Assembly (NCBI RefSeq): GCF_001465835.2
Contig: NZ_CP013661.2
Coordinates: 1,790,501-1,854,500 of the forward strand
Length of the DNA: 64,000 bases
Direction of reading: 5' to 3'
DNA from: Planococcus kocurii
Lineage (GTDB): Bacteria > Bacillota > Bacilli > Bacillales_A > Planococcaceae
Made by a program: the position numbers and the translations under genes. This document shows positions 1 to 64,000 of this stretch, in pieces (positions within the stretch are counted from its first letter, which is position 1; each line of letters starts with the position of its first letter). Below the pieces are notes generated by a model. The model did not search any database. It had not been told where the DNA came from and worked only from the letters and a program-made list of their open reading frames with translations.

Positions 1-519
1 GGAGCGGTTCCAGTAGAGCAGCGCTTCCATTTTGATATGGATACGATAAAAACTTTTGGTTCGATGGACATTGAATCGTTCGCGGTGTCGCACGATGCGG
101 CAGACCCCATGTTTTATGTCTTTCATGCAAACGGCCGGAAGCTGTCGTTGATTACAGACACAGGTTATGTCAGCGACCGGATGAAAGGTGTTATTCAAGC
201 GTCGGATTCGTATGTGTTTGAAAGCAATCACGATGTTGGAATGTTGCAGATGGGGCGTTATCCATGGTCGATTAAGCGTCGAATTTTAAGCGATGTCGGT
301 CACGTGTCCAATGAAGATGCAGCGGTCGCGATGAGCGAAGTACTTGCTGAAAAACCGACGCGTATTTATCTTTCGCATTTGAGTAAGGATAATAATATGA
401 AGGATTTGGCGCGCATGAGTGTTGAACAAACTTTGCAGTCGAAAGGGATTATTACGGGCGAATACGTGAATTTGTTTGATACCGATGCCAATATACCGAC
501 TAAGTTGATTGTTGTATAA
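1..519 (+). CDS. walJ: WalJ/YycJ metallo-beta-lactamase-fold hydrolase, C-terminal part
   Basis: The reading frame is open from base 1, so this is the 3' part (172 codons) of a gene that begins outside the window; the family is usually about 265 residues. Visible signatures are the metal-binding H-D motif in AVSHDAADP, the DTGYV segment, ESNHDVGML and the late histidine in YLSHLSKDN, all typical of the YycJ branch of the metallo-beta-lactamase fold. In Bacillales this gene closes the walRKHIJ operon for cell-wall homeostasis and is followed by an HtrA-type protease, as here. The protein is a cytoplasmic, probably nucleic-acid-directed hydrolase; its exact substrate is not shown by the sequence. 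The family call is sure, the role comes from relatives. Confidence 0.9.
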
Positions 520-537
520 GAGAAGAGCTGTTCAAAG

Positions 538-572
538 GTCATGAAAGTGACTTTCGGATGGCTTTTTTTGTT
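538..572 (+). terminator. Probable terminator after walJ
   Basis: The hairpin GAAAGT-G-ACTTTC, extended by GTCAT/ATGGC, is followed by a run of seven T. It lies about 20 bp after the walJ stop and separates it from htrA. Confidence 0.6.
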
Positions 573-597
573 GTACATTGAAATTTGTAAGCAAGCT

Positions 598-712
598 TTC
601 CGTTCCAGCGCTCGCTTTCCGCGGGTGCAGCCTCTGCCGCTTCCCTCGCTTTGCTCAGTAGTGGCTCCGGCTAGCACTATTCCCGCAGGAGTCGAGCGCT
701 TACACTCCAAGC
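598..712. repeat. Intergenic imperfect palindrome, REP-like
   Basis: The stretch is more GC-rich than its surroundings. Its ends are complementary: CGCTCGCTTTCCGCGGG on the left faces CCCGCAGGAGTCGAGCG on the right, with about 75 bases between. Blocks of this type (CTTTCCGCGGG...CCCGCAGGAGTC) recur in intergenic regions of many Bacillaceae and Planococcaceae genomes from general knowledge. A short open frame across it has no ribosome-binding site and was not called. Only one clear copy is visible in this window. Confidence 0.55.
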
Positions 713-856
713 AGCTAGAGGATGTTCTATAAACGATGAGTAGGGAGGAACCAAGTTTTCCGACTTGCTTTGGTCACGTGAAATTTTTAAACTGAAATGA
801 TAAAGGTCTTATAAATGGTTCAAGCGGGGTAAACAGATAGAGAAGATAGAGGAAGG

Positions 857-2068
857 ATGAGTGCGGTGGGTTATTACAATCAAACACCGAACGGTAGGCA
901 GAGACCTAGTCGTTTAGGTGCGTTTGCTGCAGGTTTAGGCGGAGTGGTAGTAGGTGCATTATTGGTATGGTTATTGTTTTATTCGATGCCGGAATTGAGA
1001 CCGGATAGTAGTAGTGAGACACAGATTGTTCAGCAGGAAGCGGAAGGGCGTTCAGAAGCGGTTTCGGTTGATATTACGACTGATGTGACAGAAGCGGTTG
1101 AGATAGCAGCGGATGCGGTAGTGGGCGTTACCAATTTGCAATCGGCTGGAGATTTTTGGTCTCAAGCACCTCAACAAGAGCAAGCTGTTGGAACAGGCTC
1201 TGGTGTCATTTATAAAAATGATAACGGCAAAGCATATGTTGTGACGAACCATCATGTAATCGATGGTGCGACGGGAGTAGAAGTCACTTTGTCAGACGGT
1301 TCTAAAGTCGAGGCGACAGTAGTGGGTAGCGATATTTGGACGGACCTTGCTGTTCTGGAAATGGATGGAGCGAAGGTACAGGCGGTTGCTCAATTTGGAG
1401 ATTCGGATGCGTTGAAACAAGGCGAGGCGGTTATCGCGATTGGTAATCCATTAGGACTCGATTTTTCAGGATCGGTGACAACAGGTGTCGTTTCAGGAAA
1501 AGATCGTGCGGTTCCAGTGGATTTGAACGGTGATGGACAAGAAGACTGGCAGGCAGAAGTACTTCAAACAGACGCTGCGATTAATCCGGGGAATAGCGGC
1601 GGTGCGTTGGTTAATCTGGCTGGACAGTTGATCGGCATCAATTCAATGAAAATCGCAACATCATCAGTAGAAGGAATCGGCTTTTCCATTCCAATCAATT
1701 CAGCGATACCGGTTATTAATTCGCTCGAAGAGAAAGGCGAGATGATTCGGCCATCAATGGGTGTTACGTTGCTTGATTTAGCTCAAGTGCCTCAAGTCTA
1801 TCGTCAAGAGACATTAAAGCTTCCTGAAGACGTCACAGAGGGCGTTGTGGTGAATTCTGTAGTAGAAGGCTCTGCAGCAGAAGCTGCCGGCATGGAACAG
1901 TTTGATGTCATTGTGGAGATGGACGGAGTTGCCATAGCAGATATCATTGAGCTGCGTCAGCATTTGTATAATGAAAAGAAAATCGGAGATCTATTGAAAG
2001 TTAGCGCTTATCGCAACGGAGAACTGATGGAATTTGAATTAGAGCTTGTGGATAATTCAGCATTGTAA
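857..2068 (+). CDS. HtrA/DegP-type membrane-anchored serine protease
   Basis: 403-residue trypsin-like protease of the HtrA family, equivalent in position to YycK/HtrC of Bacillus. Residues 1-20 are cytoplasmic, about 24-43 form one transmembrane anchor, and the rest lies outside the cell. The catalytic triad is visible: H133 in TNHHVID, D163 in WTDLAVL and S247 in NPGNSGGAL. A C-terminal PDZ domain covers about residues 300-395. It degrades or refolds damaged exported proteins. The start is set by GAGGAAGG just upstream of ATG. It follows walJ, the conserved order, but a terminator between them suggests its own promoter. Confidence 0.92.
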   Translation: MSAVGYYNQTPNGRQRPSRLGAFAAGLGGVVVGALLVWLLFYSMPELRPDSSSETQIVQQEAEGRSEAVSVDITTDVTEAVEIAADAVVGVTNLQSAGDFWSQAPQQEQAVGTGSGVIYKNDNGKAYVVTNHHVIDGATGVEVTLSDGSKVEATVVGSDIWTDLAVLEMDGAKVQAVAQFGDSDALKQGEAVIAIGNPLGLDFSGSVTTGVVSGKDRAVPVDLNGDGQEDWQAEVLQTDAAINPGNSGGALVNLAGQLIGINSMKIATSSVEGIGFSIPINSAIPVINSLEEKGEMIRPSMGVTLLDLAQVPQVYRQETLKLPEDVTEGVVVNSVVEGSAAEAAGMEQFDVIVEMDGVAIADIIELRQHLYNEKKIGDLLKVSAYRNGELMEFELELVDNSAL

Positions 2069-2073
2069 AATAG

Positions 2074-2105
2074 AAAACCTGCATAGAAGCTTCTATGCAG
2101 GTTTT
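2074..2105 (+). terminator. Terminator of htrA
   Basis: A perfect 16-bp palindrome, AAAACCTGCATAGAAG and its complement, starts 5 bp after the htrA stop. It ends in TTTT and could act in both directions. Confidence 0.85.
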
Positions 2106-2107
2106 AG

Positions 2108-2150
2108 ACTGTAGACAAACTCGATTGATTCGAGGGGTCTGCAGTTTTTT
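2108..2150 (+). terminator. Second, backup terminator
   Basis: CTGTAGAC...ACTCGA-TTGA-TTCGAG...GTCTGCAG followed by TTTTTT. The stem is imperfect. It directly follows the first hairpin and lies before the convergent dehydrogenase gene. Confidence 0.6.
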
Positions 2151-2250
2151 GTGGAAATCCATCGCTCCGGTCGCTTTGGGGTAGGCGCCTTCGCTAGTGA
2201 AAGGTTCTTTTTAAGATAGGAAAATTGTTTTTTTTGCATCCTGAATTTGT

Positions 2251-3000
2251 TTATTTTAAGGAATAGCCACCGTCTACGACTATTTCCGCACCGTTTACAT
2301 AAGATGCTTTGTCTGAAGCTAAGAACAAAACAACTTCTGCAATCTCACTGGGTTTCCCGTAACTTCCTCTAGGGTGTCCTTTAGATTGCTTTTCATAATT
2401 CTCTTTTCCACCATATGCGTTAATGGATAAATCGGTTTCTGTAGGGCCAGGAGATATGCAATTGACGCGGATTCCCAGATTAGCAAAGCGAAGTGCCGTG
2501 CTTTGAGTCATCGCGACAACGGCTGCTTTTGTTCCACTATAAGCGGGTAGCATCGGATTAACCTTGTCGTTTCCAAGAATCGCGGCATTGTTAATAATGA
2601 CTCCACTTCGTTGCTTACTCATCACAAGTAAAGAATATTTCATGTAGAGGAAGATAGCCGTTTGATTGACAGCGATTAAGTAATTCCAGTCATCTAGCTT
2701 TACTCGAGACAAAGGCCCCATTCCTGTAGATAGAATGCCCGCATTGTTGAATAGAATATCAATAGGGTGTTCGTTAGTTTCAAGTGTTTTAAAAAAGTTT
2801 TCGATTTCATCTACGTTTTCGTTATGCACTTCGTAAAATTGAGCACTGCCGTTGCAGTCACTTTCTACTTGAGAGCCTTTGTCGCGATCTCTTCCGGTAA
2901 AATGAACAGTAGCCCCTTCTTTACAAAAGAAATAGACGACTTCCTTACCAATTCCATCCGTTCCACCGTTAACAATTACTACTTTGTTTTCGAACATCAT
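2251..3000 (-). CDS. Short-chain dehydrogenase/reductase (SDR)
   Basis: 249-residue classical SDR oxidoreductase. From the chosen start it shows the nucleotide-binding loop NGGTDGIGKE, the NNAG motif (FNNAGILS), the catalytic Tyr-Lys in YSGTKAA, and the ending ASYVNGAEIVVDGGYSLK typical of the FabG-like group. An in-frame extension to 3114 exists, but the ATG at 3000 (a second ATG follows at once) has the Shine-Dalgarno sequence GGAGGAGATCTC, so I prefer it. Substrate is unknown. The gene stands alone, facing htrA, and interrupts the usual htrA-CxxH-rlmH order. Confidence 0.85.
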   Translation of the reverse strand: MMFENKVVIVNGGTDGIGKEVVYFFCKEGATVHFTGRDRDKGSQVESDCNGSAQFYEVHNENVDEIENFFKTLETNEHPIDILFNNAGILSTGMGPLSRVKLDDWNYLIAVNQTAIFLYMKYSLLVMSKQRSGVIINNAAILGNDKVNPMLPAYSGTKAAVVAMTQSTALRFANLGIRVNCISPGPTETDLSINAYGGKENYEKQSKGHPRGSYGKPSEIAEVVLFLASDKASYVNGAEIVVDGGYSLK

Positions 3001-3225
3001 GAGATCTCCTCCAAATGTAATAGTAAAGTGATAGATATGTGAAATCAGTATATAACATTCGTATAGGCAAAGGAAATCTGAGTATAAGCTATTTAAGGAA
3101 GACATGAACTTCATCTTGATTGGGAAGGATTTAATCTATGAATGTTTTTTTTATTGTCTTGAACAAATACTATTCAAATATCAAGATTTTAGAATGTAAG
3201 AAGCGGAAGAGAAGTTAGAATAATA

Positions 3226-3606
3226 TGTGGATAACTTTTTGCGTGTTAAATTATTATTAACAATCCACAGGCCAACAAAAGCTTCGCTATTCGTAACTCT
3301 TTGCTTCTGTTAAAATAGATTGTGGATAAAAGGAACAAAATGTGTATAACTGTGTGGAATATTCGGAATTTAAAAGGAGTGAAAAAAATGGAGATTAAAT
3401 GCTGTAAAACCCATGTAGAGCATGCCTTAGACAAGTTTGTAGCTGAAGTGAAAAGCTACCCCATACTTACAGAATTATCAGAAATAGAAAAGTTATCCAC
3501 AGTATGCGATTACTGTGAAGAGGCTGCAACGTATCTTGTGGCGAACGAATGATCTGGCACAAGATGTAGAAAAACCTGTGGATATGTGCATAACATATGT
3601 GCATAA
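3226..3606. promoter_or_regulatory. DnaA-box cluster flanking the CxxH gene
   Basis: Perfect DnaA boxes (TTATCCACA or complement) stand at 3226-3234, 3321-3329 and 3493-3501. One- or two-mismatch copies lie at 3261-3269, 3341-3349, 3577-3585, 3585-3593 and 3598-3606, the last two as a direct repeat of TATGTGCATAAC. Eight box-like sites in 380 bp is far above chance. DnaA binding near yydA (rlmH) is known in Bacillus subtilis, so this is probably a conserved DnaA-binding region, regulatory or DnaA-titrating, not an origin itself. Confidence 0.75.
3388..3552 (+). CDS. CxxH/CxxC mini-protein (YyzF-like)
   Basis: 54-residue protein MEIKCCKTHVEHALDKF... with CCKTH near the N-terminus and CDYCEEAATYLV near the C-terminus. 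These two cysteine pairs, with the histidine, would bind one zinc ion. It matches the small CxxH/CxxC family found just upstream of rlmH in Bacillales. The start is set by AAAGGAGTG eight bases before ATG; the longer upstream frame lacks a ribosome site. A perfect DnaA box lies inside the gene at 3493-3501. Function unknown. Confidence 0.85.
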   Translation: MEIKCCKTHVEHALDKFVAEVKSYPILTELSEIEKLSTVCDYCEEAATYLVANE

Positions 3607-3641
3607 CTTGTTTGTAAATTTAATGTAAAGGGGGATAAGAT

Positions 3642-4121
3642 GTGAATATCTCAATTATCAGTGTAGGAAAGTTGAAAGAAAAATATTTGAAATCAGGTAT
3701 TGAAGAGTATATAAAAAGACTGGGAAGCTATTCAAAAATAAATGAAATCGAAGTAGCAGACGAAAAAGCACCAGAGCAGTTGAGTGATGCAGACATGGAA
3801 ATCGTCAAAAAGAAAGAAGCCGACCGAATTTTGGCGAAAATTTCCGCTGACGCGTACGTCATTGCCTTAGCGATCGACGGCAAAATGAAAACCTCGGAGC
3901 AGCTCGCAAAAGATATCGAGTCGTTAATGACTTACGGCCGCAGCAAAATTGTCTTTGTGATTGGCGGATCGCTCGGGTTACATGACGAAGTGTTAAAGCG
4001 GGCTGATGAAAAGTTGTCGTTTTCGAAGATGACGTTTCCTCATCAATTGATGAAGTTGATATTGGTGGAGCAGGTTTATCGGGCGTTTCGGATTATGAAG
4101 GGGGAACCGTACCATAAGTAA
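3642..4121 (+). CDS. rlmH: 23S rRNA (pseudouridine-1915-N3)-methyltransferase RlmH
   Basis: 159-residue SPOUT methyltransferase that methylates pseudouridine 1915 of 23S rRNA in the 70S ribosome. It starts at GTG with GGGGGATAAG upstream. The SAM-binding loop [12 protein letters not shown], the [25 protein letters not shown] segment in two parts, and the terminal KGEPYHK are diagnostic. The protein is complete. Its last codons form the integration site of the adjacent cassette, as orfX does for SCCmec in staphylococci. The cassette restores the reading frame and stop, so function should be kept. Confidence 0.97.
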
Positions 4122-5765
4122 GGGTAAAATAAAAAGGGGCCATAATTGGGTCCCTTGTTTATATTTACTAGTAGTCTGATACTGAGTAATCTGCTGATGA
4201 CGATCAGGATACAGTCTATTAAGTAATTCATAAGTGTAATTTTGTTCTTCCATGTTAAAGTCAAAATGAAGATTTATCTTCGTAATTTGACACGTACTGC
4301 CTCGCGGCATATCACCAGTGACTTGGATGTCTTTAATAATGAGACGTATCAATGATTTTTGATCTTCTGACTCTGCTTGAGCTAACACTTCTTGGAAATT
4401 TGTTATCAGCATATAAAGTGCTTCAGAATCGACAGGTGATGTATCAGCTATCGATAGCTGACTCTCAAGATTAAGTAAATTACCTTGAATCTGTTCTTTT
4501 TCCATTTCCAAATGCTTTATCTTTGGGAACAACGAAGAAAGAGTAGGTTCTTTTGCGAGTACATCGAGTAAGTTGTCAATTTTTTTGTGAAGTTGTTTTT
4601 GACTGGTTTCTAAAGCCTTCTTTTCTAAAAGAATAGGCTTTAGTGCATTTGCTCTTTGCAGGTTCACCTGTTGAATAACATCTTTCAAGATGATAGGGGA
4701 AGATACCAAGCTTGATATTAGTTCTAGAGTCTTTGTTTCTGCATAGTCAGCTCTAGTAGAGTATGGGAGACAAGCAGCGCGACCTTTATTTTTATATTGG
4801 CCACATACATAATAGCGATATGAATTTGAACTTTGCGGGACCATCCCGTGACCACAGGAAGGACATTTTAACAGGTTACTTAAAAGATAAGGGCTTTTCG
4901 ATTTGGCAGGCTTACATGTACGGGTTTTACGAATGCTCTGCACGCTGTTCCATTGATCTTCAGAAATAATAGCCTCGTGTATTCCATCAGTAAGAAGAAT
5001 TTCAAAACCTTTTCCTTGTCTCCTCTTTTCACTCCAGTTCTCATATTTATTGAAAGAGATTTTACCAATATAGCGAGGATTGTCAAGTATCTGCTTGACT
5101 CCATTTACAGAAAATAAACAACCTCTTTTTGTCTTGTATCCTTTGGCATTTAATCTGTTACTAATTGCTTTATACCCCAATCCATCTTCTGCCAACTGGA
5201 ATATATCCCTTACAATCACTGCTTCTTCTTCGCAAATGACAAGCTCTTTGTTGATGCTCACATACCCTAAGCAAGCGCCTCCATTGGTTTTACCTTCTTT
5301 AGCCCTTTGAGTCATTCCGAACTTTACTCTTTCAGCGATGGTTTTTCGTTCCATTTCAGCCAATGATCCCATGAATTGAAACATTAGAGCACCTATTGGG
5401 GTAGTGGTGTCAAAGTTTTCTTGAAGAATTATGAGTTTCACATTATGTTTTTCGAGCTCATCGCTTATTTCTAAAGCATCGCGGAGACTTCGCGTTAGCC
5501 TATCCAATTTGTAGACTAAAAGGGTATCGAATTTTCCTTGCTTCGCATCACTCATCATTTTAAGCATTGCAGGACGCTTCTCGATGCTCTTTCCACTGAT
5601 TCCGTTGTCAATGTATTCTTCTACTATTTCTATGTTTAAATGAGCTGCATGAGCCTTTAAAGCACTTATCTGTGCTTCTATACTGAAGCCTTCACGCGCT
5701 TGTTCATCAGTACTTACTCTTACATATATCGCTGCACTATTGGTATCTCTATTCTTCATATCCAT
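3993..5765 (-). CDS. Large serine recombinase (Ccr-like) of the cassette
   Basis: 590-residue site-specific recombinase presumed to integrate and excise the cassette. Domains: resolvase-type catalytic domain about 12-160 with nucleophile S18 in YVRVSTDEQ and the YKLDRLTRS motif; recombinase domain about 165-285; zinc ribbon with C301, C304, C321, C332; coiled coil about 375-440. No ccrA/ccrB pair is present; it resembles single phage-type large serine integrases or distant Ccr proteins. The frame crosses the att core: residues 552-590 are read from the antisense strand of rlmH. In the circular form the frame would continue IWLTITLDRVNK-stop, giving about 563 residues. Seven bases separate it from the XRE gene upstream, so both form an operon. 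Confidence 0.9.
4104..4121 (+). other. attL at the 3' end of rlmH
   Basis: GAACCGTACCATAAGTAA encodes EPYHK-stop of RlmH and shares its last nine bases, CATAAGTAA, with the right boundary. It corresponds in place to the SCC attachment site of staphylococci. Just inside lies AGGGTAAA, inverted at the other end of the cassette. Confidence 0.85.
4131..4163 (+). terminator. Possible terminator after rlmH, inside the cassette
   Basis: AAGGGGCC-ATAATTG-GGTCCCTT can form a stem, followed by the weakly T-rich TGTTTATATTT. It would end rlmH transcription before it runs against the recombinase. The T-run is poor, so confidence is low. Confidence 0.35.
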
Positions 5766-5772
5766 CCTCCTC

Positions 5773-6441
5773 TCATATTCGATTTTTCTCTAGGTTAGTG
5801 ATAAGTAAATCTTTGAAGTCCTCAGAGAATAGTTGTGAATTTTTATAATTCAGTTCCACGTATCTCTTATATACATCATTGTATGAGCCAATAGTCTCTT
5901 TAATAAACAGTGGTGTTTTACTTTCACTCACAGTATTAAGTAATTTAAATTCAAAGTTACTTCTTGCAAGTAACTGAATCATGGAGGCATCATCAATCCA
6001 ACTTTTAGAAATAAAATGTTCAATAAATCTCATAGTATTGCCCTCGAAAACTTGGTAGTATATAGCGCCTAACTTATATTTCTCCTCGTATTGCAAATCT
6101 TCTAAATCCACGTTTTCTTGAACCTCTGTTGTATTTTCGCTTTTCCCAAGATAAAAAGGCTTTGGATTCCCTATGTAATAATCATCGTCGAAGACTTCCA
6201 GAGGAACATTGAAAAACTTAGATAAATTATATATTGCTTTATAAGAAGGACTGACAATGACCCCTCGCTCTACAGATGATAGGGTTTGTGGTGTAACTTC
6301 AATCTCCCTTGCTAGTTCAGCAATGGTAATAACTTTGCCTTCCAATTCCCCTAATTTGTTTCTAAAAGAATTCACTCGCATCCCAATAGGCATAGAAGCT
6401 AACAACTTCAAATTTTCTCCTTCAATTAACATTTTCGTCAT
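5773..6441 (-). CDS. XRE-family helix-turn-helix regulator
   Basis: 222-residue DNA-binding protein. Residues about 20-85 form an XRE/Cro-type helix-turn-helix: VITIAELAREIEVTPQTLSSVERGVIVSPSY in two helices, then YKAIYNLSKFFNVPLEVFDDDYY. The C-terminal 130 residues are not recognised and may sense a signal or form dimers. It lies immediately upstream of the recombinase in the same operon and divergent from a small gene, so it probably controls excision and integration. Likely operators are the repeats at 6501-6526 between the divergent genes. Confidence 0.85.
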   Translation of the reverse strand: MTKMLIEGENLKLLASMPIGMRVNSFRNKLGELEGKVITIAELAREIEVTPQTLSSVERGVIVSPSYKAIYNLSKFFNVPLEVFDDDYYIGNPKPFYLGKSENTTEVQENVDLEDLQYEEKYKLGAIYYQVFEGNTMRFIEHFISKSWIDDASMIQLLARSNFEFKLLNTVSESKTPLFIKETIGSYNDVYKRYVELNYKNSQLFSEDFKDLLITNLEKNRI

Positions 6442-6500
6442 TATAAAAACTCCTCTCTTTACAATTAATCAATTACCTGATAGATTAAAAATAACATACG

Positions 6501-6526
6501 ACATTATAATTGTAAAACATTATAAT
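6501..6526. promoter_or_regulatory. Direct repeat in the XRE divergent promoter region
   Basis: ACATTATAAT occurs twice, at 6501-6510 and 6517-6526, separated by six bases. The second copy could also supply a -10 element, and a ribosome site for the small rightward gene follows at once. It is a candidate operator of the XRE protein; this is inference from position. Confidence 0.45.
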
Positions 6527-6541
6527 TTAGGAGGAAGAAAA

Positions 6542-6709
6542 ATGCATTCCCACAACTACGCTCATCAAAAGATTGATTATCAAAAGGGTCAATCAACCAG
6601 AGTCGTGCCAAATGTCTCTGAACATAATAATTTAAAAAAATCTTTTTTAATAGAAGTCGCCAAGCTTATCACCAAAAATTCTGAACGTAATTTAATAGAT
6701 TCGACTTAA
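6542..6709 (+). CDS. Small hypothetical protein, 55 residues
   Basis: The frame starts at ATG 6542 behind a strong Shine-Dalgarno sequence, TAGGAGGAAGAAAA, and is divergent from the XRE regulator. The product begins MHSHNYAHQKIDYQKGQ and ends in SERNLIDST. It is hydrophilic and basic, with a histidine-rich start, and has no signal peptide or membrane segment. Position opposite an XRE regulator beside a recombinase suggests an excisionase-like or regulatory role, but no family is recognised. The longer upstream frame overlaps the regulator and has no ribosome site. Confidence 0.6.
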   Translation: MHSHNYAHQKIDYQKGQSTRVVPNVSEHNNLKKSFLIEVAKLITKNSERNLIDST

Positions 6710-6852
6710 CTGTTTTTATAATTTATTGAATTTGAGAATAGAAACAGTAAGAAATTCCTTATTGTCTCCATTCTCTTAACCTAAGCTATTTAATAAATGA
6801 ATTAAAGAGAGTATTAGCTACAACGATGCATATTACTTGCCTCTTCATCTAT

Positions 6853-6897
6853 TCATCATAAACGAAATACCCCATCCCCCTTGTATGTTTATGATGA
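6853..6897. promoter_or_regulatory. Perfect 11-bp inverted repeat before the Rep-like gene
   Basis: TCATCATAAAC (6853-6863) and GTTTATGATGA (6887-6897) are exact complements around a 23-base loop that contains CCCCATCCCCC. It lies 72 bp before the Rep-like gene. It may be a replication-origin hairpin, a regulator site, or a terminator lacking a T-run; the first is attractive because Rep_trans-type proteins act on hairpins close to their gene. Confidence 0.45.
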
Positions 6898-6968
6898 GTT
6901 ATCTGTGCTTAAGGGGGGCTTTAATGTAAATATATTAAGGTCTACAACTAACTGTAGGAGTGCCTTGA

Positions 6969-7868
6969 ATGAAGCATAAAATGAGTGATAGTTGGAACAC
7001 ATCAATCAGTAAAAGGAGTAAAAAGAAAGAGTACGCCTCTCTTTTTGAGTTGCAAACGTCTTTTTTAGAAAGTCCTTGTGATGGAATTGTCTTTAGTAGT
7101 GATCACCTTTTAACAGATCAATTCTTGGAGTTGGCAAAGGAAGTGGCTACCTTCTCTTCTGCAGCAAGTCATAAGTCCACTGCTCATAGCGAGATTATAG
7201 GTTTTGGCGCGGTGAGTGTATGGCGTAAACGCAGATACAAAAATACTCGTATGTATCGGGTACGTATTAATCCTTCGATAGGTTGTATGAAACCAGAACA
7301 AATACTGAAATGGATTTTCTTCATATTTGGTCGCTTTGATGGAATCTACATACGCAATATTGATCTAAAAGTAGACATTGATCATCATACTTTTTCTAAG
7401 GTAGCCAAGACCTGCTGGGCTCCTAATTTTAGAAGCCGAGAGAAGAAATACAAGGGAACTATTTATTTTGGCTCATCTACAAGCAAAAGGCAGTTGGTGA
7501 TTTATGACAAGGAACAAGAGTTGATGAAGAAGAGAAAAATTCGCCTCGGTCATACTATGGTTCGTCTAGAAATGAGGTTGAAGTTTTACGAACAAAAGGA
7601 AATACCTTTAACCAGTTTCATGAATTTAGATTTTAAATCCCTTATTCCTTTTAAAGACGTAGTATTAATAGATTCTCCAAAAGAGGATTTTTTAAAGACT
7701 CTAAGAGGAAAGCAGTCATTAGGCTATATTGAAAACGATGTTTACCAAACAATGAAGGCTATTCCTAATTGTTCGAGACCCAGAATCATTAAAGAATTGA
7801 GTTTAAAGGGTAGAGTTGAGTTCATATCTGATATTTTCAATAAACAAATGACTAAGTGGGAGGCCTAG
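6969..7868 (+). CDS. Replication initiator-like protein (Rep_trans-like)
   Basis: 299-residue protein. The central part, GTIYFGSSTSKRQLVIYDKEQEL and the following RLEMRLKF, resembles the core of rolling-circle replication initiators and ICE relaxases of the Rep_trans family (tlyfGs...S...iYdK..E and R-E motifs). Y173-region tyrosines near IYDK would be candidates for the nicking residue, but I cannot fix which. No helicase domain is visible. Three bases separate it from the next gene, so the two are co-transcribed. In an integrative cassette it could allow replication of the excised circle. The family call is moderately sure. Confidence 0.6.
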   Translation: MKHKMSDSWNTSISKRSKKKEYASLFELQTSFLESPCDGIVFSSDHLLTDQFLELAKEVATFSSAASHKSTAHSEIIGFGAVSVWRKRRYKNTRMYRVRINPSIGCMKPEQILKWIFFIFGRFDGIYIRNIDLKVDIDHHTFSKVAKTCWAPNFRSREKKYKGTIYFGSSTSKRQLVIYDKEQELMKKRKIRLGHTMVRLEMRLKFYEQKEIPLTSFMNLDFKSLIPFKDVVLIDSPKEDFLKTLRGKQSLGYIENDVYQTMKAIPNCSRPRIIKELSLKGRVEFISDIFNKQMTKWEA

Positions 7869-7871
7869 AAC

Positions 7872-8438
7872 ATGGACATTGAACAGGCTAAGGAATTAAA
7901 CGAACAAAAACGAAACGAAATGCTTCTTAAGATTCTAGAAGAAGAATATGGAATAGATAGAGATAGAGTTACAGATTTTTTGTATAAAATGATCGAATCT
8001 ATGCCATTCGAATACTATGATAAGCGTGCTCTCAATAGCTTAAAACATGGAATGAATATGAAGACAATTCTTCCATGTAAATTGCAGAGATGTGTCCACA
8101 GTAAGTACTGTGTTATCCATCAAAGCGAGAATACTTCGCATATTGAAATAGGCTCTCCATGCAGATTGGAAATCGAACAATATCTTCAAATTACTGAAGG
8201 TCTTGATAGACAATATGCTAGTAGAGAATTTATGCCTAATACTGATGTCTTAGTCGATTATATAATGGCCACAGTTAAGAGTGATAGAAACAGACGCTTG
8301 ATTGCACTAGAAGGTGGATTTATGGAACGGCCAGGAGTATCGCGTTTAAATAACAAAGGACTATCTTTGGGTTATAGATATTGGGGCTCAACTCGTAGTA
8401 AGGTGAAAAAAGCAATTGACAAGCTCAACGTTGAATAG
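7872..8438 (+). CDS. Hypothetical protein with a four-cysteine motif
   Basis: 188-residue protein read directly after the Rep-like gene (3-bp gap). The N-terminal 65 residues are charged and helical. The middle part has ILPCKLQRCVHSKYCVIH and then GSPCRLE, giving cysteines spaced C-x5-C-x5-C-x17-C, suited to a zinc or iron-sulfur site. A basic C-terminus follows. Not recognised as a family I can name. The coupling suggests a role beside Rep, for example DNA recognition or loading at the origin. Confidence 0.6.
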   Translation: MDIEQAKELNEQKRNEMLLKILEEEYGIDRDRVTDFLYKMIESMPFEYYDKRALNSLKHGMNMKTILPCKLQRCVHSKYCVIHQSENTSHIEIGSPCRLEIEQYLQITEGLDRQYASREFMPNTDVLVDYIMATVKSDRNRRLIALEGGFMERPGVSRLNNKGLSLGYRYWGSTRSKVKKAIDKLNVE

Positions 8439-8548
8439 AGGGTTTATTTTTGTAATCTCTATAACATGCAAGTTAATTATGGAGTTATAGAGGTAAGACG
8501 GAGTTCGTAGTTATACTACAGTGGTATTACACAACTGCATAAGATAAA

Positions 8549-8590
8549 ACAAGCCATCGAATGATGAGCATCATTCGATGGCTTGTTTCT
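8549..8590. terminator. Bidirectional terminator
   Basis: The 18-bp arms ACAAGCCATCGAATGATG and the exact complement lie between the convergent Cys-motif gene and the DUF3006 gene. T-rich sequence follows on the right and A-rich sequence precedes on the left, so it can serve both strands. Confidence 0.8.
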
Positions 8591-8841
8591 TACTTCTTAT
8601 TCTTTAATTTCTCTATTAACGCTGTTACTTGTACCCGGCGTTCCTCGGTTTCAGTTTCAAGTACGGAAGCTTCTTTAAAGGTACCATCGGGATTCCATTC
8701 GACATCAAGAATATCGCCCTCTTTTGCATAGCTTTCTAATTTAGAGCGTTCAATCAGCTTTTGGTGAGATTCATTGCCTTTTTCCACTAGAACGGCAAAC
8801 TCTTCATCATATCGATCCAGGGTGTACTTATTTGACTTCAT
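8590..8841 (-). CDS. DUF3006 family protein
   Basis: 83-residue acidic protein with the pattern KYTLDRYDEEFAVLVEKG...GDILDVEW typical of DUF3006. This family is commonly encoded next to secreted ComEC/Rec2-like metallo-hydrolases, and here its ATG overlaps the end of such a gene by 14 bp, which indicates translational coupling. No signal peptide. The biochemical role is unknown; an accessory or regulatory role for the hydrolase is the usual guess. Confidence 0.8.
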   Translation of the reverse strand: MKSNKYTLDRYDEEFAVLVEKGNESHQKLIERSKLESYAKEGDILDVEWNPDGTFKEASVLETETEERRVQVTALIEKLKNKK

Positions 8842-10528
8842 GGATTAGCGCTCCTTTAGAATCATAGAGTTTAGCTGGATCGCCACTGTTTAACCATATG
8901 TTGGCTGTGGTCCATTTTAAGTAGTTACCGCCTGACTTTGCATTTGGTCCACTGGTGACATGGACATTCGCTCCTGCTTTTAGCGTATAGGTTGGGAACG
9001 TGAATGACTGGTTTCCTTGGACAGAAACGAGCTTCCACCCAGCCATTGCCACATCGGTTGTTCCGACGTTTTGAATCGAAACGATTTCAGTCGACAAGTC
9101 TTTCTTCACGACCTGCAGCTTGCCTGTGGTGCCGGCTGATGGTGGCGTTGGCGTAGTGGTCGGCGGTGTCCATGCTTTTGCACTTACGCTGTGTGCTTGG
9201 CCGTTTGTTGTCACTGTCACATCCCCGGAAACAGCTGTCGAATAGATTTTCGATTTTACAGTTGTCAGTCGAGAAACAACCTCTTTATGCGGGTGACCGT
9301 AGGAGTTGTCTTTTCCGTAGGATAGAACGGTACCCATAGGGTAAACCTCGTTGATGAAATTGGACGATGAACTGGTATTAGATCCGTGGTGTCCAGCTTT
9401 CAAATAGGTGCTCTTCAAGTCATATTTAGGTAGCATCGTATTTTCGATGGCAACATCCGCATCGCCCGTCAACAAGAAGCTGACTTTTCCGTATTTGGCT
9501 TTCAAGACAATTGATGCGTCGTTATTGTCGCTAGCTTTAGAGTCCACATTTAGCACTTGAACGCCCAAAACACTGTCGAATGGCAGTTTCTGTCCCATTT
9601 TTGGTACTTCAAACGCAATGTTCTTTGTATCAATCAACTGAAGCAGTTCATAGTACGTATCGGTAGTATGCACTTTGCCTGAATCGTAGAACTTGGTAAC
9701 AGGGAAGCTGTTCAAGACAGAAATTAATCCGCCAATATGATCAGCATCCGGATGCGTCGCGACAACAGCATCGAGTTTGATCACGCCTTTAGATTTCAAG
9801 AATGATACGACTTTCGGTCCTTGAGACTTTGTGCCGCCGTCAATCAGCATGTTCTTGCCGTTGCCGGATTGAATCAGAATAGAGTCACCCTGGCCCACAT
9901 TAATGAAATGAACCTTAGCCTGCTTATTGCCAGTCTCTTTCATAACCATGGCACGTGTTAAGAAAGCCGAGAGCTGCCCTTTGGTGATGGTCTCATTCGG
10001 GCGGTATGTTCCATCTAAATTCCCTACCGTAATGTTTGCATGGATGATGCGTTTGATATACGGGTAGGCTTTCATGGTTGGGCTAAGGTCTTTAAATGAT
10101 TTAGTCGATTCGGTCGTGAGGTTAAAGGCACGCGAAATAAAAATGGCCATTTCGCCGCGGTTGACGATGCCTTTTGGCCGGTACGTCCCGTCTGGGTAAC
10201 CGGAGATCACACCGGCTTTCACAGCGGAGTTAATGTAGCCAGACGCGGGCGAAGAAGCTGGCACGTCTTTGAATGGCGTACTGGTGCGCGTGCCATTCAA
10301 TTTGAGGGCTTTGGCAATCATGATCGCCGCAGATTCACGGGTAATCGGTGTATCCACCCCATACTTCGAACTGGTACCCACCACGCCTTTTTCATACAGA
10401 TAAGCGATGTCGTCATAGAATCGGTGATTCACGGGAACATCGCTGTACGTGGCGGCTTCTGCATTGTTCATTGGCGCCAGTGATAACAACAAGACAATGG
10501 ACAACACGAACATTAGTATTTTTTTCAC
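8828..10528 (-). CDS. Secreted SLH - metallo-hydrolase - lamin-tail protein
   Basis: 566-residue extracellular protein. Residues 1-25 are a signal peptide ending at NAEA. Three S-layer-homology repeats follow, about 27-195 (YSDVPVNHRFYDDIAYLYEKG, FKDVP, FKDLSP), which attach it to the cell wall. Residues about 205-445 are a ComEC/Rec2-like metallo-beta-lactamase domain with the metal motif THPDADHIGG, the second site TGDAD and KAGHHGS. The last 100 residues resemble a lamin-tail domain. It is probably a secreted nuclease or phosphodiesterase acting on extracellular DNA or nucleotides. It is translationally coupled to DUF3006. Base use is somewhat richer in GC than neighbours, suggesting a separate origin within the cassette. 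Confidence 0.88.
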   Translation of the reverse strand: MKKILMFVLSIVLLLSLAPMNNAEAATYSDVPVNHRFYDDIAYLYEKGVVGTSSKYGVDTPITRESAAIMIAKALKLNGTRTSTPFKDVPASSPASGYINSAVKAGVISGYPDGTYRPKGIVNRGEMAIFISRAFNLTTESTKSFKDLSPTMKAYPYIKRIIHANITVGNLDGTYRPNETITKGQLSAFLTRAMVMKETGNKQAKVHFINVGQGDSILIQSGNGKNMLIDGGTKSQGPKVVSFLKSKGVIKLDAVVATHPDADHIGGLISVLNSFPVTKFYDSGKVHTTDTYYELLQLIDTKNIAFEVPKMGQKLPFDSVLGVQVLNVDSKASDNNDASIVLKAKYGKVSFLLTGDADVAIENTMLPKYDLKSTYLKAGHHGSNTSSSSNFINEVYPMGTVLSYGKDNSYGHPHKEVVSRLTTVKSKIYSTAVSGDVTVTTNGQAHSVSAKAWTPPTTTPTPPSAGTTGKLQVVKKDLSTEIVSIQNVGTTDVAMAGWKLVSVQGNQSFTFPTYTLKAGANVHVTSGPNAKSGGNYLKWTTANIWLNSGDPAKLYDSKGALIHEVK

Positions 10529-10563
10529 TATCTCTCCTCATTTCCTTTTATTTACTCTTATCA

Positions 10564-10590
10564 TATAGACGAGTCAAAAATAAGTCTATA
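10564..10590. promoter_or_regulatory. Inverted repeat upstream of the SLH hydrolase gene
   Basis: TATAGAC (10564-10570) and GTCTATA (10584-10590) are exact complements, 13 bases apart, about 35 bp upstream of the hydrolase start. ATCATATAGA recurs at about 10623. GTCTATA also appears twice before the resolvase gene (11231, 11243). Candidate operator; no regulator is identified. Confidence 0.35.
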
Positions 10591-10731
10591 GATTTTACTA
10601 TGAATTTGTGAAAATAAGGAATTATCATATAGATTTTATTGAAATATACAAAAATATAACAGGTACAGCAAAGCTTAATATTGAGTAAAACCAGTATTAA
10701 GTTTAGTTGTAAAAAGAGAGGAATGTTTGTT

Positions 10732-11019
10732 ATGGGTTTACAAGAAGAAAAATTAGGTCTACAAGTAATGCAAGAGGAAGAAAATGTGATAACAACGTTA
10801 TATGATCCAGAGCATCCGTCTATTGGTGTTGTAATTAGTGGAGAATATTATTGGGATGGACCCATAATCCAACTCCTACAGATGGAATATGAAAATGATA
10901 AATGGGTTTTCGTTCGGAAGTTAAAGGAAATTGAGTTCTATAATTACGACGATGCGGAAATTTTTGTTGAGGATGTAGCTGATATATCTCCACATAATTT
11001 ACTCTTATTAACAATGTGA
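10732..11019 (+). CDS. Small acidic hypothetical protein, 95 residues
   Basis: Start at ATG 10732 is preceded by GAGAGG at proper distance; the frame could begin earlier at 10681 (TTG) but without a ribosome site. The product starts MGLQEEKLGLQVMQEEEN and is strongly acidic, with alternating hydrophobic and charged residues suggesting a small mixed alpha-beta fold. It is cytosolic with no recognised motif. It stands alone between two intergenic regions and has its own terminator at 11057-11094. Function unknown. Confidence 0.6.
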   Translation: MGLQEEKLGLQVMQEEENVITTLYDPEHPSIGVVISGEYYWDGPIIQLLQMEYENDKWVFVRKLKEIEFYNYDDAEIFVEDVADISPHNLLLLTM

Positions 11020-11056
11020 TTCCAATTAGTAGTCATACAAGCTTATTTTGAGTAGT

Positions 11057-11096
11057 AACTCCTTTTATCTTTATTAGATAGAAGGAGTTTTATTTA
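11057..11096 (+). terminator. Terminator
   Basis: AACTCCTTTTATCT-TTAT-TAGATAGAAGGAGTT followed by TTATTTATTT, 38 bp after the stop of the small acidic protein gene. Confidence 0.75.
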
Positions 11097-11230
11097 TTTC
11101 ACCATATTACTCGTCTTGTTATAATACTCTCATAAGAAGCTCTTGGAGTGAGAACGACTATCCAATTCAGAATCTATTAAACGAATATTTGATGGATATT
11201 TAAAGATGGATTGAAATAAGGCTTTTTGTT

Positions 11231-11249
11231 GTCTATAAAATCGTCTATA
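11231..11249. promoter_or_regulatory. Tandem GTCTATA before the resolvase gene
   Basis: GTCTATA occurs at 11231-11237 and 11243-11249, spaced 12 bases, and the second continues into a -10-like TATAAT (11246-11251). About 35 bp upstream of the resolvase start. It could be the promoter with an autoregulatory resolvase site. Confidence 0.4.
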
Positions 11250-11283
11250 ATCAATTCTACTAAACCTATGGAGGTAGACTGCT

Positions 11284-11862
11284 ATGATCATTGGATATGC
11301 TCGAGTTTCTACAAAAGACCAATCCTTAGATGTGCAAGTAGATGCTATTACTAAGTACGCCTTAGAAATCGGAGAGAAAGTAGAGATTTTCCTGGAAAAA
11401 GAAAGTGGCGGTAAGAAGAACAGACCAGAACTTCACACAGCGCTGCGCATGGCTAGAAAAGGTGACTCATTTGTTATTTATAAACTTGACCGTTTAGCGA
11501 GATCGACTCGACAATTATATGAAGTAACAGATGAGTTAGAAAAAAGGGGGGTAGATTTTGTTAGTTTAAATGACAAAATTGATACTAAAACAGCAGCTGG
11601 GAAAGCAATGTTTGGCATGCTCGCTGTCTTTGCTGAATTTGAACGTTCCATTATTCAAGAAAGAACTGTAGCAGGTCTTCAGGCAGCCCGTAAGCGAGGT
11701 AGAATAGGTGGCAGAAAGCCCCTAGATACGAAGACTAAAAGAAGTATTAAGACACTCTATGAAGCCGGAGAAGGGGCGCAGGATATTGCTCAACGCTTTC
11801 ATATTGGCAGAAGTACAGTTTATAAAGTGTTAAAAGAATCAAACAAAGAGGAACAAGTTTAA
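11284..11862 (+). CDS. Small serine resolvase/invertase
   Basis: 192-residue recombinase of the Tn3 resolvase / DNA invertase group. Catalytic domain 1-135 with S9 in GYARVSTKDQ, the YKLDRLARSTRQL motif and FAEFERSIIQERT; C-terminal helix-turn-helix about 150-185 (GEGAQDIAQRFHIGRSTVYKVL). GGAGG lies before ATG. There is no transposase or terminal repeat beside it, so it is more likely a multimer resolvase of the cassette or an ancestral plasmid than part of a Tn3 transposon. It could also invert a local segment; no inversion site was seen. Confidence 0.92.
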   Translation: MIIGYARVSTKDQSLDVQVDAITKYALEIGEKVEIFLEKESGGKKNRPELHTALRMARKGDSFVIYKLDRLARSTRQLYEVTDELEKRGVDFVSLNDKIDTKTAAGKAMFGMLAVFAEFERSIIQERTVAGLQAARKRGRIGGRKPLDTKTKRSIKTLYEAGEGAQDIAQRFHIGRSTVYKVLKESNKEEQV

Positions 11863-11887
11863 ATCTAAAAGAATCTTAAATTACCAT

Positions 11888-11966
11888 AAGCGCTATACCG
11901 CTATGTTGTATATTGATTTTTCTGAATTAAATGATATAATAAGCTGTAAAAAAGAGGTGTAGCGGC
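11888..11966. promoter_or_regulatory. CCGCTA/TAGCGG repeats upstream of the MerR-like gene
   Basis: CGCTATACCGCTAT at about 11890-11903 faces TGTAGCGG at 11959-11966, which overlaps the ribosome-binding region of the following gene. A TATAAT lies between (about 11936). The layout fits autoregulation by the MerR-like protein. Confidence 0.4.
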
Positions 11967-12536
11967 GTGTCGAACTTTAGTCATTTAGATATGCAACTAG
12001 CTTTAGGAATTCAAGTATCTACCCTAAGAAAGTACGCGATGGCTTTAGAGCAACATGGATATATATTTAATAAGAATAATCAAGGTCACAGGCTATATAC
12101 AGAAAAGGATGTGGATGCATTTTTAAGGTTAATTTCTTATAAGAAATTAAATGGAATGACGATTGATAGGAATGCGAAAGCTGTGGTGGAGTGGATCAGA
12201 GAAAGTATAGCGGAGGACGCTATGGAGAATTATTTTGAAAGAGAACAAGATACTCATTCTTTGATGACAATGACACTAGAAGGTTTTGTCCAACTTCAAT
12301 CTGAGCACATTAAAACTCAAAGCAAGCAGTTGGAAAACCAAGAATTGATAGTTAATCAACAAAAAGAAATATCTAATAACATCATGTCTGCTAACAATGA
12401 ACTGAAGAAGACATTAGAAAGAATGAATAAATTGATTGTTTTACAGCAAGAACTTATAGCAAGAACATTAGGGGAAATCGAGAATTCCGAGGAAATGGTA
12501 GGCATTCTAACTCTTAAAAAGAAAGGCATTAGATAA
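11967..12536 (+). CDS. MerR-like HTH protein (DUF3967-like)
   Basis: 189-residue protein starting at GTG behind AAGAGGTG. Residues about 8-60 form a MerR-type winged helix (LALGIQVSTLRKYAMALEQHGY...GHRLYTEKDVDAFLRLI). Residues about 95-170 form a long coiled coil rich in Q, N, K and L. This architecture is common on Bacillus plasmids and integrative elements and is assigned to the DUF3967 group. It may act in plasmid-like maintenance, segregation or gene control. Repeats at its start region suggest autoregulation. Confidence 0.7.
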   Translation: MSNFSHLDMQLALGIQVSTLRKYAMALEQHGYIFNKNNQGHRLYTEKDVDAFLRLISYKKLNGMTIDRNAKAVVEWIRESIAEDAMENYFEREQDTHSLMTMTLEGFVQLQSEHIKTQSKQLENQELIVNQQKEISNNIMSANNELKKTLERMNKLIVLQQELIARTLGEIENSEEMVGILTLKKKGIR

Positions 12537-12614
12537 TACTACTCACTATATGTCCCAAGTTATTTATAGGTGAGAGGCAGCTATATTAAGCCACCTCTTT
12601 TAGAGGGGAATTTA

Positions 12615-13217
12615 TTAAATATGTCCTTTCTCGTTCAGAGAGATATACCTCTCATTACCGATAATAATGTGATCTAGTATTTCAATCCCTACGATATTTC
12701 CGGCTTCTACTAGCCTTTTTGTGACTTGAATGTCTTCAGGACTTGGTTCTGGATGTCCACTAGGATGATTATGAGCTACTATAGCGCTTGCACAGCTACA
12801 GCGTATTAATTTCTTGAAAGTCTCTCTGGGATGCACAATAGATGCATTGAGGGAGCCGACGAAGACGGTTTCTTTAAACAAAACCTCGTTCTTTATATTT
12901 AATCCTAATACGACAAAGTGTTCCTGGGTCAAATACTGCATCTCCTTCAAGTATTCAAAAGCGTGCTGTGGTGAGCGGATAGTATATCGCTTTTCAATTG
13001 GGCACGGATTCATGCGAGCCAATTTCAGAGCTGCCAGAATCTGTTTTGACTTTACTTTACCTATGCCTCGAATATTCATTAGTTCCTCTTCTGTCACTAA
13101 CAGCAGATCTTGTAGAGAAGGGTAGAGCTTAAAGATTTCATCAATATAGCTATTTTCTTTCTCACGAAGTGTTGTAGCCAGTAAAGATTTGAACGTCTCT
13201 CTATTGAATGTAGTCAT
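12615..13217 (-). CDS. RadC-like JAB-domain protein
   Basis: 200-residue protein of the RadC family common on mobile elements. A helix-hairpin-helix lies at about 45-65 (RGIGKVKSKQILA), and the JAB/MPN metalloprotein motif is complete: H149-N-H151-PSG, followed by PSPEDI with D162. The true molecular function of RadC is unsettled; mobile copies are thought to help DNA recombination or anti-defence. AGGAGG is placed before ATG 13217. A terminator-like hairpin at 13252-13278 separates it from the upstream gene on the same strand. Confidence 0.88.
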   Translation of the reverse strand: MTTFNRETFKSLLATTLREKENSYIDEIFKLYPSLQDLLLVTEEELMNIRGIGKVKSKQILAALKLARMNPCPIEKRYTIRSPQHAFEYLKEMQYLTQEHFVVLGLNIKNEVLFKETVFVGSLNASIVHPRETFKKLIRCSCASAIVAHNHPSGHPEPSPEDIQVTKRLVEAGNIVGIEILDHIIIGNERYISLNEKGHI

Positions 13218-13251
13218 TGATAGAACCTCCTAATATTTAATGAAATAAAAA

Positions 13252-13278
13252 CAGAAGAGACAAAGACGGTCTCTTCTG
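13252..13278 (-). terminator. Hairpin between the annealing-like gene and radC
   Basis: Exact 10-bp arms CAGAAGAGAC and GTCTCTTCTG. On the minus strand it is followed by TTTTTATTT, so it can end transcription coming from 14139. Confidence 0.65.
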
Positions 13279-13351
13279 ATTGAATGAAAATGAATAGGCG
13301 CGATTTACTTAAGTAGATAAGTACTTGCTGAGAAGTCTATAAACAAGAAAT

Positions 13352-13396
13352 ACAAAAAGCCCATTAACTGTTGGCATACAGTTAATGGGCTTTTAT
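13352..13396. terminator. Strong bidirectional terminator
   Basis: AAAAAGCCCATTAACTG and CAGTTAATGGGCTTTT form a perfect stem around TTGGCATA. It overlaps the end of the leftward gene 13393-14139. Confidence 0.85.
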
Positions 13397-14139
13397 TGAT
13401 TTTCAAGAGACTGTTCTGAATTCTTATAGGCATCTCTTAAATGGAGCAGGTCCTGAATGAAGTCGGAAGCCTGAACTTTTGATAAATCTTTACTAGTATT
13501 TACTCGGTACTTTTCTTGCATTAACCCTTTAGCAAGTTCAGCTGATAGGCCGATCTCTCTAACGATGCGAAAGATGGCCTTGAGTTGCCGTTCAGTAGCC
13601 GGATCAAGAGCAACTTCTATTTCACTTGTGTTGGGTAAGCTTACTAAGTCTAGGGCAAAGAGATGGGTGGCTCCTAAAGCGGACAATACTGCATCAACAA
13701 GGGCTCTCTTCTTTGCAGTCTTTAAAATCATATTAACAGCGTTGTATACATCGATTTCCTTGAATAGTCCCTCTTTTGAATTGCAGGAGCCGATTCCTTC
13801 AGCTTCGACAATGCCGGACTTTTTATCAATCAAGACCACTTTAACTTCATATGAAAAGACACCTAACTCCCAATTTTCGGTTCGTTGAATTACCTCCGCT
13901 AATTTAGACAACCCGTATGCATTACAGAGCTTTTCTGCACCAGGCTTTAACAGAACAGCTTTGGAGTAGTTCTGAAAATGTCCGTAATCAATCCCTTCTA
14001 CCATTTCATTGGCTAGGAAATCTTGCATCCTAGATTGTTCCGTCTTAAGCGAAGTAGTAATTGCCGTCTCTCTCTTGCGCCATTTTCCAGTCGTTACCGC
14101 CTTGAGCAATTCCGTATTTGCTTTTAAATACTTCTTCAT
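13393..14139 (-). CDS. Phage-type protein with PGAEKL motif, possible ssDNA-annealing protein
   Basis: 248 residues from ATG 14139, chosen because AGGAGGTCTAGTA precedes it; the open frame continues to 14301 without a ribosome site. Notable are DYGHFQNYSKAVLLKPGAEKLCNAYGL, EAEGIGSCNSKEG, and AVNMILKTAKKRALVDAVLSALG. The DYG...LKPGAEKL pattern and the K-x-A-x-K-R-A-x-V-D-A segment occur in many Firmicutes phage and cassette proteins that I associate with Rad52-like single-strand annealing, but I cannot prove the family. The C-terminal part (about 175-235) looks like a separate helical domain. The next gene downstream is radC, which would suit a recombination role. Confidence 0.55.
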   Translation of the reverse strand: MKKYLKANTELLKAVTTGKWRKRETAITTSLKTEQSRMQDFLANEMVEGIDYGHFQNYSKAVLLKPGAEKLCNAYGLSKLAEVIQRTENWELGVFSYEVKVVLIDKKSGIVEAEGIGSCNSKEGLFKEIDVYNAVNMILKTAKKRALVDAVLSALGATHLFALDLVSLPNTSEIEVALDPATERQLKAIFRIVREIGLSAELAKGLMQEKYRVNTSKDLSKVQASDFIQDLLHLRDAYKNSEQSLENQ

Positions 14140-14288
14140 TACTAGACCTCCTATTGATAGATTGGTTTTCAATGCAATTGTTTTGAGTACGTTGCTTCTA
14201 GCATCACCTTCTTTCTTTAATCTAAGTGCTAACCTCCCTTCCTGGAATGCGCTCCTCTCACCACGCCTGTCATCTCTGTAAATAAATA

Positions 14289-14318
14289 GACCACCCTCCA
14301 ATATGGGAGAGTGGTCTA
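14289..14318 (-). terminator. Leader hairpin upstream of the annealing-like gene
   Basis: AGACCACCCTCC-AATAT-GGGAGAGTGGTCT stem with a weak T-run (TATTTATTT) on the minus strand. It sits about 150 bases upstream of the start at 14139, so it could be an attenuator or a terminator of an antisense transcript. Confidence 0.5.
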
Positions 14319-14831
14319 GCTATTGCAAAGTCGAATCGATTATGAATTCGCTATAGAATTAAGCTGTACAATTAAAAGTAAACTTTCTTTCTAAAGGGGT
14401 GGGGCTCGGAACGGTATCAATTAAACCTTACTAAGTACTAGGTGCCGACAGAAAAAAATTTATAAATTTTTCTTCTATTATGCAGAGTTTTCTCTTCACC
14501 GTTATAGATGTTGTATAAAAGAGAAAGACGATTAAGAAATCAGACTGTACAGACATGTTTCTATCTGAACCGCGATCAGGGACCGAAACAAGAAGCTATG
14601 GCTAGCGACGTTAGTAGCAAATCAGATAATGTTATTTATTCAATATCTAGCTTTACAAAGAGAGAACGTTATATAAGTCTTCATATTCAGAAAACTAGTA
14701 TTCCAAAGTAAAAAGAAATCGACTTCCTCAATATATGAAATTCCCCACGTATTGCTATGACCTTAAAAGGGTAGGGGAAACTTGCAGGAGATGTTAATAT
14801 GAAACAAGAAAGCAACTAGGGGGAACTGAAA
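14319..14831. other. Intergenic region before hsdM, no convincing gene
   Basis: About 510 bp. It contains the palindrome AAAAATTTATAAATTTTT near 14455, a G-rich patch (GGGGTGGGG near 14396), and the near-repeat CTGTAC at about 14364 and 14545. A 67-codon frame at 14508-14711 has no ribosome site and no recognisable content. AGGGGGA before the hsdM start is clear. The hsd operon promoter should lie in the right part, but I cannot place it. Confidence 0.4.
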
Positions 14832-16313
14832 ATGAGCCAATTAACACAGCAACAATTAGAATCCCATTTATGGGAATCAGCCAATATTTTACGAGGAAGT
14901 ATTGATTCCTCTGACTATAAGAATTACATCTTTGGATTACTGTTTTTAAAACGGTTGAGCGATGTATTTGTGGAAACGGCAGTGCATATTGAAGAGAAGG
15001 AAGGATCGGATTACGGTTGGCACGACCGCGATGAACACCAATTCTTTGTCCCGGAGCGGGCACGCTGGAAAACCATCCAAACAACAACCCAAGATATCGG
15101 GGATGCAATCAATAAAGCATTTGAAGCATTGGAAGAAGAGAATCCCTCACTGCAAGGGGTTCTAGCGAATATCGACTTCAACGACAAGGAAAAGCTGCCT
15201 GACAGACTGCTTCTGAAGCTGACACAGCATTTTACAGCGCTGGACTTGAAGAACGAAAACCTATCCGAACCCGATATGCTGGGGCGGGCTTATGAGTATT
15301 TGATTAAAATGTTTGCGGATGATGCGGGCAAAAAAGGTGGAGAATTTTATACGCCAAGCAAAGTGGTAGAACTCATTGTACGCCTCATCAAGCCTGAAGA
15401 AGGCATGCGTGTCTGTGATCCAACTGTCGGCTCTGGCGGTATGCTGATCCAATCGGTGGATTACATCAAGTCCCAGGGAGGCAACCCGAAGAACCTAACT
15501 CTGCATGGTCAGGAGCGGAATTTGAATACTTGGGCAGTAGCCAAGATGAATTTATTGTTCCACGGCTTAAGTGATCATCGTATTGAAAAAGGTGACACCA
15601 TCCGAAACCCGAAACTTGTGGAAGACGGAGAATTGATTTTATATGATCGTGTAATCGCCAATCCGCCGTTCAGCCTGAGCAACTGGGGACGGGAAGAAGC
15701 TGAAGCCGATTCCTATGGCCGTTTCCGATTTGGCATTCCGCCAAAAGACAAAGGGGATTTGGCATTCGTCCAGCATATGGTCGCAACTCTAAATCACGAA
15801 GGAAAAGCGGGCGTTGTAATGCCGCATGGTGTTTTGTTCCGTGGGAGTGCAGAAGGGAAAATTCGACAAGGGTTGCTTGAAGAAGATCTGATTGAAGCAG
15901 TGATCGGCCTACCATCTAATCTCTTCTATGGCACAGGAATTCCCGCCTCTATTCTAATTTTAAACCGTAATAAAGAAAAAGTGAAAAAAGGTAAGGTCTT
16001 CTTCCTGAACGGCTCGTCCGACTATCAGGAAGGCAAAAACCAGAACACTTTACGGGCACAAGACATAGATAAATTTATTGCAGCCTTCGACAAGTGGGAA
16101 GAAGTAGAGAAATACTGTCGTCCAGTCTCACTAGATGAAATCAAGGAAAATGACTACAACCTGAACATCGCTCGTTATATTGATATTGCAGAAGAGGAAG
16201 TGCAGATTGAAGTAGCAGAAGCTGTTGCTGAACTCCGCATGTTAGAAAAAGAACGAGAAGAGCTAGAGACAGTTATGAATGGCTATTTGAAGGAGTTGGG
16301 GTATGTTGAATAA
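14832..16313 (+). CDS. hsdM: Type I restriction-modification, methyltransferase subunit HsdM
   Basis: 493-residue N6-adenine methyltransferase. N-terminal HsdM domain about 5-140 (LWESANILRGSIDSSDYKNY), then the catalytic domain with SAM motif I DPTVGSGG (196-203) and the amino-methylation motif NPPF (277-280). The C-terminal helices contact the specificity subunit. It methylates adenine in the sequence chosen by HsdS and forms M2S1 or R2M2S1 complexes in the cytoplasm. AGGGGGA precedes ATG. It overlaps hsdS by 11 bp, and hsdS runs into hsdR, so the three form one operon. Confidence 0.97.
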   Translation: MSQLTQQQLESHLWESANILRGSIDSSDYKNYIFGLLFLKRLSDVFVETAVHIEEKEGSDYGWHDRDEHQFFVPERARWKTIQTTTQDIGDAINKAFEALEEENPSLQGVLANIDFNDKEKLPDRLLLKLTQHFTALDLKNENLSEPDMLGRAYEYLIKMFADDAGKKGGEFYTPSKVVELIVRLIKPEEGMRVCDPTVGSGGMLIQSVDYIKSQGGNPKNLTLHGQERNLNTWAVAKMNLLFHGLSDHRIEKGDTIRNPKLVEDGELILYDRVIANPPFSLSNWGREEAEADSYGRFRFGIPPKDKGDLAFVQHMVATLNHEGKAGVVMPHGVLFRGSAEGKIRQGLLEEDLIEAVIGLPSNLFYGTGIPASILILNRNKEKVKKGKVFFLNGSSDYQEGKNQNTLRAQDIDKFIAAFDKWEEVEKYCRPVSLDEIKENDYNLNIARYIDIAEEEVQIEVAEAVAELRMLEKEREELETVMNGYLKELGYVE

Positions 16314-17445
16314 GTTTAATCGAAAAGAGTTTGAAACTACCTACAGTACAGAAACTCCTGAAGGCTGGAAGATAATATCGATGGGAGACTTATTTGATTT
16401 CTATGGTGGCATGTCCTTTTCTCGTGCGGCTTTGAGTGACGAAGGGTTACTATATTTGCATTACGGTGATATTCACAAAAAGAACCAAAGTGAATTTAGT
16501 GCGGAGAAGGATACTGACTGGTTGCCTAGAGTTAATATTAATCCTACTAAAGTTAAGAGCGGAGCTTTCCTTGAGACAGGAGATATTGTTTTTGCAGACG
16601 CTTCTGAAGATTATGAAGGGATAGGGAAAAGTGTAGTAATTATAAATACCCAAAACAAGCCTTTTGTGTCTGGACTTCACACTATTGTTGCGAAACAACG
16701 TAAAAAGTTACTCGATAATGGTTTTAAAAAGTATTTTTTGAAACCTAATTCTGTTAAGCGACAATTTATAAAAATTGCTACTGGTTCAACTGTGTTTGGG
16801 ATATCCAAATCTAATATAAAAACAATAAAAGCTTTAATCCCACCAATTCAGGAACAACAAAAAATAGCAGAAATCCTCACTTCGGTCGATGAAGCAATTG
16901 AGAAAACCGAAGCAATTATCGAACAAACAGAAAAAGTGAAAAAAGGATTAATGCAACAGCTTTTAACAAAAGGTATTGGCCATACGGAATTTAAAACTAC
17001 TGCTCTAGGAGAAGTTCCAGAAGAGTGGGAAGTTTTAAAGCTAGTTGATATTGTTGGAAACCAAAAAAATGCAATTAAACCTGGTCCTTTTGGTTCGTCT
17101 TTAAAAAAGGAATTTTACGTCGAAAGAGGATATAAAGTCTATGGCCAGGAACAAGTTATTCCTAATGATTTTTCTATTGGAAATTATTATATTGATGAAA
17201 AAAAATTCGAGGAATTGAAAGGTTTTGAAATAAAACCAGGAGATTTGTTAATTAGTCTTGTTGGTACTTTTGGGAAGATTGCTATTGTTCCAGAGGATTA
17301 TGAACCTGGAATAATAAACCCTCGTTTATTAAAAATTTCTTTCGATGAAACTAAGGCAGCAGTAAATTTTTATAAATACTATATGTCTTCCTCCCCTTTT
17401 TACAATCAATTAAGAGGTTTGAGCCAGGGGGGACAATGGGGGTAA
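16303..17445 (+). CDS. hsdS: Type I specificity subunit HsdS, frameshifted before the C-terminal repeat
   Basis: 380 residues that hold target-recognition domain 1 (about 10-170), the central conserved helix (IPPIQEQQKIAEILTSVDEAIEKTEAI in two parts, about 185-225) and most of target-recognition domain 2. The frame ends as SQGGQWG-stop. One extra G in the run at 17427-17432 would give SQGGTMGVINSK and join the next frame, restoring a normal subunit of about 452 residues. So this is either a phase-variable G-tract, a fresh deletion, or a sequencing error. Without the C-terminal repeat the protein could still form half-site complexes. See the next entry. Confidence 0.9.
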   Translation: MLNKFNRKEFETTYSTETPEGWKIISMGDLFDFYGGMSFSRAALSDEGLLYLHYGDIHKKNQSEFSAEKDTDWLPRVNINPTKVKSGAFLETGDIVFADASEDYEGIGKSVVIINTQNKPFVSGLHTIVAKQRKKLLDNGFKKYFLKPNSVKRQFIKIATGSTVFGISKSNIKTIKALIPPIQEQQKIAEILTSVDEAIEKTEAIIEQTEKVKKGLMQQLLTKGIGHTEFKTTALGEVPEEWEVLKLVDIVGNQKNAIKPGPFGSSLKKEFYVERGYKVYGQEQVIPNDFSIGNYYIDEKKFEELKGFEIKPGDLLISLVGTFGKIAIVPEDYEPGIINPRLLKISFDETKAAVNFYKYYMSSSPFYNQLRGLSQGGQWG

Positions 17446-17660
17446 TTAACAGTAAAACATTGAAGAGCCTCTTTTTCCCATGTCCCCCCATAGAAGAGCA
17501 ATATAAGATAATTGAAATTCTTCATTCATTCGACGTTAGGCTTCAAAATGAAAAGCAATATGTAGTATGCCTTCATCTGCTAAAAAGAGGTTTGATGCAG
17601 GAACTTTTAACAGGTAAAACTCGTGTTCAAACCAACAACCCTGAGGTGATTCTTTCATGA
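17436..17660 (+). CDS. HsdS C-terminal conserved repeat in the shifted frame
   Basis: 74 residues, MGVINSKTLKSLFFPCPPIEEQYKI... through KRGLMQELLTGKTRV, are the second conserved helix of HsdS and match the central repeat of the preceding gene (PPIxEQ-KI-EIL...KKGLMQQLLTGK). Its ATG lies within the stop region of the truncated hsdS (overlap 17436-17445), so translational restart could make it as a separate fragment. No own Shine-Dalgarno site except the G-run. Best read as the split end of hsdS. Confidence 0.8.
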   Translation: MGVINSKTLKSLFFPCPPIEEQYKIIEILHSFDVRLQNEKQYVVCLHLLKRGLMQELLTGKTRVQTNNPEVILS

Positions 17661-20587
17661 CAGTCATAAAGGACTGGAACGAAAAACAGTTGGTGGAAAA
17701 TCGACTGATTGACCAGCTAAAGGACATGGATTACGATTACCTTCCTGGCCAAGCGCTGGATGCAGAGAGGGAAACCATAAGTGATGTAATTCTTCGTGGG
17801 CGGTTAACTGCTGCCATCCAAAAGCTGAATCCTTGGATTGATGAAAACAACCTGAAAAGAGTAGTCCGTTCCGTTCTGCACATTGAAGCGACGAGTCTGA
17901 TAGAAGCAAATGAGAAGTTCCATTATGAATTGGTCAACTACATCTCAATCCAACAAGATCTAGGTAAAGGGAAGAAGAATCAGACGGTGCGCCTCATAGA
18001 TTTCGCCCGTCCTAAAAATAACGAATTCCTTGTGGTGGACCAGTTTTCGATTACCGATGCCAGAGGAACCGTCCGTCCCGATCTCCTGATATTCGTTAAC
18101 GGATTACCGTTAGTAGTGATTGAATGCAAGAGCCCACTCCTGCATGTTGATGAACAGATCGGTCAGGCGGTGAAGCAGCTCAGGCGCTATCAAGAAGAGA
18201 AAGAACGGCTATTCCATTACAACCAGTTGATGATTGCCACAAGCAATGACCGTGCGAAGGCAGGAACGATTGGTGCGCAGGCACAGCACTTCGGCGAATG
18301 GAAAGATCCGTATCCATTGAAAGCTGCCGAAATCAGCGACACCCCAACACCACAGGATATCTTGGCGGCAGGAATGCTGGAAAAGAAGAACCTGCTCGAT
18401 CTGATTCAGAACTTTATTGTCTATGAGCCAGAAAACGGAAAAGTGATCAAGAAGCTGGCTCGCTACCAGCAGTTTCGTGCCGTCAATAAAGCAATCGACC
18501 GCATTCTTCATGCGAAGTCGCCTGTAGACCGAGGCGGTGTGGTCTGGCATACACAAGGGAGTGGCAAGTCACTGACCATGCTATATCTTGCTGTAAAACT
18601 GCGCCGCATCGAAGCGTTGGAAAACCCGACTGTGGTAATTGTCACCGACCGTAAAGATCTGGATGAACAGATTTCGAATACGTTTAGGCGCTGCGGCTTC
18701 CCGAATCCCAGACAAGCTGCAGGCGTATCTCAGTTAAAAACCTTGTTGCAGCAGGGTCCGGGTTCCACAGTGATGACGCTTGTCCAAAAGTTTCAGGAAG
18801 ACCGGCAGGAAGGGGGTTATCCACTCCTATCAGAATCGAAAAACATCTTTGTGATGGTGGATGAGAGCCACAGAAGCCAGTATAAAGGTCTGGCTACCAA
18901 TATGCGCACAGCTTTGCCGAATGCCTGTTACTTAGGTTTTACAGGGACGCCCATTGATAAAGAAGACAAAAGCACGACCAAGACATTCGGACCTTATATC
19001 GATAAGTATACGATTGAACAGGCAGTGGAGGATGGGGCGACCGTTTCAATTTTTTATGAGTCACGGATGACGGACCTTCATGTACAAGGCGAGACGTTGG
19101 ATGAGTTGTTTGACCGTAACTTCAGAAGCTACAGTGATGAGGACCGTGAACGAATCAAGCAGAAATATGCCAAAGAAGAAGCGATCATTGCTTCCCCGCA
19201 GCGCATCGAACAGATTGTCCTGGATTTGATCAAACATTACGAAACGCACATCCAGCCCAACGGTTTTAAAGCACAGATCGTTGCGGTCACGAGGGAAGCA
19301 GCTGTTCTATACAAGCAGAAGCTGGACGACTTGAGTGACATCGAATCTGCCGTGATCTTTTCGGCTGCGCATAACGACCAAGAGCCACTCAAAAGTCACC
19401 ATATAACAAAAGAACAAGAGAAACAGCTGATTGAACGGTTCAAGAAACCGATGGAGGAAGATAAATTGTCGGTGTTGATTGTTTGTGATAAGTTGCTGAC
19501 GGGGTTCGATGCGCCGATTGAACAGGTGATGTATCTGGATAAGCCAGTGAAAGAGCATAACCTTCTTCAAGCGATTGCGCGGACCAATAGAACTTACAAA
19601 AACAAGACATATGGACTGATTGTCGATTATTTCGGTGTGTCGAAGTTTTTGGAACAGGCGCTTGGCATCTTTACCAAGCAAGACATTAGGGGAGCGCTTT
19701 TGCCGATCGACAGTGAAATCCCCAGGCTCCAGTCCCGTCACCGTACCGCCATGCATTACTTTGATTACATCAATAAAGGGAATGTGGAAGCGTGCATTCA
19801 GGTGCTGGAGCCAGAAGACGTCCGACATGAGTTTGATACTGCGTTCAAGCGATTTGCCCAAAGCATGGACATGATTATGCCGAATCCGAAAGCACAGCCG
19901 TATATTGCAGATTTGAAGTTTTTAGGAAAAGTCCAGCAGTTGACAAAGTCCCGCTACCGTGAGGAATTGACGGACATATCGGATTGCGGCGAAAAGGTGA
20001 AGCGGCTGATTGCCGAACATTTGCGGGCTTCCTCGATACAAATGGTACACGACCCGATCAATATCTTATCCAATGGGTTTGACGAAGAATTGAAGAAGAC
20101 GCAGTCCGAGGAAGCCAAAGCCTCTGAGATGGAACATGCGATCAAGCATGAAATCAAAATCAAGATTGATGAGAATCCTGTGTTCTATACTTCGTTAAGG
20201 GAGAGACTCGAACAGCTGATTCAGGCAAGAAAAGACAAACAGATGGAAATTCAAGATTTGATCGAAGGGTTTAATGCAATGATTGGGGAGCTTCGGAATG
20301 TCGCAGAGATAAGTGAAGCACATGGTCTTGAAAAAGAACAATTTCCGTTTTATCAACTGCTGGAAACAGAGTTGCCTGGAGAAGAACAGGCGGCGAAGGA
20401 CTTGACCGAAATCATCACAGCCGTCATTCAACAGCAGGCGGTGGTGGAATGGAAGGAAAAAGAGGAAGTTCAGCGGCAGATGCGAAGAGAAATCAAGAAG
20501 CACCTGCGGGCCAGCCGTTTTCCGATGGATAAGTTAGAAGGGATTACCCAGCAAATGATGGATTTGGCAAGAATTCATTACGGGTAA
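17657..20587 (+). CDS. hsdR: Type I restriction endonuclease subunit HsdR
   Basis: 976-residue motor and nuclease subunit. N-terminal PD-(D/E)xK nuclease with D142 (RPDLL) and E156-C-K158; SF2 translocase with Walker A TQGSGKS (299-305) and DESH box (402-405); motif VSIFYESRMTDL; helicase domain 2 with DKLLTGFDAP and QAIARTNR; helical C-terminus that binds HsdM. It cuts unmethylated DNA far from the recognition site after ATP-driven translocation. The ATG overlaps the end of the hsdS fragment by 4 bp (ATGA). All motifs are intact, so restriction depends on whether the broken hsdS works. Confidence 0.96.
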   Translation: MTVIKDWNEKQLVENRLIDQLKDMDYDYLPGQALDAERETISDVILRGRLTAAIQKLNPWIDENNLKRVVRSVLHIEATSLIEANEKFHYELVNYISIQQDLGKGKKNQTVRLIDFARPKNNEFLVVDQFSITDARGTVRPDLLIFVNGLPLVVIECKSPLLHVDEQIGQAVKQLRRYQEEKERLFHYNQLMIATSNDRAKAGTIGAQAQHFGEWKDPYPLKAAEISDTPTPQDILAAGMLEKKNLLDLIQNFIVYEPENGKVIKKLARYQQFRAVNKAIDRILHAKSPVDRGGVVWHTQGSGKSLTMLYLAVKLRRIEALENPTVVIVTDRKDLDEQISNTFRRCGFPNPRQAAGVSQLKTLLQQGPGSTVMTLVQKFQEDRQEGGYPLLSESKNIFVMVDESHRSQYKGLATNMRTALPNACYLGFTGTPIDKEDKSTTKTFGPYIDKYTIEQAVEDGATVSIFYESRMTDLHVQGETLDELFDRNFRSYSDEDRERIKQKYAKEEAIIASPQRIEQIVLDLIKHYETHIQPNGFKAQIVAVTREAAVLYKQKLDDLSDIESAVIFSAAHNDQEPLKSHHITKEQEKQLIERFKKPMEEDKLSVLIVCDKLLTGFDAPIEQVMYLDKPVKEHNLLQAIARTNRTYKNKTYGLIVDYFGVSKFLEQALGIFTKQDIRGALLPIDSEIPRLQSRHRTAMHYFDYINKGNVEACIQVLEPEDVRHEFDTAFKRFAQSMDMIMPNPKAQPYIADLKFLGKVQQLTKSRYREELTDISDCGEKVKRLIAEHLRASSIQMVHDPINILSNGFDEELKKTQSEEAKASEMEHAIKHEIKIKIDENPVFYTSLRERLEQLIQARKDKQMEIQDLIEGFNAMIGELRNVAEISEAHGLEKEQFPFYQLLETELPGEEQAAKDLTEIITAVIQQQAVVEWKEKEEVQRQMRREIKKHLRASRFPMDKLEGITQQMMDLARIHYG

Positions 20588-20608
20588 TAAAATACGCTTC
20601 TTTTTGAT

Positions 20609-21337
20609 TCAGAGAGTAAGCAGTGGGCCGTTCACCCGTAGCCACTCTTTCCGTTGTTCATAGTCAGGCAAAATAGAGGCCACAAACCGCCAAAATTCCT
20701 GTGAATGGTTAGGGTGTTTGATATGGGCAAGTTCATGGACAAGTACGTAGTCGATGATCGCTATAGGAGCCATTACAAGCCGCCAGTTTAAGTAGATGGC
20801 ATCAGTAGGGGTGCAAGTTCCCCAGCGCATTTTCTGTTCTTTTAGGGCGATTTTAGATGGTTTTACTAACATCTTAGAAGAATAGATTTCGGCTCTTTCC
20901 TTTACTTTCTTTTCTCCATTTTTAATGTACCACTGCTTGAACTGTTTGTTCATTAGATCTCTCTTTTCCAAAGGGGAAAGTGAGGAAGATACTTTCGCAA
21001 TAAATTTCCCTTGTGAGTAGTGAAGAGAAGGTGCTGCCACTTCTGTTCCTTTTATGACCTTCAATCGATATTGGCGGCCTAAGTAAGCGAACTTTTCTCC
21101 GCTGCAGAATTCTTTCACTGGCACGTTTCCGTTTATTTCACTAAGTTCGTTCCACTTCCGTAATATCCATGGTGCTTTTTTATATAAAGCATGCTGCAAG
21201 GTTTCTTCAGTGATTCCTGTAGGAGCCATTACGTTTACTCCATCCAGCCATTCGACTGTGACAGATATATCCGTTTTCTTTTCTAGATATTCAAGGGTGT
21301 AATCAATCGTTGTTGTACCATATACCAGTTTAGGCAT
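20609..21337 (-). CDS. YgjP-type metallopeptidase-like protein (DUF45/WLM-like)
   Basis: 242 residues. The C-terminal third contains the zincin motif HELAH (201-205) with the third ligand H211 (HPNHSQEFW), preceded by RWGTCTPTDAIYLNWRL, the signature of YgjP/DUF45. The N-terminal part is a small beta-rich domain. The family is frequently encoded beside type I restriction-modification systems, as here, where it converges on hsdR with a 21-bp gap. The role in defence, perhaps controlled proteolysis of restriction subunits, is not established. Confidence 0.88.
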   Translation of the reverse strand: MPKLVYGTTTIDYTLEYLEKKTDISVTVEWLDGVNVMAPTGITEETLQHALYKKAPWILRKWNELSEINGNVPVKEFCSGEKFAYLGRQYRLKVIKGTEVAAPSLHYSQGKFIAKVSSSLSPLEKRDLMNKQFKQWYIKNGEKKVKERAEIYSSKMLVKPSKIALKEQKMRWGTCTPTDAIYLNWRLVMAPIAIIDYVLVHELAHIKHPNHSQEFWRFVASILPDYEQRKEWLRVNGPLLTL

Positions 21338-21654
21338 TTTTGTGTCGCCTCTTTCTAGGTTGCGATCTGATTCATCTGTATTATAAATTAAAAATAGATA
21401 TATGACAAAGTAGAGGATAATTTGCAGTAGCTTGGCTTGGAAATACCTACGGGAAATGTTAATTCACACAATCTGTCGAGGGATATAAATTTGAAGGTGA
21501 GTAGTTGGTGCTGGAGAAATTATAGATAAACAGAGAAGAACGCTTTAAAATTTCAAAAACCTGGTGATATTTTGTTATCTTTAATTACAATCTATGACAA
21601 AGCATTTTATATTTTGTAAATAATTATGATTAAAAAGTAATAAGGAGGAGAAAA
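21338..21654. other. Divergent intergenic region, AT-rich
   Basis: 317 bp between the divergent metallopeptidase and SEC-C genes. It should hold both promoters; the right part is very AT-rich (TATATTTTGTAAATAATTATGAT). No repeat, hairpin or RNA was recognised. AAGGAGGAG precedes the SEC-C gene. Confidence 0.4.
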
Positions 21655-22767
21655 ATGTCTAGGATTGGGAGAAATGAGTTATGCCCTTGCGGCAGTGGAA
21701 AGAAATATAAAAAATGTCATCTAAATATAAAGAAAATTTCTGAGTTATCAAATAATCTTTCTATAGAGTGCCTTTGCGGGAGTAGCTTAAATCCTATTAA
21801 TTGCTGTGGTTCATTTCTTTCATCAACTAGAAGGAAAAACCCTTCAGTGCGGCAAAGTGAGTTTTCTGTAGATAATAGGTATCAAGAGGAATACTCTGGC
21901 AAGGTATATTTTGCTTTATTATCGACTCCAAGAAGGGAATGGAATGCCTTTCGAAATTTTTATTTATATGGTATTGAGATAAATGGACGTTTTCTTAGAC
22001 CCAAAACCTTAGATTTTGTTCTTGAGCTGCAAACTGAAGAAGTACATCAATGGAATGTGCGATGCAACCTCGATTACCAAACGGGAGCCATAATTAAAGT
22101 TCGAATCAAAGATAATATCGAAAAGAATAAATTGCATATTGCTGACTGTACTATTTCAGTTTCTAAGCCACTTAATCGGATAGAAGTGCCACACATAAGT
22201 ATTTTAAACCACGCTTATCTAAGGCTGTTTCACCATACTTCAATTTCCGGTCATGAAGGAATAACAAATAGTAAATCCATTTGGTCATCTCCTTACGACC
22301 TTCAAGGGAGTACCAGAGAGTTAAATACAACCCGCTTTACATATTTCACTGACCTACCTGAACTCAAATATGAAAGTGATTTGTTTGCTGTTGCAATGCG
22401 TGATATATCTCAAGCAGCTTTTAGAACTGATGATGAAACACAGTTGTCCTTTGTAGATATATACAATCAACCAGCAAACAAACGGGAAAAACGACTAATT
22501 TTTTATCTTGATATCAATCTGATAGCTCCTGTTCCATCTGTTTACCATAACCAAGAAGGAACTAAATATATAGAATTTTTTCATCCTCATATTTTTAGAA
22601 TTGCGGCCCATCCGGAAACAATCATTCCAATTGAACAATTTAAGGATGGCTGGAAAATTAATAAGGATTTTATTACTCCAGCAATGATTGATATTTTCCC
22701 CATTGCAAACGGGAACAGTCTTACTGATCTTTCAAAAATATATCAGGACAGATATATTGAGCCGTAG
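21655..22767 (+). CDS. SEC-C zinc-motif protein with unknown C-terminal domain
   Basis: 370 residues. The N-terminus is a SEC-C motif, ELCPCGSGKKYKKCH (C10, C12, C21, H22), which binds zinc. A second cysteine group follows, ECLCGSS...NCCGS (C39, C41, C50, C51), like a degenerate second SEC-C copy. The remaining 310 residues have no family I recognise; they are rich in beta-strand patterns, without transmembrane segments. SEC-C domains often recruit partner proteins or ribosomes and are seen in anti-phage loci. A strong ribosome site (AAGGAGGAG) is present. Single-gene unit between the metallopeptidase and the PIN gene. Confidence 0.75.
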   Translation: MSRIGRNELCPCGSGKKYKKCHLNIKKISELSNNLSIECLCGSSLNPINCCGSFLSSTRRKNPSVRQSEFSVDNRYQEEYSGKVYFALLSTPRREWNAFRNFYLYGIEINGRFLRPKTLDFVLELQTEEVHQWNVRCNLDYQTGAIIKVRIKDNIEKNKLHIADCTISVSKPLNRIEVPHISILNHAYLRLFHHTSISGHEGITNSKSIWSSPYDLQGSTRELNTTRFTYFTDLPELKYESDLFAVAMRDISQAAFRTDDETQLSFVDIYNQPANKREKRLIFYLDINLIAPVPSVYHNQEGTKYIEFFHPHIFRIAAHPETIIPIEQFKDGWKINKDFITPAMIDIFPIANGNSLTDLSKIYQDRYIEP

Positions 22768-22906
22768 TTCTCTTTTTTTTCAATTATTGAATAATTTTAA
22801 AAGAGTGATGAGATGATACTTGAAGGAACTAATACAAAGCATAATGTAAGCTTGGGAATAGAAATATAACTTATTTTTATAAGATTATATTTTTATATGA
22901 ATATTT

Positions 22907-23854
22907 TTAGTAATCCATACTAGTCGATATATGATCACCAGTATCCCAAGTGTATTCACACTTAGGACACCTTAAGTGATAATATTGACCCATCAAAATT
23001 GAATCTGAATTAATATGTACTTCATTATCACAATCTGGATTTTTACAATCACAAAAATATTCATCGGTCAGATATTGATACCTATCAGCATTAGAAGTGA
23101 CAATTATTTTTACCAGATTTTTGTAAGAAGCTTCTTCCGTATCATTATATTTGAGTAGTTTCTGTGCTGCTTTTAAGTTGTTAAAAAACTCAACTTCGAC
23201 CTCTTCAATATATTTTTCTAAATTTGAATGTATTTTGCTAGGGTTGTTTGGTTCACTGAAGTCTTTTGAATTACATGATAGGAAGGCTACCTTATTATAA
23301 TTGTTGCGATGTTTTTTTAAGTAGTCAATGATTGTAAAGAAAATCACGGCATCTGTACTTTCATTTTTGCTTGATTTCTTGTTCGTGTTATCTTTCTTTA
23401 GCTCCATGGAAAAGAATGGAGGTTGTTGCTCTATTGCAAAGTCTACAACTAAACGGTCTATATCAGGATTTCTTTCAATAATTACAGCAAAACTATTAAT
23501 AATTCTGTCGATGTGTTTTGCTCTTACTGCATAAGTATAGCGATAGGCTCTCAAAGAAATTTTTCTAATAGTATTTAGTTGATGTAATAATTCTTCCTTT
23601 TGATGTTGTTCTGGTACATATTTAAGGAGGTCATTATATTTTATGAAATCTAAAAGAATTTGGTCTTCGTATTGCTGAATCTTATTATTTTTAAGGTGAT
23701 TCCACTCAGCTAGAACTTGTTGCGGTAACATTAGATGAGTAAATCCATTTAAACGCATTAGGAAGGTGTAAAAGCTATCTTCCGAATATTTACCAGGCTC
23801 TAGAAAATCTATAAGTATGTTTGTATCAACGACTAATGCATTCTGTTTGTCCAT
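22907..23854 (-). CDS. PIN-domain (DUF4935-like) nuclease with C-terminal zinc ribbon
   Basis: 315 residues from ATG 23854, chosen for GAGGAG upstream; a start at 23875 is possible. The N-terminus NALVVDTNILIDFLEPG carries the first PIN aspartate (D10) and further acidic sites follow in NESTDAVIFFTIIDYL and SCNSKDF, the arrangement of the DUF4935 branch, which are probably Mg-dependent RNases. The last 60 residues have CDCKNPDCDNE and LRCPKCEYTW, a four-cysteine zinc ribbon. No VapB-like partner is adjacent; the next gene upstream is a 104-residue helical protein. An abortive-infection or RNA-decay role is inferred. Confidence 0.8.
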   Translation of the reverse strand: MDKQNALVVDTNILIDFLEPGKYSEDSFYTFLMRLNGFTHLMLPQQVLAEWNHLKNNKIQQYEDQILLDFIKYNDLLKYVPEQHQKEELLHQLNTIRKISLRAYRYTYAVRAKHIDRIINSFAVIIERNPDIDRLVVDFAIEQQPPFFSMELKKDNTNKKSSKNESTDAVIFFTIIDYLKKHRNNYNKVAFLSCNSKDFSEPNNPSKIHSNLEKYIEEVEVEFFNNLKAAQKLLKYNDTEEASYKNLVKIIVTSNADRYQYLTDEYFCDCKNPDCDNEVHINSDSILMGQYYHLRCPKCEYTWDTGDHISTSMDY

Positions 23855-23974
23855 GTTAATTAATCTCCTCGTCATATTACTGAATCAACTTAAATCTTGA
23901 TTTTAATGGTATTATTTACATCACTTAGTATCCTTGCTTCTCGTGAGGATAAGATGGGTAAAGGAACTCGTATA

Positions 23975-24289
23975 TTAAATAGAGTTAATTTTTTTATGGT
24001 TGTGCTTAGTTTTTGATAAGTAATTGGTTCTGACAAGTCTATGCAATTTGTCAATAGGAGGACTTTTAATGAAATTAGTAATAAAAGAATGGTCGACTAA
24101 TGGAGATTCGTTCTTTTCCAGTTGAGCATTAACATCTGCTAATACCTTGGCAAGACTATTGGTACAAGCATAGGTTTTAATGATCCTATTCTCTAACGTT
24201 TCCGTTGGATAATTCTCCACCAAATTTACGTAAGCTTGAAGCTCTTCAATGTCTTTTTTTATAGCCTCTAAAGTTTTTAATCTATTCAT
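23975..24289 (-). CDS. Small helical hypothetical protein, 104 residues
   Basis: The start ATG 24289 follows AGGAGGTTTCTT; a longer frame begins at 24307. The product is mostly helical (MNRLKTLEAIKKDIEELQAYVNLVENYP, then NSLAKVLADVNAQLEKNE) with a basic tail ending in HNHKKINSI. No membrane segment or known motif. It lies about 120 bp upstream of the PIN gene on the same strand, so it could be its partner or antitoxin, but nothing in the sequence proves this. Confidence 0.65.
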   Translation of the reverse strand: MNRLKTLEAIKKDIEELQAYVNLVENYPTETLENRIIKTYACTNSLAKVLADVNAQLEKNESPLVDHSFITNFIKSPPIDKLHRLVRTNYLSKTKHNHKKINSI

Positions 24290-24558
24290 AAGAAACCTCC
24301 TGTACATAGAATACGAATATCAATTGTATTACTAACTCTAAATAAGAGTATAAAGCTTGAAAATGTCATTTTATCCAATAGGTACTGCTTTATTTTCGAT
24401 AACTGGTATACCTTCTAAAACTTTCTTAGTAAAGTCGTTTAGACGGATTTAAAGTATTGAAGCATATAATGATATACTAAGCTAGAAGTATATTATAAGC
24501 GTTGTCTAAATAAATAATTTACATCAGTTATCGACAAATTGACTAAGAAGGTGAACGC

Positions 24559-26010
24559 TTGAATAAAGAGGGATTATATAATTTAGTTGAGTGGTTTTTA
24601 GAACTGCCAAAAGAAACAGAAATAGTTGAGTTCAAAGTAAATAATGATCAACCATCGCTGATTGGAGAATATATATCAGCGCTCGCTAACTCTGCTTGTC
24701 TACATGAACAAAAATTTGGTTACCTGGTATATGGTATAAATGACGATCAAGAAGTAGTAGGTACTGCGTTTAAACCTTCAGCTACCAAACATAAACAACA
24801 AGAATTAGAAAGTTGGCTCTCAATTAAACTTTCTCCCAAAACAGATTTCGAATTTTTTGAGTTTGACTACAATGGATTTGAATTAGCAATCATTAAAATT
24901 GACGCTGCAATAAGCAGACCTATTTCTTTTGATGGTACTGCTTATATTAGAGTTGGTTCTTATAAAAACAATTTATCGCACTATCCGGATAAGGAAAGAA
25001 AAATTTGGACTAAAACTAATAATCAACCTTTTGAAGAACTGGAAGCATTAGGGTCGCTCAACGAAGATGAAGTATTAAAATTGTTAGATTACCCTTCTTA
25101 TTTTAGTTTATTAAATGTAAGTCTTCCCACCGATAAGTATGGGATTCTAAAGAAATTTGAAGAGGAAAAATTGATTGAAAAAGTTGGAAAGAGCTATAAT
25201 GTTACAAACTTGGGAGCTATTCTTTTTGCTAAAGATTTAACAAATTTCCCCAAGTTAATTCGTAAGGCAATTAGAGTAATTATTTATAAAGGAAAAAATC
25301 GCCTCCATACTGTTAAAGAACAGGCCGATGGCAAAGGATACGCCTTAGGCTTCGAAGGATTGATCAGCTATATTAATGACCAACTTCCTACTAATGAAGA
25401 GATAGGGGCAGCCTTTAGAAAAGAAGTGAAAATGTATCCTGAATTAGCTATTAGAGAGGCAGTAGCTAACGCATTAATCCATCAAGACTTTCATGAGCGT
25501 GGTACAGGTCCCATGATTGAAATTTTCTCTGATAGGATTGAAATTAGTAACCCAGGTAAGCCACTGATGAGTACTCTTCGCTTAATTGACCATCGACCTC
25601 AATCTAGAAATGAACAATTAGCCTATTTTATGAGAAGGCTTAATATTTGTGAGGAAAGAGGCAGTGGTATTGATAAAATAGTTAATTTAGCAGAAGAGTA
25701 TCAACTGCCTGCGCCCAAATTTACAGAGAATGAAAATGCAATGCAGGTCACTTTGTATGCTTACAAAAATCTCAACGATATGAATAGAGATGACAAGATA
25801 AGAGCCTGTTATCAACATTGTTGCCTAAAGCATATCTCTTCCGAAAATATGACAAATCAGAGCTTGAGAGAACGATTGAATGTACGACAACAAAACTATT
25901 CTATTGTCTCCCGAATAATAAACGATACTATAGGCGAAGGGCTGATAAAGCCTTATGATCCAGATAGTAATTCTAAGAGACATGCTAAATATGTACCTTT
26001 TTGGGGATAA
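24559..26010 (+). CDS. Schlafen/AlbA_2 - ATP-binding protein
   Basis: 483 residues starting at TTG (AAGGTGA upstream). Residues about 10-140 are an AlbA_2/Schlafen domain with TEIVEFKVN (E24, K26), FGYLVYGI and a nucleotide-binding-like TAYIRVGSY. Residues about 295-390 form a GHKL-type ATP-binding part with N-box EAVANALIHQDFHERG, the NPGKP loop and the ERGSGIDKI loop. A winged helix closes the protein (about 410-483). Such proteins act as transcription regulators or in anti-phage defence. It is followed by a tandem repeat array rather than by another gene. Confidence 0.85.
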   Translation: MNKEGLYNLVEWFLELPKETEIVEFKVNNDQPSLIGEYISALANSACLHEQKFGYLVYGINDDQEVVGTAFKPSATKHKQQELESWLSIKLSPKTDFEFFEFDYNGFELAIIKIDAAISRPISFDGTAYIRVGSYKNNLSHYPDKERKIWTKTNNQPFEELEALGSLNEDEVLKLLDYPSYFSLLNVSLPTDKYGILKKFEEEKLIEKVGKSYNVTNLGAILFAKDLTNFPKLIRKAIRVIIYKGKNRLHTVKEQADGKGYALGFEGLISYINDQLPTNEEIGAAFRKEVKMYPELAIREAVANALIHQDFHERGTGPMIEIFSDRIEISNPGKPLMSTLRLIDHRPQSRNEQLAYFMRRLNICEERGSGIDKIVNLAEEYQLPAPKFTENENAMQVTLYAYKNLNDMNRDDKIRACYQHCCLKHISSENMTNQSLRERLNVRQQNYSIVSRIINDTIGEGLIKPYDPDSNSKRHAKYVPFWG

Positions 26011-26044
26011 GTTTATTTATTAAGATGTAAATTAGTAACTTATT

Positions 26045-26361
26045 TTCTTATGTGACCGGTTACGTTATGAGGTGAAGAAAGAACAAACTCTCTGTATTGA
26101 TGTTAAAGACAATTTCTTATGTGATGGTTATGTGATAAAGAGAAAAAAGAACAGCTCTAAGTACTAAAATTAAAGTGTTTTCTTATGTGATGGTTATGTG
26201 ATAGAGAAAAGAAAGAACAGCTCTAAGCATTGATGTTAAAGGTAATTCCTTATGTGATGGTTATGTGATAAAGAGAAAAAAGAACAGCTCTAAGTACTAA
26301 AATTAAAGTGTTTTCTTATGTGATGGTTATGTGATAAAGATAGAAGAAGTGAACTGTTAGG
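26045..26361. repeat. 67-bp tandem repeat array with two alternating unit types
   Basis: Units start with TTCTTATGTGA (or TCCTTATGTGA) at 26045, 26114, 26180, 26247 and 26313, so the periods are 69, 66, 67 and 66 bp; the last unit is partial. Each holds the internal repeat TTATGTGATGGTTATGTGAT. Units 2 and 4 share the tail TCTAAGTACTAAAATTAAAG, while 1 and 3 share TATTGATGTTAAAG-like or CATTGATGTTAAAG tails, so the array is also a 133-bp higher-order repeat. It begins 34 bp after the Schlafen-like gene. No frame stays open across it. Confidence 0.9.
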
Positions 26362-26490
26362 GAAAATTGAAACAGAAAAAAATCAATAAACCTTTGTATT
26401 AAGGTAGTATTTTGAATTTTAATGAGTAAATGGCAATATGCAAATGTTTAACTTAAAAATCTCTCTTTAAATAGAAAATGAAACAGTAGC

Positions 26491-26612
26491 TATAATATAA
26501 AAGAACAGATATAAATGCAGATTCTCATTTAATAAACCGTTTATACAATAGTATACCCTGCAGCTAGACTGCTATGAGATGACCTCGGCATTAAGCCGGA
26601 GTCATCTTTTTT
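26491..26612 (+). ncRNA. Candidate small RNA ending in a strong terminator
   Basis: A TATAAT at 26491-26496, with a poor -35, could start a transcript near 26503. A rho-independent terminator GATGACCTCGGC-ATTAA-GCCGGAGTCATC followed by TTTTTT ends it at 26578-26612. No open frame with a ribosome site precedes the terminator, so an RNA of about 110 nt is the simplest reading. The hairpin is certain; the RNA is inferred. Confidence 0.4.
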
Positions 26613-27109
26613 AAATCCTATTGTTTGCGCGTTCAAAGTTAATGTTCAATGCGATTATCCACTGACTCTTCGTATACAAATATAATTAATATCTGTCTAA
26701 TTTTTAACACAAAGAGTATATTAGGGTTAATTTTAGTATATTTTTACAAAAAAGATATATATAATATCTTATCTAAGGTATAGTCAGAAAAAAGGAATTA
26801 TTGAAATGGAATCAGTAGTTAAATTATATTTGTTATGTTGATTAACTTATTTAATCAACAATAGATTGTAGTATCCCAATATATAATAGATCTTGAGTTA
26901 GTGATTAGATAGCTGAATTTACATTATAGCTCAAGTATCTACTTGTGACTCAATGTAAAGTTAGGTCTTAGTCAGCAAGTCTCGTTAAAAAAATCATACT
27001 AATTAAGTAACTTTCTACCTTGTAAAAGGTTAAGGTACCTTACTTATAAAAGGATTTATTAGTAAGAAAAAATTAAAAAACTTAAGTGGAATAATAGGAG
27101 GTTATATCG
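26613..27109. other. AT-rich intergenic region
   Basis: About 500 bp, very AT-rich with many short T and A runs (for example AAAAAGATATATATAATATC near 26751). A small hairpin TTGATTAA...TTAATCAA lies at about 26840-26862 (GTTGATTAACTTATTTAATCAAC). No gene is supported until the zinc-ribbon mini-gene at 27110, which has a clear ribosome site. Confidence 0.4.
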
Positions 27110-27238
27110 ATGAATGAAAGTTTTGAGGAAATCCGTTGTCTCGAATGTGGAGATTTTTATAATAGAGATTTCATGAATGGAAATCTATGTTTATCTTGTA
27201 GAGGAGATGGGGACAACGAAGAGAATGATATTAATTAA
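27110..27238 (+). CDS. Mini zinc-ribbon protein, 42 residues
   Basis: ATG is preceded by AATAGGAGGTTATATCG, a strong Shine-Dalgarno site. The product has two CxxC pairs, CLECGDFY and LCLSCRGDG, 18 residues apart, which would bind one zinc, and an acidic tail ending in DNEENDIN. It is too short for most gene callers. It stands 228 bp upstream of the membrane GTPase gene on the same strand and could be a partner of it. Family unknown. Confidence 0.65.
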   Translation: MNESFEEIRCLECGDFYNRDFMNGNLCLSCRGDGDNEENDIN

Positions 27239-27466
27239 ATAGAAGTATGACCAGTTCCAAATTAAGATGGCAATACTGAGTGAGATGGATACTTGTATCC
27301 CCATATCTAATAAGCAGTCGGGGAGTAGAATTCAGGCCACACATCAATACTGAAAACAAATAAAAGTCATAAAATCGTTATTATTATATATAGCCACATA
27401 TTTTATACAGATATTATTGTATGGCAGTGTAACAAATACAGAGAACTTCATTGGAGGATTTAAGAG

Positions 27467-28771
27467 ATGCTAGATAAAAAAATGTTAGAACTCAGGTTGA
27501 GCAGAATAATAAATTTATATGATAACTTAGATGAATTAATAGACTCTCTTCCAGTTAAATTACCAAAAGGTGCGAAAGAGCAAGTAAAAAAGGTCATATT
27601 CAATAATAAAGAAATAAAGGAAGTCATCTCAGGAATAAAAGAAAGAAGACCGCCAAGACTTATTATGGTAGGAAGAACAGGGGTAGGAAAGAGCAGTCTA
27701 ATTAATGCGATTTTTGGTAAGTACATAGCAAAGACAAGTCCTGTAGAAATCGGAACTACTCAACTGAGCAGGTATAACTATGAGGCTGACGGAGATATTC
27801 TATTTGAAGTAATAGATACAAGAGGTATTGCGGAATCTTCAAATGAAAGAGAAACAACAGCAGAAGAAGATTTAAAAAAAGCAATAGAAGATTTCGATCC
27901 AGATGCTGTTCTTTTCCTATCCGATGCTACACAACGCGCAAGAATGGATGAAGATGTAAATTATATAAAAAATGTATATGAAGAAATCGGCATTAAAATT
28001 CCGTTAGTTACTGTATTGACACACGTAGATGATTTAGAACCATCGAGAATAAAGGAACCTGACAAGTATACAAGTTCAAAATTAAGAAATATAGAAGATA
28101 AAAAGCAACAGATGGAAAACTTATTAAAAAATTTAAAGGTAGATAGTTCAACGGTGATACCAGTTTCGACATATATAGAATGGGACAGAGAAGATCCGCA
28201 CTTATTAAGCGAAGAAGAACAACAAGATCTGCATATTGATTTTGATGGAAGATACAATATGGATGAACTGATAGATTTTTTAGAAAGTAATATAGATTTT
28301 CGAGCTTCTATTTATTTAATGATGACAACAAGAATCGACAAAGCAGTAAGAAAAATTTCGAACATTCTTGTTAACAGCTTTGCTATTGCAAGTACTACTA
28401 TAGCACTGAGCCCCATTCCATTCAGTGATATTGTTATACTTGTTCCTTTACAGTTGATATTAGTTACATTTATTGCTTATTTAAGTGGCGCTGACATCGA
28501 TAAGGAAAGTGCAAAAGAGTTTTTACTTAGTATTGGTGGAGTTGGAATATTGGGGTATGGTTTAAGAACTTTAGCTCAACAAGGGAGTAAGTTTCTTAAT
28601 TTAGTTATACCGGGGACAGGAAGTGTAGTGAGTAGTACGATAGCTTTTTCTGGCACATATGCCATTGGGAAAACTGCTCAAGCATACTACATAGATAAAA
28701 AAAGAAAGGAAGAATTAGAAACAATAATGAAAAAAGCTAGCGAAGAAGGTAAAGACAAAGCTCCTGATTAA
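27467..28771 (+). CDS. Membrane-associated Era-like GTPase
   Basis: 434 residues. G1 GRTGVGKS (69-76), G2 GTT (96-98), G3 DTRG (117-120), and G4 THVD (185-188, a variant of NKxD) define a complete GTPase. The N-terminal 60 residues are helical. The C-terminus has hydrophobic segments about 300-340 and 350-405 that look like membrane-inserting hairpins (DUF697-like), followed by a charged helix. GGAGG stands before ATG. Such proteins resemble dynamin-like or immunity-related GTPases, some known in anti-phage defence. It is the last gene before the right end of the cassette. Confidence 0.85.
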   Translation: MLDKKMLELRLSRIINLYDNLDELIDSLPVKLPKGAKEQVKKVIFNNKEIKEVISGIKERRPPRLIMVGRTGVGKSSLINAIFGKYIAKTSPVEIGTTQLSRYNYEADGDILFEVIDTRGIAESSNERETTAEEDLKKAIEDFDPDAVLFLSDATQRARMDEDVNYIKNVYEEIGIKIPLVTVLTHVDDLEPSRIKEPDKYTSSKLRNIEDKKQQMENLLKNLKVDSSTVIPVSTYIEWDREDPHLLSEEEQQDLHIDFDGRYNMDELIDFLESNIDFRASIYLMMTTRIDKAVRKISNILVNSFAIASTTIALSPIPFSDIVILVPLQLILVTFIAYLSGADIDKESAKEFLLSIGGVGILGYGLRTLAQQGSKFLNLVIPGTGSVVSSTIAFSGTYAIGKTAQAYYIDKKRKEELETIMKKASEEGKDKAPD

Positions 28772-28932
28772 GAAGAGTGAGTTAGTGAAATTAAATTCTA
28801 AGATAACTAATATGGGAATTAATCATAAAAAATCACTTAATTGTAATTCCTTGCACAATAAGAGGTCGTGTCTATACTGAAATTTTTTATTAGATTAGTT
28901 AGAACGGATATTTTAATAAAATAGATTTAGAA

Positions 28933-28971
28933 TTTTAAAGAGAGGCAGTGGATAACTGCCTCTCTTTAAAA
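28933..28971. terminator. Perfect 17-bp hairpin at the right end of the cassette
   Basis: TTTTAAAGAGAGGCAGT and its exact complement around GGATA. It lies 32 bp inside attR and shields the cassette from the chromosome in both directions. Confidence 0.85.
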
Positions 28972-28979
28972 TTTATTTG

Positions 28980-28987
28980 TTTACCCT
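28980..28987. repeat. Right terminal inverted repeat TTTACCCT
   Basis: Exact complement of AGGGTAAA at 4121-4128 beside attL; the similarity extends weakly (ATAAA/TTTAT). Eight bases alone could be chance, but the place next to both att sites makes it meaningful, as in SCC elements. Confidence 0.55.
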
Positions 28988-29002
28988 ATCCAATGTTATG
29001 GT

Positions 29003-29020
29003 GAGCCATATCATAAGTAA
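29003..29020 (+). other. attR, degenerate copy of the rlmH 3' end
   Basis: GAGCCATATCATAAGTAA reads E-P-Y-H-K-stop, with GGT (G) before it. It differs from attL at three third-codon positions. The peptide is identical to the RlmH end although the DNA differs, as expected if this end came from the rlmH gene of another host. It supports integration by recombination at CATAAGTAA. Confidence 0.85.
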
Positions 29021-29367
29021 ATGAGGTTTATATCATTACCAAACGCTAACTTATCCATGTTTTATTCAAACGCTAAAAACAATTCAGTTATTGAAAACCA
29101 TCAAAAGGAAATAAAGTTTAGGCTATTTGGATTTGCTAAATACGGGTCTAAATTTCGTTATTTTGTTTGAATACATGGATGATAAGGTTATGACTGCGCT
29201 TATTAAAATCACTCAATCATCGAACGGACCGAGGCAATTTTCCTTTCTCTTTTTTTTAAAAGCTATATAATGGTAGAAGATGAATTTTAGCTAGGATTTT
29301 CACTTAAGGCGTTTTTATCTATTGCGTTAAGAGAAAGCTTGCAGCAAAGAAAGCGGGACCAAAATTA
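29021..29367. other. Chromosomal intergenic DNA after attR, with a long inverted repeat
   Basis: CTTATCCATGTTTTATTCAAAC (split here for length as arm 29050-29071) faces GTTTGAATACATGGATGATAAG (29165-29186); about 19 of 22 bases pair around a 93-base centre. No gene or promoter was assigned. The segment ends at the DUF1846 gene. Confidence 0.5.
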
Positions 29368-30876
29368 ATGAAAAAACTTGGATTTGATTCAGAGAAATAT
29401 TTACAAGAACAATCAGCCTACATTCTAGAACGGGTACAGCAGTACGATAAACTTTACTTGGAATTTGGCGGAAAATTGATAGGCGACAAACATGCCAAGC
29501 GTGTCTTGCCTGGGTTTGATGAAGATGCCAAAATCAAACTATTGCATACACTGAAAGAAAAGGCGGAAATCATCATCTGTGTCTACGCTGGAGACATCGA
29601 ACGAAACAAAGTCCGTGAAGATTACGGCATCACGTATGACCAAGATGTCTTGCGCTTAATTGACGAATATCGGGCATATGGCATTTCTGTCAACAGTGTC
29701 TTAATCACTCGTTATCGAGGGCAACCAACAGTCAAAGTATTTATGACTAAGCTTGAGAGAAGTGGAATTAGCGTCTGTATTCACCGTGAAATCGAAGGTT
29801 ATCCGACAAACGTGGACGCGGTCCTTGGGGAAGAGGGATTTGTGACAAACCCTTATATTAAAACGATAAAGCCAATCGTGGTAGTGACGGGCCCTGGCCC
29901 AGGTAGCGGAAAGCTTGCCACCTGCCTTAACCAAATGTACCATGAGAATAAACTTGGAAATGAAGTGGGCTATGCCAAGTTTGAGACGTTTCCGGTTTGG
30001 AATTTGCCGTTAAAGCATCCGGTAAACATCGCTTATGAAGCGGCTACCGTCGATTTGAAAGACGTAAATATGATTGATAATTATCACTATGAAGCATATG
30101 AAAAAGTAGCGATCAATTACAATCGTGATATTGAGACGTTTCCTGTCATCAAACGGATTATCGAAAGGATTACCGGTAAAGCGTCTGTTTATAGCTCACC
30201 AACTGATATGGGGGTCAATCGTCTGAAATCGGGCATCACCGACGATCGGGTTGTCCAGGAAGCTGCCAAGCAGGAAATCATTCGGCGCAGTTTCGTCGTA
30301 GAGAATGACTATAAAAAAGGGCTTGCCGATGAAGACAGTGTAAGCCACATGCAAGTGATTCTGGAAGAGACCGATTTAAAGAAAGAGGATCGGATACCTG
30401 TATTGCCGGCCCGTAATTATGCGAAAGCAATCCAAGAGCAAATTGACAGCACGAATCTACAAGCCGTAATTGCGATAGAACTGCCGAATGGCGAGATAAT
30501 CACCGGTCGAACGACAACTTTGATGGATGCTTCGGCAGCCGCGATTCTGAATGGGTTGAAGAAATTGACCAATATTTCCGATGAAATTAATTTGTTGTCG
30601 CCGATGATTTTACAGACGATTCAACGGTTGAAAACGGATGACTTGAACAGCCGTGTCCCAACATTAAGCGCCAATGAAGTGCTCATTGCACTGGCAATCA
30701 GTGCGGTCACCAATCCTACTTCTGAGCTGGCTTATAAGCAATTGCCAAATTTAAAAGACACCCAAGCTCATTCCACGGTCATATTGAATAGAGAAAACGA
30801 ACAGACTTTTAAGAAGCTTGGAATCGACATCACCAATGATTCGATCTATCCAACTGAGAACCTGTATTACAATTAG
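29368..30876 (+). CDS. DUF1846 family protein
   Basis: 502 residues, the normal family length. The sequence [65 protein letters not shown] and [14 protein letters not shown] are diagnostic of DUF1846, a conserved cytoplasmic protein of Firmicutes with a P-loop-like G-P-G-S-G-K segment. Its substrate and role are unknown. No strong ribosome site is visible before ATG (GCGGGA at 29357). It is the first chromosomal gene to the right of the cassette. Confidence 0.9.
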
Positions 30877-30883
30877 ATTTTAG

Positions 30884-30935
30884 AAAACACCTGCCTTTTT
30901 CTTCTTACATAGAAGTCTGAGGCAGGTGTTTTTCA
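30884..30935 (+). terminator. Terminator of the DUF1846 gene
   Basis: AAAACACCTGCC and GGCAGGTGTTTTT pair around a 25-base loop, 8 bp after the stop. Confidence 0.8.
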
Positions 30936-31056
30936 TGTATACAGTTATGATTATTTTGAACTTGCGGTGTCTTTGTTCAGCTTAAAATTGAATTAAGCAA
31001 GGACAGATTAGTTCTATAAAGAGCTAGTAGACTTTTTAGTAACGCAACTTCGCAAA

Positions 31057-31087
31057 AGCGCTAGGATCATCATCCTAGAGCTTTTTT
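31057..31087 (+). terminator. Hairpin with T-run in the gap before fdhA
   Basis: GCGCTAGGAT-CATC-ATCCTAGAGC followed by TTTTTT. It lies on the plus strand with no gene before it, apart from the already terminated DUF1846 gene. The rest of the 317-bp gap (30877-31193) shows nothing else. Confidence 0.6.
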
Positions 31088-31193
31088 ATATCAAAATATT
31101 AATGCTTGGTTCTGGGGAATCTACTAGCCAAACACGCATCATTCAAAAGGAAATGAGCCTCGCTGTTTTTCCATAAGCACAGGAGCAAGCAAC

Positions 31194-32411
31194 TTACTTT
31201 TTAAAATGCCCATGAGGATCAATAACAAATTTCTTGGAAGCCCCTTGGTCAAATTCAGCGTATGCCTCTGGTGATTGATCTAACGTAATGACCGTTGCGT
31301 TTACCGCTTTGGCAATTTGTGCTTTGCCGCTTAAAATCGACTTCATCAAGTCACGATGGTACCTCATAACCGGAGTTTGGCCCGTTACAAACGTATGAGC
31401 TTTTGCCCAGCCAAGTCCTAAGCGCACCTTCAAGGTTCCATTTTGAGCGTCTTGGTCGGCAGCGCCTGGATCACCGGTTACATAGAGTCCAGGTATACCA
31501 AGACGTCCGCCTGCACGCGTAACTTCCATAATGGAATTTAATACAGTAGCCGGTGCTTCACCAGCTCCCTCGCCATGTCCACTAGCTTCAAAACCTACAC
31601 AATCAATCGCGCAATCCACTTCTGGGACGCCTAGAATTTGAGCAATTTGTTCCGCAAGGTTTGCGTGTTCACGAAGATTGACCGTTTCACAGCCGAAACT
31701 ATGGGCCTGTGCAAGGCGTTCTTTGTTTAAGTCCCCTACGATAACAACAGATGCACCCAGTAGCTGGGCAGAGTGGGCAGCGGCTAAACCGACAGGACCA
31801 GCCCCGGCAACATAGACAGTAGCTCCTGGTTTCACACCCGCACTCACAGCGCCGTGGTAGCCCGTCGGGAAAATATCGGAAAGCATCGTTAAATCAAGTA
31901 TTTTATCCATCGCTTGATCTTTATCCGGGAATTTCAGCAACTGAAAATCTGCATAAGGGACCATCACGTATTCCGATTGCCCGCCGACCCATCCACCCAT
32001 GTCTACATAGCCATAAGCAGAACCGGGACGATCTGGGTTGACGTTCTCACAAATATGAGTGTCTTGCTCTTTACAGCTGCGGCAGCGGCCACAAGCAATA
32101 TTAAATGGTACCGACACCAGGTCACCTTTTTTGATAAATTCCACATCACGACCGACTTCAATGACTTCTCCTGTAATTTCATGACCGAGTACAAGGCCTT
32201 CAGGAGCTGTTGTCCGGCCACGCACCATGTGTTGATCACTTCCGCAAATATTGGTGGTAACGACTTTTACCACCACTCCATGTTCACATTTACGCCCGAC
32301 ATTCAATGGATTTACCCCGGGACCATCTCTAATGATTAATTCAGGGTAGCTTATATCTTCAACTGTTACCGTTCCAGTACCTCTGTATACAACCGCTCTG
32401 TTTCCTGCCAT
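31194..32411 (-). CDS. fdhA: Glutathione-independent formaldehyde dehydrogenase
   Basis: 405-residue zinc alcohol-dehydrogenase family enzyme that oxidises formaldehyde to formate with bound NAD. Catalytic zinc ligands C56 (NICGSDQH) and the H77-E78 pair; structural zinc C107, C110, C113, C121; Rossmann GAGPVG about 209-214; long C-terminal insertion with GAADQDAQNGTLKVRLGLGWAKAH typical of FdhA. Divergent from an HxlR-family regulator gene, and HxlR proteins respond to formaldehyde in Bacillus, so the pair probably forms a detoxification unit. Cytoplasmic. Confidence 0.93.
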   Translation of the reverse strand: MAGNRAVVYRGTGTVTVEDISYPELIIRDGPGVNPLNVGRKCEHGVVVKVVTTNICGSDQHMVRGRTTAPEGLVLGHEITGEVIEVGRDVEFIKKGDLVSVPFNIACGRCRSCKEQDTHICENVNPDRPGSAYGYVDMGGWVGGQSEYVMVPYADFQLLKFPDKDQAMDKILDLTMLSDIFPTGYHGAVSAGVKPGATVYVAGAGPVGLAAAHSAQLLGASVVIVGDLNKERLAQAHSFGCETVNLREHANLAEQIAQILGVPEVDCAIDCVGFEASGHGEGAGEAPATVLNSIMEVTRAGGRLGIPGLYVTGDPGAADQDAQNGTLKVRLGLGWAKAHTFVTGQTPVMRYHRDLMKSILSGKAQIAKAVNATVITLDQSPEAYAEFDQGASKKFVIDPHGHFKK

Positions 32412-32618
32412 TTCTGTCAGCTCCTATCTAATTTTGTACAGATAAAGATCACATCTTTACACCAGGGCAGCATCGAAGAAGGGACAAAATTTTACTATTT
32501 ATATTAAGTATTCTCTATATTCTAAATTATAATTCTTTTTAATGGAAGAACGCACTTTTTTGTGAGAAGGTTACCTAAAGGATACTTTCAGAAGGAAATG
32601 GAAGAAGGAGGCAGTTTC
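32412..32618. promoter_or_regulatory. Divergent fdhA/hxlR promoter region
   Basis: 207 bp that must hold both promoters. The AT-rich part TATTAAGTATTCTCTATATTCTAAAT near 32500-32525 contains the near-palindromic TATTCTCTATATTCTA and is the best candidate for the HxlR operator. Placed by position only. Confidence 0.4.
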
Positions 32619-32990
32619 ATGAGTGATCTGCGGTCAGCAATAAAAAGGGAAATTGAGAGTGGCGAATTTAATTGTGAAAAGGAACTGACCTTATCGATTA
32701 TTAGCGGCAAGTGGAAAATTATTATTATTTACTATTTGGGAACAGAGGGTGTCTTGCGCTTTAGTGAGATTAACCGCCTGCTTCCCAAAATTTCGCATAA
32801 GGTACTGACTACTCAAATTAGAGAGTTGGAGGAGGACGGGGTCGTTCACCGGGAAGTATTTGCTGAAGTTCCGTCAAAAGTAGAATATTCACTAACCACT
32901 TTAGGAGAAAGCCTCATTCCAATCGTTTTAATGATGGATGAATGGGGAAAGAAAAACATCAAACACTTTCCTATTGCGAAAAATGTGTGA
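32619..32990 (+). CDS. HxlR-family transcription regulator
   Basis: 123 residues from ATG 32619, chosen for AAGGAGGCAGTTTC; the frame opens earlier at 32562. The winged helix is clear: CEKELTLSIISGKWKIIIIYYL, RFSEINRLLPKISHKVLTTQIRELEEDGVVHREV, VEYSLTTLGESLIPIV. The N-terminal cysteine (FNCEKEL) is the usual redox or aldehyde-sensing position. It faces fdhA and probably activates it. Confidence 0.88.
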   Translation: MSDLRSAIKREIESGEFNCEKELTLSIISGKWKIIIIYYLGTEGVLRFSEINRLLPKISHKVLTTQIRELEEDGVVHREVFAEVPSKVEYSLTTLGESLIPIVLMMDEWGKKNIKHFPIAKNV

Positions 32991-33011
32991 GGAATCCCAT
33001 CTGAATCTCCA

Positions 33012-33058
33012 AGAAAAAAGGCAATAATCCATCGCATGAGGAGTATTGCCTTTTTTCT
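33012..33058. terminator. Bidirectional terminator
   Basis: AGAAAAAAGGCAATA and TATTGCCTTTTTTCT are exact complements. It lies between the convergent hxlR and methyltransferase genes. Confidence 0.85.
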
Positions 33059-33126
33059 ATAATCAGCACAAAACATAACTTATTTCTCAGGAAACGGAGC
33101 AGTGGTGGGAAATGCAAGCAGATGCA

Positions 33127-33816
33127 TCATTTCAACTCAGCTACCCAACCGCCAACTTGATAAGCAGAGTAAAAGTTAACAATGTTTTGAAAACCGGCCT
33201 CTTCGAGTAATTCTTGTATCCGTTCTTCGGAGATGAGAGGCATGTTAAGAATTCTTTGTACATCCTCGCTCTTTTCAGGATTTATCCCATGACTTCGAAA
33301 ACGTTCTTTCCACGCAGTAAAATTTTTTTCGAATTCAATCGATTGCTTGTCCCCATATATGCTCACAAGAATAAAGGGATCCCCGTGTTCCAATCGATTA
33401 GCCACGCTCGTTAACAAATTGAGCTTTGCCTGGTCATCCGGTAGAAATTGAAGAACCAGAATACAGGTAGCCATGTCGAATTTGGGGGCGGTTGGCAATT
33501 CATGAAGAAACCCTTGATGCAAGGTAACGCGATTTTCGGTACCTGCTTGCTGAATTTTATACGAAGCAATTTTTAGCATTTGTTCGGATGGATCAACTCC
33601 GGTTAGAAACCAATTAGGGTGAGTTTGACTAAAGTAAAGCAGCTCGGCCCCTCCTCCGGCTCCAACGACCAGCAGATGTGGAGAAGGTTTTTTCGATAGG
33701 GAGAAAAAAGAGTCCGCCATCGAAAACAATTGGTCATAAGCAGGCACTGCTATACGAATAAAAGAATCATAATGTTGAGCAAAATCAGAATTAAAATCGG
33801 GCTGGCTGTTATTCAT
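33127..33816 (-). CDS. Class I SAM-dependent methyltransferase
   Basis: 229 residues. Motif I LLVVGAGGGAELLYF, the acidic D in LTGVDPSEQML, then FDMATCILVLQFLPDD and a final GGWVAEL. These mark a small soluble methyltransferase of the UbiE/Methyltransf_25 type. Substrate unknown. AGGAGG lies before the start. It stands alone and is convergent with hxlR, so no pathway is suggested. Confidence 0.85.
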   Translation of the reverse strand: MNNSQPDFNSDFAQHYDSFIRIAVPAYDQLFSMADSFFSLSKKPSPHLLVVGAGGGAELLYFSQTHPNWFLTGVDPSEQMLKIASYKIQQAGTENRVTLHQGFLHELPTAPKFDMATCILVLQFLPDDQAKLNLLTSVANRLEHGDPFILVSIYGDKQSIEFEKNFTAWKERFRSHGINPEKSEDVQRILNMPLISEERIQELLEEAGFQNIVNFYSAYQVGGWVAELK

Positions 33817-34227
33817 GATTACCCTCCTAAGATTTTAAATTTTGTTTAAGATATGCGAGAAAATTTATACATTTCCCTTGAAACGAAGCGGGGTACACTC
33901 TTATTCAGCCTAAGATTTTTTGTGAAATCATCCACCTTTCAAAAAAATTATACAAGGAGCGGAAATTCCATGTTCCAATTTGTCGGAGGAGGTAAAGGTT
34001 TTGGACTAGATGATGGAAGAAGGCAATAGCGGTTTTGGAACTAACGAGTGAGGTAAATGATGATAGGAACTAATTCAATAAAAGATAACAAATCCCTTTC
34101 AAATTAACCTATTTAAAACGGCTTGCAGAATTTTATTTTAGAATACCCTGGATTGATACAATGGGTTTAATGACGTAGGAAGCATTGAGGCGATTCTACT
34201 CAAAAGGAACTCGCCTTTAAACGTGCG
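33817..34227. other. Intergenic region without a supported gene
   Basis: About 410 bp. A 19-codon frame at 33970 (MFQFVGGGKGFGLDDGRRQ) has AAGGAG before it but is short and lacks any recognised match. No hairpin or RNA stands out. Confidence 0.4.
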
Positions 34228-34365
34228 TTAATTCAGAACTAAATAAATGATGTATAGCGGCACTAAAACAATCGCCATGTACTTTAGCAGATACAGCGAA
34301 CTCGTAAATAGGCATTTGGCTTTCGCGATTAACGCTTCTTTCAAATCATTGACCATTTCGGACAT
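34228..34365 (-). CDS. Small single-span membrane protein, 45 residues
   Basis: Begins MSEMVNDLKEALIAKAK behind AAGGGGGCAGACACA. After an amphipathic first half it has one hydrophobic stretch from about residue 19 to 44 (LFTSSLYLLKYMAIVLVPLY then IIYLVLN), enough for one membrane span, and no charged tail. It does not appear in ordinary frame lists because of length. It is divergent from the ankyrin lipoprotein gene with a 101-bp gap. Function unknown. Confidence 0.6.
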   Translation of the reverse strand: MSEMVNDLKEALIAKAKCLFTSSLYLLKYMAIVLVPLYIIYLVLN

Positions 34366-34466
34366 TGTGTCTGCCCCCTTCAGTAAGTATGATTAGTATA
34401 AAGCAGAGACTACTTGAATGGTACTTTGCTGTTTTCTAATGTGGTATCGCGTAAGGGAGGTTTTGC

Positions 34467-35138
34467 ATGAACCGTTTTATAGGCCTTGTCGCAAGCATGT
34501 TCTTGCTAATCACGGGATGTAGTCAGGAAGGGGAAAGCAATGTGGAGCAATACTCAGGTGGACTGATTCAAGCAGTCGAAGACAACGAGGTAAAAAAGGT
34601 GCAAGAAATTTTACAGGATCCGTCGTATCCACTAAATGAAACGAATACGAAAAAAGAAACGCCATTGTTAATTGCGACGCATAGCAATTACATTGAAATC
34701 GCGAAACTGTTAATTGATGCGGGAGCAGACATCAATCAACAAGATAATATTCAAGATAGTGCCTATCTATATGCAGGTGCACAAGGAAAAACAGAAATTT
34801 TAGCTTATATGATGGAGCATGCCGAGCCCAATCAAACAATTGTGAATCGCTATGGTGGCAATACATTAATACCGGCTGCTGAAAAAGGCCATTTAGACAA
34901 TGTTAAGCTACTGTTAGAAGACGGTAGCGTAAATATCGATCATCAAAATAATTTTGGCTATACCGCATTGATTGAAGCAGTCGCTCTGACGGATGGTTCA
35001 GAAATCTATCAGCAAATTGTACAGGAATTGATCACATTTCATGCCAATAAAGAACTTCGGGACAACTCGGGTAAAACAGCACTCGATTACGCGAAAGAAA
35101 AAGGCTATACCGCAATGGTCGAACTGTTAGAAGACTGA
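34467..35138 (+). CDS. Ankyrin-repeat lipoprotein
   Basis: 223 residues. Signal peptide with lipobox LITGC, the cysteine at residue 18 becoming lipid-modified, so the protein lies on the outer face of the membrane. Ankyrin repeats cover about 35-220: ETPLLIATHSNYIEIAKLLIDAGADIN, NTLIPAAEKGHLDNVKLLLE, YTALIEAVALTDG, KTALDYAKEKGYTAMVELL. It likely binds a partner protein. GGGAGG precedes ATG. Confidence 0.9.
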   Translation: MNRFIGLVASMFLLITGCSQEGESNVEQYSGGLIQAVEDNEVKKVQEILQDPSYPLNETNTKKETPLLIATHSNYIEIAKLLIDAGADINQQDNIQDSAYLYAGAQGKTEILAYMMEHAEPNQTIVNRYGGNTLIPAAEKGHLDNVKLLLEDGSVNIDHQNNFGYTALIEAVALTDGSEIYQQIVQELITFHANKELRDNSGKTALDYAKEKGYTAMVELLED

Positions 35139-35169
35139 GGCAGAGAAGGACATGAAAAATTTGATACCG

Positions 35170-35206
35170 AAAAGACGATTCCGTTCAAGAGGGAATCGTC
35201 TTTTTT
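35170..35206 (+). terminator. Terminator of the ankyrin gene
   Basis: AAAAGACGATTCC and GGAATCGTC pair, followed by TTTTTT, about 32 bp after the stop. Confidence 0.85.
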
Positions 35207-35417
35207 AACGTTACTGAATTTAACTAGACGATTCGCTTGAACCCAAAATCGCGTGTTTTTTACAAGAGTGTAATCCATAAAAAACTTCTCTATGCCAAAA
35301 AATTGCACGATATCTTGAAATAAAATAATTATGTTGTAATATATATAGGCTGCTGATAATATTTAGATGTCAAATATTTAGATATCTAAGTATTTTGCAA
35401 GGAAATGATGCATTATT

Positions 35418-35796
35418 ATGAAATTAGCAGGAGAAATTGGGATTACTATCGGTGGCGCTTCAGAGATTGGCAAAATCATTGCGCTTGCAATAGCAAAAGA
35501 AGGAGCACGATTTGCACTTGTCGGTATCAATGAAGAAAAAGTCAAGAAACTGTAGCCGAAATCAATCAGTACACTAAAGGCGCTCTATTCAGTAGAGATA
35601 TATCTGCAAAAGAAAATGTGCAACAAATGGTGAGTGCTGCAAACACACAAATAATGTACGAAGCCATGATGAACACTATTCTACTTGGTCGCATTGGCGA
35701 TTCGGAACAGCAGCCGTTTTCTTGGCCAGTAAAGATGTGGTTAGTAGTACCGGTTAAACATGGCTGGTTGATGGCAGTAGCATGAAACTACGTTAA
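35418..35796 (+). pseudogene. Remnant of a short-chain dehydrogenase
   Basis: The start MKLAGEIGITIGGASEIGKIIALAIAKEGARFALVGINEEKVKKL ends at TAG (35554) though SDR sequence continues (AEINQYTKGALFSRDISAKENVQQMV). The middle with the active site is missing. The end, FLASKDVVSSTG-stop-TWLVDGSSM, is the usual SDR C-terminus with a stop where a Gln codon is expected. So the gene has a frameshift, a large internal deletion and a nonsense change. It precedes an intact paralogue by 21 bp. Confidence 0.8.
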
Positions 35797-35817
35797 TTTT
35801 GAAGAGGAGGAAAAGGA

Positions 35818-36615
35818 ATGGCTAGGGTAGAAAACAAAGTAGCATTAGTAACAGGTGGCGCTTCTGGAATTGGGCTTTCATCTGCAAGTTTATTAGCTAA
35901 AGAAGGCGCAAAAGTCGTCATTGCAGACTTTAATCTAGAAGGCGCGCAAGAAGCAGCAAAACAGATTAACGAACAAGGCGGTAATGCGCTAGGGATCTTC
36001 CTGGATGCAAGTAAAGAAAGTTCGATTCAAGAAGCTGTAGAGTATACGGTCGAACAGTACGGAAAAATCAATGTCTTGGTGAATAATGTTGGTGGAACCA
36101 ACTTGAGAAAAGATATCGATGTGGTCAACTTGGATCTTGAAGAATGGGACCGCTTAATGGACTTGAATTTGAAGAGCGTGCTTCTAGGAAGCCGATTTGC
36201 GATTCCGCATATGATCAAAGATGGCGGCGGCGCAATTATTAATACCACGTCTATGGCAGGATTTGCAGGCGACTCTGTTCGTACAGCATACGGAGCATCA
36301 AAGGCGGGCGTCATTAACTTAACAAAATACATTGCCACTCAATACGGCAAGCAAAATATTCGGTGTAACGCAGTTGCGCCTGGACTGATTTTAACGCCAG
36401 CTGCTAAAAATAGTTTGTCTCCAGAACTGTTGGATACCTTTATGAGATACAACCAGTTACCTTACCACGGTGAGCCAGACGATATTGGAAATACGGTATT
36501 ATTCCTAGCATCAGATGAATCGAAATTTATTACCGGTCAAACGATTAAAGTGGAAGGCGGACATTATTTAAGCAATCCGACCATTCCCGATTTTAAGGAG
36601 CAGATGAATGGTTAA
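35818..36615 (+). CDS. Short-chain dehydrogenase/reductase (FabG-like)
   Basis: 265 residues. TGGASGIG cofactor loop, NNVG in place of NNAG, TSMAGFAGD with the catalytic Ser, YGASKAG with Tyr-Lys, and FITGQTIKVEGGHYLSNP. Cytoplasmic NAD(P)H oxidoreductase with unknown substrate, perhaps a hydroxy acid or sugar derivative. The C-terminal extension IPDFKEQMNG overlaps the next gene by 8 bp, so dehydrogenase and MFS carrier are co-translated. GGAGG is placed before ATG. Confidence 0.9.
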   Translation: MARVENKVALVTGGASGIGLSSASLLAKEGAKVVIADFNLEGAQEAAKQINEQGGNALGIFLDASKESSIQEAVEYTVEQYGKINVLVNNVGGTNLRKDIDVVNLDLEEWDRLMDLNLKSVLLGSRFAIPHMIKDGGGAIINTTSMAGFAGDSVRTAYGASKAGVINLTKYIATQYGKQNIRCNAVAPGLILTPAAKNSLSPELLDTFMRYNQLPYHGEPDDIGNTVLFLASDESKFITGQTIKVEGGHYLSNPTIPDFKEQMNG

Positions 36616-37909
36616 TACAACGGTCAAGCCAGAAGAAAAAGTAAAAGCAAGTAAAAGTAAAATTCATGCAGCTTGGTTGGTGCTGATTGGTCTTTGTATC
36701 ATCGTCGCGTTTGGTAAAGGGGTAGTCAATAACTCGTCCGGTCTGTTCTTAACACCTGTTTCAAAAGAGTTGGGTATTGGTATTGGTGATTTAACCTTGT
36801 ACATGAGTATATCTGCAGTTGTTACGATTATATTACTACCTGTTGCGGGTAAGTTAATGGCGAAATACGATATTCGTTTATTGTTGATTGTCGCGATTAT
36901 TTTACAAGGTGGTTCGTTTGCGGCGTTCGGACTGATGAATTCAGTATGGGGCTGGTATATTTTGGCTGTTCCATTAGCGTTTGGTGCTATTTTTATTAAC
37001 GTTATAGCAGGACCGGTTTTAATCAACCAATGGTTTAGAAAAAATAACGGATTGGCACTGGGCATTTTGACAGCAACTGGCGGGTTAATCGGTGCATTTG
37101 CACAGCCTGTTATTGGTTCATTAATCGTCAACCAAGGCTGGAGATACGGGTATATGGCAGTAGGGATTACAGCAATCATTGTCGTGATTCCCGTTACGCT
37201 CCTTCTTATTAAAAAATTATCTCAAAACAAAGGCTTGTATCCTTACGGCATGACGGACACGGAAATCGCCGACCAAGGATCTTCAAGTGAAACACAAAAC
37301 GAAGGAATTGCGATGAGCGATGCGAAAAAATCGTCTTCGTTTTATGCATTGATGCTGTTTTTCTTCCTTATTACTTCCGTTGCGAGCTTTATGATGCACA
37401 TTCCATCGTATATTGTCGATAAAGGCTTTACACAAGAATTTGCAGGAACCGCAATGGGTGTTTATATGTTAGGTGTGGTATTGGGTGCAATTATTATCGG
37501 AATGTTAAACGATAAAATTGGATCTCGAAACACGACCATTATGACGATGGGCTTAGGATTGATTTCGATTTCACTGTTATTGTTTGTGACTTCAAGCGCT
37601 ACCGTTATTTTTGTTGCACTTGTGTTGTTTGCTTTTGTAACAAGTGGCATTGGAACGCTGACGCCATCATTGACACAAAGTTTGTTTGGTAATAAAGACT
37701 ACAGCCAAATTTACTCTACTGCTTCACTAGGATTGGCGATTGCTGCAATCGTTGCCTTACCTGCTTACGGATACATCTTCCAATTTACAGGCAGCTACTC
37801 AGGTGGATTGTATACCATTCTTGTCATGTTAGTGCTCGCGATTGTAGCAGTTCTATACGCTTTCAAAGGAAAAGAAAAACTACTAGCAGCCGGTGCTTGG
37901 AAAAAATAA
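36608..37909 (+). CDS. MFS transporter, OFA (oxalate/formate antiporter) type
   Basis: 433 residues with twelve predicted membrane spans. GLFLTPVSKELGI, GPVLINQWFRKNNGLALGILTATGG (two parts) and DKIGSRNTT are typical of the OFA family of small organic-acid carriers. The start overlaps the dehydrogenase gene, so the substrate of the carrier is likely a substrate or product of that enzyme. The central loop (NEGIAMSDAKKSS) is cytoplasmic. Confidence 0.85.
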   Translation: MVNTTVKPEEKVKASKSKIHAAWLVLIGLCIIVAFGKGVVNNSSGLFLTPVSKELGIGIGDLTLYMSISAVVTIILLPVAGKLMAKYDIRLLLIVAIILQGGSFAAFGLMNSVWGWYILAVPLAFGAIFINVIAGPVLINQWFRKNNGLALGILTATGGLIGAFAQPVIGSLIVNQGWRYGYMAVGITAIIVVIPVTLLLIKKLSQNKGLYPYGMTDTEIADQGSSSETQNEGIAMSDAKKSSSFYALMLFFFLITSVASFMMHIPSYIVDKGFTQEFAGTAMGVYMLGVVLGAIIIGMLNDKIGSRNTTIMTMGLGLISISLLLFVTSSATVIFVALVLFAFVTSGIGTLTPSLTQSLFGNKDYSQIYSTASLGLAIAAIVALPAYGYIFQFTGSYSGGLYTILVMLVLAIVAVLYAFKGKEKLLAAGAWKK

Positions 37910-37995
37910 ATAAGTGGAGAGGATATGGAATATTTTTTCCGGATAGGTCTTCTCTTTATGGTATGCTTGTTTCAAGTTGCGCCTAAAATATGTAT

Positions 37996-38028
37996 AATAA
38001 GAGCCCCTAGCCAATAGGGGCTCTTATT
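37996..38028. terminator. Terminator between the MFS and marR genes
   Basis: AATAAGAGCCCCTA and TAGGGGCTCTTATT, exact complements around GCCAA. Confidence 0.85.
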
Positions 38029-38053
38029 TAGTAGAAAGCAGGGATTCATTAGC

Positions 38054-38467
38054 ATGAGTGAACAAACTATTTTCGAAATTATACACAATATGGATAAAGT
38101 AACCGATAACTTAATTGTTCAGTGGAACAAATCATTTAATGAAGACTTGGGGGTTTCTCACATTTTGGTGCTCGCTCATTTGATGGTACACGGAAAAAGC
38201 TCTCCTTCGGATATTGCCAAAGAAGTAGGCTTAACTCCTCCAACGATTACCCATTTGGCAGAAAAGTTGATCAGTAAAAAGTTAGCCGTCCGAACAACGT
38301 CTGAATCCGATCGTCGAATGATTATTTTATCCATTACAGATAAAGGGGTAGAGATGGTCAAAAGAGCTAACAAAGAAGGTGTTACTTTGCGAAAAAAATT
38401 ATTTGAAACCCTAACCACTGAAGAACGAGATCAGTTACTAAAAATTTACCGCAAATTAAGTAACTAA
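38054..38467 (+). CDS. MarR-family regulator
   Basis: 137 residues with the winged helix ILVLAHLMVHGKSSPSDIAKEVGLTPPTITHLAEKLISKKLAVRTTSESDRRMIILSITDKG, spread from about 36 to 95, including the DRR beta-wing. Dimer helices lie at both ends. It lies 37 bp upstream of a nucleoside hydrolase gene on the same strand and may control it or the MFS pair. Ligand unknown. Confidence 0.9.
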   Translation: MSEQTIFEIIHNMDKVTDNLIVQWNKSFNEDLGVSHILVLAHLMVHGKSSPSDIAKEVGLTPPTITHLAEKLISKKLAVRTTSESDRRMIILSITDKGVEMVKRANKEGVTLRKKLFETLTTEERDQLLKIYRKLSN

Positions 38468-38516
38468 AGCGTTCCTGCAAGCAACGATACTTAAAAATGT
38501 AAAGGTGGCTCACTCT

Positions 38517-39476
38517 ATGACAAGATTACCAATCATCATCGATACAGACCCAGGAATCGACGACGCAATGATGCTAACTTTAGCATTTGCTAATCGTGAA
38601 ACACTGGACGTACGACTTGTTACCACGTGTTCAGGAAATATCTCTCAAGACAAGACAAATTACAACGCTCGTTCTTTTTTAAGTTATATCGGAGCCGACG
38701 TTGAAATTGCACGTGGATTGGAGCAGCCGATGTTCCGTGAACTCGAAGTAGCAGAAGACATTCACGGGGAAAGCGGCTTTGGCAATGTGCAGTTTCCAGC
38801 ACCGACTTTACCAGTTAGTAAACGACCAGCTGTCACAGCCATGCTGGAAACGATTATGGCGAGTGATGAGAAAATCACCATTGTTGCAACAGGACCCCTA
38901 ACCAATGTGGCGGCGTTATTGCTTGCGCACCCTGAAGTAAAACCAAAAATTGAGCGGATTTCCTGGATGGGTGGAGCGGCAGTAGGAGGTAATATGTCAC
39001 CTACTGCGGAGTTTAATGCGTACGTCGATCCACACGCAGTAGAGATTGTGTTCCGTTCGGGTGTACCGGTTGTCATGAGTGGATTAGACGTCACTCATAA
39101 AGCGTTTGTCACAATCGACGAAGCAAAAAGCATTTTAAACATTGGTACGGAGTTTGCGGAGAAAGCTTATCATCTGGTGACGTATTATTTGGATGTCATC
39201 AAGAGAACCTCTTTCCATGAAGAAAATTACGATCAAGTGCTGCATTTCCATGATGTTTGCGCCGTTATGTATTTATTGAAACCGGAGTTTTTCGAAGGTC
39301 AGGACTGCTTTGTAGAAGTCGCTTTAGAAGGACTAGCAGCAGGTGCGACAGTCGTTGACTATACGAATCGTTCAGGGAAAACGCCAAATGTGCATGTTCT
39401 TCACAGCGTTAACCGCAAAGCATTCGTTGCAGAGTTTGTGAAGGCAGTAAAGGTTATTTCAGAACGACTTCAGTAG
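38517..39476 (+). CDS. Inosine-uridine-type nucleoside hydrolase
   Basis: 319 residues from ATG 38517, with AAAGGTGG before it; a GTG at 38505 is less likely. The N-terminal calcium-binding motif DTDPGIDDAM, the VATGPLTNVA segment, MGGAAVGGNMSPTAEFN, and FHDVCAVMYLL are diagnostic of nucleoside N-ribohydrolases (RihA/B/C type), which split ribonucleosides to ribose and base. It stands just after marR and fits a purine/pyrimidine salvage role. Confidence 0.93.
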   Translation: MTRLPIIIDTDPGIDDAMMLTLAFANRETLDVRLVTTCSGNISQDKTNYNARSFLSYIGADVEIARGLEQPMFRELEVAEDIHGESGFGNVQFPAPTLPVSKRPAVTAMLETIMASDEKITIVATGPLTNVAALLLAHPEVKPKIERISWMGGAAVGGNMSPTAEFNAYVDPHAVEIVFRSGVPVVMSGLDVTHKAFVTIDEAKSILNIGTEFAEKAYHLVTYYLDVIKRTSFHEENYDQVLHFHDVCAVMYLLKPEFFEGQDCFVEVALEGLAAGATVVDYTNRSGKTPNVHVLHSVNRKAFVAEFVKAVKVISERLQ

Positions 39477-39549
39477 GTGTAGTTGACGTTATTTTTTAAG
39501 GTCATGTCTTTTTAGTTAAGGATCTGTCCCATACGCCGCTAAAATAAAG

Positions 39550-39590
39550 CAGACGGAGAAAAAGATGTTCTTTTTCTCCGTCTGTTTTTT
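39550..39590. terminator. Terminator of the nucleoside hydrolase gene
   Basis: CAGACGGAGAAAAAG and CTTTTTCTCCGTCTG are exact complements, followed by TTTTTT. Confidence 0.9.
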
Positions 39591-39761
39591 GAATCGTGGG
39601 CGAGAATGTATAAAGGACTTGGCGATACGAGCTATTTTTAAAAGCTTGTGAGCCGGTGTCAGAATCCTGAACGCGGTGTGCATTTTTTTAGACAGTTAAG
39701 ATAGATTGATTTTTAAATGAAAAAAGGGTATACCAATCATAAGAAAGTAGGGTGAAACGCA

Positions 39762-40379
39762 ATGAACATTATCGTATTCGGTGCTACGGGTGGCGTAGGT
39801 CAATCGGTTGTCAAGCAAGCAGTAGAAAGTGGATTTGAGGTTACGGCATTTGTCCGAACACCAACGAAGTTACAAGTAACACACGAGAATTTAACTGTTG
39901 TCCAAGGAGATGCCTTTAACACAGCAGAAGTTTCAGCAGCCATTGCAGGGCATGATGCAGTTGTATCGTGCTTAGGCTCTAGTCAAGGAATGAAGCAGTC
40001 AACAGAACTTCAAGAGATGACAAAAAACATTGTCATAGGCATGGAGGACCACGGTGTGAAGCGCATTGTCTACACGGCATCTGCGGGTGTTCATAATGAA
40101 CTCACAGGTGTCAGTGGAAAGCTAATCATGAAGATGCTGAAGAACCCGCTAATCGATCACCGAGCAGCTACAGATTTGATTCAAGAACACGGACTGACCT
40201 TTACCATTGTTCGACCGATGGGATTAACAAATGGCGCGTTTACAGGGCAGTACAAAGAAGCTACGACAGGTGTGCCGGATAAGTCGAAATCAATTCCTCG
40301 TGCGGATGTTGCGCATTTTATCGTCAAAGCCTTAAGCGATGCACAGTACGAAAACGCGTCGGTTGGAATTTCTAGTTAA
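39762..40379 (+). CDS. NAD(P)-binding SDR_a5-like protein
   Basis: 205 residues. GATGGVGQSVVKQA at the start is the Rossmann loop of NmrA/SDR_a5-like proteins, followed by VVQGDAFN, VVSCLGS, KRIVYTASAG and IVRPMGLTNG. These proteins are NAD(P)H reductases or sensors with unclear substrate. GTAGGGTG before ATG. The next gene (nucleoside deaminase) follows after 29 bp and could be in the same operon. Confidence 0.85.
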   Translation: MNIIVFGATGGVGQSVVKQAVESGFEVTAFVRTPTKLQVTHENLTVVQGDAFNTAEVSAAIAGHDAVVSCLGSSQGMKQSTELQEMTKNIVIGMEDHGVKRIVYTASAGVHNELTGVSGKLIMKMLKNPLIDHRAATDLIQEHGLTFTIVRPMGLTNGAFTGQYKEATTGVPDKSKSIPRADVAHFIVKALSDAQYENASVGISS

Positions 40380-40408
40380 CGTGTTACGAACAAAAAGGGG
40401 GAGTAAAG

Positions 40409-40894
40409 ATGATTACCGAAAAGGATTTAACGTATTTGCGACGTTGTGTAGAGTTGGCGGAAACCGCCCTTGAAAAAGGAGATGAGCCGTATGGGTCTAT
40501 TCTTGTTTCGGTGGAGGGAGCCGTTCTTTTTGAAGACCATAACCACGTAGCAGGCGGCGATCATACCCAGCATCCGGAGTTTGCGATTGCACGCTGGGCC
40601 GCGAATCACTTGTCGCCGGAAGAACGGAGCACAGCGACGGTTTATACGTCAGGCGAACATTGTCCGATGTGTGCAGCAGCTCACGGATTGGTAGGTTTAG
40701 GAAGAATCGTCTATGCAAGCTCGTCACAGCAATCAGCTGAGTGGTTGAGTGAAATGGGTGCGACCGCTTCATCGCGTGTTCGAAGGTTAGCTATTGAAGA
40801 AGTTATTAAAGACACAGTTGTCGACGGTCCTGCTTCTGAACTGACAGAGCAGATGCGTGGACTTCATCAGAGAGCATTTGAAATGAAACGTTAA
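40409..40894 (+). CDS. Nucleoside deaminase-like protein (CDA fold)
   Basis: 161 residues with zinc motifs H55-P-E57 (HPEFA, where HAE is usual) and C85-P-M-C88. The fold is that of guanine/cytosine/tRNA-adenosine deaminases (CMP/dCMP deaminase superfamily). It hydrolyses an amino group on a purine or pyrimidine; the exact base is not determined. AAAGGGGGAG lies before ATG. It probably works with the nucleoside hydrolase gene 1 kb upstream. Confidence 0.85.
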   Translation: MITEKDLTYLRRCVELAETALEKGDEPYGSILVSVEGAVLFEDHNHVAGGDHTQHPEFAIARWAANHLSPEERSTATVYTSGEHCPMCAAAHGLVGLGRIVYASSSQQSAEWLSEMGATASSRVRRLAIEEVIKDTVVDGPASELTEQMRGLHQRAFEMKR

Positions 40895-40936
40895 AACAAA
40901 TAGTTGAGGTTAATGTAGGCATTTCTTTTTCACTTT

Positions 40937-41005
40937 TTGTTACTGTCTAATCATTGTTATAATAAGGGAGTATCAAAAGCGAACCTATCGCTTTGATGCT
41001 CTTTT
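40937..41005 (+). promoter_or_regulatory. Promoter directly followed by a terminator-like hairpin
   Basis: TTGTTA (40937-40942) and TATAAT (40958-40963) are spaced 15 bp. At 40968-41001 lies a stem GAGTATCAAAAGCGA/TCGCTTTGATGCTC followed by TTTT. This could be a leader attenuator for the DUF4317 gene, or simply the terminator of the deaminase gene overlapping a chance promoter. Confidence 0.45.
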
Positions 41006-41047
41006 GTCATGACATGGAGTTTATTAGTTAGGGAGTTGGAAATAGCA

Positions 41048-42241
41048 ATGAATAAAAAAGAGATAGCCGATATCCGCAAACGATTTAAGTTAGATACAGA
41101 TTTACTGAAAATTGGTGAAATTTATAATGTCTACATCCAACAAGAAAGCAGTGAAATCTATCACGAAGAGAGCCGCTCATTTTCTTTGTTAGACCGGGAA
41201 CAACAAGAATTGTTTCTGGCCAATTTCAAAAAAGTTTTAGGCGGAAAGCTTGATGAAAAGCTGTTTGAAGTTAAATTTCAACCGCAAGAAGAAGGACAAG
41301 TAGATCATACACAACGACTCTTATATGAAGGACTTCAAGCAGACGAAGTTAGTGACTGGAAAACAAACATGCAGCGTATCGCCTTAAAAATGGTTGAAGA
41401 CCACCCGTACGAAAAGGATATGGTCGTTACGTTTATTCGTGGCAACTATTTTAAGACGACCAAACGCAAGACGGACGAATCGGACATGGATTTCCGAGAT
41501 GAAATGTACACCACTTCATTTATTCTTAGTAGCATGAACCAAACGGAACTGCCGAAAAGCTCCTTAGTGTTTGACTTTGCGGAGAAAGAATTTAAGTCCA
41601 ATGTGCTAATGGATCCTGTTATTAAGCTATCTGCACCAATCGGGGGGTTCTTGTTCCCAAGTTTTACAGATAATGCGGCAGACATTAACCGTATTTTGTA
41701 TGCTGCTGGTAAAACAAACAAACCGGATTATCAATTTATCGAAAATGTTCTAAATGGCGATGAAATTCTCACAGCTGAAGAAGAAAAGACCGTGTTTGAA
41801 GAAATTGTGAAAGCGGTCATTGGTGACGAAGTCAATTCGAGAACGCTTGCGGGTTTATATGATGAAATCAATCAAATGCTAGTCATCAAAGCAGAAAGTG
41901 ATGACGAAGATGAGCAACCGCCTACTTTGGATGTCACAGAAGTTACGCGTGTACTAAAAGCAAGCGGTGTAAAAGATGTGAGCACGGAAAAGGTAGAAAG
42001 AGCGTTCCAAAGCGTAGTGGAAGACAAAACCTATGAAATGAAAGCAAGTCATATCGTGCCAAGTTATGCATCCAAATCCATCAAAATTAGCACCAAAGTA
42101 GCGGATATCGCCATCAGCCCTCAAGACTTACGTTACGTCAAACAAGTTAATTACGATGGCAAACGCTGTATCTTGATCGAGGTAGAAGAAGATACGATGA
42201 TTGAGGGCTTTAAACTGATTTCGGAAGAGTTGTTGGAGTAA
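41048..42241 (+). CDS. DUF4317 family protein
   Basis: 397 residues from ATG 41048 with AGGGAGTTGG upstream. The beginning MNKKEIADIRKRFKLDTDLLKIGEIYNVYI matches DUF4317, a Firmicutes family of unknown role. There is a long acidic linker ESDDEDEQPPTLD near residue 290. No membrane segment. It stands alone, with its own promoter and possible attenuator. Confidence 0.75.
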   Translation: MNKKEIADIRKRFKLDTDLLKIGEIYNVYIQQESSEIYHEESRSFSLLDREQQELFLANFKKVLGGKLDEKLFEVKFQPQEEGQVDHTQRLLYEGLQADEVSDWKTNMQRIALKMVEDHPYEKDMVVTFIRGNYFKTTKRKTDESDMDFRDEMYTTSFILSSMNQTELPKSSLVFDFAEKEFKSNVLMDPVIKLSAPIGGFLFPSFTDNAADINRILYAAGKTNKPDYQFIENVLNGDEILTAEEEKTVFEEIVKAVIGDEVNSRTLAGLYDEINQMLVIKAESDDEDEQPPTLDVTEVTRVLKASGVKDVSTEKVERAFQSVVEDKTYEMKASHIVPSYASKSIKISTKVADIAISPQDLRYVKQVNYDGKRCILIEVEEDTMIEGFKLISEELLE

Positions 42242-42398
42242 AAAAGTGCATGACTAACATGAACGAAATGCAAGTTAACAAAAGCAAAGATATCTACTTT
42301 TGTTAAATTTGGAATTTTTGATTTAATTTAAGGAGGCTATGAAACATTGGTTCTCTTGTTAGACGCTTATTACTGTTCAGTTTCCTTCTAGTTTAGTA

Positions 42399-42418
42399 TA
42401 ATTCTAATGTAAGAATTA
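42399..42418. promoter_or_regulatory. Inverted repeat upstream of katG
   Basis: TAATTCT-AATGTA-AGAATTA, exact 7-bp arms. It lies about 60 bp before katG in an otherwise gene-free 238-bp gap. It might be an operator for a peroxide regulator, although it does not match the PerR consensus. Confidence 0.4.
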
Positions 42419-42476
42419 ATCTTCACTCAATCAATACACGTACGACTAGTTTTCATTATTCAATAGGAGGTTTTAA

Positions 42477-44696
<2,220 letters not shown>

Positions 44697-44702
44697 GTAA
44701 AG

Positions 44703-44744
44703 AAAATCCCAATCAGCAGCGAATGCTGCTGATTGGGATTTTTT
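44703..44744 (+). terminator. Terminator of katG
   Basis: AAAATCCCAATCAGCAGC and GCTGCTGATTGGGATT pair around GAAT, followed by TTTT. It begins 7 bp after the stop. Confidence 0.9.
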
Positions 44745-44749
44745 GTGCA

Positions 44750-45187
44750 TTAATGCGGATAAATCATAATTTTTTCACCGTTTTCATCTACTTCTTCCGT
44801 AAAACCAAACCCTAGTTTTTGATAAAGTCGAATGGCTACTTTGTTTTGTTCAAAGACACTTAAATAGATAGGTTTTTTAGGATAGAGTTCAGTTAAATAG
44901 TCAACAAGTACGCAGAAAAAATAACGTCCCAGTCCTTGTTGTTGAAAACGCTCGTCAACTAAAAAACGATCCAACCAAATCTGCTCATCAAATTTTCCGT
45001 ACATCGAAAATCCGATAATTTTATTCTCTTTGTATAAAGCCAAAGGGACGTAACGTGTGTCTTGTTCAGCCTCTAGTAAACACTGACTGACCGATTCGAT
45101 AAATCCTCGTTGTTGCGCTGCCACTTTTAAATTTAAAACTTCTTGTTTGTTCGAGTCTGTAATCGCTCGAATTCCAGTAAACATCAT
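44750..45187 (-). CDS. GNAT-family N-acetyltransferase
   Basis: 145 residues from ATG 45187 with AAAGG upstream; the open frame continues over the divergent merR start. The acetyl-CoA loop is RFQQQGLGRYFFCVL, preceded by LDRFLVDE and followed by FEQNKVAIRLYQKLGFG, all typical of the spermine/spermidine-acetyltransferase-like branch. It acetylates an amine; polyamines are a likely choice. Divergent from a MerR gene. Confidence 0.88.
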   Translation of the reverse strand: MMFTGIRAITDSNKQEVLNLKVAAQQRGFIESVSQCLLEAEQDTRYVPLALYKENKIIGFSMYGKFDEQIWLDRFLVDERFQQQGLGRYFFCVLVDYLTELYPKKPIYLSVFEQNKVAIRLYQKLGFGFTEEVDENGEKIMIYPH

Positions 45188-45264
45188 GTCAAAACCTTTC
45201 TTTCTTGTGTATAGATAAAATTTAAGGTATATAGTAACTAGGTAGTCAAGAAAGGAGCCTCCAT

Positions 45265-46077
45265 GTGACTGAAAAATATTTGACAACAGGAGATTTTTCA
45301 AAATTATGTAAAGTTAATAAGCAAACAATTATTTACTATGACCAAATCGGCTTGTTAACACCAGCTTATCGCAATCAAAAAGGTTACCGCTTTTATTCGT
45401 TTCGGCAGCTGGAGGTGTTCAATGTCATTTATCTACTAAAAGAACTCGGGATGTCATTAGAAGAAATTAAAAGCTATATGGAACAGAAGTCACCTGAATT
45501 GTTTCACTCTTTGATGATTGAGCAAAAAGAAAAAGTGCGGACGAAAAAAAGAATGTTGGATCATTTGGAAATGATGATGGATGTAAAAATCAACTTGCTA
45601 GAAGAGGCTGAAGAAATAGACTTCCATCAAGTTAGCTTTCTCTACTTGTCCGAAAGTTTTTTGTATCTGAGTCCAAATATAACCGATATAAACGACGACG
45701 ATTTTGCAAAGGTAGTCACGCAATTCATCAATACATTAAATGAACAGAATTTAGATACAGGCTTTCAAATTGGTGGAATGACTTTGCACGAACAAGTAGT
45801 AAAAGGCGAGTATACGAATTATAGTTATCTCTACATGAAGCAGCTAGAGCAAAGAAAAAGTCAGCCATTTTTTAAAATCGCAGCAGGAATGTATGCAGTT
45901 GGCTATCATTTAGGAAAAGAAGACACGATCCATGTCACATATGAACGGCTATTTTCAGAAATTCGCAGGAATCACTATGAAATTGGCGATTATATCATGG
46001 AAGAGTATATATACGATGGGTTAGTAAAAAGTGGCGAGGATCATTACATTACGAAGATTCTTGTTCAGTTAAAATGA
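45265..46077 (+). CDS. MerR-family regulator, multidrug-activator type
   Basis: 270 residues starting at GTG with AAAGGAG upstream. N-terminal MerR winged helix (YLTTGDFSKLCKVNKQTIIYYDQIGLLTPAYRNQKGYRFYSF, 4-45), dimerisation coiled coil about 75-115, and a C-terminal GyrI-like effector domain about 120-270. Resembles BmrR/TipA-type activators. The 77-bp gap to the acetyltransferase probably holds a shared operator. Confidence 0.88.
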   Translation: MTEKYLTTGDFSKLCKVNKQTIIYYDQIGLLTPAYRNQKGYRFYSFRQLEVFNVIYLLKELGMSLEEIKSYMEQKSPELFHSLMIEQKEKVRTKKRMLDHLEMMMDVKINLLEEAEEIDFHQVSFLYLSESFLYLSPNITDINDDDFAKVVTQFINTLNEQNLDTGFQIGGMTLHEQVVKGEYTNYSYLYMKQLEQRKSQPFFKIAAGMYAVGYHLGKEDTIHVTYERLFSEIRRNHYEIGDYIMEEYIYDGLVKSGEDHYITKILVQLK

Positions 46078-46101
46078 AAAATTAAAGCTCAAGTTATGAA
46101 G

Positions 46102-46132
46102 TTAACTCCTCTAACAGATGCAGAGGAGTTAA
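46102..46132. terminator. Hairpin after the merR gene
   Basis: TTAACTCCTCT and AGAGGAGTTAA are exact complements around AACAGATGC. The T-run is weak, but it lies between convergent genes. Confidence 0.6.
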
Positions 46133-46162
46133 ATTCAAATTCAGTGTGAGGTTGTTTAGTTA

Positions 46163-46657
46163 TCAATACGCTCCTGAAGAATAAGTGATTTCGTAGCTGT
46201 GACTGTAAATCTCAAATATGATGCCAAACGGATCTTCTACATAACACATTCTGTAAGGCTTATCATCTGGATAGTATTCTCTAATTGGCATCCGTTGTTT
46301 GCCACCATGTTCAACTATTTTTTGAACCAATCCTTCTACGTCTGGATCTTGAACGCAAAAATGGAAGACGCCTGACTTCCAGTACTCAAAATTATTTTCG
46401 GGTTTTTCGCTATTCGGAAATTCGAAGATTTCGATTCCAGTCCCGTCAGAAGTTGCCATGTGTGCGATGCGGAACGTTCCCCATCCGGCGCCGAACACAT
46501 CGATACACATTTGCCCGATGGGTGTGTCACTTTCTTCTTTTACTTCTGCCGGCTCCATAATTACATACCAGCCCATAACTTCTTTATAGAATGTGACGGC
46601 TCTGTCTAAATCTGTGACCGATAATCCGATGTGTGAAAATGCTCTTGGGTAGGCCAT
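46163..46657 (-). CDS. VOC-family (glyoxalase/dioxygenase-like) protein
   Basis: 164 residues of the glyoxalase/bleomycin-resistance fold: FSHIGLSVTDLDRAVTFYKEVMGW at the start and YPDDKPYRMCYVEDPFGIIFEIYSHSYE at the end, with metal ligands H10-region, H in GVFHFCVQDP and E in IFEIY. The substrate cannot be read from the sequence. Divergent from a disrupted HxlR regulator, its likely former controller. Confidence 0.85.
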   Translation of the reverse strand: MAYPRAFSHIGLSVTDLDRAVTFYKEVMGWYVIMEPAEVKEESDTPIGQMCIDVFGAGWGTFRIAHMATSDGTGIEIFEFPNSEKPENNFEYWKSGVFHFCVQDPDVEGLVQKIVEHGGKQRMPIREYYPDDKPYRMCYVEDPFGIIFEIYSHSYEITYSSGAY

Positions 46658-46814
46658 ATTGATCGCTCCTATCTGTTTTTTATATAGTATGACGATTGAT
46701 CTTTATTATCCTGGACATCTTCATCATACAAAAGAGTTTTTAGAATAACAATACGGCACATTTAAGTGGTATAGTTACGAAAATGTGACTACCGAGAGGA
46801 TAAGGAGAGATGTA

Positions 46815-47155
46815 ATGGGAGTTAAAAATAGCTATATCTGCTCTTTAGGGCTGACAATTGATTTGATCGGTGGAAAGTGGAAATTGATGATTCTTTGGTA
46901 CTTAATCAATGGGAGTAAAAGATTTGGCGAGCTAAAAAAAGCATTCCGACAATTAGCCAAAAAGTACTTACGGAGCAACTGAAAGAGCTTGAAAGTAGCC
47001 GTATCATTTCTAGAAAAGTGTATCCGACCGTACCAGCTACAGTAGAGTATTCTATGACTGATTACGGAGAAAGTCTTATTCCACTAATTCATGATTTGTG
47101 TGACTGGACAAAACAATATGCGGGTGAAAATGATATCGAAATAAGTGGAGACTAA
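46815..47155 (+). pseudogene. Frameshifted HxlR-family regulator
   Basis: The start MGVKNSYICSLGLTIDLIGGKWKLMILWYL...KRFGELKKAF is a good HxlR winged helix. After GCATTC the frame is lost and stops at 46981. One missing base near 46946 (TTCCGACA instead of TTCCCGACA) restores PTISQKVLTEQLKELESSRIISRKVYP...YSMTDYGESLIPLIHDL to the stop at 47155. So a single-base deletion, or a sequencing error, breaks the gene. ATG 46815 has AAGGAGAGATGTA. Divergent from the VOC gene. Confidence 0.85.
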
Positions 47156-47171
47156 ACAGATAAATAAACTA

Positions 47172-47208
47172 AGAAAGGAAAGCGGTCATTTGGCTGCTTT
47201 CTTTTTTT
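47172..47208 (+). terminator. Terminator after the broken hxlR gene
   Basis: GAAAGGAAAGCGG...CTGCTTTC followed by TTTTTTT, some 17 bp after the original stop. Confidence 0.65.
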
Positions 47209-47399
47209 AGTTGCTTGTGTCGCAAATCAACTTCTAAAAGTAGAAGAGATGTTAATAAATAAAGAATTTTTTCTAAAAACAACGAAAAAAGTATAAATAG
47301 TTTAAAAAGTTGTATTATTCGCTTAATTAAACACTCGAGTTTTTCTCTATAATGAATAATTAACTTGATAGTAGAACTTTATAAAGAGGGAGTGGCACC

Positions 47400-48914
47400 A
47401 TGATTGATTTGCTTTTAATAAATGGCACGCTAATCACAATGAATAAAGAACGAAGTATTATTTACGGTGGAGCCGTAGCGGTTCATCATGGAAAAATTTT
47501 GGATGTTGGGCTTACTGCAGTGTTGGAAGTAAAATACGAAGCTAAACAACTGATCGATTGCAAGCACCACTGCATTTTACCTGGATTGATTGATGTTCAT
47601 GGTCATGGAGGTCATTCGATGTTTAAAACAATCGCCATGGACAACCTGGAACAGTGGATGCCCATTATGACCAATACATACAATCATTATGTGACAGATG
47701 ATTTTTGGTATTACGAAGGAAAGGTATCCGCATTAGAACGATTAAAAGCTGGCATTACGACCGGTGTCTCCGTGATCGGTTCGACACCAAGAGCAGATGA
47801 CCCTATTTTTGCATTAAATCATGCAAAGGCCTATAACGAAGTCGGAATTCGCAATGTCGTCTGTACGGGGCCTGCCAACCCTAAGTGGCCGAAACTATAC
47901 AGCCGCTGGAAAAACGGCAAAAGAATTACAAAAGAAGTTGATTATCAAGATGTACTAAAAGGAACAGAAGCGGTTGTTGAAGCGTTGAACCATGCCAATG
48001 ACGACCGGACAAGAGCTTTCGTTACCCCTTTTGTCATTGTGACATCGATAGAAGGTTCTGGTCCTACACCGCCGTCTAGGTTGCATCAGTTAACTGACCA
48101 TGACCGCTACCAAGCACGTAAAATTAGAGAAATTGCCAACAAGTACAAAACGAGAATCCATTCGGATGCATTTGGTGGAATGATTCACATGGCAATTCAA
48201 GACAAGGATTATGCTTTATTAGGACCAGACGTTCATTTGCAACATTGTCGAGGGATTTCTTTTGATGAAGTGAAAATTCTAGCAGATACCGGAACCAACG
48301 TCAGTACGAGTGCGAGCATCACTCAGATGACAGCAAGAACACCGATTGTAGAGCTCATCGAACTTGGAGCGACAGTTGCCATTTCTACAGATGGCACTTC
48401 ACCTTCAACTAGTTTTGATCTGTTTCAAGCGATGCGAAAAACGCAATTGATTCATCAAGCGGCTATGATGGATGAGCATTATTTACCTCCTGGCAAGCTT
48501 TTGGAGATGGTCACCATTGATGCAGCTAAATGTATAGGGTGGGACGACGAGCTTGGATCGACTGAAATTGGGAAAAAAGCAGATATTATCACGGTAAATA
48601 TGAAACAAGCACATTTAACTCCTGAAACTATGCATATTCACCGCTTAGTTTACCAAGCAGTTGGAAACGATGTGAATCATGTCATCGTGGATGGAAAAGT
48701 GTTAATGACTGACCGGAAAGTAACGACTGTTGAAGAAAACCAAATCATTGAAGAAGCGAATGCGGAAGCTTTGGAAACAATTGAGCGTGCAGGCTTGGAA
48801 AAATACATGACCCCAACCAAATATTTCTGGGGGTCAACGCGCGCTTATGTTGACGAAAAACGATTTGATGAAGCAGACTATGTGTTTGCTATTACAGAGG
48901 AGGAACTTACATGA
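47400..48914 (+). CDS. Amidohydrolase-superfamily enzyme, 504 residues
   Basis: TIM-barrel metal-dependent hydrolase. Metal ligands H67 and H69 in GLIDVHGHGGH, the third histidine in TRIHSDAFG, another in LQHCRG, and D in AISTDGTSP. Typical end: LGSTEIGKKADIITVNM. It cleaves an amide, imine or amino group on a small molecule. GAGGGAGTGG before ATG. Its stop overlaps the start of the next amidohydrolase by 4 bp, so both act together. It is the first gene of the catabolic locus. Substrate unknown. Confidence 0.88.
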   Translation: MIDLLLINGTLITMNKERSIIYGGAVAVHHGKILDVGLTAVLEVKYEAKQLIDCKHHCILPGLIDVHGHGGHSMFKTIAMDNLEQWMPIMTNTYNHYVTDDFWYYEGKVSALERLKAGITTGVSVIGSTPRADDPIFALNHAKAYNEVGIRNVVCTGPANPKWPKLYSRWKNGKRITKEVDYQDVLKGTEAVVEALNHANDDRTRAFVTPFVIVTSIEGSGPTPPSRLHQLTDHDRYQARKIREIANKYKTRIHSDAFGGMIHMAIQDKDYALLGPDVHLQHCRGISFDEVKILADTGTNVSTSASITQMTARTPIVELIELGATVAISTDGTSPSTSFDLFQAMRKTQLIHQAAMMDEHYLPPGKLLEMVTIDAAKCIGWDDELGSTEIGKKADIITVNMKQAHLTPETMHIHRLVYQAVGNDVNHVIVDGKVLMTDRKVTTVEENQIIEEANAEALETIERAGLEKYMTPTKYFWGSTRAYVDEKRFDEADYVFAITEEELT

Positions 48915-50431
48915 AGACAAAATTAAAAGGGCAATATGTTATCGGCTATAACGGTGAGGATCACGTCATACTAAAAGATGCGGAAGTTGTTTATGAAGGA
49001 ACGTCCATTATTTATGTAGGAAAAGAATACACCGAGTCTGTAGATGAAACCATCGATTGTGGAAACGCCGTGATAAGCCCAGGATTTATTGATTTAAATG
49101 CACTTGGCGATATCGACCACGATATTATTCACGTAGAAGCAGATAATGAAAAATCAAAAAATCTTTTATGGTCTGAAAAATACATGAAGAATGGTCCACA
49201 GGAAGTCATGACAGAAGAGGAAGAAGCGTTTAAATCTCTTTATGCCTATAGCCAATTAATCTTAAACGGCATTACAACAGCTATGCCGATTACGTCCGTC
49301 TTTTATAAAAAATGGGCAGAGACTTATGAAGAATTAGCATCAGCTGCGCATTATGCAGGAAATTTAGGGTTAAGAATATACTTGGGACCGAGCTACCAAT
49401 CGGGTATGCGCGTCGTACAACCAGATGGCACCATTCAGTTAATGTGGGACGAAGAAAGTGGCAAAGAAGGTCTTGATCGAGCAGTTAAGTTTATCGAAGA
49501 ATTTGACGGCAGCTATGACGATTTAGTGAGAGGCATGCTTGCACCAGAGCGAATTGAATGCCAGACAGAAGAAAGTTTGAAACAGACAAAAGCTTATAGC
49601 GAGTCATTAGGAGTTCCGATTAAACTTCACGCTGCACAAGGAAGTTTTGAATACCACACCATCGTTGAAAAGCACGGCGTCACACCAATTCAATACCTCA
49701 AAAATGTAGGGTTTTTAGGACCGAAAACAGGCATTCCACATGCTAATTTTATAGCAGGATATAGTGAAGCGGAAACTGGCCAAGGTGATGATATCAACAT
49801 ATTAACTGAAACCGGCACAACGGTGATTCACTGTCCGGTCATTATGGGAAGGCGTGGTAGCGGGCTAGAATCCTTTGCCAAATACAAACGTTCAGGCGTA
49901 AACGTAGCTATCGGGACAGATACTTTTCCTCCGGATATCTTCCAAAACATTCGAGCAGGCAGTATGATTTCCCGTATGCACGAAAAGGATGTCGAAAGTT
50001 CATCCTTTGCTGATTTTTTCAGAGCGGCAACTCTAGGTGGCGCAAAATTTTTAGGTAGAGAAGACCTTGGTAGGTTAGCTGTAGGAGCAAAAGCGGACAT
50101 CATTGTCGTCGATTTAGAAGGATATCATATGGGGATAAGTGACGATCCTATTCGAACAATGATTATGAGCGGATCAGGGAGAGATATTAAACTGTCTATT
50201 ATAAATGGAAAAATAGTTATGAAAGATAGACAAATTCCTCAAATTGATTTGAAAGAACTGCAGTCAAAAGCTCAGCGCTATTTCGAAAAAATGAAAAGGG
50301 GTTATTTACAAAGAGATTACCAACAGTTAGGAGAAGAAAAGCTGTTTCCCTCTTCCTTTTCTGTTGTTGACTCAGTTGAAAAAAATTTAAGTAAAGATTG
50401 TGTAAAAATCAGTAAAGATACTGAAACTTAA
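48911..50431 (+). CDS. Amidohydrolase-superfamily enzyme with altered metal motif
   Basis: 506 residues, ATG overlapping the previous stop. The usual H-x-H after strand 1 is replaced: GFIDLNALGDIDHD has N63 and L65 in those places, with H70 further on. Later sites remain: PIKLHAAQGS, HANFIAG, IGTDTFPPD. I recall a subfamily with GFIDL-ALGDIDH among chlorohydrolase-like proteins, so this may be a true subgroup using fewer metal ligands rather than a dead enzyme. The last 60 residues are charged and unlike the family. Co-translated with the upstream amidohydrolase. Confidence 0.85.
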   Translation: MKTKLKGQYVIGYNGEDHVILKDAEVVYEGTSIIYVGKEYTESVDETIDCGNAVISPGFIDLNALGDIDHDIIHVEADNEKSKNLLWSEKYMKNGPQEVMTEEEEAFKSLYAYSQLILNGITTAMPITSVFYKKWAETYEELASAAHYAGNLGLRIYLGPSYQSGMRVVQPDGTIQLMWDEESGKEGLDRAVKFIEEFDGSYDDLVRGMLAPERIECQTEESLKQTKAYSESLGVPIKLHAAQGSFEYHTIVEKHGVTPIQYLKNVGFLGPKTGIPHANFIAGYSEAETGQGDDINILTETGTTVIHCPVIMGRRGSGLESFAKYKRSGVNVAIGTDTFPPDIFQNIRAGSMISRMHEKDVESSSFADFFRAATLGGAKFLGREDLGRLAVGAKADIIVVDLEGYHMGISDDPIRTMIMSGSGRDIKLSIINGKIVMKDRQIPQIDLKELQSKAQRYFEKMKRGYLQRDYQQLGEEKLFPSSFSVVDSVEKNLSKDCVKISKDTET

Positions 50432-50488
50432 TTGTCAGAATATTTTTTATAATGAACTAACAAAATCGAAACACGAGGGGGAAATAAT

Positions 50489-52054
50489 TTGAACAAGGTC
50501 CAATGGATAAGAAACGGGATAGCTTCAGCATTACTTGTGATGGCTCTGGCAGGCTGCTCTACCGGAGAAAAAGCCGCATCAACAGAAAATGGCGAAGTAA
50601 AAGCTGCCGGTTCTGAAGATACGTTAATTATCGCAAGACTTTCAGATGCTGAAAGTTTGGATCAGCAATTTATGTCAACTATCAATGCAGCGAGTGTCAC
50701 TCATGGAAAAATTTATGAAGGCTTAGTTGGTCGCGATCGAAACGCAGAACTGCAACCATTGTTAGCAGAGAGCTGGGAACAGCTTGACGATAAAACATGG
50801 GAATTCAAGCTTCGTCAAGATGTTAAATTCCATGACGGAACGGACTTTACAGCAGAAGCTGTAAAAGCAACATTTGATCGATTATTGGATCCAGAAGTGG
50901 GTTCTCCTCGAGCAGGAGTATTGTCGATGGTAGAAGAAGTAAAAATCATTGATGATTATACGGTTCAGTTTTTATTGTCGGAGCCTTACTCTCCACTTCT
51001 TTCAATTTTAGCAAGTCATGAAGGTGGCATCATCAGCCCGAAGGCAATTGAAGAGTTTGGCGGAGAAGATATTCAAGAACCAAGTGGCACAGGACCATTT
51101 GTCTTTGAATCATGGACACCTGGACAAGTGATTATCTTAAATCGAAACGAAGACTATTGGGGCACACTAGCCAAAGTAGGAAGAGTCGAATTTAAAGTTG
51201 TACCAGAAGAAACGACGCGTACAGCAATGGTTGAAACAGGAGAAGCTCATATTGCTGAACCTTTGTCTATCGCCCAGTTTGATGGGGTCAATGCTTCTCA
51301 AAATTCCAAAGTTTATCAAAGTGAAGGGTTTGGAACGGAATACATTACGTTTAACGTTGAAAAAGAACCTTTTAATGACGTTAGAGTAAGAAAAGCAGTT
51401 TCACACGCGATCGAAATGGATGCAATCCGAAAAGGCGTTTACAATAATGTCGGTGGGGAAGCAAATTCATTATTAGGACCTAAAGTGTTTGGTTATCACG
51501 AAGGACTAGAAACTTATGAATACAATCTTTCTGAAGCCAAAAGATTACTGGCTGAAGCCGGTTATGCTGATGGCCTCGAAATTAAGTTGTCGACAATGGA
51601 CAATAAAGAAAGAATTAGTTTAGCGGAAGTAGTTCAATCACAACTAAAGGGAATTGGTATTAAAGTAACAATTGAAGTGATGGAATACGGAACTTTTGTT
51701 GAATCGACTCATTCTGGCGACACGGAAATGTTTATCATTAGCTGGAGAAATGCCACAGGAGATGCAGATTATAACCAGTATAATTTGATGCATTCAAGCT
51801 CAATAGGGGCTAGTGGCAATACATCATTTTATAGTAATTCTGAAGTGGATGGATTGATTGAAGAAGCACGAAAAGAAGCAGATTCTGAAAAACGGATTGA
51901 ACTATACGCAAAAGCACAAGAAATTGAAATGGAAGAAGCAGTGTACATTCCCATACGCGTAATCGAGAATGTCGCAGCAATGTCCAAAGATGTTAGCGGT
52001 TTTGAAATTAGTCCATCTGGGTATTTGGAAATCAATAACGTATCGATAAAGTAA
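50489..52054 (+). CDS. Peptide/nickel-type ABC solute-binding lipoprotein (copy 1)
   Basis: 521 residues, TTG start behind GAGGGGGAAATAAT. Signal peptide with lipobox LALAGC; the mature protein is anchored outside. SBP_bac_5 fold: LIIARLSDAESLDQQF, WEFKLRQDVKFHDGTDFTAEAVKATFDRLLD (split regions), GTGPFVFESW. Closely similar to the protein at 61924. It probably delivers the substrate to the Opp/Dpp-type permease at 57784-61663. It follows the two amidohydrolase genes by 57 bp. Confidence 0.93.
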   Translation: MNKVQWIRNGIASALLVMALAGCSTGEKAASTENGEVKAAGSEDTLIIARLSDAESLDQQFMSTINAASVTHGKIYEGLVGRDRNAELQPLLAESWEQLDDKTWEFKLRQDVKFHDGTDFTAEAVKATFDRLLDPEVGSPRAGVLSMVEEVKIIDDYTVQFLLSEPYSPLLSILASHEGGIISPKAIEEFGGEDIQEPSGTGPFVFESWTPGQVIILNRNEDYWGTLAKVGRVEFKVVPEETTRTAMVETGEAHIAEPLSIAQFDGVNASQNSKVYQSEGFGTEYITFNVEKEPFNDVRVRKAVSHAIEMDAIRKGVYNNVGGEANSLLGPKVFGYHEGLETYEYNLSEAKRLLAEAGYADGLEIKLSTMDNKERISLAEVVQSQLKGIGIKVTIEVMEYGTFVESTHSGDTEMFIISWRNATGDADYNQYNLMHSSSIGASGNTSFYSNSEVDGLIEEARKEADSEKRIELYAKAQEIEMEEAVYIPIRVIENVAAMSKDVSGFEISPSGYLEINNVSIK

Positions 52055-52062
52055 TAAGTAAT

Positions 52063-52094
52063 GAGGGATATCCAAAAGGATACCCCTTTTTTCT
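52063..52094 (+). terminator. Terminator of binding protein copy 1
   Basis: GAGGGATATCC-AAAA-GGATACCCC followed by TTTTTTC. Confidence 0.7.
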
Positions 52095-52160
52095 TATAGG
52101 GTAGTAAACAATCTAGTTGGAAAGATAAAAGTTCATATCAACTTATATAGGAGGCTCCAC

Positions 52161-53375
52161 ATGTACATATTGAAGAACGTCTTACTCGAAACAGGGTATG
52201 TGAAAGAAAATGGGCAAGTAAGGGCTACTGAGACAAAGTTATTTCATTTGAAAATTGCAGAAGGCCAAATTGCTGAAATAATCGACTCAGAACAAGCACT
52301 TCCAAAAGACGTGAAAACGATGGATGGTAAAGGACTGCTCGTGTTACCTGCTTTTAAAGAAAAACACGTTCACCTTGATAAAACCTATATGGGAGAACCA
52401 TGGCGCGCCTGTCTACCTGCTTCTTCTGTCATTGAAAGAAGCACTATAGAAAAAAACATTCTTGCATCGATTGAAACGAACACAGTAGATAGAGCGAAAA
52501 ATTTACTAGACGTGTTACTGTCACACGGTTCGACAGCCGTTAGGACGCATGTCGATATTTATCCAGAAGTTGGACTGGAGAATTTAAGTGGGGTTCAGAC
52601 TGCATTAGCTGATTATGAGCAGAAAGTCGATTCGGAAATTGTCGCTTTTGCTCAGCACGGCTTACTTTATGGCAATACAGTTGGGTTAATGAGAGAAGCT
52701 GTGCGTAACGGTGCGGGATTAGTGGGATCAGTCGACCCGGCAACAGTTGATTTGAATATCGAAGCGTCTCTCGTTCAATTAATGGATATCGCAGTTGAGG
52801 GAAACGTCGGAATTGATTTGCATCTGCATGACCCAGGTCATTTAGGGACGTTTACTATGAAGCGCTTGGCTGCCTTAACGATAGAAGCGGGCTGGCAAGG
52901 AAGAGTAGCAATCAGCCACGCCTTCGGACTCGGTGATGTAACCCCTTTAGAAGCAAGAGCAGTAGCAGAGTCTTTAAAAGAAGCAGGAGTATCGATTATT
53001 TCGAGTGTACCTATTGGAAGGAACATCCCGCCAGTTAGTTTACTAGCCGAAGTTGGAGTGACTGTTTCACTTGGAAACGATAATATTTATGACTCATGGT
53101 GGCCTACAGGAAACGGAGATGTCTTAGAAAGACTCGGAAGGTTGGTAGAAATCAATCGTTGGACAGACGAGTTATCGCTGTCTCAGGCGTTGCGTTTCAT
53201 AACCGATGGCATTACCCCTCTGACAGCGAACGGGGAGCAGGTGTGGCCAGTAGAAGGTGACGTGGCTAGCTTTGTCTTAGTGGGTGCTAAATGTGCTGCA
53301 GAGACTGTAGCAAGACGAGCACAACGCACAGCTGTTTTTCATAAAGGATCACTCGTAGCGGGACAATTAAATTAA
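52161..53375 (+). CDS. Cytosine-deaminase-like amidohydrolase (copy 1)
   Basis: 404 residues. H69-V-H71 followed by LDKTYMGEPW, the signature of the CodA branch; IDLHLHDPGH, ISHAFGLGD and SLGNDNIYDSWWP supply the other metal and catalytic positions. The enzyme removes an amino group, or opens an amide, on a ring compound in the cytosol. AGGAGG precedes ATG. Paralogous to the gene beginning at 63564, and like it placed just behind a solute-binding protein. Substrate may be a pyrimidine-like ring, not certain. Confidence 0.88.
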   Translation: MYILKNVLLETGYVKENGQVRATETKLFHLKIAEGQIAEIIDSEQALPKDVKTMDGKGLLVLPAFKEKHVHLDKTYMGEPWRACLPASSVIERSTIEKNILASIETNTVDRAKNLLDVLLSHGSTAVRTHVDIYPEVGLENLSGVQTALADYEQKVDSEIVAFAQHGLLYGNTVGLMREAVRNGAGLVGSVDPATVDLNIEASLVQLMDIAVEGNVGIDLHLHDPGHLGTFTMKRLAALTIEAGWQGRVAISHAFGLGDVTPLEARAVAESLKEAGVSIISSVPIGRNIPPVSLLAEVGVTVSLGNDNIYDSWWPTGNGDVLERLGRLVEINRWTDELSLSQALRFITDGITPLTANGEQVWPVEGDVASFVLVGAKCAAETVARRAQRTAVFHKGSLVAGQLN

Positions 53376-53377
53376 AA

Positions 53378-53414
53378 GAAAAAAGAGAGAATAGCTGCCA
53401 TTCTCTCTTTTTTA
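53378..53414. terminator. Bidirectional terminator between convergent operons
   Basis: AAAAAAGAGAGAAT and ATTCTCTCTTTTTT pair around AGCTGCC. It overlaps the stop of the permease gene on the other strand. Confidence 0.9.
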
Positions 53415-54851
53415 CTGAATTTTTTTAAGGTTAAAAGTTGTTTGGATAGAATAGAACGTGATGTATAAGCAAGCGGAGACAACAATTCCAAGAAGTGAGG
53501 AAATCGTATAAAACACTTCTAGTGCAGCAACTCTACTACCGAGTAGACTGAGTCCACCGGTGAGTAAAGTTGCTAGTAATGCGGGAACTTGAAAAGAAGC
53601 GAGCGGTTGCTTTCCTGGGAGTCCATATACCGCATCTAGATTGATCATTTTTTTCGCTATAAAGTAATAGTGCGTCAGCATGACCCCAATAACAGGGCTT
53701 AACAATGCTCCTACCATATTAAGAAACATGAAGATGCTCGTCGGGTTCTCCATCAGCTTCCAAGGCAATAATAGAATGCCTAAAGTTGCTACGACAAGCG
53801 CGCTCTTTTTGAAATTTAATTTGGTTGGAAAAAGCGCGGTTAATTGATTGGCAGCGGGAATCACATTTCCGACAATGTTCACCGACAAAGTCGCAAGAGC
53901 TAATGTCGTCAGCGAAAGAATGACAGCGAAGACATTATCGAATTTATCGACCACTTCAAGCACATTCCAGACCGGGACACCAAAAGCAATTTCAGAACCA
54001 ATAATAATGGAGATACTAGCGAAAGCAAACAATAGATAAGTGGCTAAAATACCGATGAATTGTCCACCTGCCTGTGCCCGTTTAGAGCTTGAATAGCGCG
54101 TAATATCGGAAACACTTAAAATCGGCGCAACCCACGTAGCAACGATAGCAGAAACACAAGAAACCAATAGAAATAAATTCACATTGCCACCAGCAGAGGG
54201 TTCGAAAGTCAAAATCATCTCTACGCCACCAGCTAATTGGATCGACCAGATGGACATGCCACCAAAAACGACAAAGACAAGAACTGTCACACTTTTGGTC
54301 AGCCTACCGAGTGTAGTAACATCAGCAAAAACAAATAGTAAATTAATAAGCCAAAACAACAAAAAAGACAGCAGACTAGATAAACTCAAACCGAAAAAAA
54401 GAAAATTGCCACCGAGTGTCAAATACTCTGGGAAAAATGTGCCAATAAAAATGGAAACTGCAATGCTGCCAGCATAGGTTTGCAAGCCGAACCACATAAT
54501 CCCTGCGATAATCCCTCTGAAAACCCCTGGCAGAATAGCCCCTTTTCTGCCGTAGCTAGCGCGTAAAAGAATTGAAAACGGAACGCCATATTTATTTCCT
54601 GCATGACCATTAAGAACGAGTAATCCCGCTACAAGCAGAGCCGCACAGCAAATTACCACAAAAACCTGACCAGTAGAAAGTCCTAATGCAAAAAAACCAC
54701 CAATCGTAACGTAAGACGGGATGTTATGAACAGAACCCATCCAAACCGAAAAATAATTACTAAAATTCCACGTGCGACTTTCGACAGCAGTCGGAAGTAA
54801 ATCACTGTTAATTGAAGAGCGTGGACTAGTCTCTTGATTAGTTTGCATCAT
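53412..54851 (-). CDS. NCS1-family nucleobase/hydantoin-type permease
   Basis: 479 residues with about 12 spans. RTWNFSNYFSVWMGSVHNIPSYV near the start, NKYGVPFSILLRASYG and LPWKLMENPTSIFMFLNMVGALLSPVIGVMLTHYYF (in parts) identify NCS1, which imports cytosine, uracil, allantoin, hydantoins or pyridoxine with H+ or Na+. Its ATG overlaps the upstream SSS gene by 14 bp. Last gene of the operon with the two-component system. Fits a cytosine-like substrate for the deaminase-type enzymes nearby. Confidence 0.9.
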   Translation of the reverse strand: MMQTNQETSPRSSINSDLLPTAVESRTWNFSNYFSVWMGSVHNIPSYVTIGGFFALGLSTGQVFVVICCAALLVAGLLVLNGHAGNKYGVPFSILLRASYGRKGAILPGVFRGIIAGIMWFGLQTYAGSIAVSIFIGTFFPEYLTLGGNFLFFGLSLSSLLSFLLFWLINLLFVFADVTTLGRLTKSVTVLVFVVFGGMSIWSIQLAGGVEMILTFEPSAGGNVNLFLLVSCVSAIVATWVAPILSVSDITRYSSSKRAQAGGQFIGILATYLLFAFASISIIIGSEIAFGVPVWNVLEVVDKFDNVFAVILSLTTLALATLSVNIVGNVIPAANQLTALFPTKLNFKKSALVVATLGILLLPWKLMENPTSIFMFLNMVGALLSPVIGVMLTHYYFIAKKMINLDAVYGLPGKQPLASFQVPALLATLLTGGLSLLGSRVAALEVFYTISSLLGIVVSACLYITFYSIQTTFNLKKIQ

Positions 54852-56181
54852 AAGGTTGCTCCTCCGAATTTAAACTCGCGGGGGAATGTTGTTGAATGGA
54901 TTTTTTTATAAGGAACAGGCCACAAAGAATTCCCGAAAGTAAAAAACTGATCCATACTGATTCAAAATAAGTTGTAAACGGAGAAGAGATAAACCCACCG
55001 ACGATTCCAACAAAGGAAGAAAGAACCGGAGGAAGTGTTTCGTTATCTTTGTTGAAAACGATATAGAGAATGGCAAAAATCATAGAGCTATAAATATTGC
55101 CAAAGAAAAACAATAATTGAGTAGGATAAGGTGTTAAGAAAAGTGCGGCCAGAAAGAGGACCCCAATCAGTACGATAGAGAAGCTATTTTTATACTTGAA
55201 TTGCTGTTTGGTCGACAATGGTTTAAATTCTGCCACAACATTGCGGATAAACAGAGAATTCAATGATTGCAGTTCTGAACTTGCAGCAGACATGACAGCA
55301 GCAAAGCAAAAAAGGACGAAAATAAAAATTAAAACAGTAGAATTTAAAATGCTAATCAGTTCGAAAATAAGAGAATAAGGATTGTCAAAAGAACGACCAG
55401 AAATGGCTAGCAAAAAAAGTGAAGTAATCGCAATGGGAATTGTTAACCAAATCATCCCAGTAAGGACAAAAGCCATTTTAACTTTTTCTTTCTTTATGAT
55501 AAATACTCGTTGCCATGTAGCTCGATCCGTTATCATCTGTCCGAAAAAAACCAGTAACCCGGTTGAAATAAACCATAACGATTCGTTATTCTTTGTAAAT
55601 AATAAGTAGGGGTGATAAAGGCGAATGCCTTCAAAAATCGTCGTAACCCCTTCGTGCATATACAAGTAGACAGGAATGAGAATAATCGTTCCAAAAATCA
55701 AGATGACACTTATTCCTGCCAATTGGTGGATTCGGTAGAGGCCACCTATTCCGCCAATCAAAAACAGCAGCAACAAAAAAACAGTCATTCCGATGAAAAG
55801 AGGGAAAGGAAAAAGGATGTATAGCAGCAAGCCGGCACCCATGGTTTGAATAAACAGTGCATAGAATCCCATCACAAATAGCAGAATCATCATATACCAG
55901 TAGCCGAACGGATTCAGCTTTTGTTTGAGCACATCACCAATGGTCATTTGGCCTGTGAAAGTATAGCTGATTTTCCGAGCAACAAAGCCAAAGAGAACCA
56001 AAGCAAGACCACCCATAAATGCATAGCCAATTCCACCTATTAAACCGTATCGAATGAGTGTTTGAGGAGAAGAGAGAATGGTATTTCCGGTAATCCATCT
56101 AGCCAGTATGCTAACGACTCCAAAGGCAATTCCCAGCTGAACAGCTCCTTGAATATAAAAATCAAACCCTTTTTTCTTCAA
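54838..56181 (-). CDS. Sodium:solute symporter (SSS) family protein
   Basis: 447 residues, about 13 membrane spans. The pattern GGIGYAFMGGLALVLFGFVARKI, MITDRATWQRVFIIKKEKV and the helix VLFCFAAVMSAASSELQSLNSLF suggest an SSS-type Na+-coupled carrier. The last 35 residues are a hydrophilic tail. It overlaps the response regulator gene upstream by 4 bp and the NCS1 gene downstream by 14 bp. Substrate unknown. Confidence 0.75.
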   Translation of the reverse strand: MKKKGFDFYIQGAVQLGIAFGVVSILARWITGNTILSSPQTLIRYGLIGGIGYAFMGGLALVLFGFVARKISYTFTGQMTIGDVLKQKLNPFGYWYMMILLFVMGFYALFIQTMGAGLLLYILFPFPLFIGMTVFLLLLFLIGGIGGLYRIHQLAGISVILIFGTIILIPVYLYMHEGVTTIFEGIRLYHPYLLFTKNNESLWFISTGLLVFFGQMITDRATWQRVFIIKKEKVKMAFVLTGMIWLTIPIAITSLFLLAISGRSFDNPYSLIFELISILNSTVLIFIFVLFCFAAVMSAASSELQSLNSLFIRNVVAEFKPLSTKQQFKYKNSFSIVLIGVLFLAALFLTPYPTQLLFFFGNIYSSMIFAILYIVFNKDNETLPPVLSSFVGIVGGFISSPFTTYFESVWISFLLSGILCGLFLIKKSIQQHSPASLNSEEQPYDAN

Positions 56182-56870
56182 TGCCCAGTCTCCTTTAGTC
56201 GAAAGTCTCTGGGTGATAATCCAGTTTCTTTTCGGAACATTTGGCTAAAGTAATGCTGGCTATTAAATCCACATTTTTCGGAAACTTCTCCGATGCTGGC
56301 TTCTGGTCGATCAATTAACATTTTTTTAGCCATCATTAAGCGGTAATTATTTACGTATTCAGAAAAACCAACGCCCACTTCTTCTTGAAATTTCCGGCTT
56401 AAGTAAGCAGGATTGATGTGGATTTTGGTTGCCAAAAAATGCAGTGTCATTTTTTCTTCGTAATTTTGATGAATTAATTTGATTGATTGTTGGATTTGAT
56501 GCGAGTAATGGGTGAGTCGTGAGTAATTATTTAATACTTTTACTAAATCTTCTTCGATTACGGGCTTTGTAATGTAATCGACAACTCCTAGTCGCAGTGC
56601 GGTATGAGCATATTCAAAGCTTTGATAAGCTGTTACCATGACGATATCTGCATCGGAAACAGCTTGCATTTCTTTGGCCAATTCAAGTCCGGTTTTGCCG
56701 GGTAATTGAATATCCAAAAATGCTAAAAAAATATCGGAGTGATTGACTATTTTCATTGCTTGAGAAGCATCTTGAGCTTTGTATATATCCCACATCGGAA
56801 AATTTTTGTTGATCAAATACTCCATTTGTTCTAGTTCGAGTGGTTCGTCATCGACAAGCAGGATGTTCAT
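56178..56870 (-). CDS. YesN/AraC-type response regulator
   Basis: 230 residues from ATG 56870, with GGAGTGAAG upstream. Receiver domain 1-115 with acidic pocket D7-D8, phosphorylated D53 (LDIQLPGKTG) and K in YITKPV. AraC-type double helix-turn-helix 130-228: LHFLATKIHINPAYLSRKFQEE and IGEVSEKCGFNSQHYFSQMFRKETGLSPRDFR, in parts. It binds DNA after phosphorylation by the adjacent kinase and probably controls the carriers and the ABC system. Eight bases separate it from the kinase gene. Confidence 0.92.
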   Translation of the reverse strand: MNILLVDDEPLELEQMEYLINKNFPMWDIYKAQDASQAMKIVNHSDIFLAFLDIQLPGKTGLELAKEMQAVSDADIVMVTAYQSFEYAHTALRLGVVDYITKPVIEEDLVKVLNNYSRLTHYSHQIQQSIKLIHQNYEEKMTLHFLATKIHINPAYLSRKFQEEVGVGFSEYVNNYRLMMAKKMLIDRPEASIGEVSEKCGFNSQHYFSQMFRKETGLSPRDFRLKETGH

Positions 56871-56878
56871 CAGTAGCT

Positions 56879-57634
56879 TCACTCCTTTAAATCTAATTGA
56901 TAAACGAGCGGAAATAGTACTTGTACAGTTGTCCAATCTTCTGAATGTGTTATATCAACAGATGTTTCATCATCTGGAAACAACAAATTCAATCTTTTGG
57001 AAATATTAGCAAGTCCAGTTCCAGCATCGGCTGAACTTTGCTGTTCTTCGTTTGGCAGACTGTTAGCAACAAGAATGCAAAGCATAGATTCTTGCTTTGA
57101 GATGACTATGTGAAGTTCAGCTTTTCCGGCTTTTTTCTCGAAAGAATGCTTAAAGGCATTTTCAACGAGTGTTTGAATTAAAAAGGGTAAGGTAATCGCT
57201 TTTTGAACAACTGGCTCACTATCAATTTGATAATCAAGCCGTTCTCGAAAGCGAATTTTTTGGATATCTAAATAAGAAACGACGTACGATAATTCGTCTT
57301 CAATCGTAATAAATGTCGTGTTTGTTTTGTATTTATGCTTTAAAAGCTTGGAGAATGTCTCGATTGAATAAATCAATTCTTCTTTTCGTTCAAGTCGAGC
57401 CAAACTCAAAATAGAATTCATCGTATTGAAAAAGAAATGAGGCTGTATTTCTTGATTTAGCTGATTGTAGAGAGCTTTTTGTAATTCACTCTCTAATACA
57501 ATTTCATTTTTTTCTTTTTCAATCAAATCAATCCGTTTTTCAAAGACAAACAAAAATAATAATGTGAAGGCACCGATGAGCGGAGCCAGTACACACATCA
57601 TAATATAAAAAGAAAAAGCTTCGATCGTCAGCAT
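56879..57634 (-). CDS. LytS/YesM-type sensor histidine kinase
   Basis: 251 residues from ATG 57634 (AAGGAG upstream, spacing rather long); an upstream ATG at 57688 has no ribosome site. One membrane span about residues 7-30, then the His_kinase domain with QEIQPHFFFNTMNSILSLARL holding the phosphorylated histidine and the ATP site LPFLIQTLVENAFKHSF...GTGLANISKRL. There is no extracellular sensor domain, so it may sense through the membrane segment or a partner such as the following carrier. Confidence 0.88.
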   Translation of the reverse strand: MLTIEAFSFYIMMCVLAPLIGAFTLLFLFVFEKRIDLIEKEKNEIVLESELQKALYNQLNQEIQPHFFFNTMNSILSLARLERKEELIYSIETFSKLLKHKYKTNTTFITIEDELSYVVSYLDIQKIRFRERLDYQIDSEPVVQKAITLPFLIQTLVENAFKHSFEKKAGKAELHIVISKQESMLCILVANSLPNEEQQSSADAGTGLANISKRLNLLFPDDETSVDITHSEDWTTVQVLFPLVYQLDLKE

Positions 57635-57783
57635 CGCATGCACTGCTCCTTGCTTAACTGAATGTGAGGAAGAATGAAAGTAGAGCATTCTGTTTTGGAG
57701 GGCTATTACCTAAACCTACTCCAATATTCAGAAATGCTCAATAGTTATATCACATTATTTTGTTCATACGGTAAAGAACTTTT

Positions 57784-58779
57784 TCATCCCAATAGTTCTT
57801 CTGCGTAATGACAGCTGACAAAATGGTTTGGGCGAAGTTCTTGTAAAGCCGGTTCTTCTGTTTTGCACCGATCTGTAGCAAATGGACAGCGCGTGTGGAA
57901 GCGGCAGCCAGTTGGTGGATTAATAGGAGATGGTACATCCCCTTTCAGTAAAATCCGCTCATTTTTGACAGATGGATTGGGTACAGGAATTGAAGACAAC
58001 AGAGCTTTCGTATAAGGGTGCAATGGAACGTCAAACAAATCTTTTTTATCTGAAATTTCGACAATTTTTCCTAAATACATAACCATTACGCGATCAGAGA
58101 TGTAGCGTACAACACTTAAATCATGAGAGATAAAGAGGTAAGTCAACTTGAATTGCTTTTGTAATTTTTTTAATAAATTTAAAATCTGAGCCTGAATGGA
58201 AACATCAAGTGCCGATACAGCTTCGTCGCAAATGATTAGTTTCGGATCTACTGCAAGCGCGCGCGCAATGCCGATTCGTTGGCGCTGCCCACCGCTAAAT
58301 TCATGAGGATAGCGGTCTAACGCTTCTGCGGGTAAGCCAACTAGCGTTAATAACTCAATCATTCGATCGTGTTGCAGGGGCTTAGTAACGGATTTTTGAA
58401 TAGTCATCGCTTCCCGAAGAATTTGTTTGACCGTTTGCCGCGGATTTAGCGAAGCAAAAGGATCTTGGAAAATGACTTGCAAGTCGCCGCGCAGTTCACG
58501 CATTTCTTGTTTAGATAAATCCACGATATTTTTTCCTGCATAAAGCACTTTGCCGTCTGTCGGTTCATCGAGTCTTAAAATCGCACGACCCGTCGTCGAT
58601 TTTCCACAACCAGATTCCCCTACAATGCTCAGCGTTTCGCCTTCGTTTACGACAAAAGAAATACCATCAACTGCTTTAACATATGCCTTCGGCTGAAAGA
58701 TCGAGTCTTTTTTTACAGAAAAGTATTGCTTCAGATTTGAAACTTCCAATAAAACTTTTTTCTCTTCAACTGTCTGCAT
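57784..58779 (-). CDS. Oligopeptide-type ABC transporter ATPase OppF/DppF
   Basis: 331 residues. Walker [13 protein letters not shown]-loop VIFQDPFASLNPRQ, signature HEFSGGQRQRIGIARAL, Walker B LIICDEAVSALD, and the C-terminal oligopeptide extension with CRFHTRCPFATDRCKTEEP, which may bind an iron-sulfur cluster as in other DppF proteins. Its ATG shares one base with the oppD stop (TAATG). Cytoplasmic motor of the importer together with OppD. Confidence 0.93.
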   Translation of the reverse strand: MQTVEEKKVLLEVSNLKQYFSVKKDSIFQPKAYVKAVDGISFVVNEGETLSIVGESGCGKSTTGRAILRLDEPTDGKVLYAGKNIVDLSKQEMRELRGDLQVIFQDPFASLNPRQTVKQILREAMTIQKSVTKPLQHDRMIELLTLVGLPAEALDRYPHEFSGGQRQRIGIARALAVDPKLIICDEAVSALDVSIQAQILNLLKKLQKQFKLTYLFISHDLSVVRYISDRVMVMYLGKIVEISDKKDLFDVPLHPYTKALLSSIPVPNPSVKNERILLKGDVPSPINPPTGCRFHTRCPFATDRCKTEEPALQELRPNHFVSCHYAEELLG

Positions 58780-59795
58780 TAGCTGAATACCTCCTCTTGT
58801 CGTTTTTCACCTGTCCATTCGTTTGAGTACATCCAGCAGCGAACTTTCGAACCATCTTGGTGTTCAAGAAGTTCAGGTTGTTTCTGGTGGCACATGGCTT
58901 CCGCAAACGGACAACGGGATGCGAAGCGACATCCTTCAGGCATGCTGTAAGAACTTGGTACGCTGCCTTCAATTGTATACAGTTCTTCTTTATCTTCATC
59001 AATTTTTGGGAGAGATGCTAAAAGTCCTCGTGTGTAAGGATGCTTAGGTTCATCAAAAAGATTTTGCGTAGCTGCATATTCTACGATATTCCCTGCATAC
59101 ATGACTGCGACTTTATTGCATGTCTCTGCGACTACACCCAGGTCGTGAGTAATCATGATGACGCCCATTCCTAGTTTTGCCTGTAAATCTTTGATCAGCT
59201 CCAAAATTTGTGCTTGAATCGTTACGTCTAAAGCCGTTGTGGGTTCATCTGCAATCAGTACTTCGGGATTACAAGAAAGTGCCATGGCGATCATGACACG
59301 CTGTCGCATTCCACCACTTAATTGAAAAGGCTCTTGCTTAGCTCTTTTTTCCGGAGAAGGAATGCCGACTAATTTCAGCATATCAATGGCTTTCGCACGG
59401 GCTTCTTTTTTGTTCATTTTCTGGTGGAGCCGAATAGCCTCTGCAATCTGCTCGCCGACAGGAATAACAGGATTCAAGGAAGTCATTGGCTCTTGGAAAA
59501 TCATTGAGATTTCATTGCCACGAATTTTACGCATTTCACTGTCAGAAAGCGTGACTAAGTCTCTACCTTTAAACAAGACTTGACCGCCTTCAATTTTCCC
59601 TGGTGGTGTTGGGATCAGCCGAAGAATCGATAGAGACGTAATGCTTTTGCCGCAACCAGACTCACCTACAATGCCCAAGGTTTCTCCTTTTTTGAGTGAA
59701 AAGTCAATGCCATCAACGGCTTTACTAATGCCGCGCTTTGTATGGAAATAAGTTTTTAAATTTTTAACTTCTAAAATAGTTTCACGTGGTTCCAT
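58779..59795 (-). CDS. Oligopeptide-type ABC transporter ATPase OppD/DppD
   Basis: 338 residues. Walker [13 protein letters not shown], signature [17 protein letters not shown], Walker [13 protein letters not shown], and the C-terminal [19 protein letters not shown] cysteine motif. Partner of OppF in the same operon. Start ATG lies after AGGCGG, 16 bp from the end of the permease gene upstream. Confidence 0.93.
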
Positions 59796-59811
59796 TTGAA
59801 TGCACCGCCTT

Positions 59812-60732
59812 TTAGTTTAGTTCAATCCGTTTATTGAAGAATCTATACAAAACATCTACGAGTAAATTGACGGCTACGAAAACTAAGGAAGCAACCAATA
59901 CGCCACCTTGAACCATTGGCAAGTCGCGCATTCTGATTGAATCGACAATCATTCGTCCAAGGCCATTGATGGCAAAGATAGATTCAACGAGTACCGTTCC
60001 ACCCAGTAGCGCTCCGAACTGAAGACCGATAACTGTAATAACGGGGATCAAGGCATTGCGTAAGGCGTGTTTGTAAATAATGACGCGTTCTTTCACGCCT
60101 TTTGCTCGAGCAGTCCGAATATAATCTTGACGGATCACTTCAAGCATACTTGAGCGAGTCATTCGCGCAACGATAGCTGCACCACCTGCACCGAGTGTGA
60201 AAGCAGGCAAGACAATGTGCGCTAGACTATCCCAACCGGCAACCGGGAATAGTTGAAGCTTTACAGAAAATCCGTACATCAGCATCAAACCAAACCAAAA
60301 GCTCGGTAAAGAAATTCCTAAAAGGGCGATAACCATTACGACCGTATCGATAATGGAGTAAGGTTTTACTGCTGAAATGATGCCAGCAGCCATTCCAAGA
60401 ACAATCGTGATGATTGTACTAAAGATAGCCAATTCTAGTGTAATCGGTAGTCGCAACATGATTTCATCAAGTACTGGCTGATTGTTTTTTAAAGAAGTTC
60501 CCAGATCACCACGGAATATATTGGTGACATAGTCAATGTACTGGGCGTACAAGGGTTGGTTAAGACCAAGTTGCGTTCGAAGCGCTTCGATTGTTTCTTG
60601 TGTGGCACCTTCACCAGCTAATAGGACGGCTGGGTCACCGGGAACGAGCTGCATGATGATGAATACCACGATCGTCACTCCGAAGATGACGGGAATTGTT
60701 TGGAATAGACGTCTTAAAATGAACATGAGCAT
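59812..60732 (-). CDS. ABC transporter permease, DppB type
   Basis: 306 residues with six membrane spans. [24 protein letters not shown] begins the canonical DppB N-terminus and [11 protein letters not shown] follows; the EAA loop is [31 protein letters not shown] precedes ATG. Forms the heterodimeric channel with the next permease (transcribed just before it, 28-bp gap). Confidence 0.93.
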
Positions 60733-60760
60733 GGAAAGGACCTCCTCTATGTGAGTAGTA

Positions 60761-61663
60761 TTATTTTTTCATACGTGGATCGAATGCATCACGTAAACCA
60801 TCGCCGAAGATGTTAAAGCCAAGAACCAGAAATGCGATAGCAAGACCTGGGAAGATGGCGATGTATGGAGCGGTGAAAAGAAAATCTCGTCCGCTACTGA
60901 GCATCGTTCCCCATTCTGAAGAAGGTGGCTGAGCGCCTAATCCTAAGAAAGATAAACCAGCAGCTGATAAAATCGCTGTTGCTACGCGTAATGTTCCTTG
61001 AACAATAATCGGTGACAAGATGTTAGGAAGAATGTGCTTGAAAATAATCGTGCCGTCTCTTGCTCCAAGTGAACGAATCGCGTCAATGTATTCCAGTTGT
61101 TTTACTTCTAATGTAGAACCTCTTACTATTCGTGCAAACAGAGGAACTGAAAAGGCTCCAACTGCAATGGTTACGTTGATTAGGCTTGGCCCTAATGCAC
61201 TGACGATTGCAAGTGCTAGTAGAATTCCCGGGAAAGCCAAGAGGACGTCCATACAACGCATAATGATCGTATCCAACCATTTTCCGTAATAACCAGCGAT
61301 TAATCCGAGCGTGATACCAAAAAATCCGCCAAAGGCAACAGCAGCAAAACCTACTCCCATCGACAACCTAGATCCGTAAAGAATCCGGCTTAGAATATCT
61401 CTTCCTTTATCGTCTGTCCCCATCCAATGCTCCATTGATGGGGGGATTAGTTTATTGTCCAAATTGATTTCGTGTGGATGGTAGGGAGCTAAAACAGGTG
61501 CGAAAATGGCAATGAAGATATAGAAGAGGATAATGAGGCCTCCTACGACTGCAGCTTTGTTTTCCATAAAGACAGAAAAGAAACTGCCAAATACGGATTG
61601 CCTCGGGTGATCGATTGTTTGCGTAACTAGTAACGGTTTTTCTTTGTCCATTTCAATTTTCAT
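60761..61663 (-). CDS. ABC transporter permease, DppC type
   Basis: 300 residues, six spans. HEINLDNKLIPPSMEHWMGTDDKGRDILSRILYGSRLSMGVG (in parts) is the DppC hallmark; the EAA loop is DAIRSLGARDGTIIFKHILPNIL. First gene of the operon, behind CGGAGGGATAGT, and divergent from binding protein copy 2. The order C-B-D-F plus the divergent binding protein makes a complete importer. Confidence 0.93.
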   Translation of the reverse strand: MKIEMDKEKPLLVTQTIDHPRQSVFGSFFSVFMENKAAVVGGLIILFYIFIAIFAPVLAPYHPHEINLDNKLIPPSMEHWMGTDDKGRDILSRILYGSRLSMGVGFAAVAFGGFFGITLGLIAGYYGKWLDTIIMRCMDVLLAFPGILLALAIVSALGPSLINVTIAVGAFSVPLFARIVRGSTLEVKQLEYIDAIRSLGARDGTIIFKHILPNILSPIIVQGTLRVATAILSAAGLSFLGLGAQPPSSEWGTMLSSGRDFLFTAPYIAIFPGLAIAFLVLGFNIFGDGLRDAFDPRMKK

Positions 61664-61923
61664 ACTATCCCTCCGAAACTGATTATTTTTAAAAGAAAGC
61701 TTCTGCTTCTTACCGAAAAGTAGCAGGCGATTTATTTCAAATTATCAGAATCTCACTGAAAGTAAATGGAATTGTCACTAGTAGTCGAAATAGTTAAATT
61801 ATTTGTAGATAAAATGTAAAAAATCTTCGGACTATTCTCTTATCATTAAGAATGAGCTTGAGGTAAACAGTTACTGCTCATCGGTAAAGGCAACAAAATC
61901 AAAAGGAGAAAGAGGGAGACTTT
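61664..61923. promoter_or_regulatory. Divergent promoter region of the ABC importer
   Basis: 260 bp between the permease gene and binding protein copy 2. It must carry both promoters and probably the binding site of the AraC-type regulator. No clear repeat was found; the left part (61735-61830) is AT-rich. Confidence 0.45.
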
Positions 61924-63495
61924 ATGAAGAGAAACAATTTTAAGCACGTTGTACTAGGCTCTATGTTAGTGTTTGTTCTATTGCTACTGGCAGCATGTTC
62001 GACCAGTTCTTCACAATCAACGGAAAAAGCAGCATCAGCCGATGGGAACTCAACAGGAGGCACTTTGAATATCGTTCGACTTTCAGATGCCACTAACTTA
62101 GATCCACATTTCATCACGGATATCCCATCCGCGAATATCAACTACCAGAAAGTATATGAAAACTTAGTAAAGCCAGATGAAGATTTCGTACTTCAGCCAT
62201 CACTTGCTAAAGAATGGACAGTGATTGATGATAAGACATGGGAATTCAAATTGAATGAAGGAATAACGTTCCACGACGGAGCTACATTTGATGCAGAAGC
62301 GGTTAAAGCTACATTCGACCGTCTGTTAGACCCAGCAACAGGTTCGCCACAACGCGAGAAATTTTCAATGATTAAAGAAGTGAAAGTAGTAGATCCAACT
62401 ACTGTGCAATTTCTTTTAGACTACCCATATGCACCACTGCTATCTATCTTAGCTAGTCAAGAAGGCAGTATCCTAAGTCCGAAAGCATTAGCGGAAGATC
62501 CAGAGTCTTTGAGAGATAAGCCAGTTGGAACTGGACCATTTGTTTTTGAAGAGTGGAAAAGCGGTCAAGAAATTTCATTAACTAGAAACGAAGAATACTG
62601 GGGTGAAAAAGCAAGCATTGATCGCGTCGTCTTCAAAGTTGTACCAGAAGATGCAACAAGACTTGCAATGATTGAAACCGGAGAAGCACACATTAATGAC
62701 CAAGTTCCAGTCACTGAAATCGAACGAATTGAAGCTTCAAGTACGATGGGTCTTACACGTACAGAAGGACTTGCAGTAGAATTTCTAGGATTTAATACAC
62801 AAAAAGCACCGTTGAATGATGTACGTGTCCGTAAAGCAATCAGTCATGCTATCGAACGCGAATCGATTATCTCAGGTGTTTATAACAATGTAGGAACTTT
62901 GGCAAACTCGGCGATGAGCCCGAAAGTTTTTGGCCATAGTAAAAATACCAAACCTGCAGAATACGATTTAAACGAAGCGAAGAAATTACTGAAAGAAGCT
63001 GGAGCAGAGAACTTGAAAATTTCATTGCTGACAAGCGACAGAAAAGAACGGATCAATATGGCAGAAGTTATTCAGTCTCAATTAAAAGGAATTGGCATCG
63101 AAGTAGAAATTCAAGTAGTGGAATACGGAACGTTTATTGAAATGACAAACGCTGGAGAGCAACAGATGTATATTAGTGGTTGGGGTAATGCGACAGGTGA
63201 TGGCGATTACAATCAGTACAACCTGTTCCATACGGCGTCACAAGGACCTGCTGGTAACTCTTTCTACTACAGCAATCCAGAAGTAGACAAATTGATTGAA
63301 GCAGCACGTGAAGAAACAGACGACAACAAGCGATTGGAAATTTATGAAGAACTGGCACAAATGGAGCTTGACGATGCCGTATACGTACCCATTCGCAATT
63401 ACGAACATATGGCAGTACACAATGAAAAGGTCAGCGGCTACTGGTTGAATGCTGCAAACTATTTAATGATCGACAAAGTGAAAATTGCTGAATAA
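61924..63495 (+). CDS. Peptide/nickel-type ABC solute-binding lipoprotein (copy 2)
   Basis: 523 residues. Lipobox LLLAAC at the end of the signal peptide. SBP_bac_5 fold with LNIVRLSDATNLDPHF, ITFHDGATFDAEAVKATFDRLLD (parts) and GTGPFVFEEW. Very similar to the protein at 50489 throughout, including VEIQVVEYGTF against VTIEVMEYGTF and the ending block on N-Y-L. GGAGAAAGAGGGAG upstream. It is divergent from the permease-ATPase operon and is thus the natural partner of that importer. Confidence 0.95.
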   Translation: MKRNNFKHVVLGSMLVFVLLLLAACSTSSSQSTEKAASADGNSTGGTLNIVRLSDATNLDPHFITDIPSANINYQKVYENLVKPDEDFVLQPSLAKEWTVIDDKTWEFKLNEGITFHDGATFDAEAVKATFDRLLDPATGSPQREKFSMIKEVKVVDPTTVQFLLDYPYAPLLSILASQEGSILSPKALAEDPESLRDKPVGTGPFVFEEWKSGQEISLTRNEEYWGEKASIDRVVFKVVPEDATRLAMIETGEAHINDQVPVTEIERIEASSTMGLTRTEGLAVEFLGFNTQKAPLNDVRVRKAISHAIERESIISGVYNNVGTLANSAMSPKVFGHSKNTKPAEYDLNEAKKLLKEAGAENLKISLLTSDRKERINMAEVIQSQLKGIGIEVEIQVVEYGTFIEMTNAGEQQMYISGWGNATGDGDYNQYNLFHTASQGPAGNSFYYSNPEVDKLIEAAREETDDNKRLEIYEELAQMELDDAVYVPIRNYEHMAVHNEKVSGYWLNAANYLMIDKVKIAE

Positions 63496-63507
63496 TATTA
63501 AAAAAAT

Positions 63508-63547
63508 AAACAGAAAAAGCACTATGCCTAGTGCTCTTTCTGTTTTT
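63508..63547 (+). terminator. Terminator after binding protein copy 2
   Basis: AAACAGAAAAAGCACT and AGTGCTCTTTCTGTTTTT pair around ATGCCT. It lies only 17 bp before the next start, so it may attenuate read-through into the deaminase-like gene. Confidence 0.8.
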
Positions 63548-63563
63548 CAATGGAGGTACGAAC

Positions 63564-64000
63564 ATGAAAAATTACTGGTTAATGAACGTACGATTAGAAA
63601 AGGGCTTTAAAAGAGATGGCAATCGCATTACTGGAACTGAAACAGAAATCGTCCATTTAGAAATTGAAGAAGGCAAAATTAAGTCTATTTCTAAGGAATT
63701 ACCGAACAATTTGGTAGAAAAATACGATGCCGAACATCAACTTCTTCTGCCTTCTTTACGCGAAATGCATATTCATATCGACAAAACGTTTTACAGCGGA
63801 CCGTGGAAGGCGTGCACACCTATAACGAAAGGCATTTTCACGCGATTAGAAGAAGAAAAAGAGCTATTACCTAAACTGTTGCCAACTGCACAACAACGAG
63901 CAGAAAACATGATTGACATGCTGATTCGCAATGGTCATACGCATATTCGCACGCATTGCAACGTCGATCCGGTTATCGGATTGAAAAACCTTGAAGCAAC
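63564..64000 (+). CDS. Cytosine-deaminase-like amidohydrolase (copy 2), 5' part
   Basis: 145 codons to the window end; the gene continues outside. GGAGG stands before ATG. MKNYWLMNVRLEKGFKRDG parallels MYILKNVLLETGYVKENG of the protein at 52161; LLLPSLREMHIHIDKTFYSGPWKAC has the H-x-H metal motif and the LDKT-like segment; HIRTHCNVDPVIGLKNLEA matches AVRTHVDIYPEVGLENLSG. Same position after a binding protein as copy 1, so a duplicated module. Substrate unknown. Confidence 0.85.
   Translation, partial: MKNYWLMNVRLEKGFKRDGNRITGTETEIVHLEIEEGKIKSISKELPNNLVEKYDAEHQLLLPSLREMHIHIDKTFYSGPWKACTPITKGIFTRLEEEKELLPKLLPTAQQRAENMIDMLIRNGHTHIRTHCNVDPVIGLKNLEA

Follow-up and report, generated by a model that had tools for sequence, protein, structure and literature searches.

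The cassette and its ends

In the window analysed here, a 64,000-nucleotide stretch of Planococcus kocurii contig NZ_CP013661.2, an SCC-like cassette of about 24.9 kb occupies the last codons of rlmH (Table 1); elements of this kind are known. In line with the preliminary description, its ends are real: both borders read EPYHK followed by a stop codon and differ at three wobble positions, and no other site in the 64 kb matches GARCCNTAYCAYAARTAA without a mismatch, the four further matches having three each. The 8-bp inverted repeat described inside both ends is likewise genuine. Its arms lie at exactly the same distance, 15 bp, from the GA of their own end and the motif is found again, by class, in related cassettes, which rules out a chance origin. 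Integration at the 3′ end of rlmH, with direct repeats and with inverted repeats centred on GA, is what characterises SCC elements. A terminator-like hairpin that the cassette supplies to rlmH is weak by itself (one found, against 2.4 in shuffled sequence); hairpins are predicted in most of the 29 right halves of the window cassette's class, but not in L093. Rfam models at gathering scores gave no match in positions 1-36000.

Table 1. Features of the cassette and its flanks (positions in the window)
Feature	Positions	Strand	Remarks
rlmH	3642..4121	+	159 aa, C-terminus GEPYHK; bases after 4105 probably from the cassette
Ccr-type large serine recombinase	3993..5765	-	590 aa; no stop codon within the cassette
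Host-encoded part of recombinase	3993..4103	-	36 codons and stop from antisense rlmH, ends ...FISPL
attL core	4104..4121	+	GAACCGTACCATAAGTAA; presumed crossover dinucleotide GA at 4104-4105 (GA after PMC10581047, available part)
Inverted repeat, left arm	4121..4128	+	AGGGTAAA; class-B half-site motif, GA 15 bp away
Terminator-like hairpin	4134..4156	+	supplied to rlmH by the cassette, within the recombinase reading frame
HTH_3 protein	5773..6441	-	directly upstream of the recombinase, same strand; tblastn matches in 20/100 loci
Rep_trans protein (rolling-circle initiator or relaxase type)	6969..7868	+	PF02486, E 1.4e-8; matches in 7/100 loci
Unknown protein after Rep	7872..8438	+	no Pfam match
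SLH, metallo-beta-lactamase fold (ComEC-like) and lamin-tail protein	8828..10528	-	
Small serine resolvase	11284..11862	+	
Protein of unknown function	11967..12536	+	no Pfam match
RadC-family protein	12615..13217	-	51-73% identity to RadC of 27 related loci
Conserved class-B cassette protein, unknown function	13393..14301	-	18/100 loci
HsdM	14832..16313	+	
HsdS, interrupted	16303..17660	+	two frames, 16303-17445 and 17436-17660
HsdR	17657..20587	+	
YgjP-like metallopeptidase	20609..21337	-	
SEC-C motif protein	21655..22767	+	
PIN_12 protein	22907..23875	-	
Schlafen AlbA_2 protein	24559..26010	+	
MMR_HSR1/AIG1-type GTPase	27467..28771	+	
Predicted native recombinase 3′ end	28973..29002	-	TITLDRVNK-stop, at the far cassette end
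Inverted repeat, right arm	28980..28987	+	TTTACCCT; GA 15 bp away
attR core	29003..29020	+	GAGCCATATCATAAGTAA; GA at 29003-29004; probably the rlmH end that the host had before insertion
Chromosomal flank and DUF1846 gene	29021..30876	+	adjoins rlmH in empty relatives

Relatives without the cassette were predicted to carry rlmH followed by the flank beyond 29021 and the DUF1846 gene, and this is what we found. From the coordinates of both genes, rlmH and DUF1846 are separated by 145-398 bp in 19 of 46 genomes of the genus, and the DNA past 29021 aligns with the DNA past rlmH in empty genomes, so that empty attB sites are present in other species of the genus. The distance is 1.9-25 kb in a further 12 (25,250 bp in the window); in three, DUF1846 has a different location or lies on a separate contig, and 12 gave no DUF1846 match. 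Among the genomes with the longer distance, one (G028) has a broken rlmH. The window cassette is presumably mobile.

The serine recombinase at the left end and the Rep-like gene are both present, and no mec-type match occurs among the 19 cassette proteins scanned, all as previously described. The load had also been called defence-rich; one type I restriction-modification set, its hsdS interrupted, bears this out in part, the other PADLOC matches being weak. The same 19 proteins (small ORFs excluded) gave no Pfam match to a cch/DUF927 or D5-type helicase operon before ccr. MobT relaxases belong to PF02486, the family matched by the Rep_trans protein, and the cassette might be read as an integrative mobilizable element in which a MobT-type relaxase works with a helper conjugation system. 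For enterococcal cassettes, of which 6/32 carry a rolling-circle rep, transfer with a conjugative plasmid has been reported (PMC6222049, available part). However, the family label cannot separate Rep from relaxase, none of the 19 scanned proteins is a conjugation gene product, and Rep matches are confined to a small minority of loci; we regard this reading as unlikely.

In the preliminary description, the right end was read as a foreign rlmH tail, brought by the element from a different species. The three wobble differences favour such an origin, but it is probably the reverse of what happened. CcrAB recombination proceeds at the central GA (PMC10581047, available part), a statement on which our placement of the crossover in the window cassette is based. 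Crossover there would leave host DNA at the right end; moreover, the similarity to rlmH at that end is confined to the last codons, and the right tail is directly continuous with the conserved chromosomal flank, an arrangement shared with empty relatives. A foreign tail is therefore very unlikely. Related cassettes point the same way: in seven of them the RlmH end is changed at attL, which supports a crossover to the left of the changed codons, and EPYHK-type DNA lies at the far end on the same contig in four (L085, L087, L088 and L092), no such far end being found on the contig for the other three. Together with the GA-centred inverted repeats, this makes it most likely that 29005-29020 is the rlmH end of the host itself, now displaced, whereas 4106-4121 came with the cassette. 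The synonymous ends would thus be cassette-supplied on the left and host-original on the right.

In the clade related to the window cassette, an altered RlmH end goes together with a carried spare rlmH in seven of seven cases. Since all belong to one clade, with one origin, we count this association as a single event. Four Paenibacillus genomes with EPYRL, RF or RR ends lack a spare copy.

The recombinase gene with its integrated and predicted circle tails

The recombinase had been described as a different one, in a cassette without ccrAB. It is instead Ccr-like: among NCBIfam models it scores highest with CcrB (335 bits, E 9e-100, residues 3-487), followed by CcrC (284 bits) and, both scores being below the equivalog cut-offs of 900 bits, we regard it as a divergent single Ccr. 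Its reading frame stays open through attL into antisense rlmH and stops at 3993. We examined 94 loci, in 78 of which the recombinase is convergent with rlmH at less than 400 bp; removal of three duplicates left 75. The frame passes the GA in 72 of these, the window included, and in 66 of the 72 it does so in one phase. From the end of the core to the GA, the recombinase frame is free of stops in 73/75 loci, as against 5 and 1 for the two alternative frames. Host-coded extensions range from 11 to 552 nt, and two recombinases (L083 and L096) stop ahead of att. Upstream of the half-site the tail varies like coding DNA, with 9125, 4523 and 16615 differences at codon positions 1, 2 and 3, counted over 469 non-independent pairs. 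In the last eight codons before the GA the corresponding differences are 335, 1 and 27 and mostly change the amino acid, the position-1 changes being dictated by rlmH wobble.

The read-through might also reflect decay, the window copy having lost its stop codon and become immobile, and the interrupted hsdS of the same cassette would fit this. That such a loss is peculiar to the window copy is ruled out by the open frame in 72/75 non-duplicate loci, and the recombinase retains an unbroken core over 490 aa, which makes decay extremely unlikely.

The tails that the recombinases would have in the circular form were read by joining cassette ends at the GA in a script, attP being reconstructed. In four cassettes (L085, L087, L088 and L092) the nearer att-like match is the end of the spare rlmH and was skipped in pairing. 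Of 34 pairings, 31 were used, after exclusion of one with its partner on another contig (L086/L176) and of two not formed with the nearest end (L149/L165 and L160/L192). In 29 of the 31 the short circle tails are conserved within the recombinase class, and the integrated tails are host-encoded; integration should therefore swap the recombinase C-terminus. All 13 class A circle tails end 4 aa beyond the GA (TVVI type), all 12 of class B read T[VI]..[DCY]RV with a stop at 7-15 aa, and all four of class C stop at 19-21 aa. The two exceptions are L083, with its early stop, and L140, in which a recombinase of class A is paired with an end of class B. For the window, the predicted circle form ends MVRF-TITLDRVNK, the integrated form ...FISPL. 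A proline falls within 8 aa past the GA in 30/30 integrated tails and in 9/30 circle tails. Judged by sequence, most of the related cassettes that we looked at in other bacteria share this construction. Tandem cassettes show further, different recombinase tails, and G044 and G034 share a common cassette left end with three tail bases differing.

Outside rlmH, 8 of 16 listed recombinases end FSVLIAI-like and two end FSILIDL or FTVFLEL; an S. aureus CcrB-like recombinase ends LFLPQTLYLTI. Such a hydrophobic end is missing from the remaining 6/16, from L124 and L159, and from the class-B circle tails.

Two attP patterns gave no match in viral contigs. An attP-like pattern (1-3 mismatches) matched in 9 of 50 genomes, at junctions none of which contains more than a recombinase gene fragment: five are right ends already among the paired ends (L137, L139, L141, L143 and L154) followed by another cassette-like end, and L295 and L296 hold recombinase-tail fragments of 94 and 35 aa. 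The recombinase itself has 548 relatives in viral contigs (80 of the 548 kept), none at 1e-60 in phage records, and four plasmid records, three of them Staphylococcus and the fourth a Paenibacillus (L204) without a clean full frame. Class C recombinases were sought in 398 genomes of the phylum with no match at 1e-130; run without a positive control, this search is uninformative.

Interpretation of the predicted tail swap

We consider it likely, judging from these sequence comparisons, that the cassette's own Ccr-type large serine recombinase inserted it into the final codons of rlmH, with crossover at the central GA and a swap of the recombinase tail. Such a crossover would give rlmH a synonymous end and a new terminator-like hairpin, leave the old end behind at attR, and detach the last codons and stop of the recombinase, stranding them 25 kb away at the other cassette end. 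In the functional reading that we prefer, the element-coded tail would be the working C-terminus, so that the recombinase made from the circle would be entirely native and the one made after integration a chimera broken by proline. The chimeric tail would damp or redirect the enzyme after insertion and would thereby act as a built-in control of directionality.

The overlap may, however, be a harmless by-product: attP would simply lie at the 3′ end of the recombinase gene, with half-sites kept for binding and a tail of no consequence. We hold this to be a real possibility. In classes A and B the circle tail lies inside a conserved DNA half-site, so that DNA binding alone could conserve it, and conservation of the half-site extends beyond the stop (for class A, TAAGAGGCAAAA). 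Half-site changes are non-silent for the recombinase, host-coded tails differ greatly in length, and the two relatives that stop ahead of att are also consistent with an irrelevant tail. On the other hand, the frame is open in nearly all loci and mostly in a single phase, and the tail 5′ of the half-site looks coding. Class C tails exceed the likely half-site and show protein-like similarity, in four cases only, and some recombinases away from rlmH have similar ends. The tail swap may thus control direction, a neutral by-product being about as likely.

Returning to control by the tail, we tentatively propose that, throughout Bacillota, the serine recombinases carried by rlmH cassettes may use their own integration as a molecular memory. 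A proline-rich peptide from antisense rlmH would replace the native C-terminal strand, and the form of the enzyme, hence its direction or activity, would report whether the cassette is in or out without a separate directionality factor; the sister clade, by altering the RlmH end and carrying a replacement rlmH, would tie host to cassette. If the swap is functional, a switch built by the recombination reaction itself is present in some cassette chromosomes, the elements by which methicillin resistance moves in staphylococci. There is a practical side as well. From integrated copies, gene finders would predict a recombinase with a host-encoded end, and therefore database tails and cloned enzymes may be wrong.

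Comparison with known systems

The window cassette shares with SCC and SCCmec elements (CcrAB or CcrC) the target in the last rlmH codons, a Ccr-type large serine recombinase, direct repeats, inverted repeats about a central GA, and variable cargo including restriction genes. It differs in its Planococcus host, in its single divergent Ccr beside attL with a gene crossing att, and in having Rep_trans without a cch helicase/CcPol operon or mec match among the 19 scanned proteins; staphylococcal ccr genes generally sit away from att. By the strict definition of staphylococcal SCCmec, which asks for a Staphylococcus host and a mec gene, it falls outside that group. Staphylococcal SCC always encode a helicase before ccr (PMC10061031, available part). 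As DUF927 is present in 20 enterococcal cassettes and not in all (PMC6222049, available part), we do not treat the helicase as required in the wider group. The Enterococcus cassette chromosome has in common with the window the rlmH site, Ccr recombinases, att inverted repeats and, in some members, a rolling-circle rep, and differs in its ccrAB pair; the available part of that paper makes no mention of a recombinase frame crossing att. Pol-SSB primase islands of Bacillota, Planococcus antarcticus included, mostly share the rlmH site, as well as a large serine recombinase, composite islands and restriction-modification cargo, and empty sites have been confirmed for three of them (PMC10061031, available part); their defining polymerase-SSB-helicase operon was not found among the scanned proteins of the window.

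Literature searches covering titles and the starts of abstracts found no recombinase gene overlapping att, nor a second rlmH, in the cassette group, and no published description of the tail swap, which we regard as a variant. The nearest parallel is provided by the archaeal ‘suicidal’ SSV-type integrases, called exclusively archaeal by a 2021 review, in which the att site also lies within the integrase's own gene and integration alters the product (PMC8371274, available part). These are tyrosine recombinases, split into two inactive parts, whereas the serine recombinase of the window keeps its catalytic core whole and has its last residues replaced. If functional, the tail swap would be a bacterial serine-recombinase counterpart to them. 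In engineered fusions of serine integrases with their RDF, too, the fused protein is used to set the direction of recombination (PMC5737554, available part); those are artificial, whereas the window would offer a natural tail change, predicted from the reaction itself.

Cassette ends and the rlmH site

Both the two EPYHK-stop ends and the inverted repeat inside them, as claimed in the preliminary description, are present. At 4121 rlmH terminates in GAACCGTACCATAAGTAA; a further copy of this end, GAGCCATATCATAAGTAA, occupies 29003-29020, and no other stretch of the window matches the EPYHK-TAA pattern without a mismatch. The repeats TTTACCCT and AGGGTAAA each lie 15 bp from GA, the presumed crossover dinucleotide, one per side, and related cassettes fall into classes, each with its own dyad at the corresponding places (Table). 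A central GA is required by CcrAB, according to PMC10581047. From this published crossover we infer which rlmH tail is whose: attL bases past GA would be cassette-derived and attR bases past GA host-derived. In support, attL reads EPYIF, EPYIFQG, EAYIF or EPYLV in seven related genomes, and in four of these EPYHK-type DNA, the only type our pattern can find, lies further out on the same contig, past a spare rlmH. Counting against this assignment, genomes G044 and G034 have a common cassette end, yet differ in three tail bases.

All seven genomes (L085, L086, L087, L088, L090, L092, L093) carry a second complete rlmH, which ends in EPYHK and is situated about 4 kb inside the cassette; among 30 genomes searched whole, two rlmH matches were found in these seven only. 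Since their cassettes form one clade (98/98; tree of 82 cores), the altered end with its spare gene counts as one origin. In Paenibacillus, four genomes whose RlmH ends in EPYRL, EPYRF or EPYRR have no such spare, so a changed RlmH end is not always accompanied by one.

Within the genus, rlmH was matched in 46 of 46 genomes, with a fragmentary match in G040 and a broken gene in G028; the flanking DUF1846 gene was matched in 34. By match coordinates, the two lie 145-398 bp apart in 19 genomes and 1.9-25 kb apart in 12; DUF1846 is elsewhere or on a different contig in three, and gave no match in 12 of the 46. DNA beyond 29021 aligns with that directly 3′ of rlmH in the empty relatives, bearing out the expectation of empty sites. 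A pattern limited by design to synonymous ends, and blind to others, located another EPYHK-like end ahead of the flank in 7/10 other occupied genomes with DUF1846, and none in G013, G020 and G033. Given the varying gaps and these second ends, the rlmH site is a cassette hotspot of Planococcus. In G014 (L071) the island behind rlmH is composite, with two tandem att sites. The rlmH of G028 (G028:C13:3344431-3344894) matches in pieces only, with stops.

Table. Features of the cassette and repeats of the cassette classes
Feature	Position	Description
hsdS, interrupted	16303-17660	380 aa, then 74-aa continuation in different frame
S-layer-homology, ComEC-like metallo-beta-lactamase and lamin-tail protein	8828-10528	within cassette
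Tandem array	26044-26340	66-bp unit, about 4.4 copies (133-bp period likewise), in 1.45-kb stretch without long ORFs
Class A repeat		AGAGGCAAAA
Class B repeat (window's class)		(A/G)GGTAAA
Class C repeat		CACA motif

A recombinase frame that crosses attL

The recombinase ORF has no stop inside the integrated cassette; it passes attL and terminates at 3993 within rlmH. Scanning GTDB genomes with an alignment of nine recombinases gave 80 named loci (the best 80 of 462 relatives), to which 14 from the window's genus and family were added. From these 94 we left out 11 without rlmH, L124 and L159 (rlmH further away), three duplicates, and L045, L050 and L053 (gap > 400 bp), though the last three run through too. 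In 72 of the 75 retained loci, drawn mostly from the best 80 of 462, the ORF crosses GA, 66 in one phase, five in another and one in the third. The exceptions are L083 and L096, which stop before att, and the frameshifted L103; L067 crosses GA with a broken N-terminal part. From core end to GA the recombinase frame is stop-free in 73/75 loci, against five and one for the two remaining frames. Across 71 tails, duplicates and non-independent pairs included, variation upstream of the half-site falls mainly at third codon positions; in the last eight codons the changes are at position 1, where rlmH has its wobble base, and mostly alter the recombinase residue.

A tree built from 82 recombinase cores places class A in a 44-row group and class B, together with the window, in a 29-row group, and the four class C rows form one group; the window recombinase is on a long branch, 54% identical to its nearest row. 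Near class C lie the non-overlapping recombinases L124/L159 and L148/L153 and, on a long branch, the phase-0 L158, whose phase class C does not share. One old overlap, later lost in some lineages, is a rival explanation; the mixed phases and non-overlapping recombinases in this part of the tree suggest instead that overlap arose more than once.

Predicted circle tails and a possible role of the exchange

Again from the published GA crossover, we infer the C-terminus that the recombinase would have in the circle. Right ends were joined to cassette left ends at GA by script, and of 34 pairings three (wrong or not nearest) were dropped, leaving 31; for L085, L087, L088 and L092 the nearer end, that of the spare rlmH, was passed over. 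Predicted class A tails are four residues and a stop in 13/13 (TVVI in 10, TVII, SVVI, TVSI). Those of class B read T(V/I)..(D/C/Y)RV in 12/12, stopping 7-15 residues past GA (TITLDRVNK in the window's scripted joint), and those of class C have 19-21 residues (4/4), three ending (V/I)(F/Y)I.I. L083 stops early, and L140, a class A recombinase paired with a class B right end, is probably composite. Read in the same phase, eight control right ends from other Planococcus cassettes, including G039 of class B type, continue for 3 to 54 codons. In classes A and B the integrated tails, read into antisense rlmH, resemble P.NPK.PINLL; across all classes, proline occurs within the first eight residues in 30/30 integrated versus 9/30 circle tails.

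Class A attP-like junctions (1-3 mismatches) occur in 9 of 50 assembled genomes, five being right ends already used and two, L295 and L296, being tandem junctions with recombinase-tail fragments in circle form. In Virgibacillus subterraneus (L165, G302:C3:196280), antisense-rlmH-like sequence precedes a more distant att site.

The predicted exchange of tails on integration could act on the recombinase as a brake or direction switch. We hold only tentatively, at somewhat short of even chances, that it matters to the enzyme in this way; a neutral exchange, without consequence for the recombinase, appears about as probable. DNA binding may account for the conservation of the circle tail in classes A and B, where the tail falls within conserved half-site DNA; class C tails extend further, but number only four. 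Among 16 listed recombinases away from rlmH, eight have FSVLIAI-like ends, two FSILIDL or FTVFLEL, and six others; L148 ends IDIVI and L153 FKIAI, L124 and L159 lack such ends, and an S. aureus CcrB-like protein ends LFLPQTLYLTI. Predicted circle tails of class A, and most of those of class C, have similar ends; class B tails do not.

Cargo and known relatives

Cassette cargo comprises Rep_trans, SLH-MBL-LTD, resolvase, RadC, type I restriction-modification, YgjP, SEC-C, PIN, AlbA and GTPase proteins. Among loci L082-L161, RadC recurs in 27 class B relatives and the 13393-14301 protein in 18; the recombinase-RadC interval is several kb longer in the window than in these relatives.

The recombinase had been described as different from that of SCC, a view we revise: its best NCBIfam model is CcrB (335 bits), followed by CcrC (284 bits), both scoring under the 900-bit equivalog cut-offs, and by its sequence it is Ccr-like. 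Staphylococcal plasmid records carry recombinases 35-36% identical to it. The S. aureus protein, annotated simply as 'recombinase family protein', is called CcrB-like from its gene order, being the second member of a pair that follows a DUF927 gene. The cassette itself belongs to an already known kind of element, since related SCC-like islands inserted at rlmH have been published from Enterococcus (PMC6222049) and from several Bacillota, among them Planococcus antarcticus (PMC10061031).
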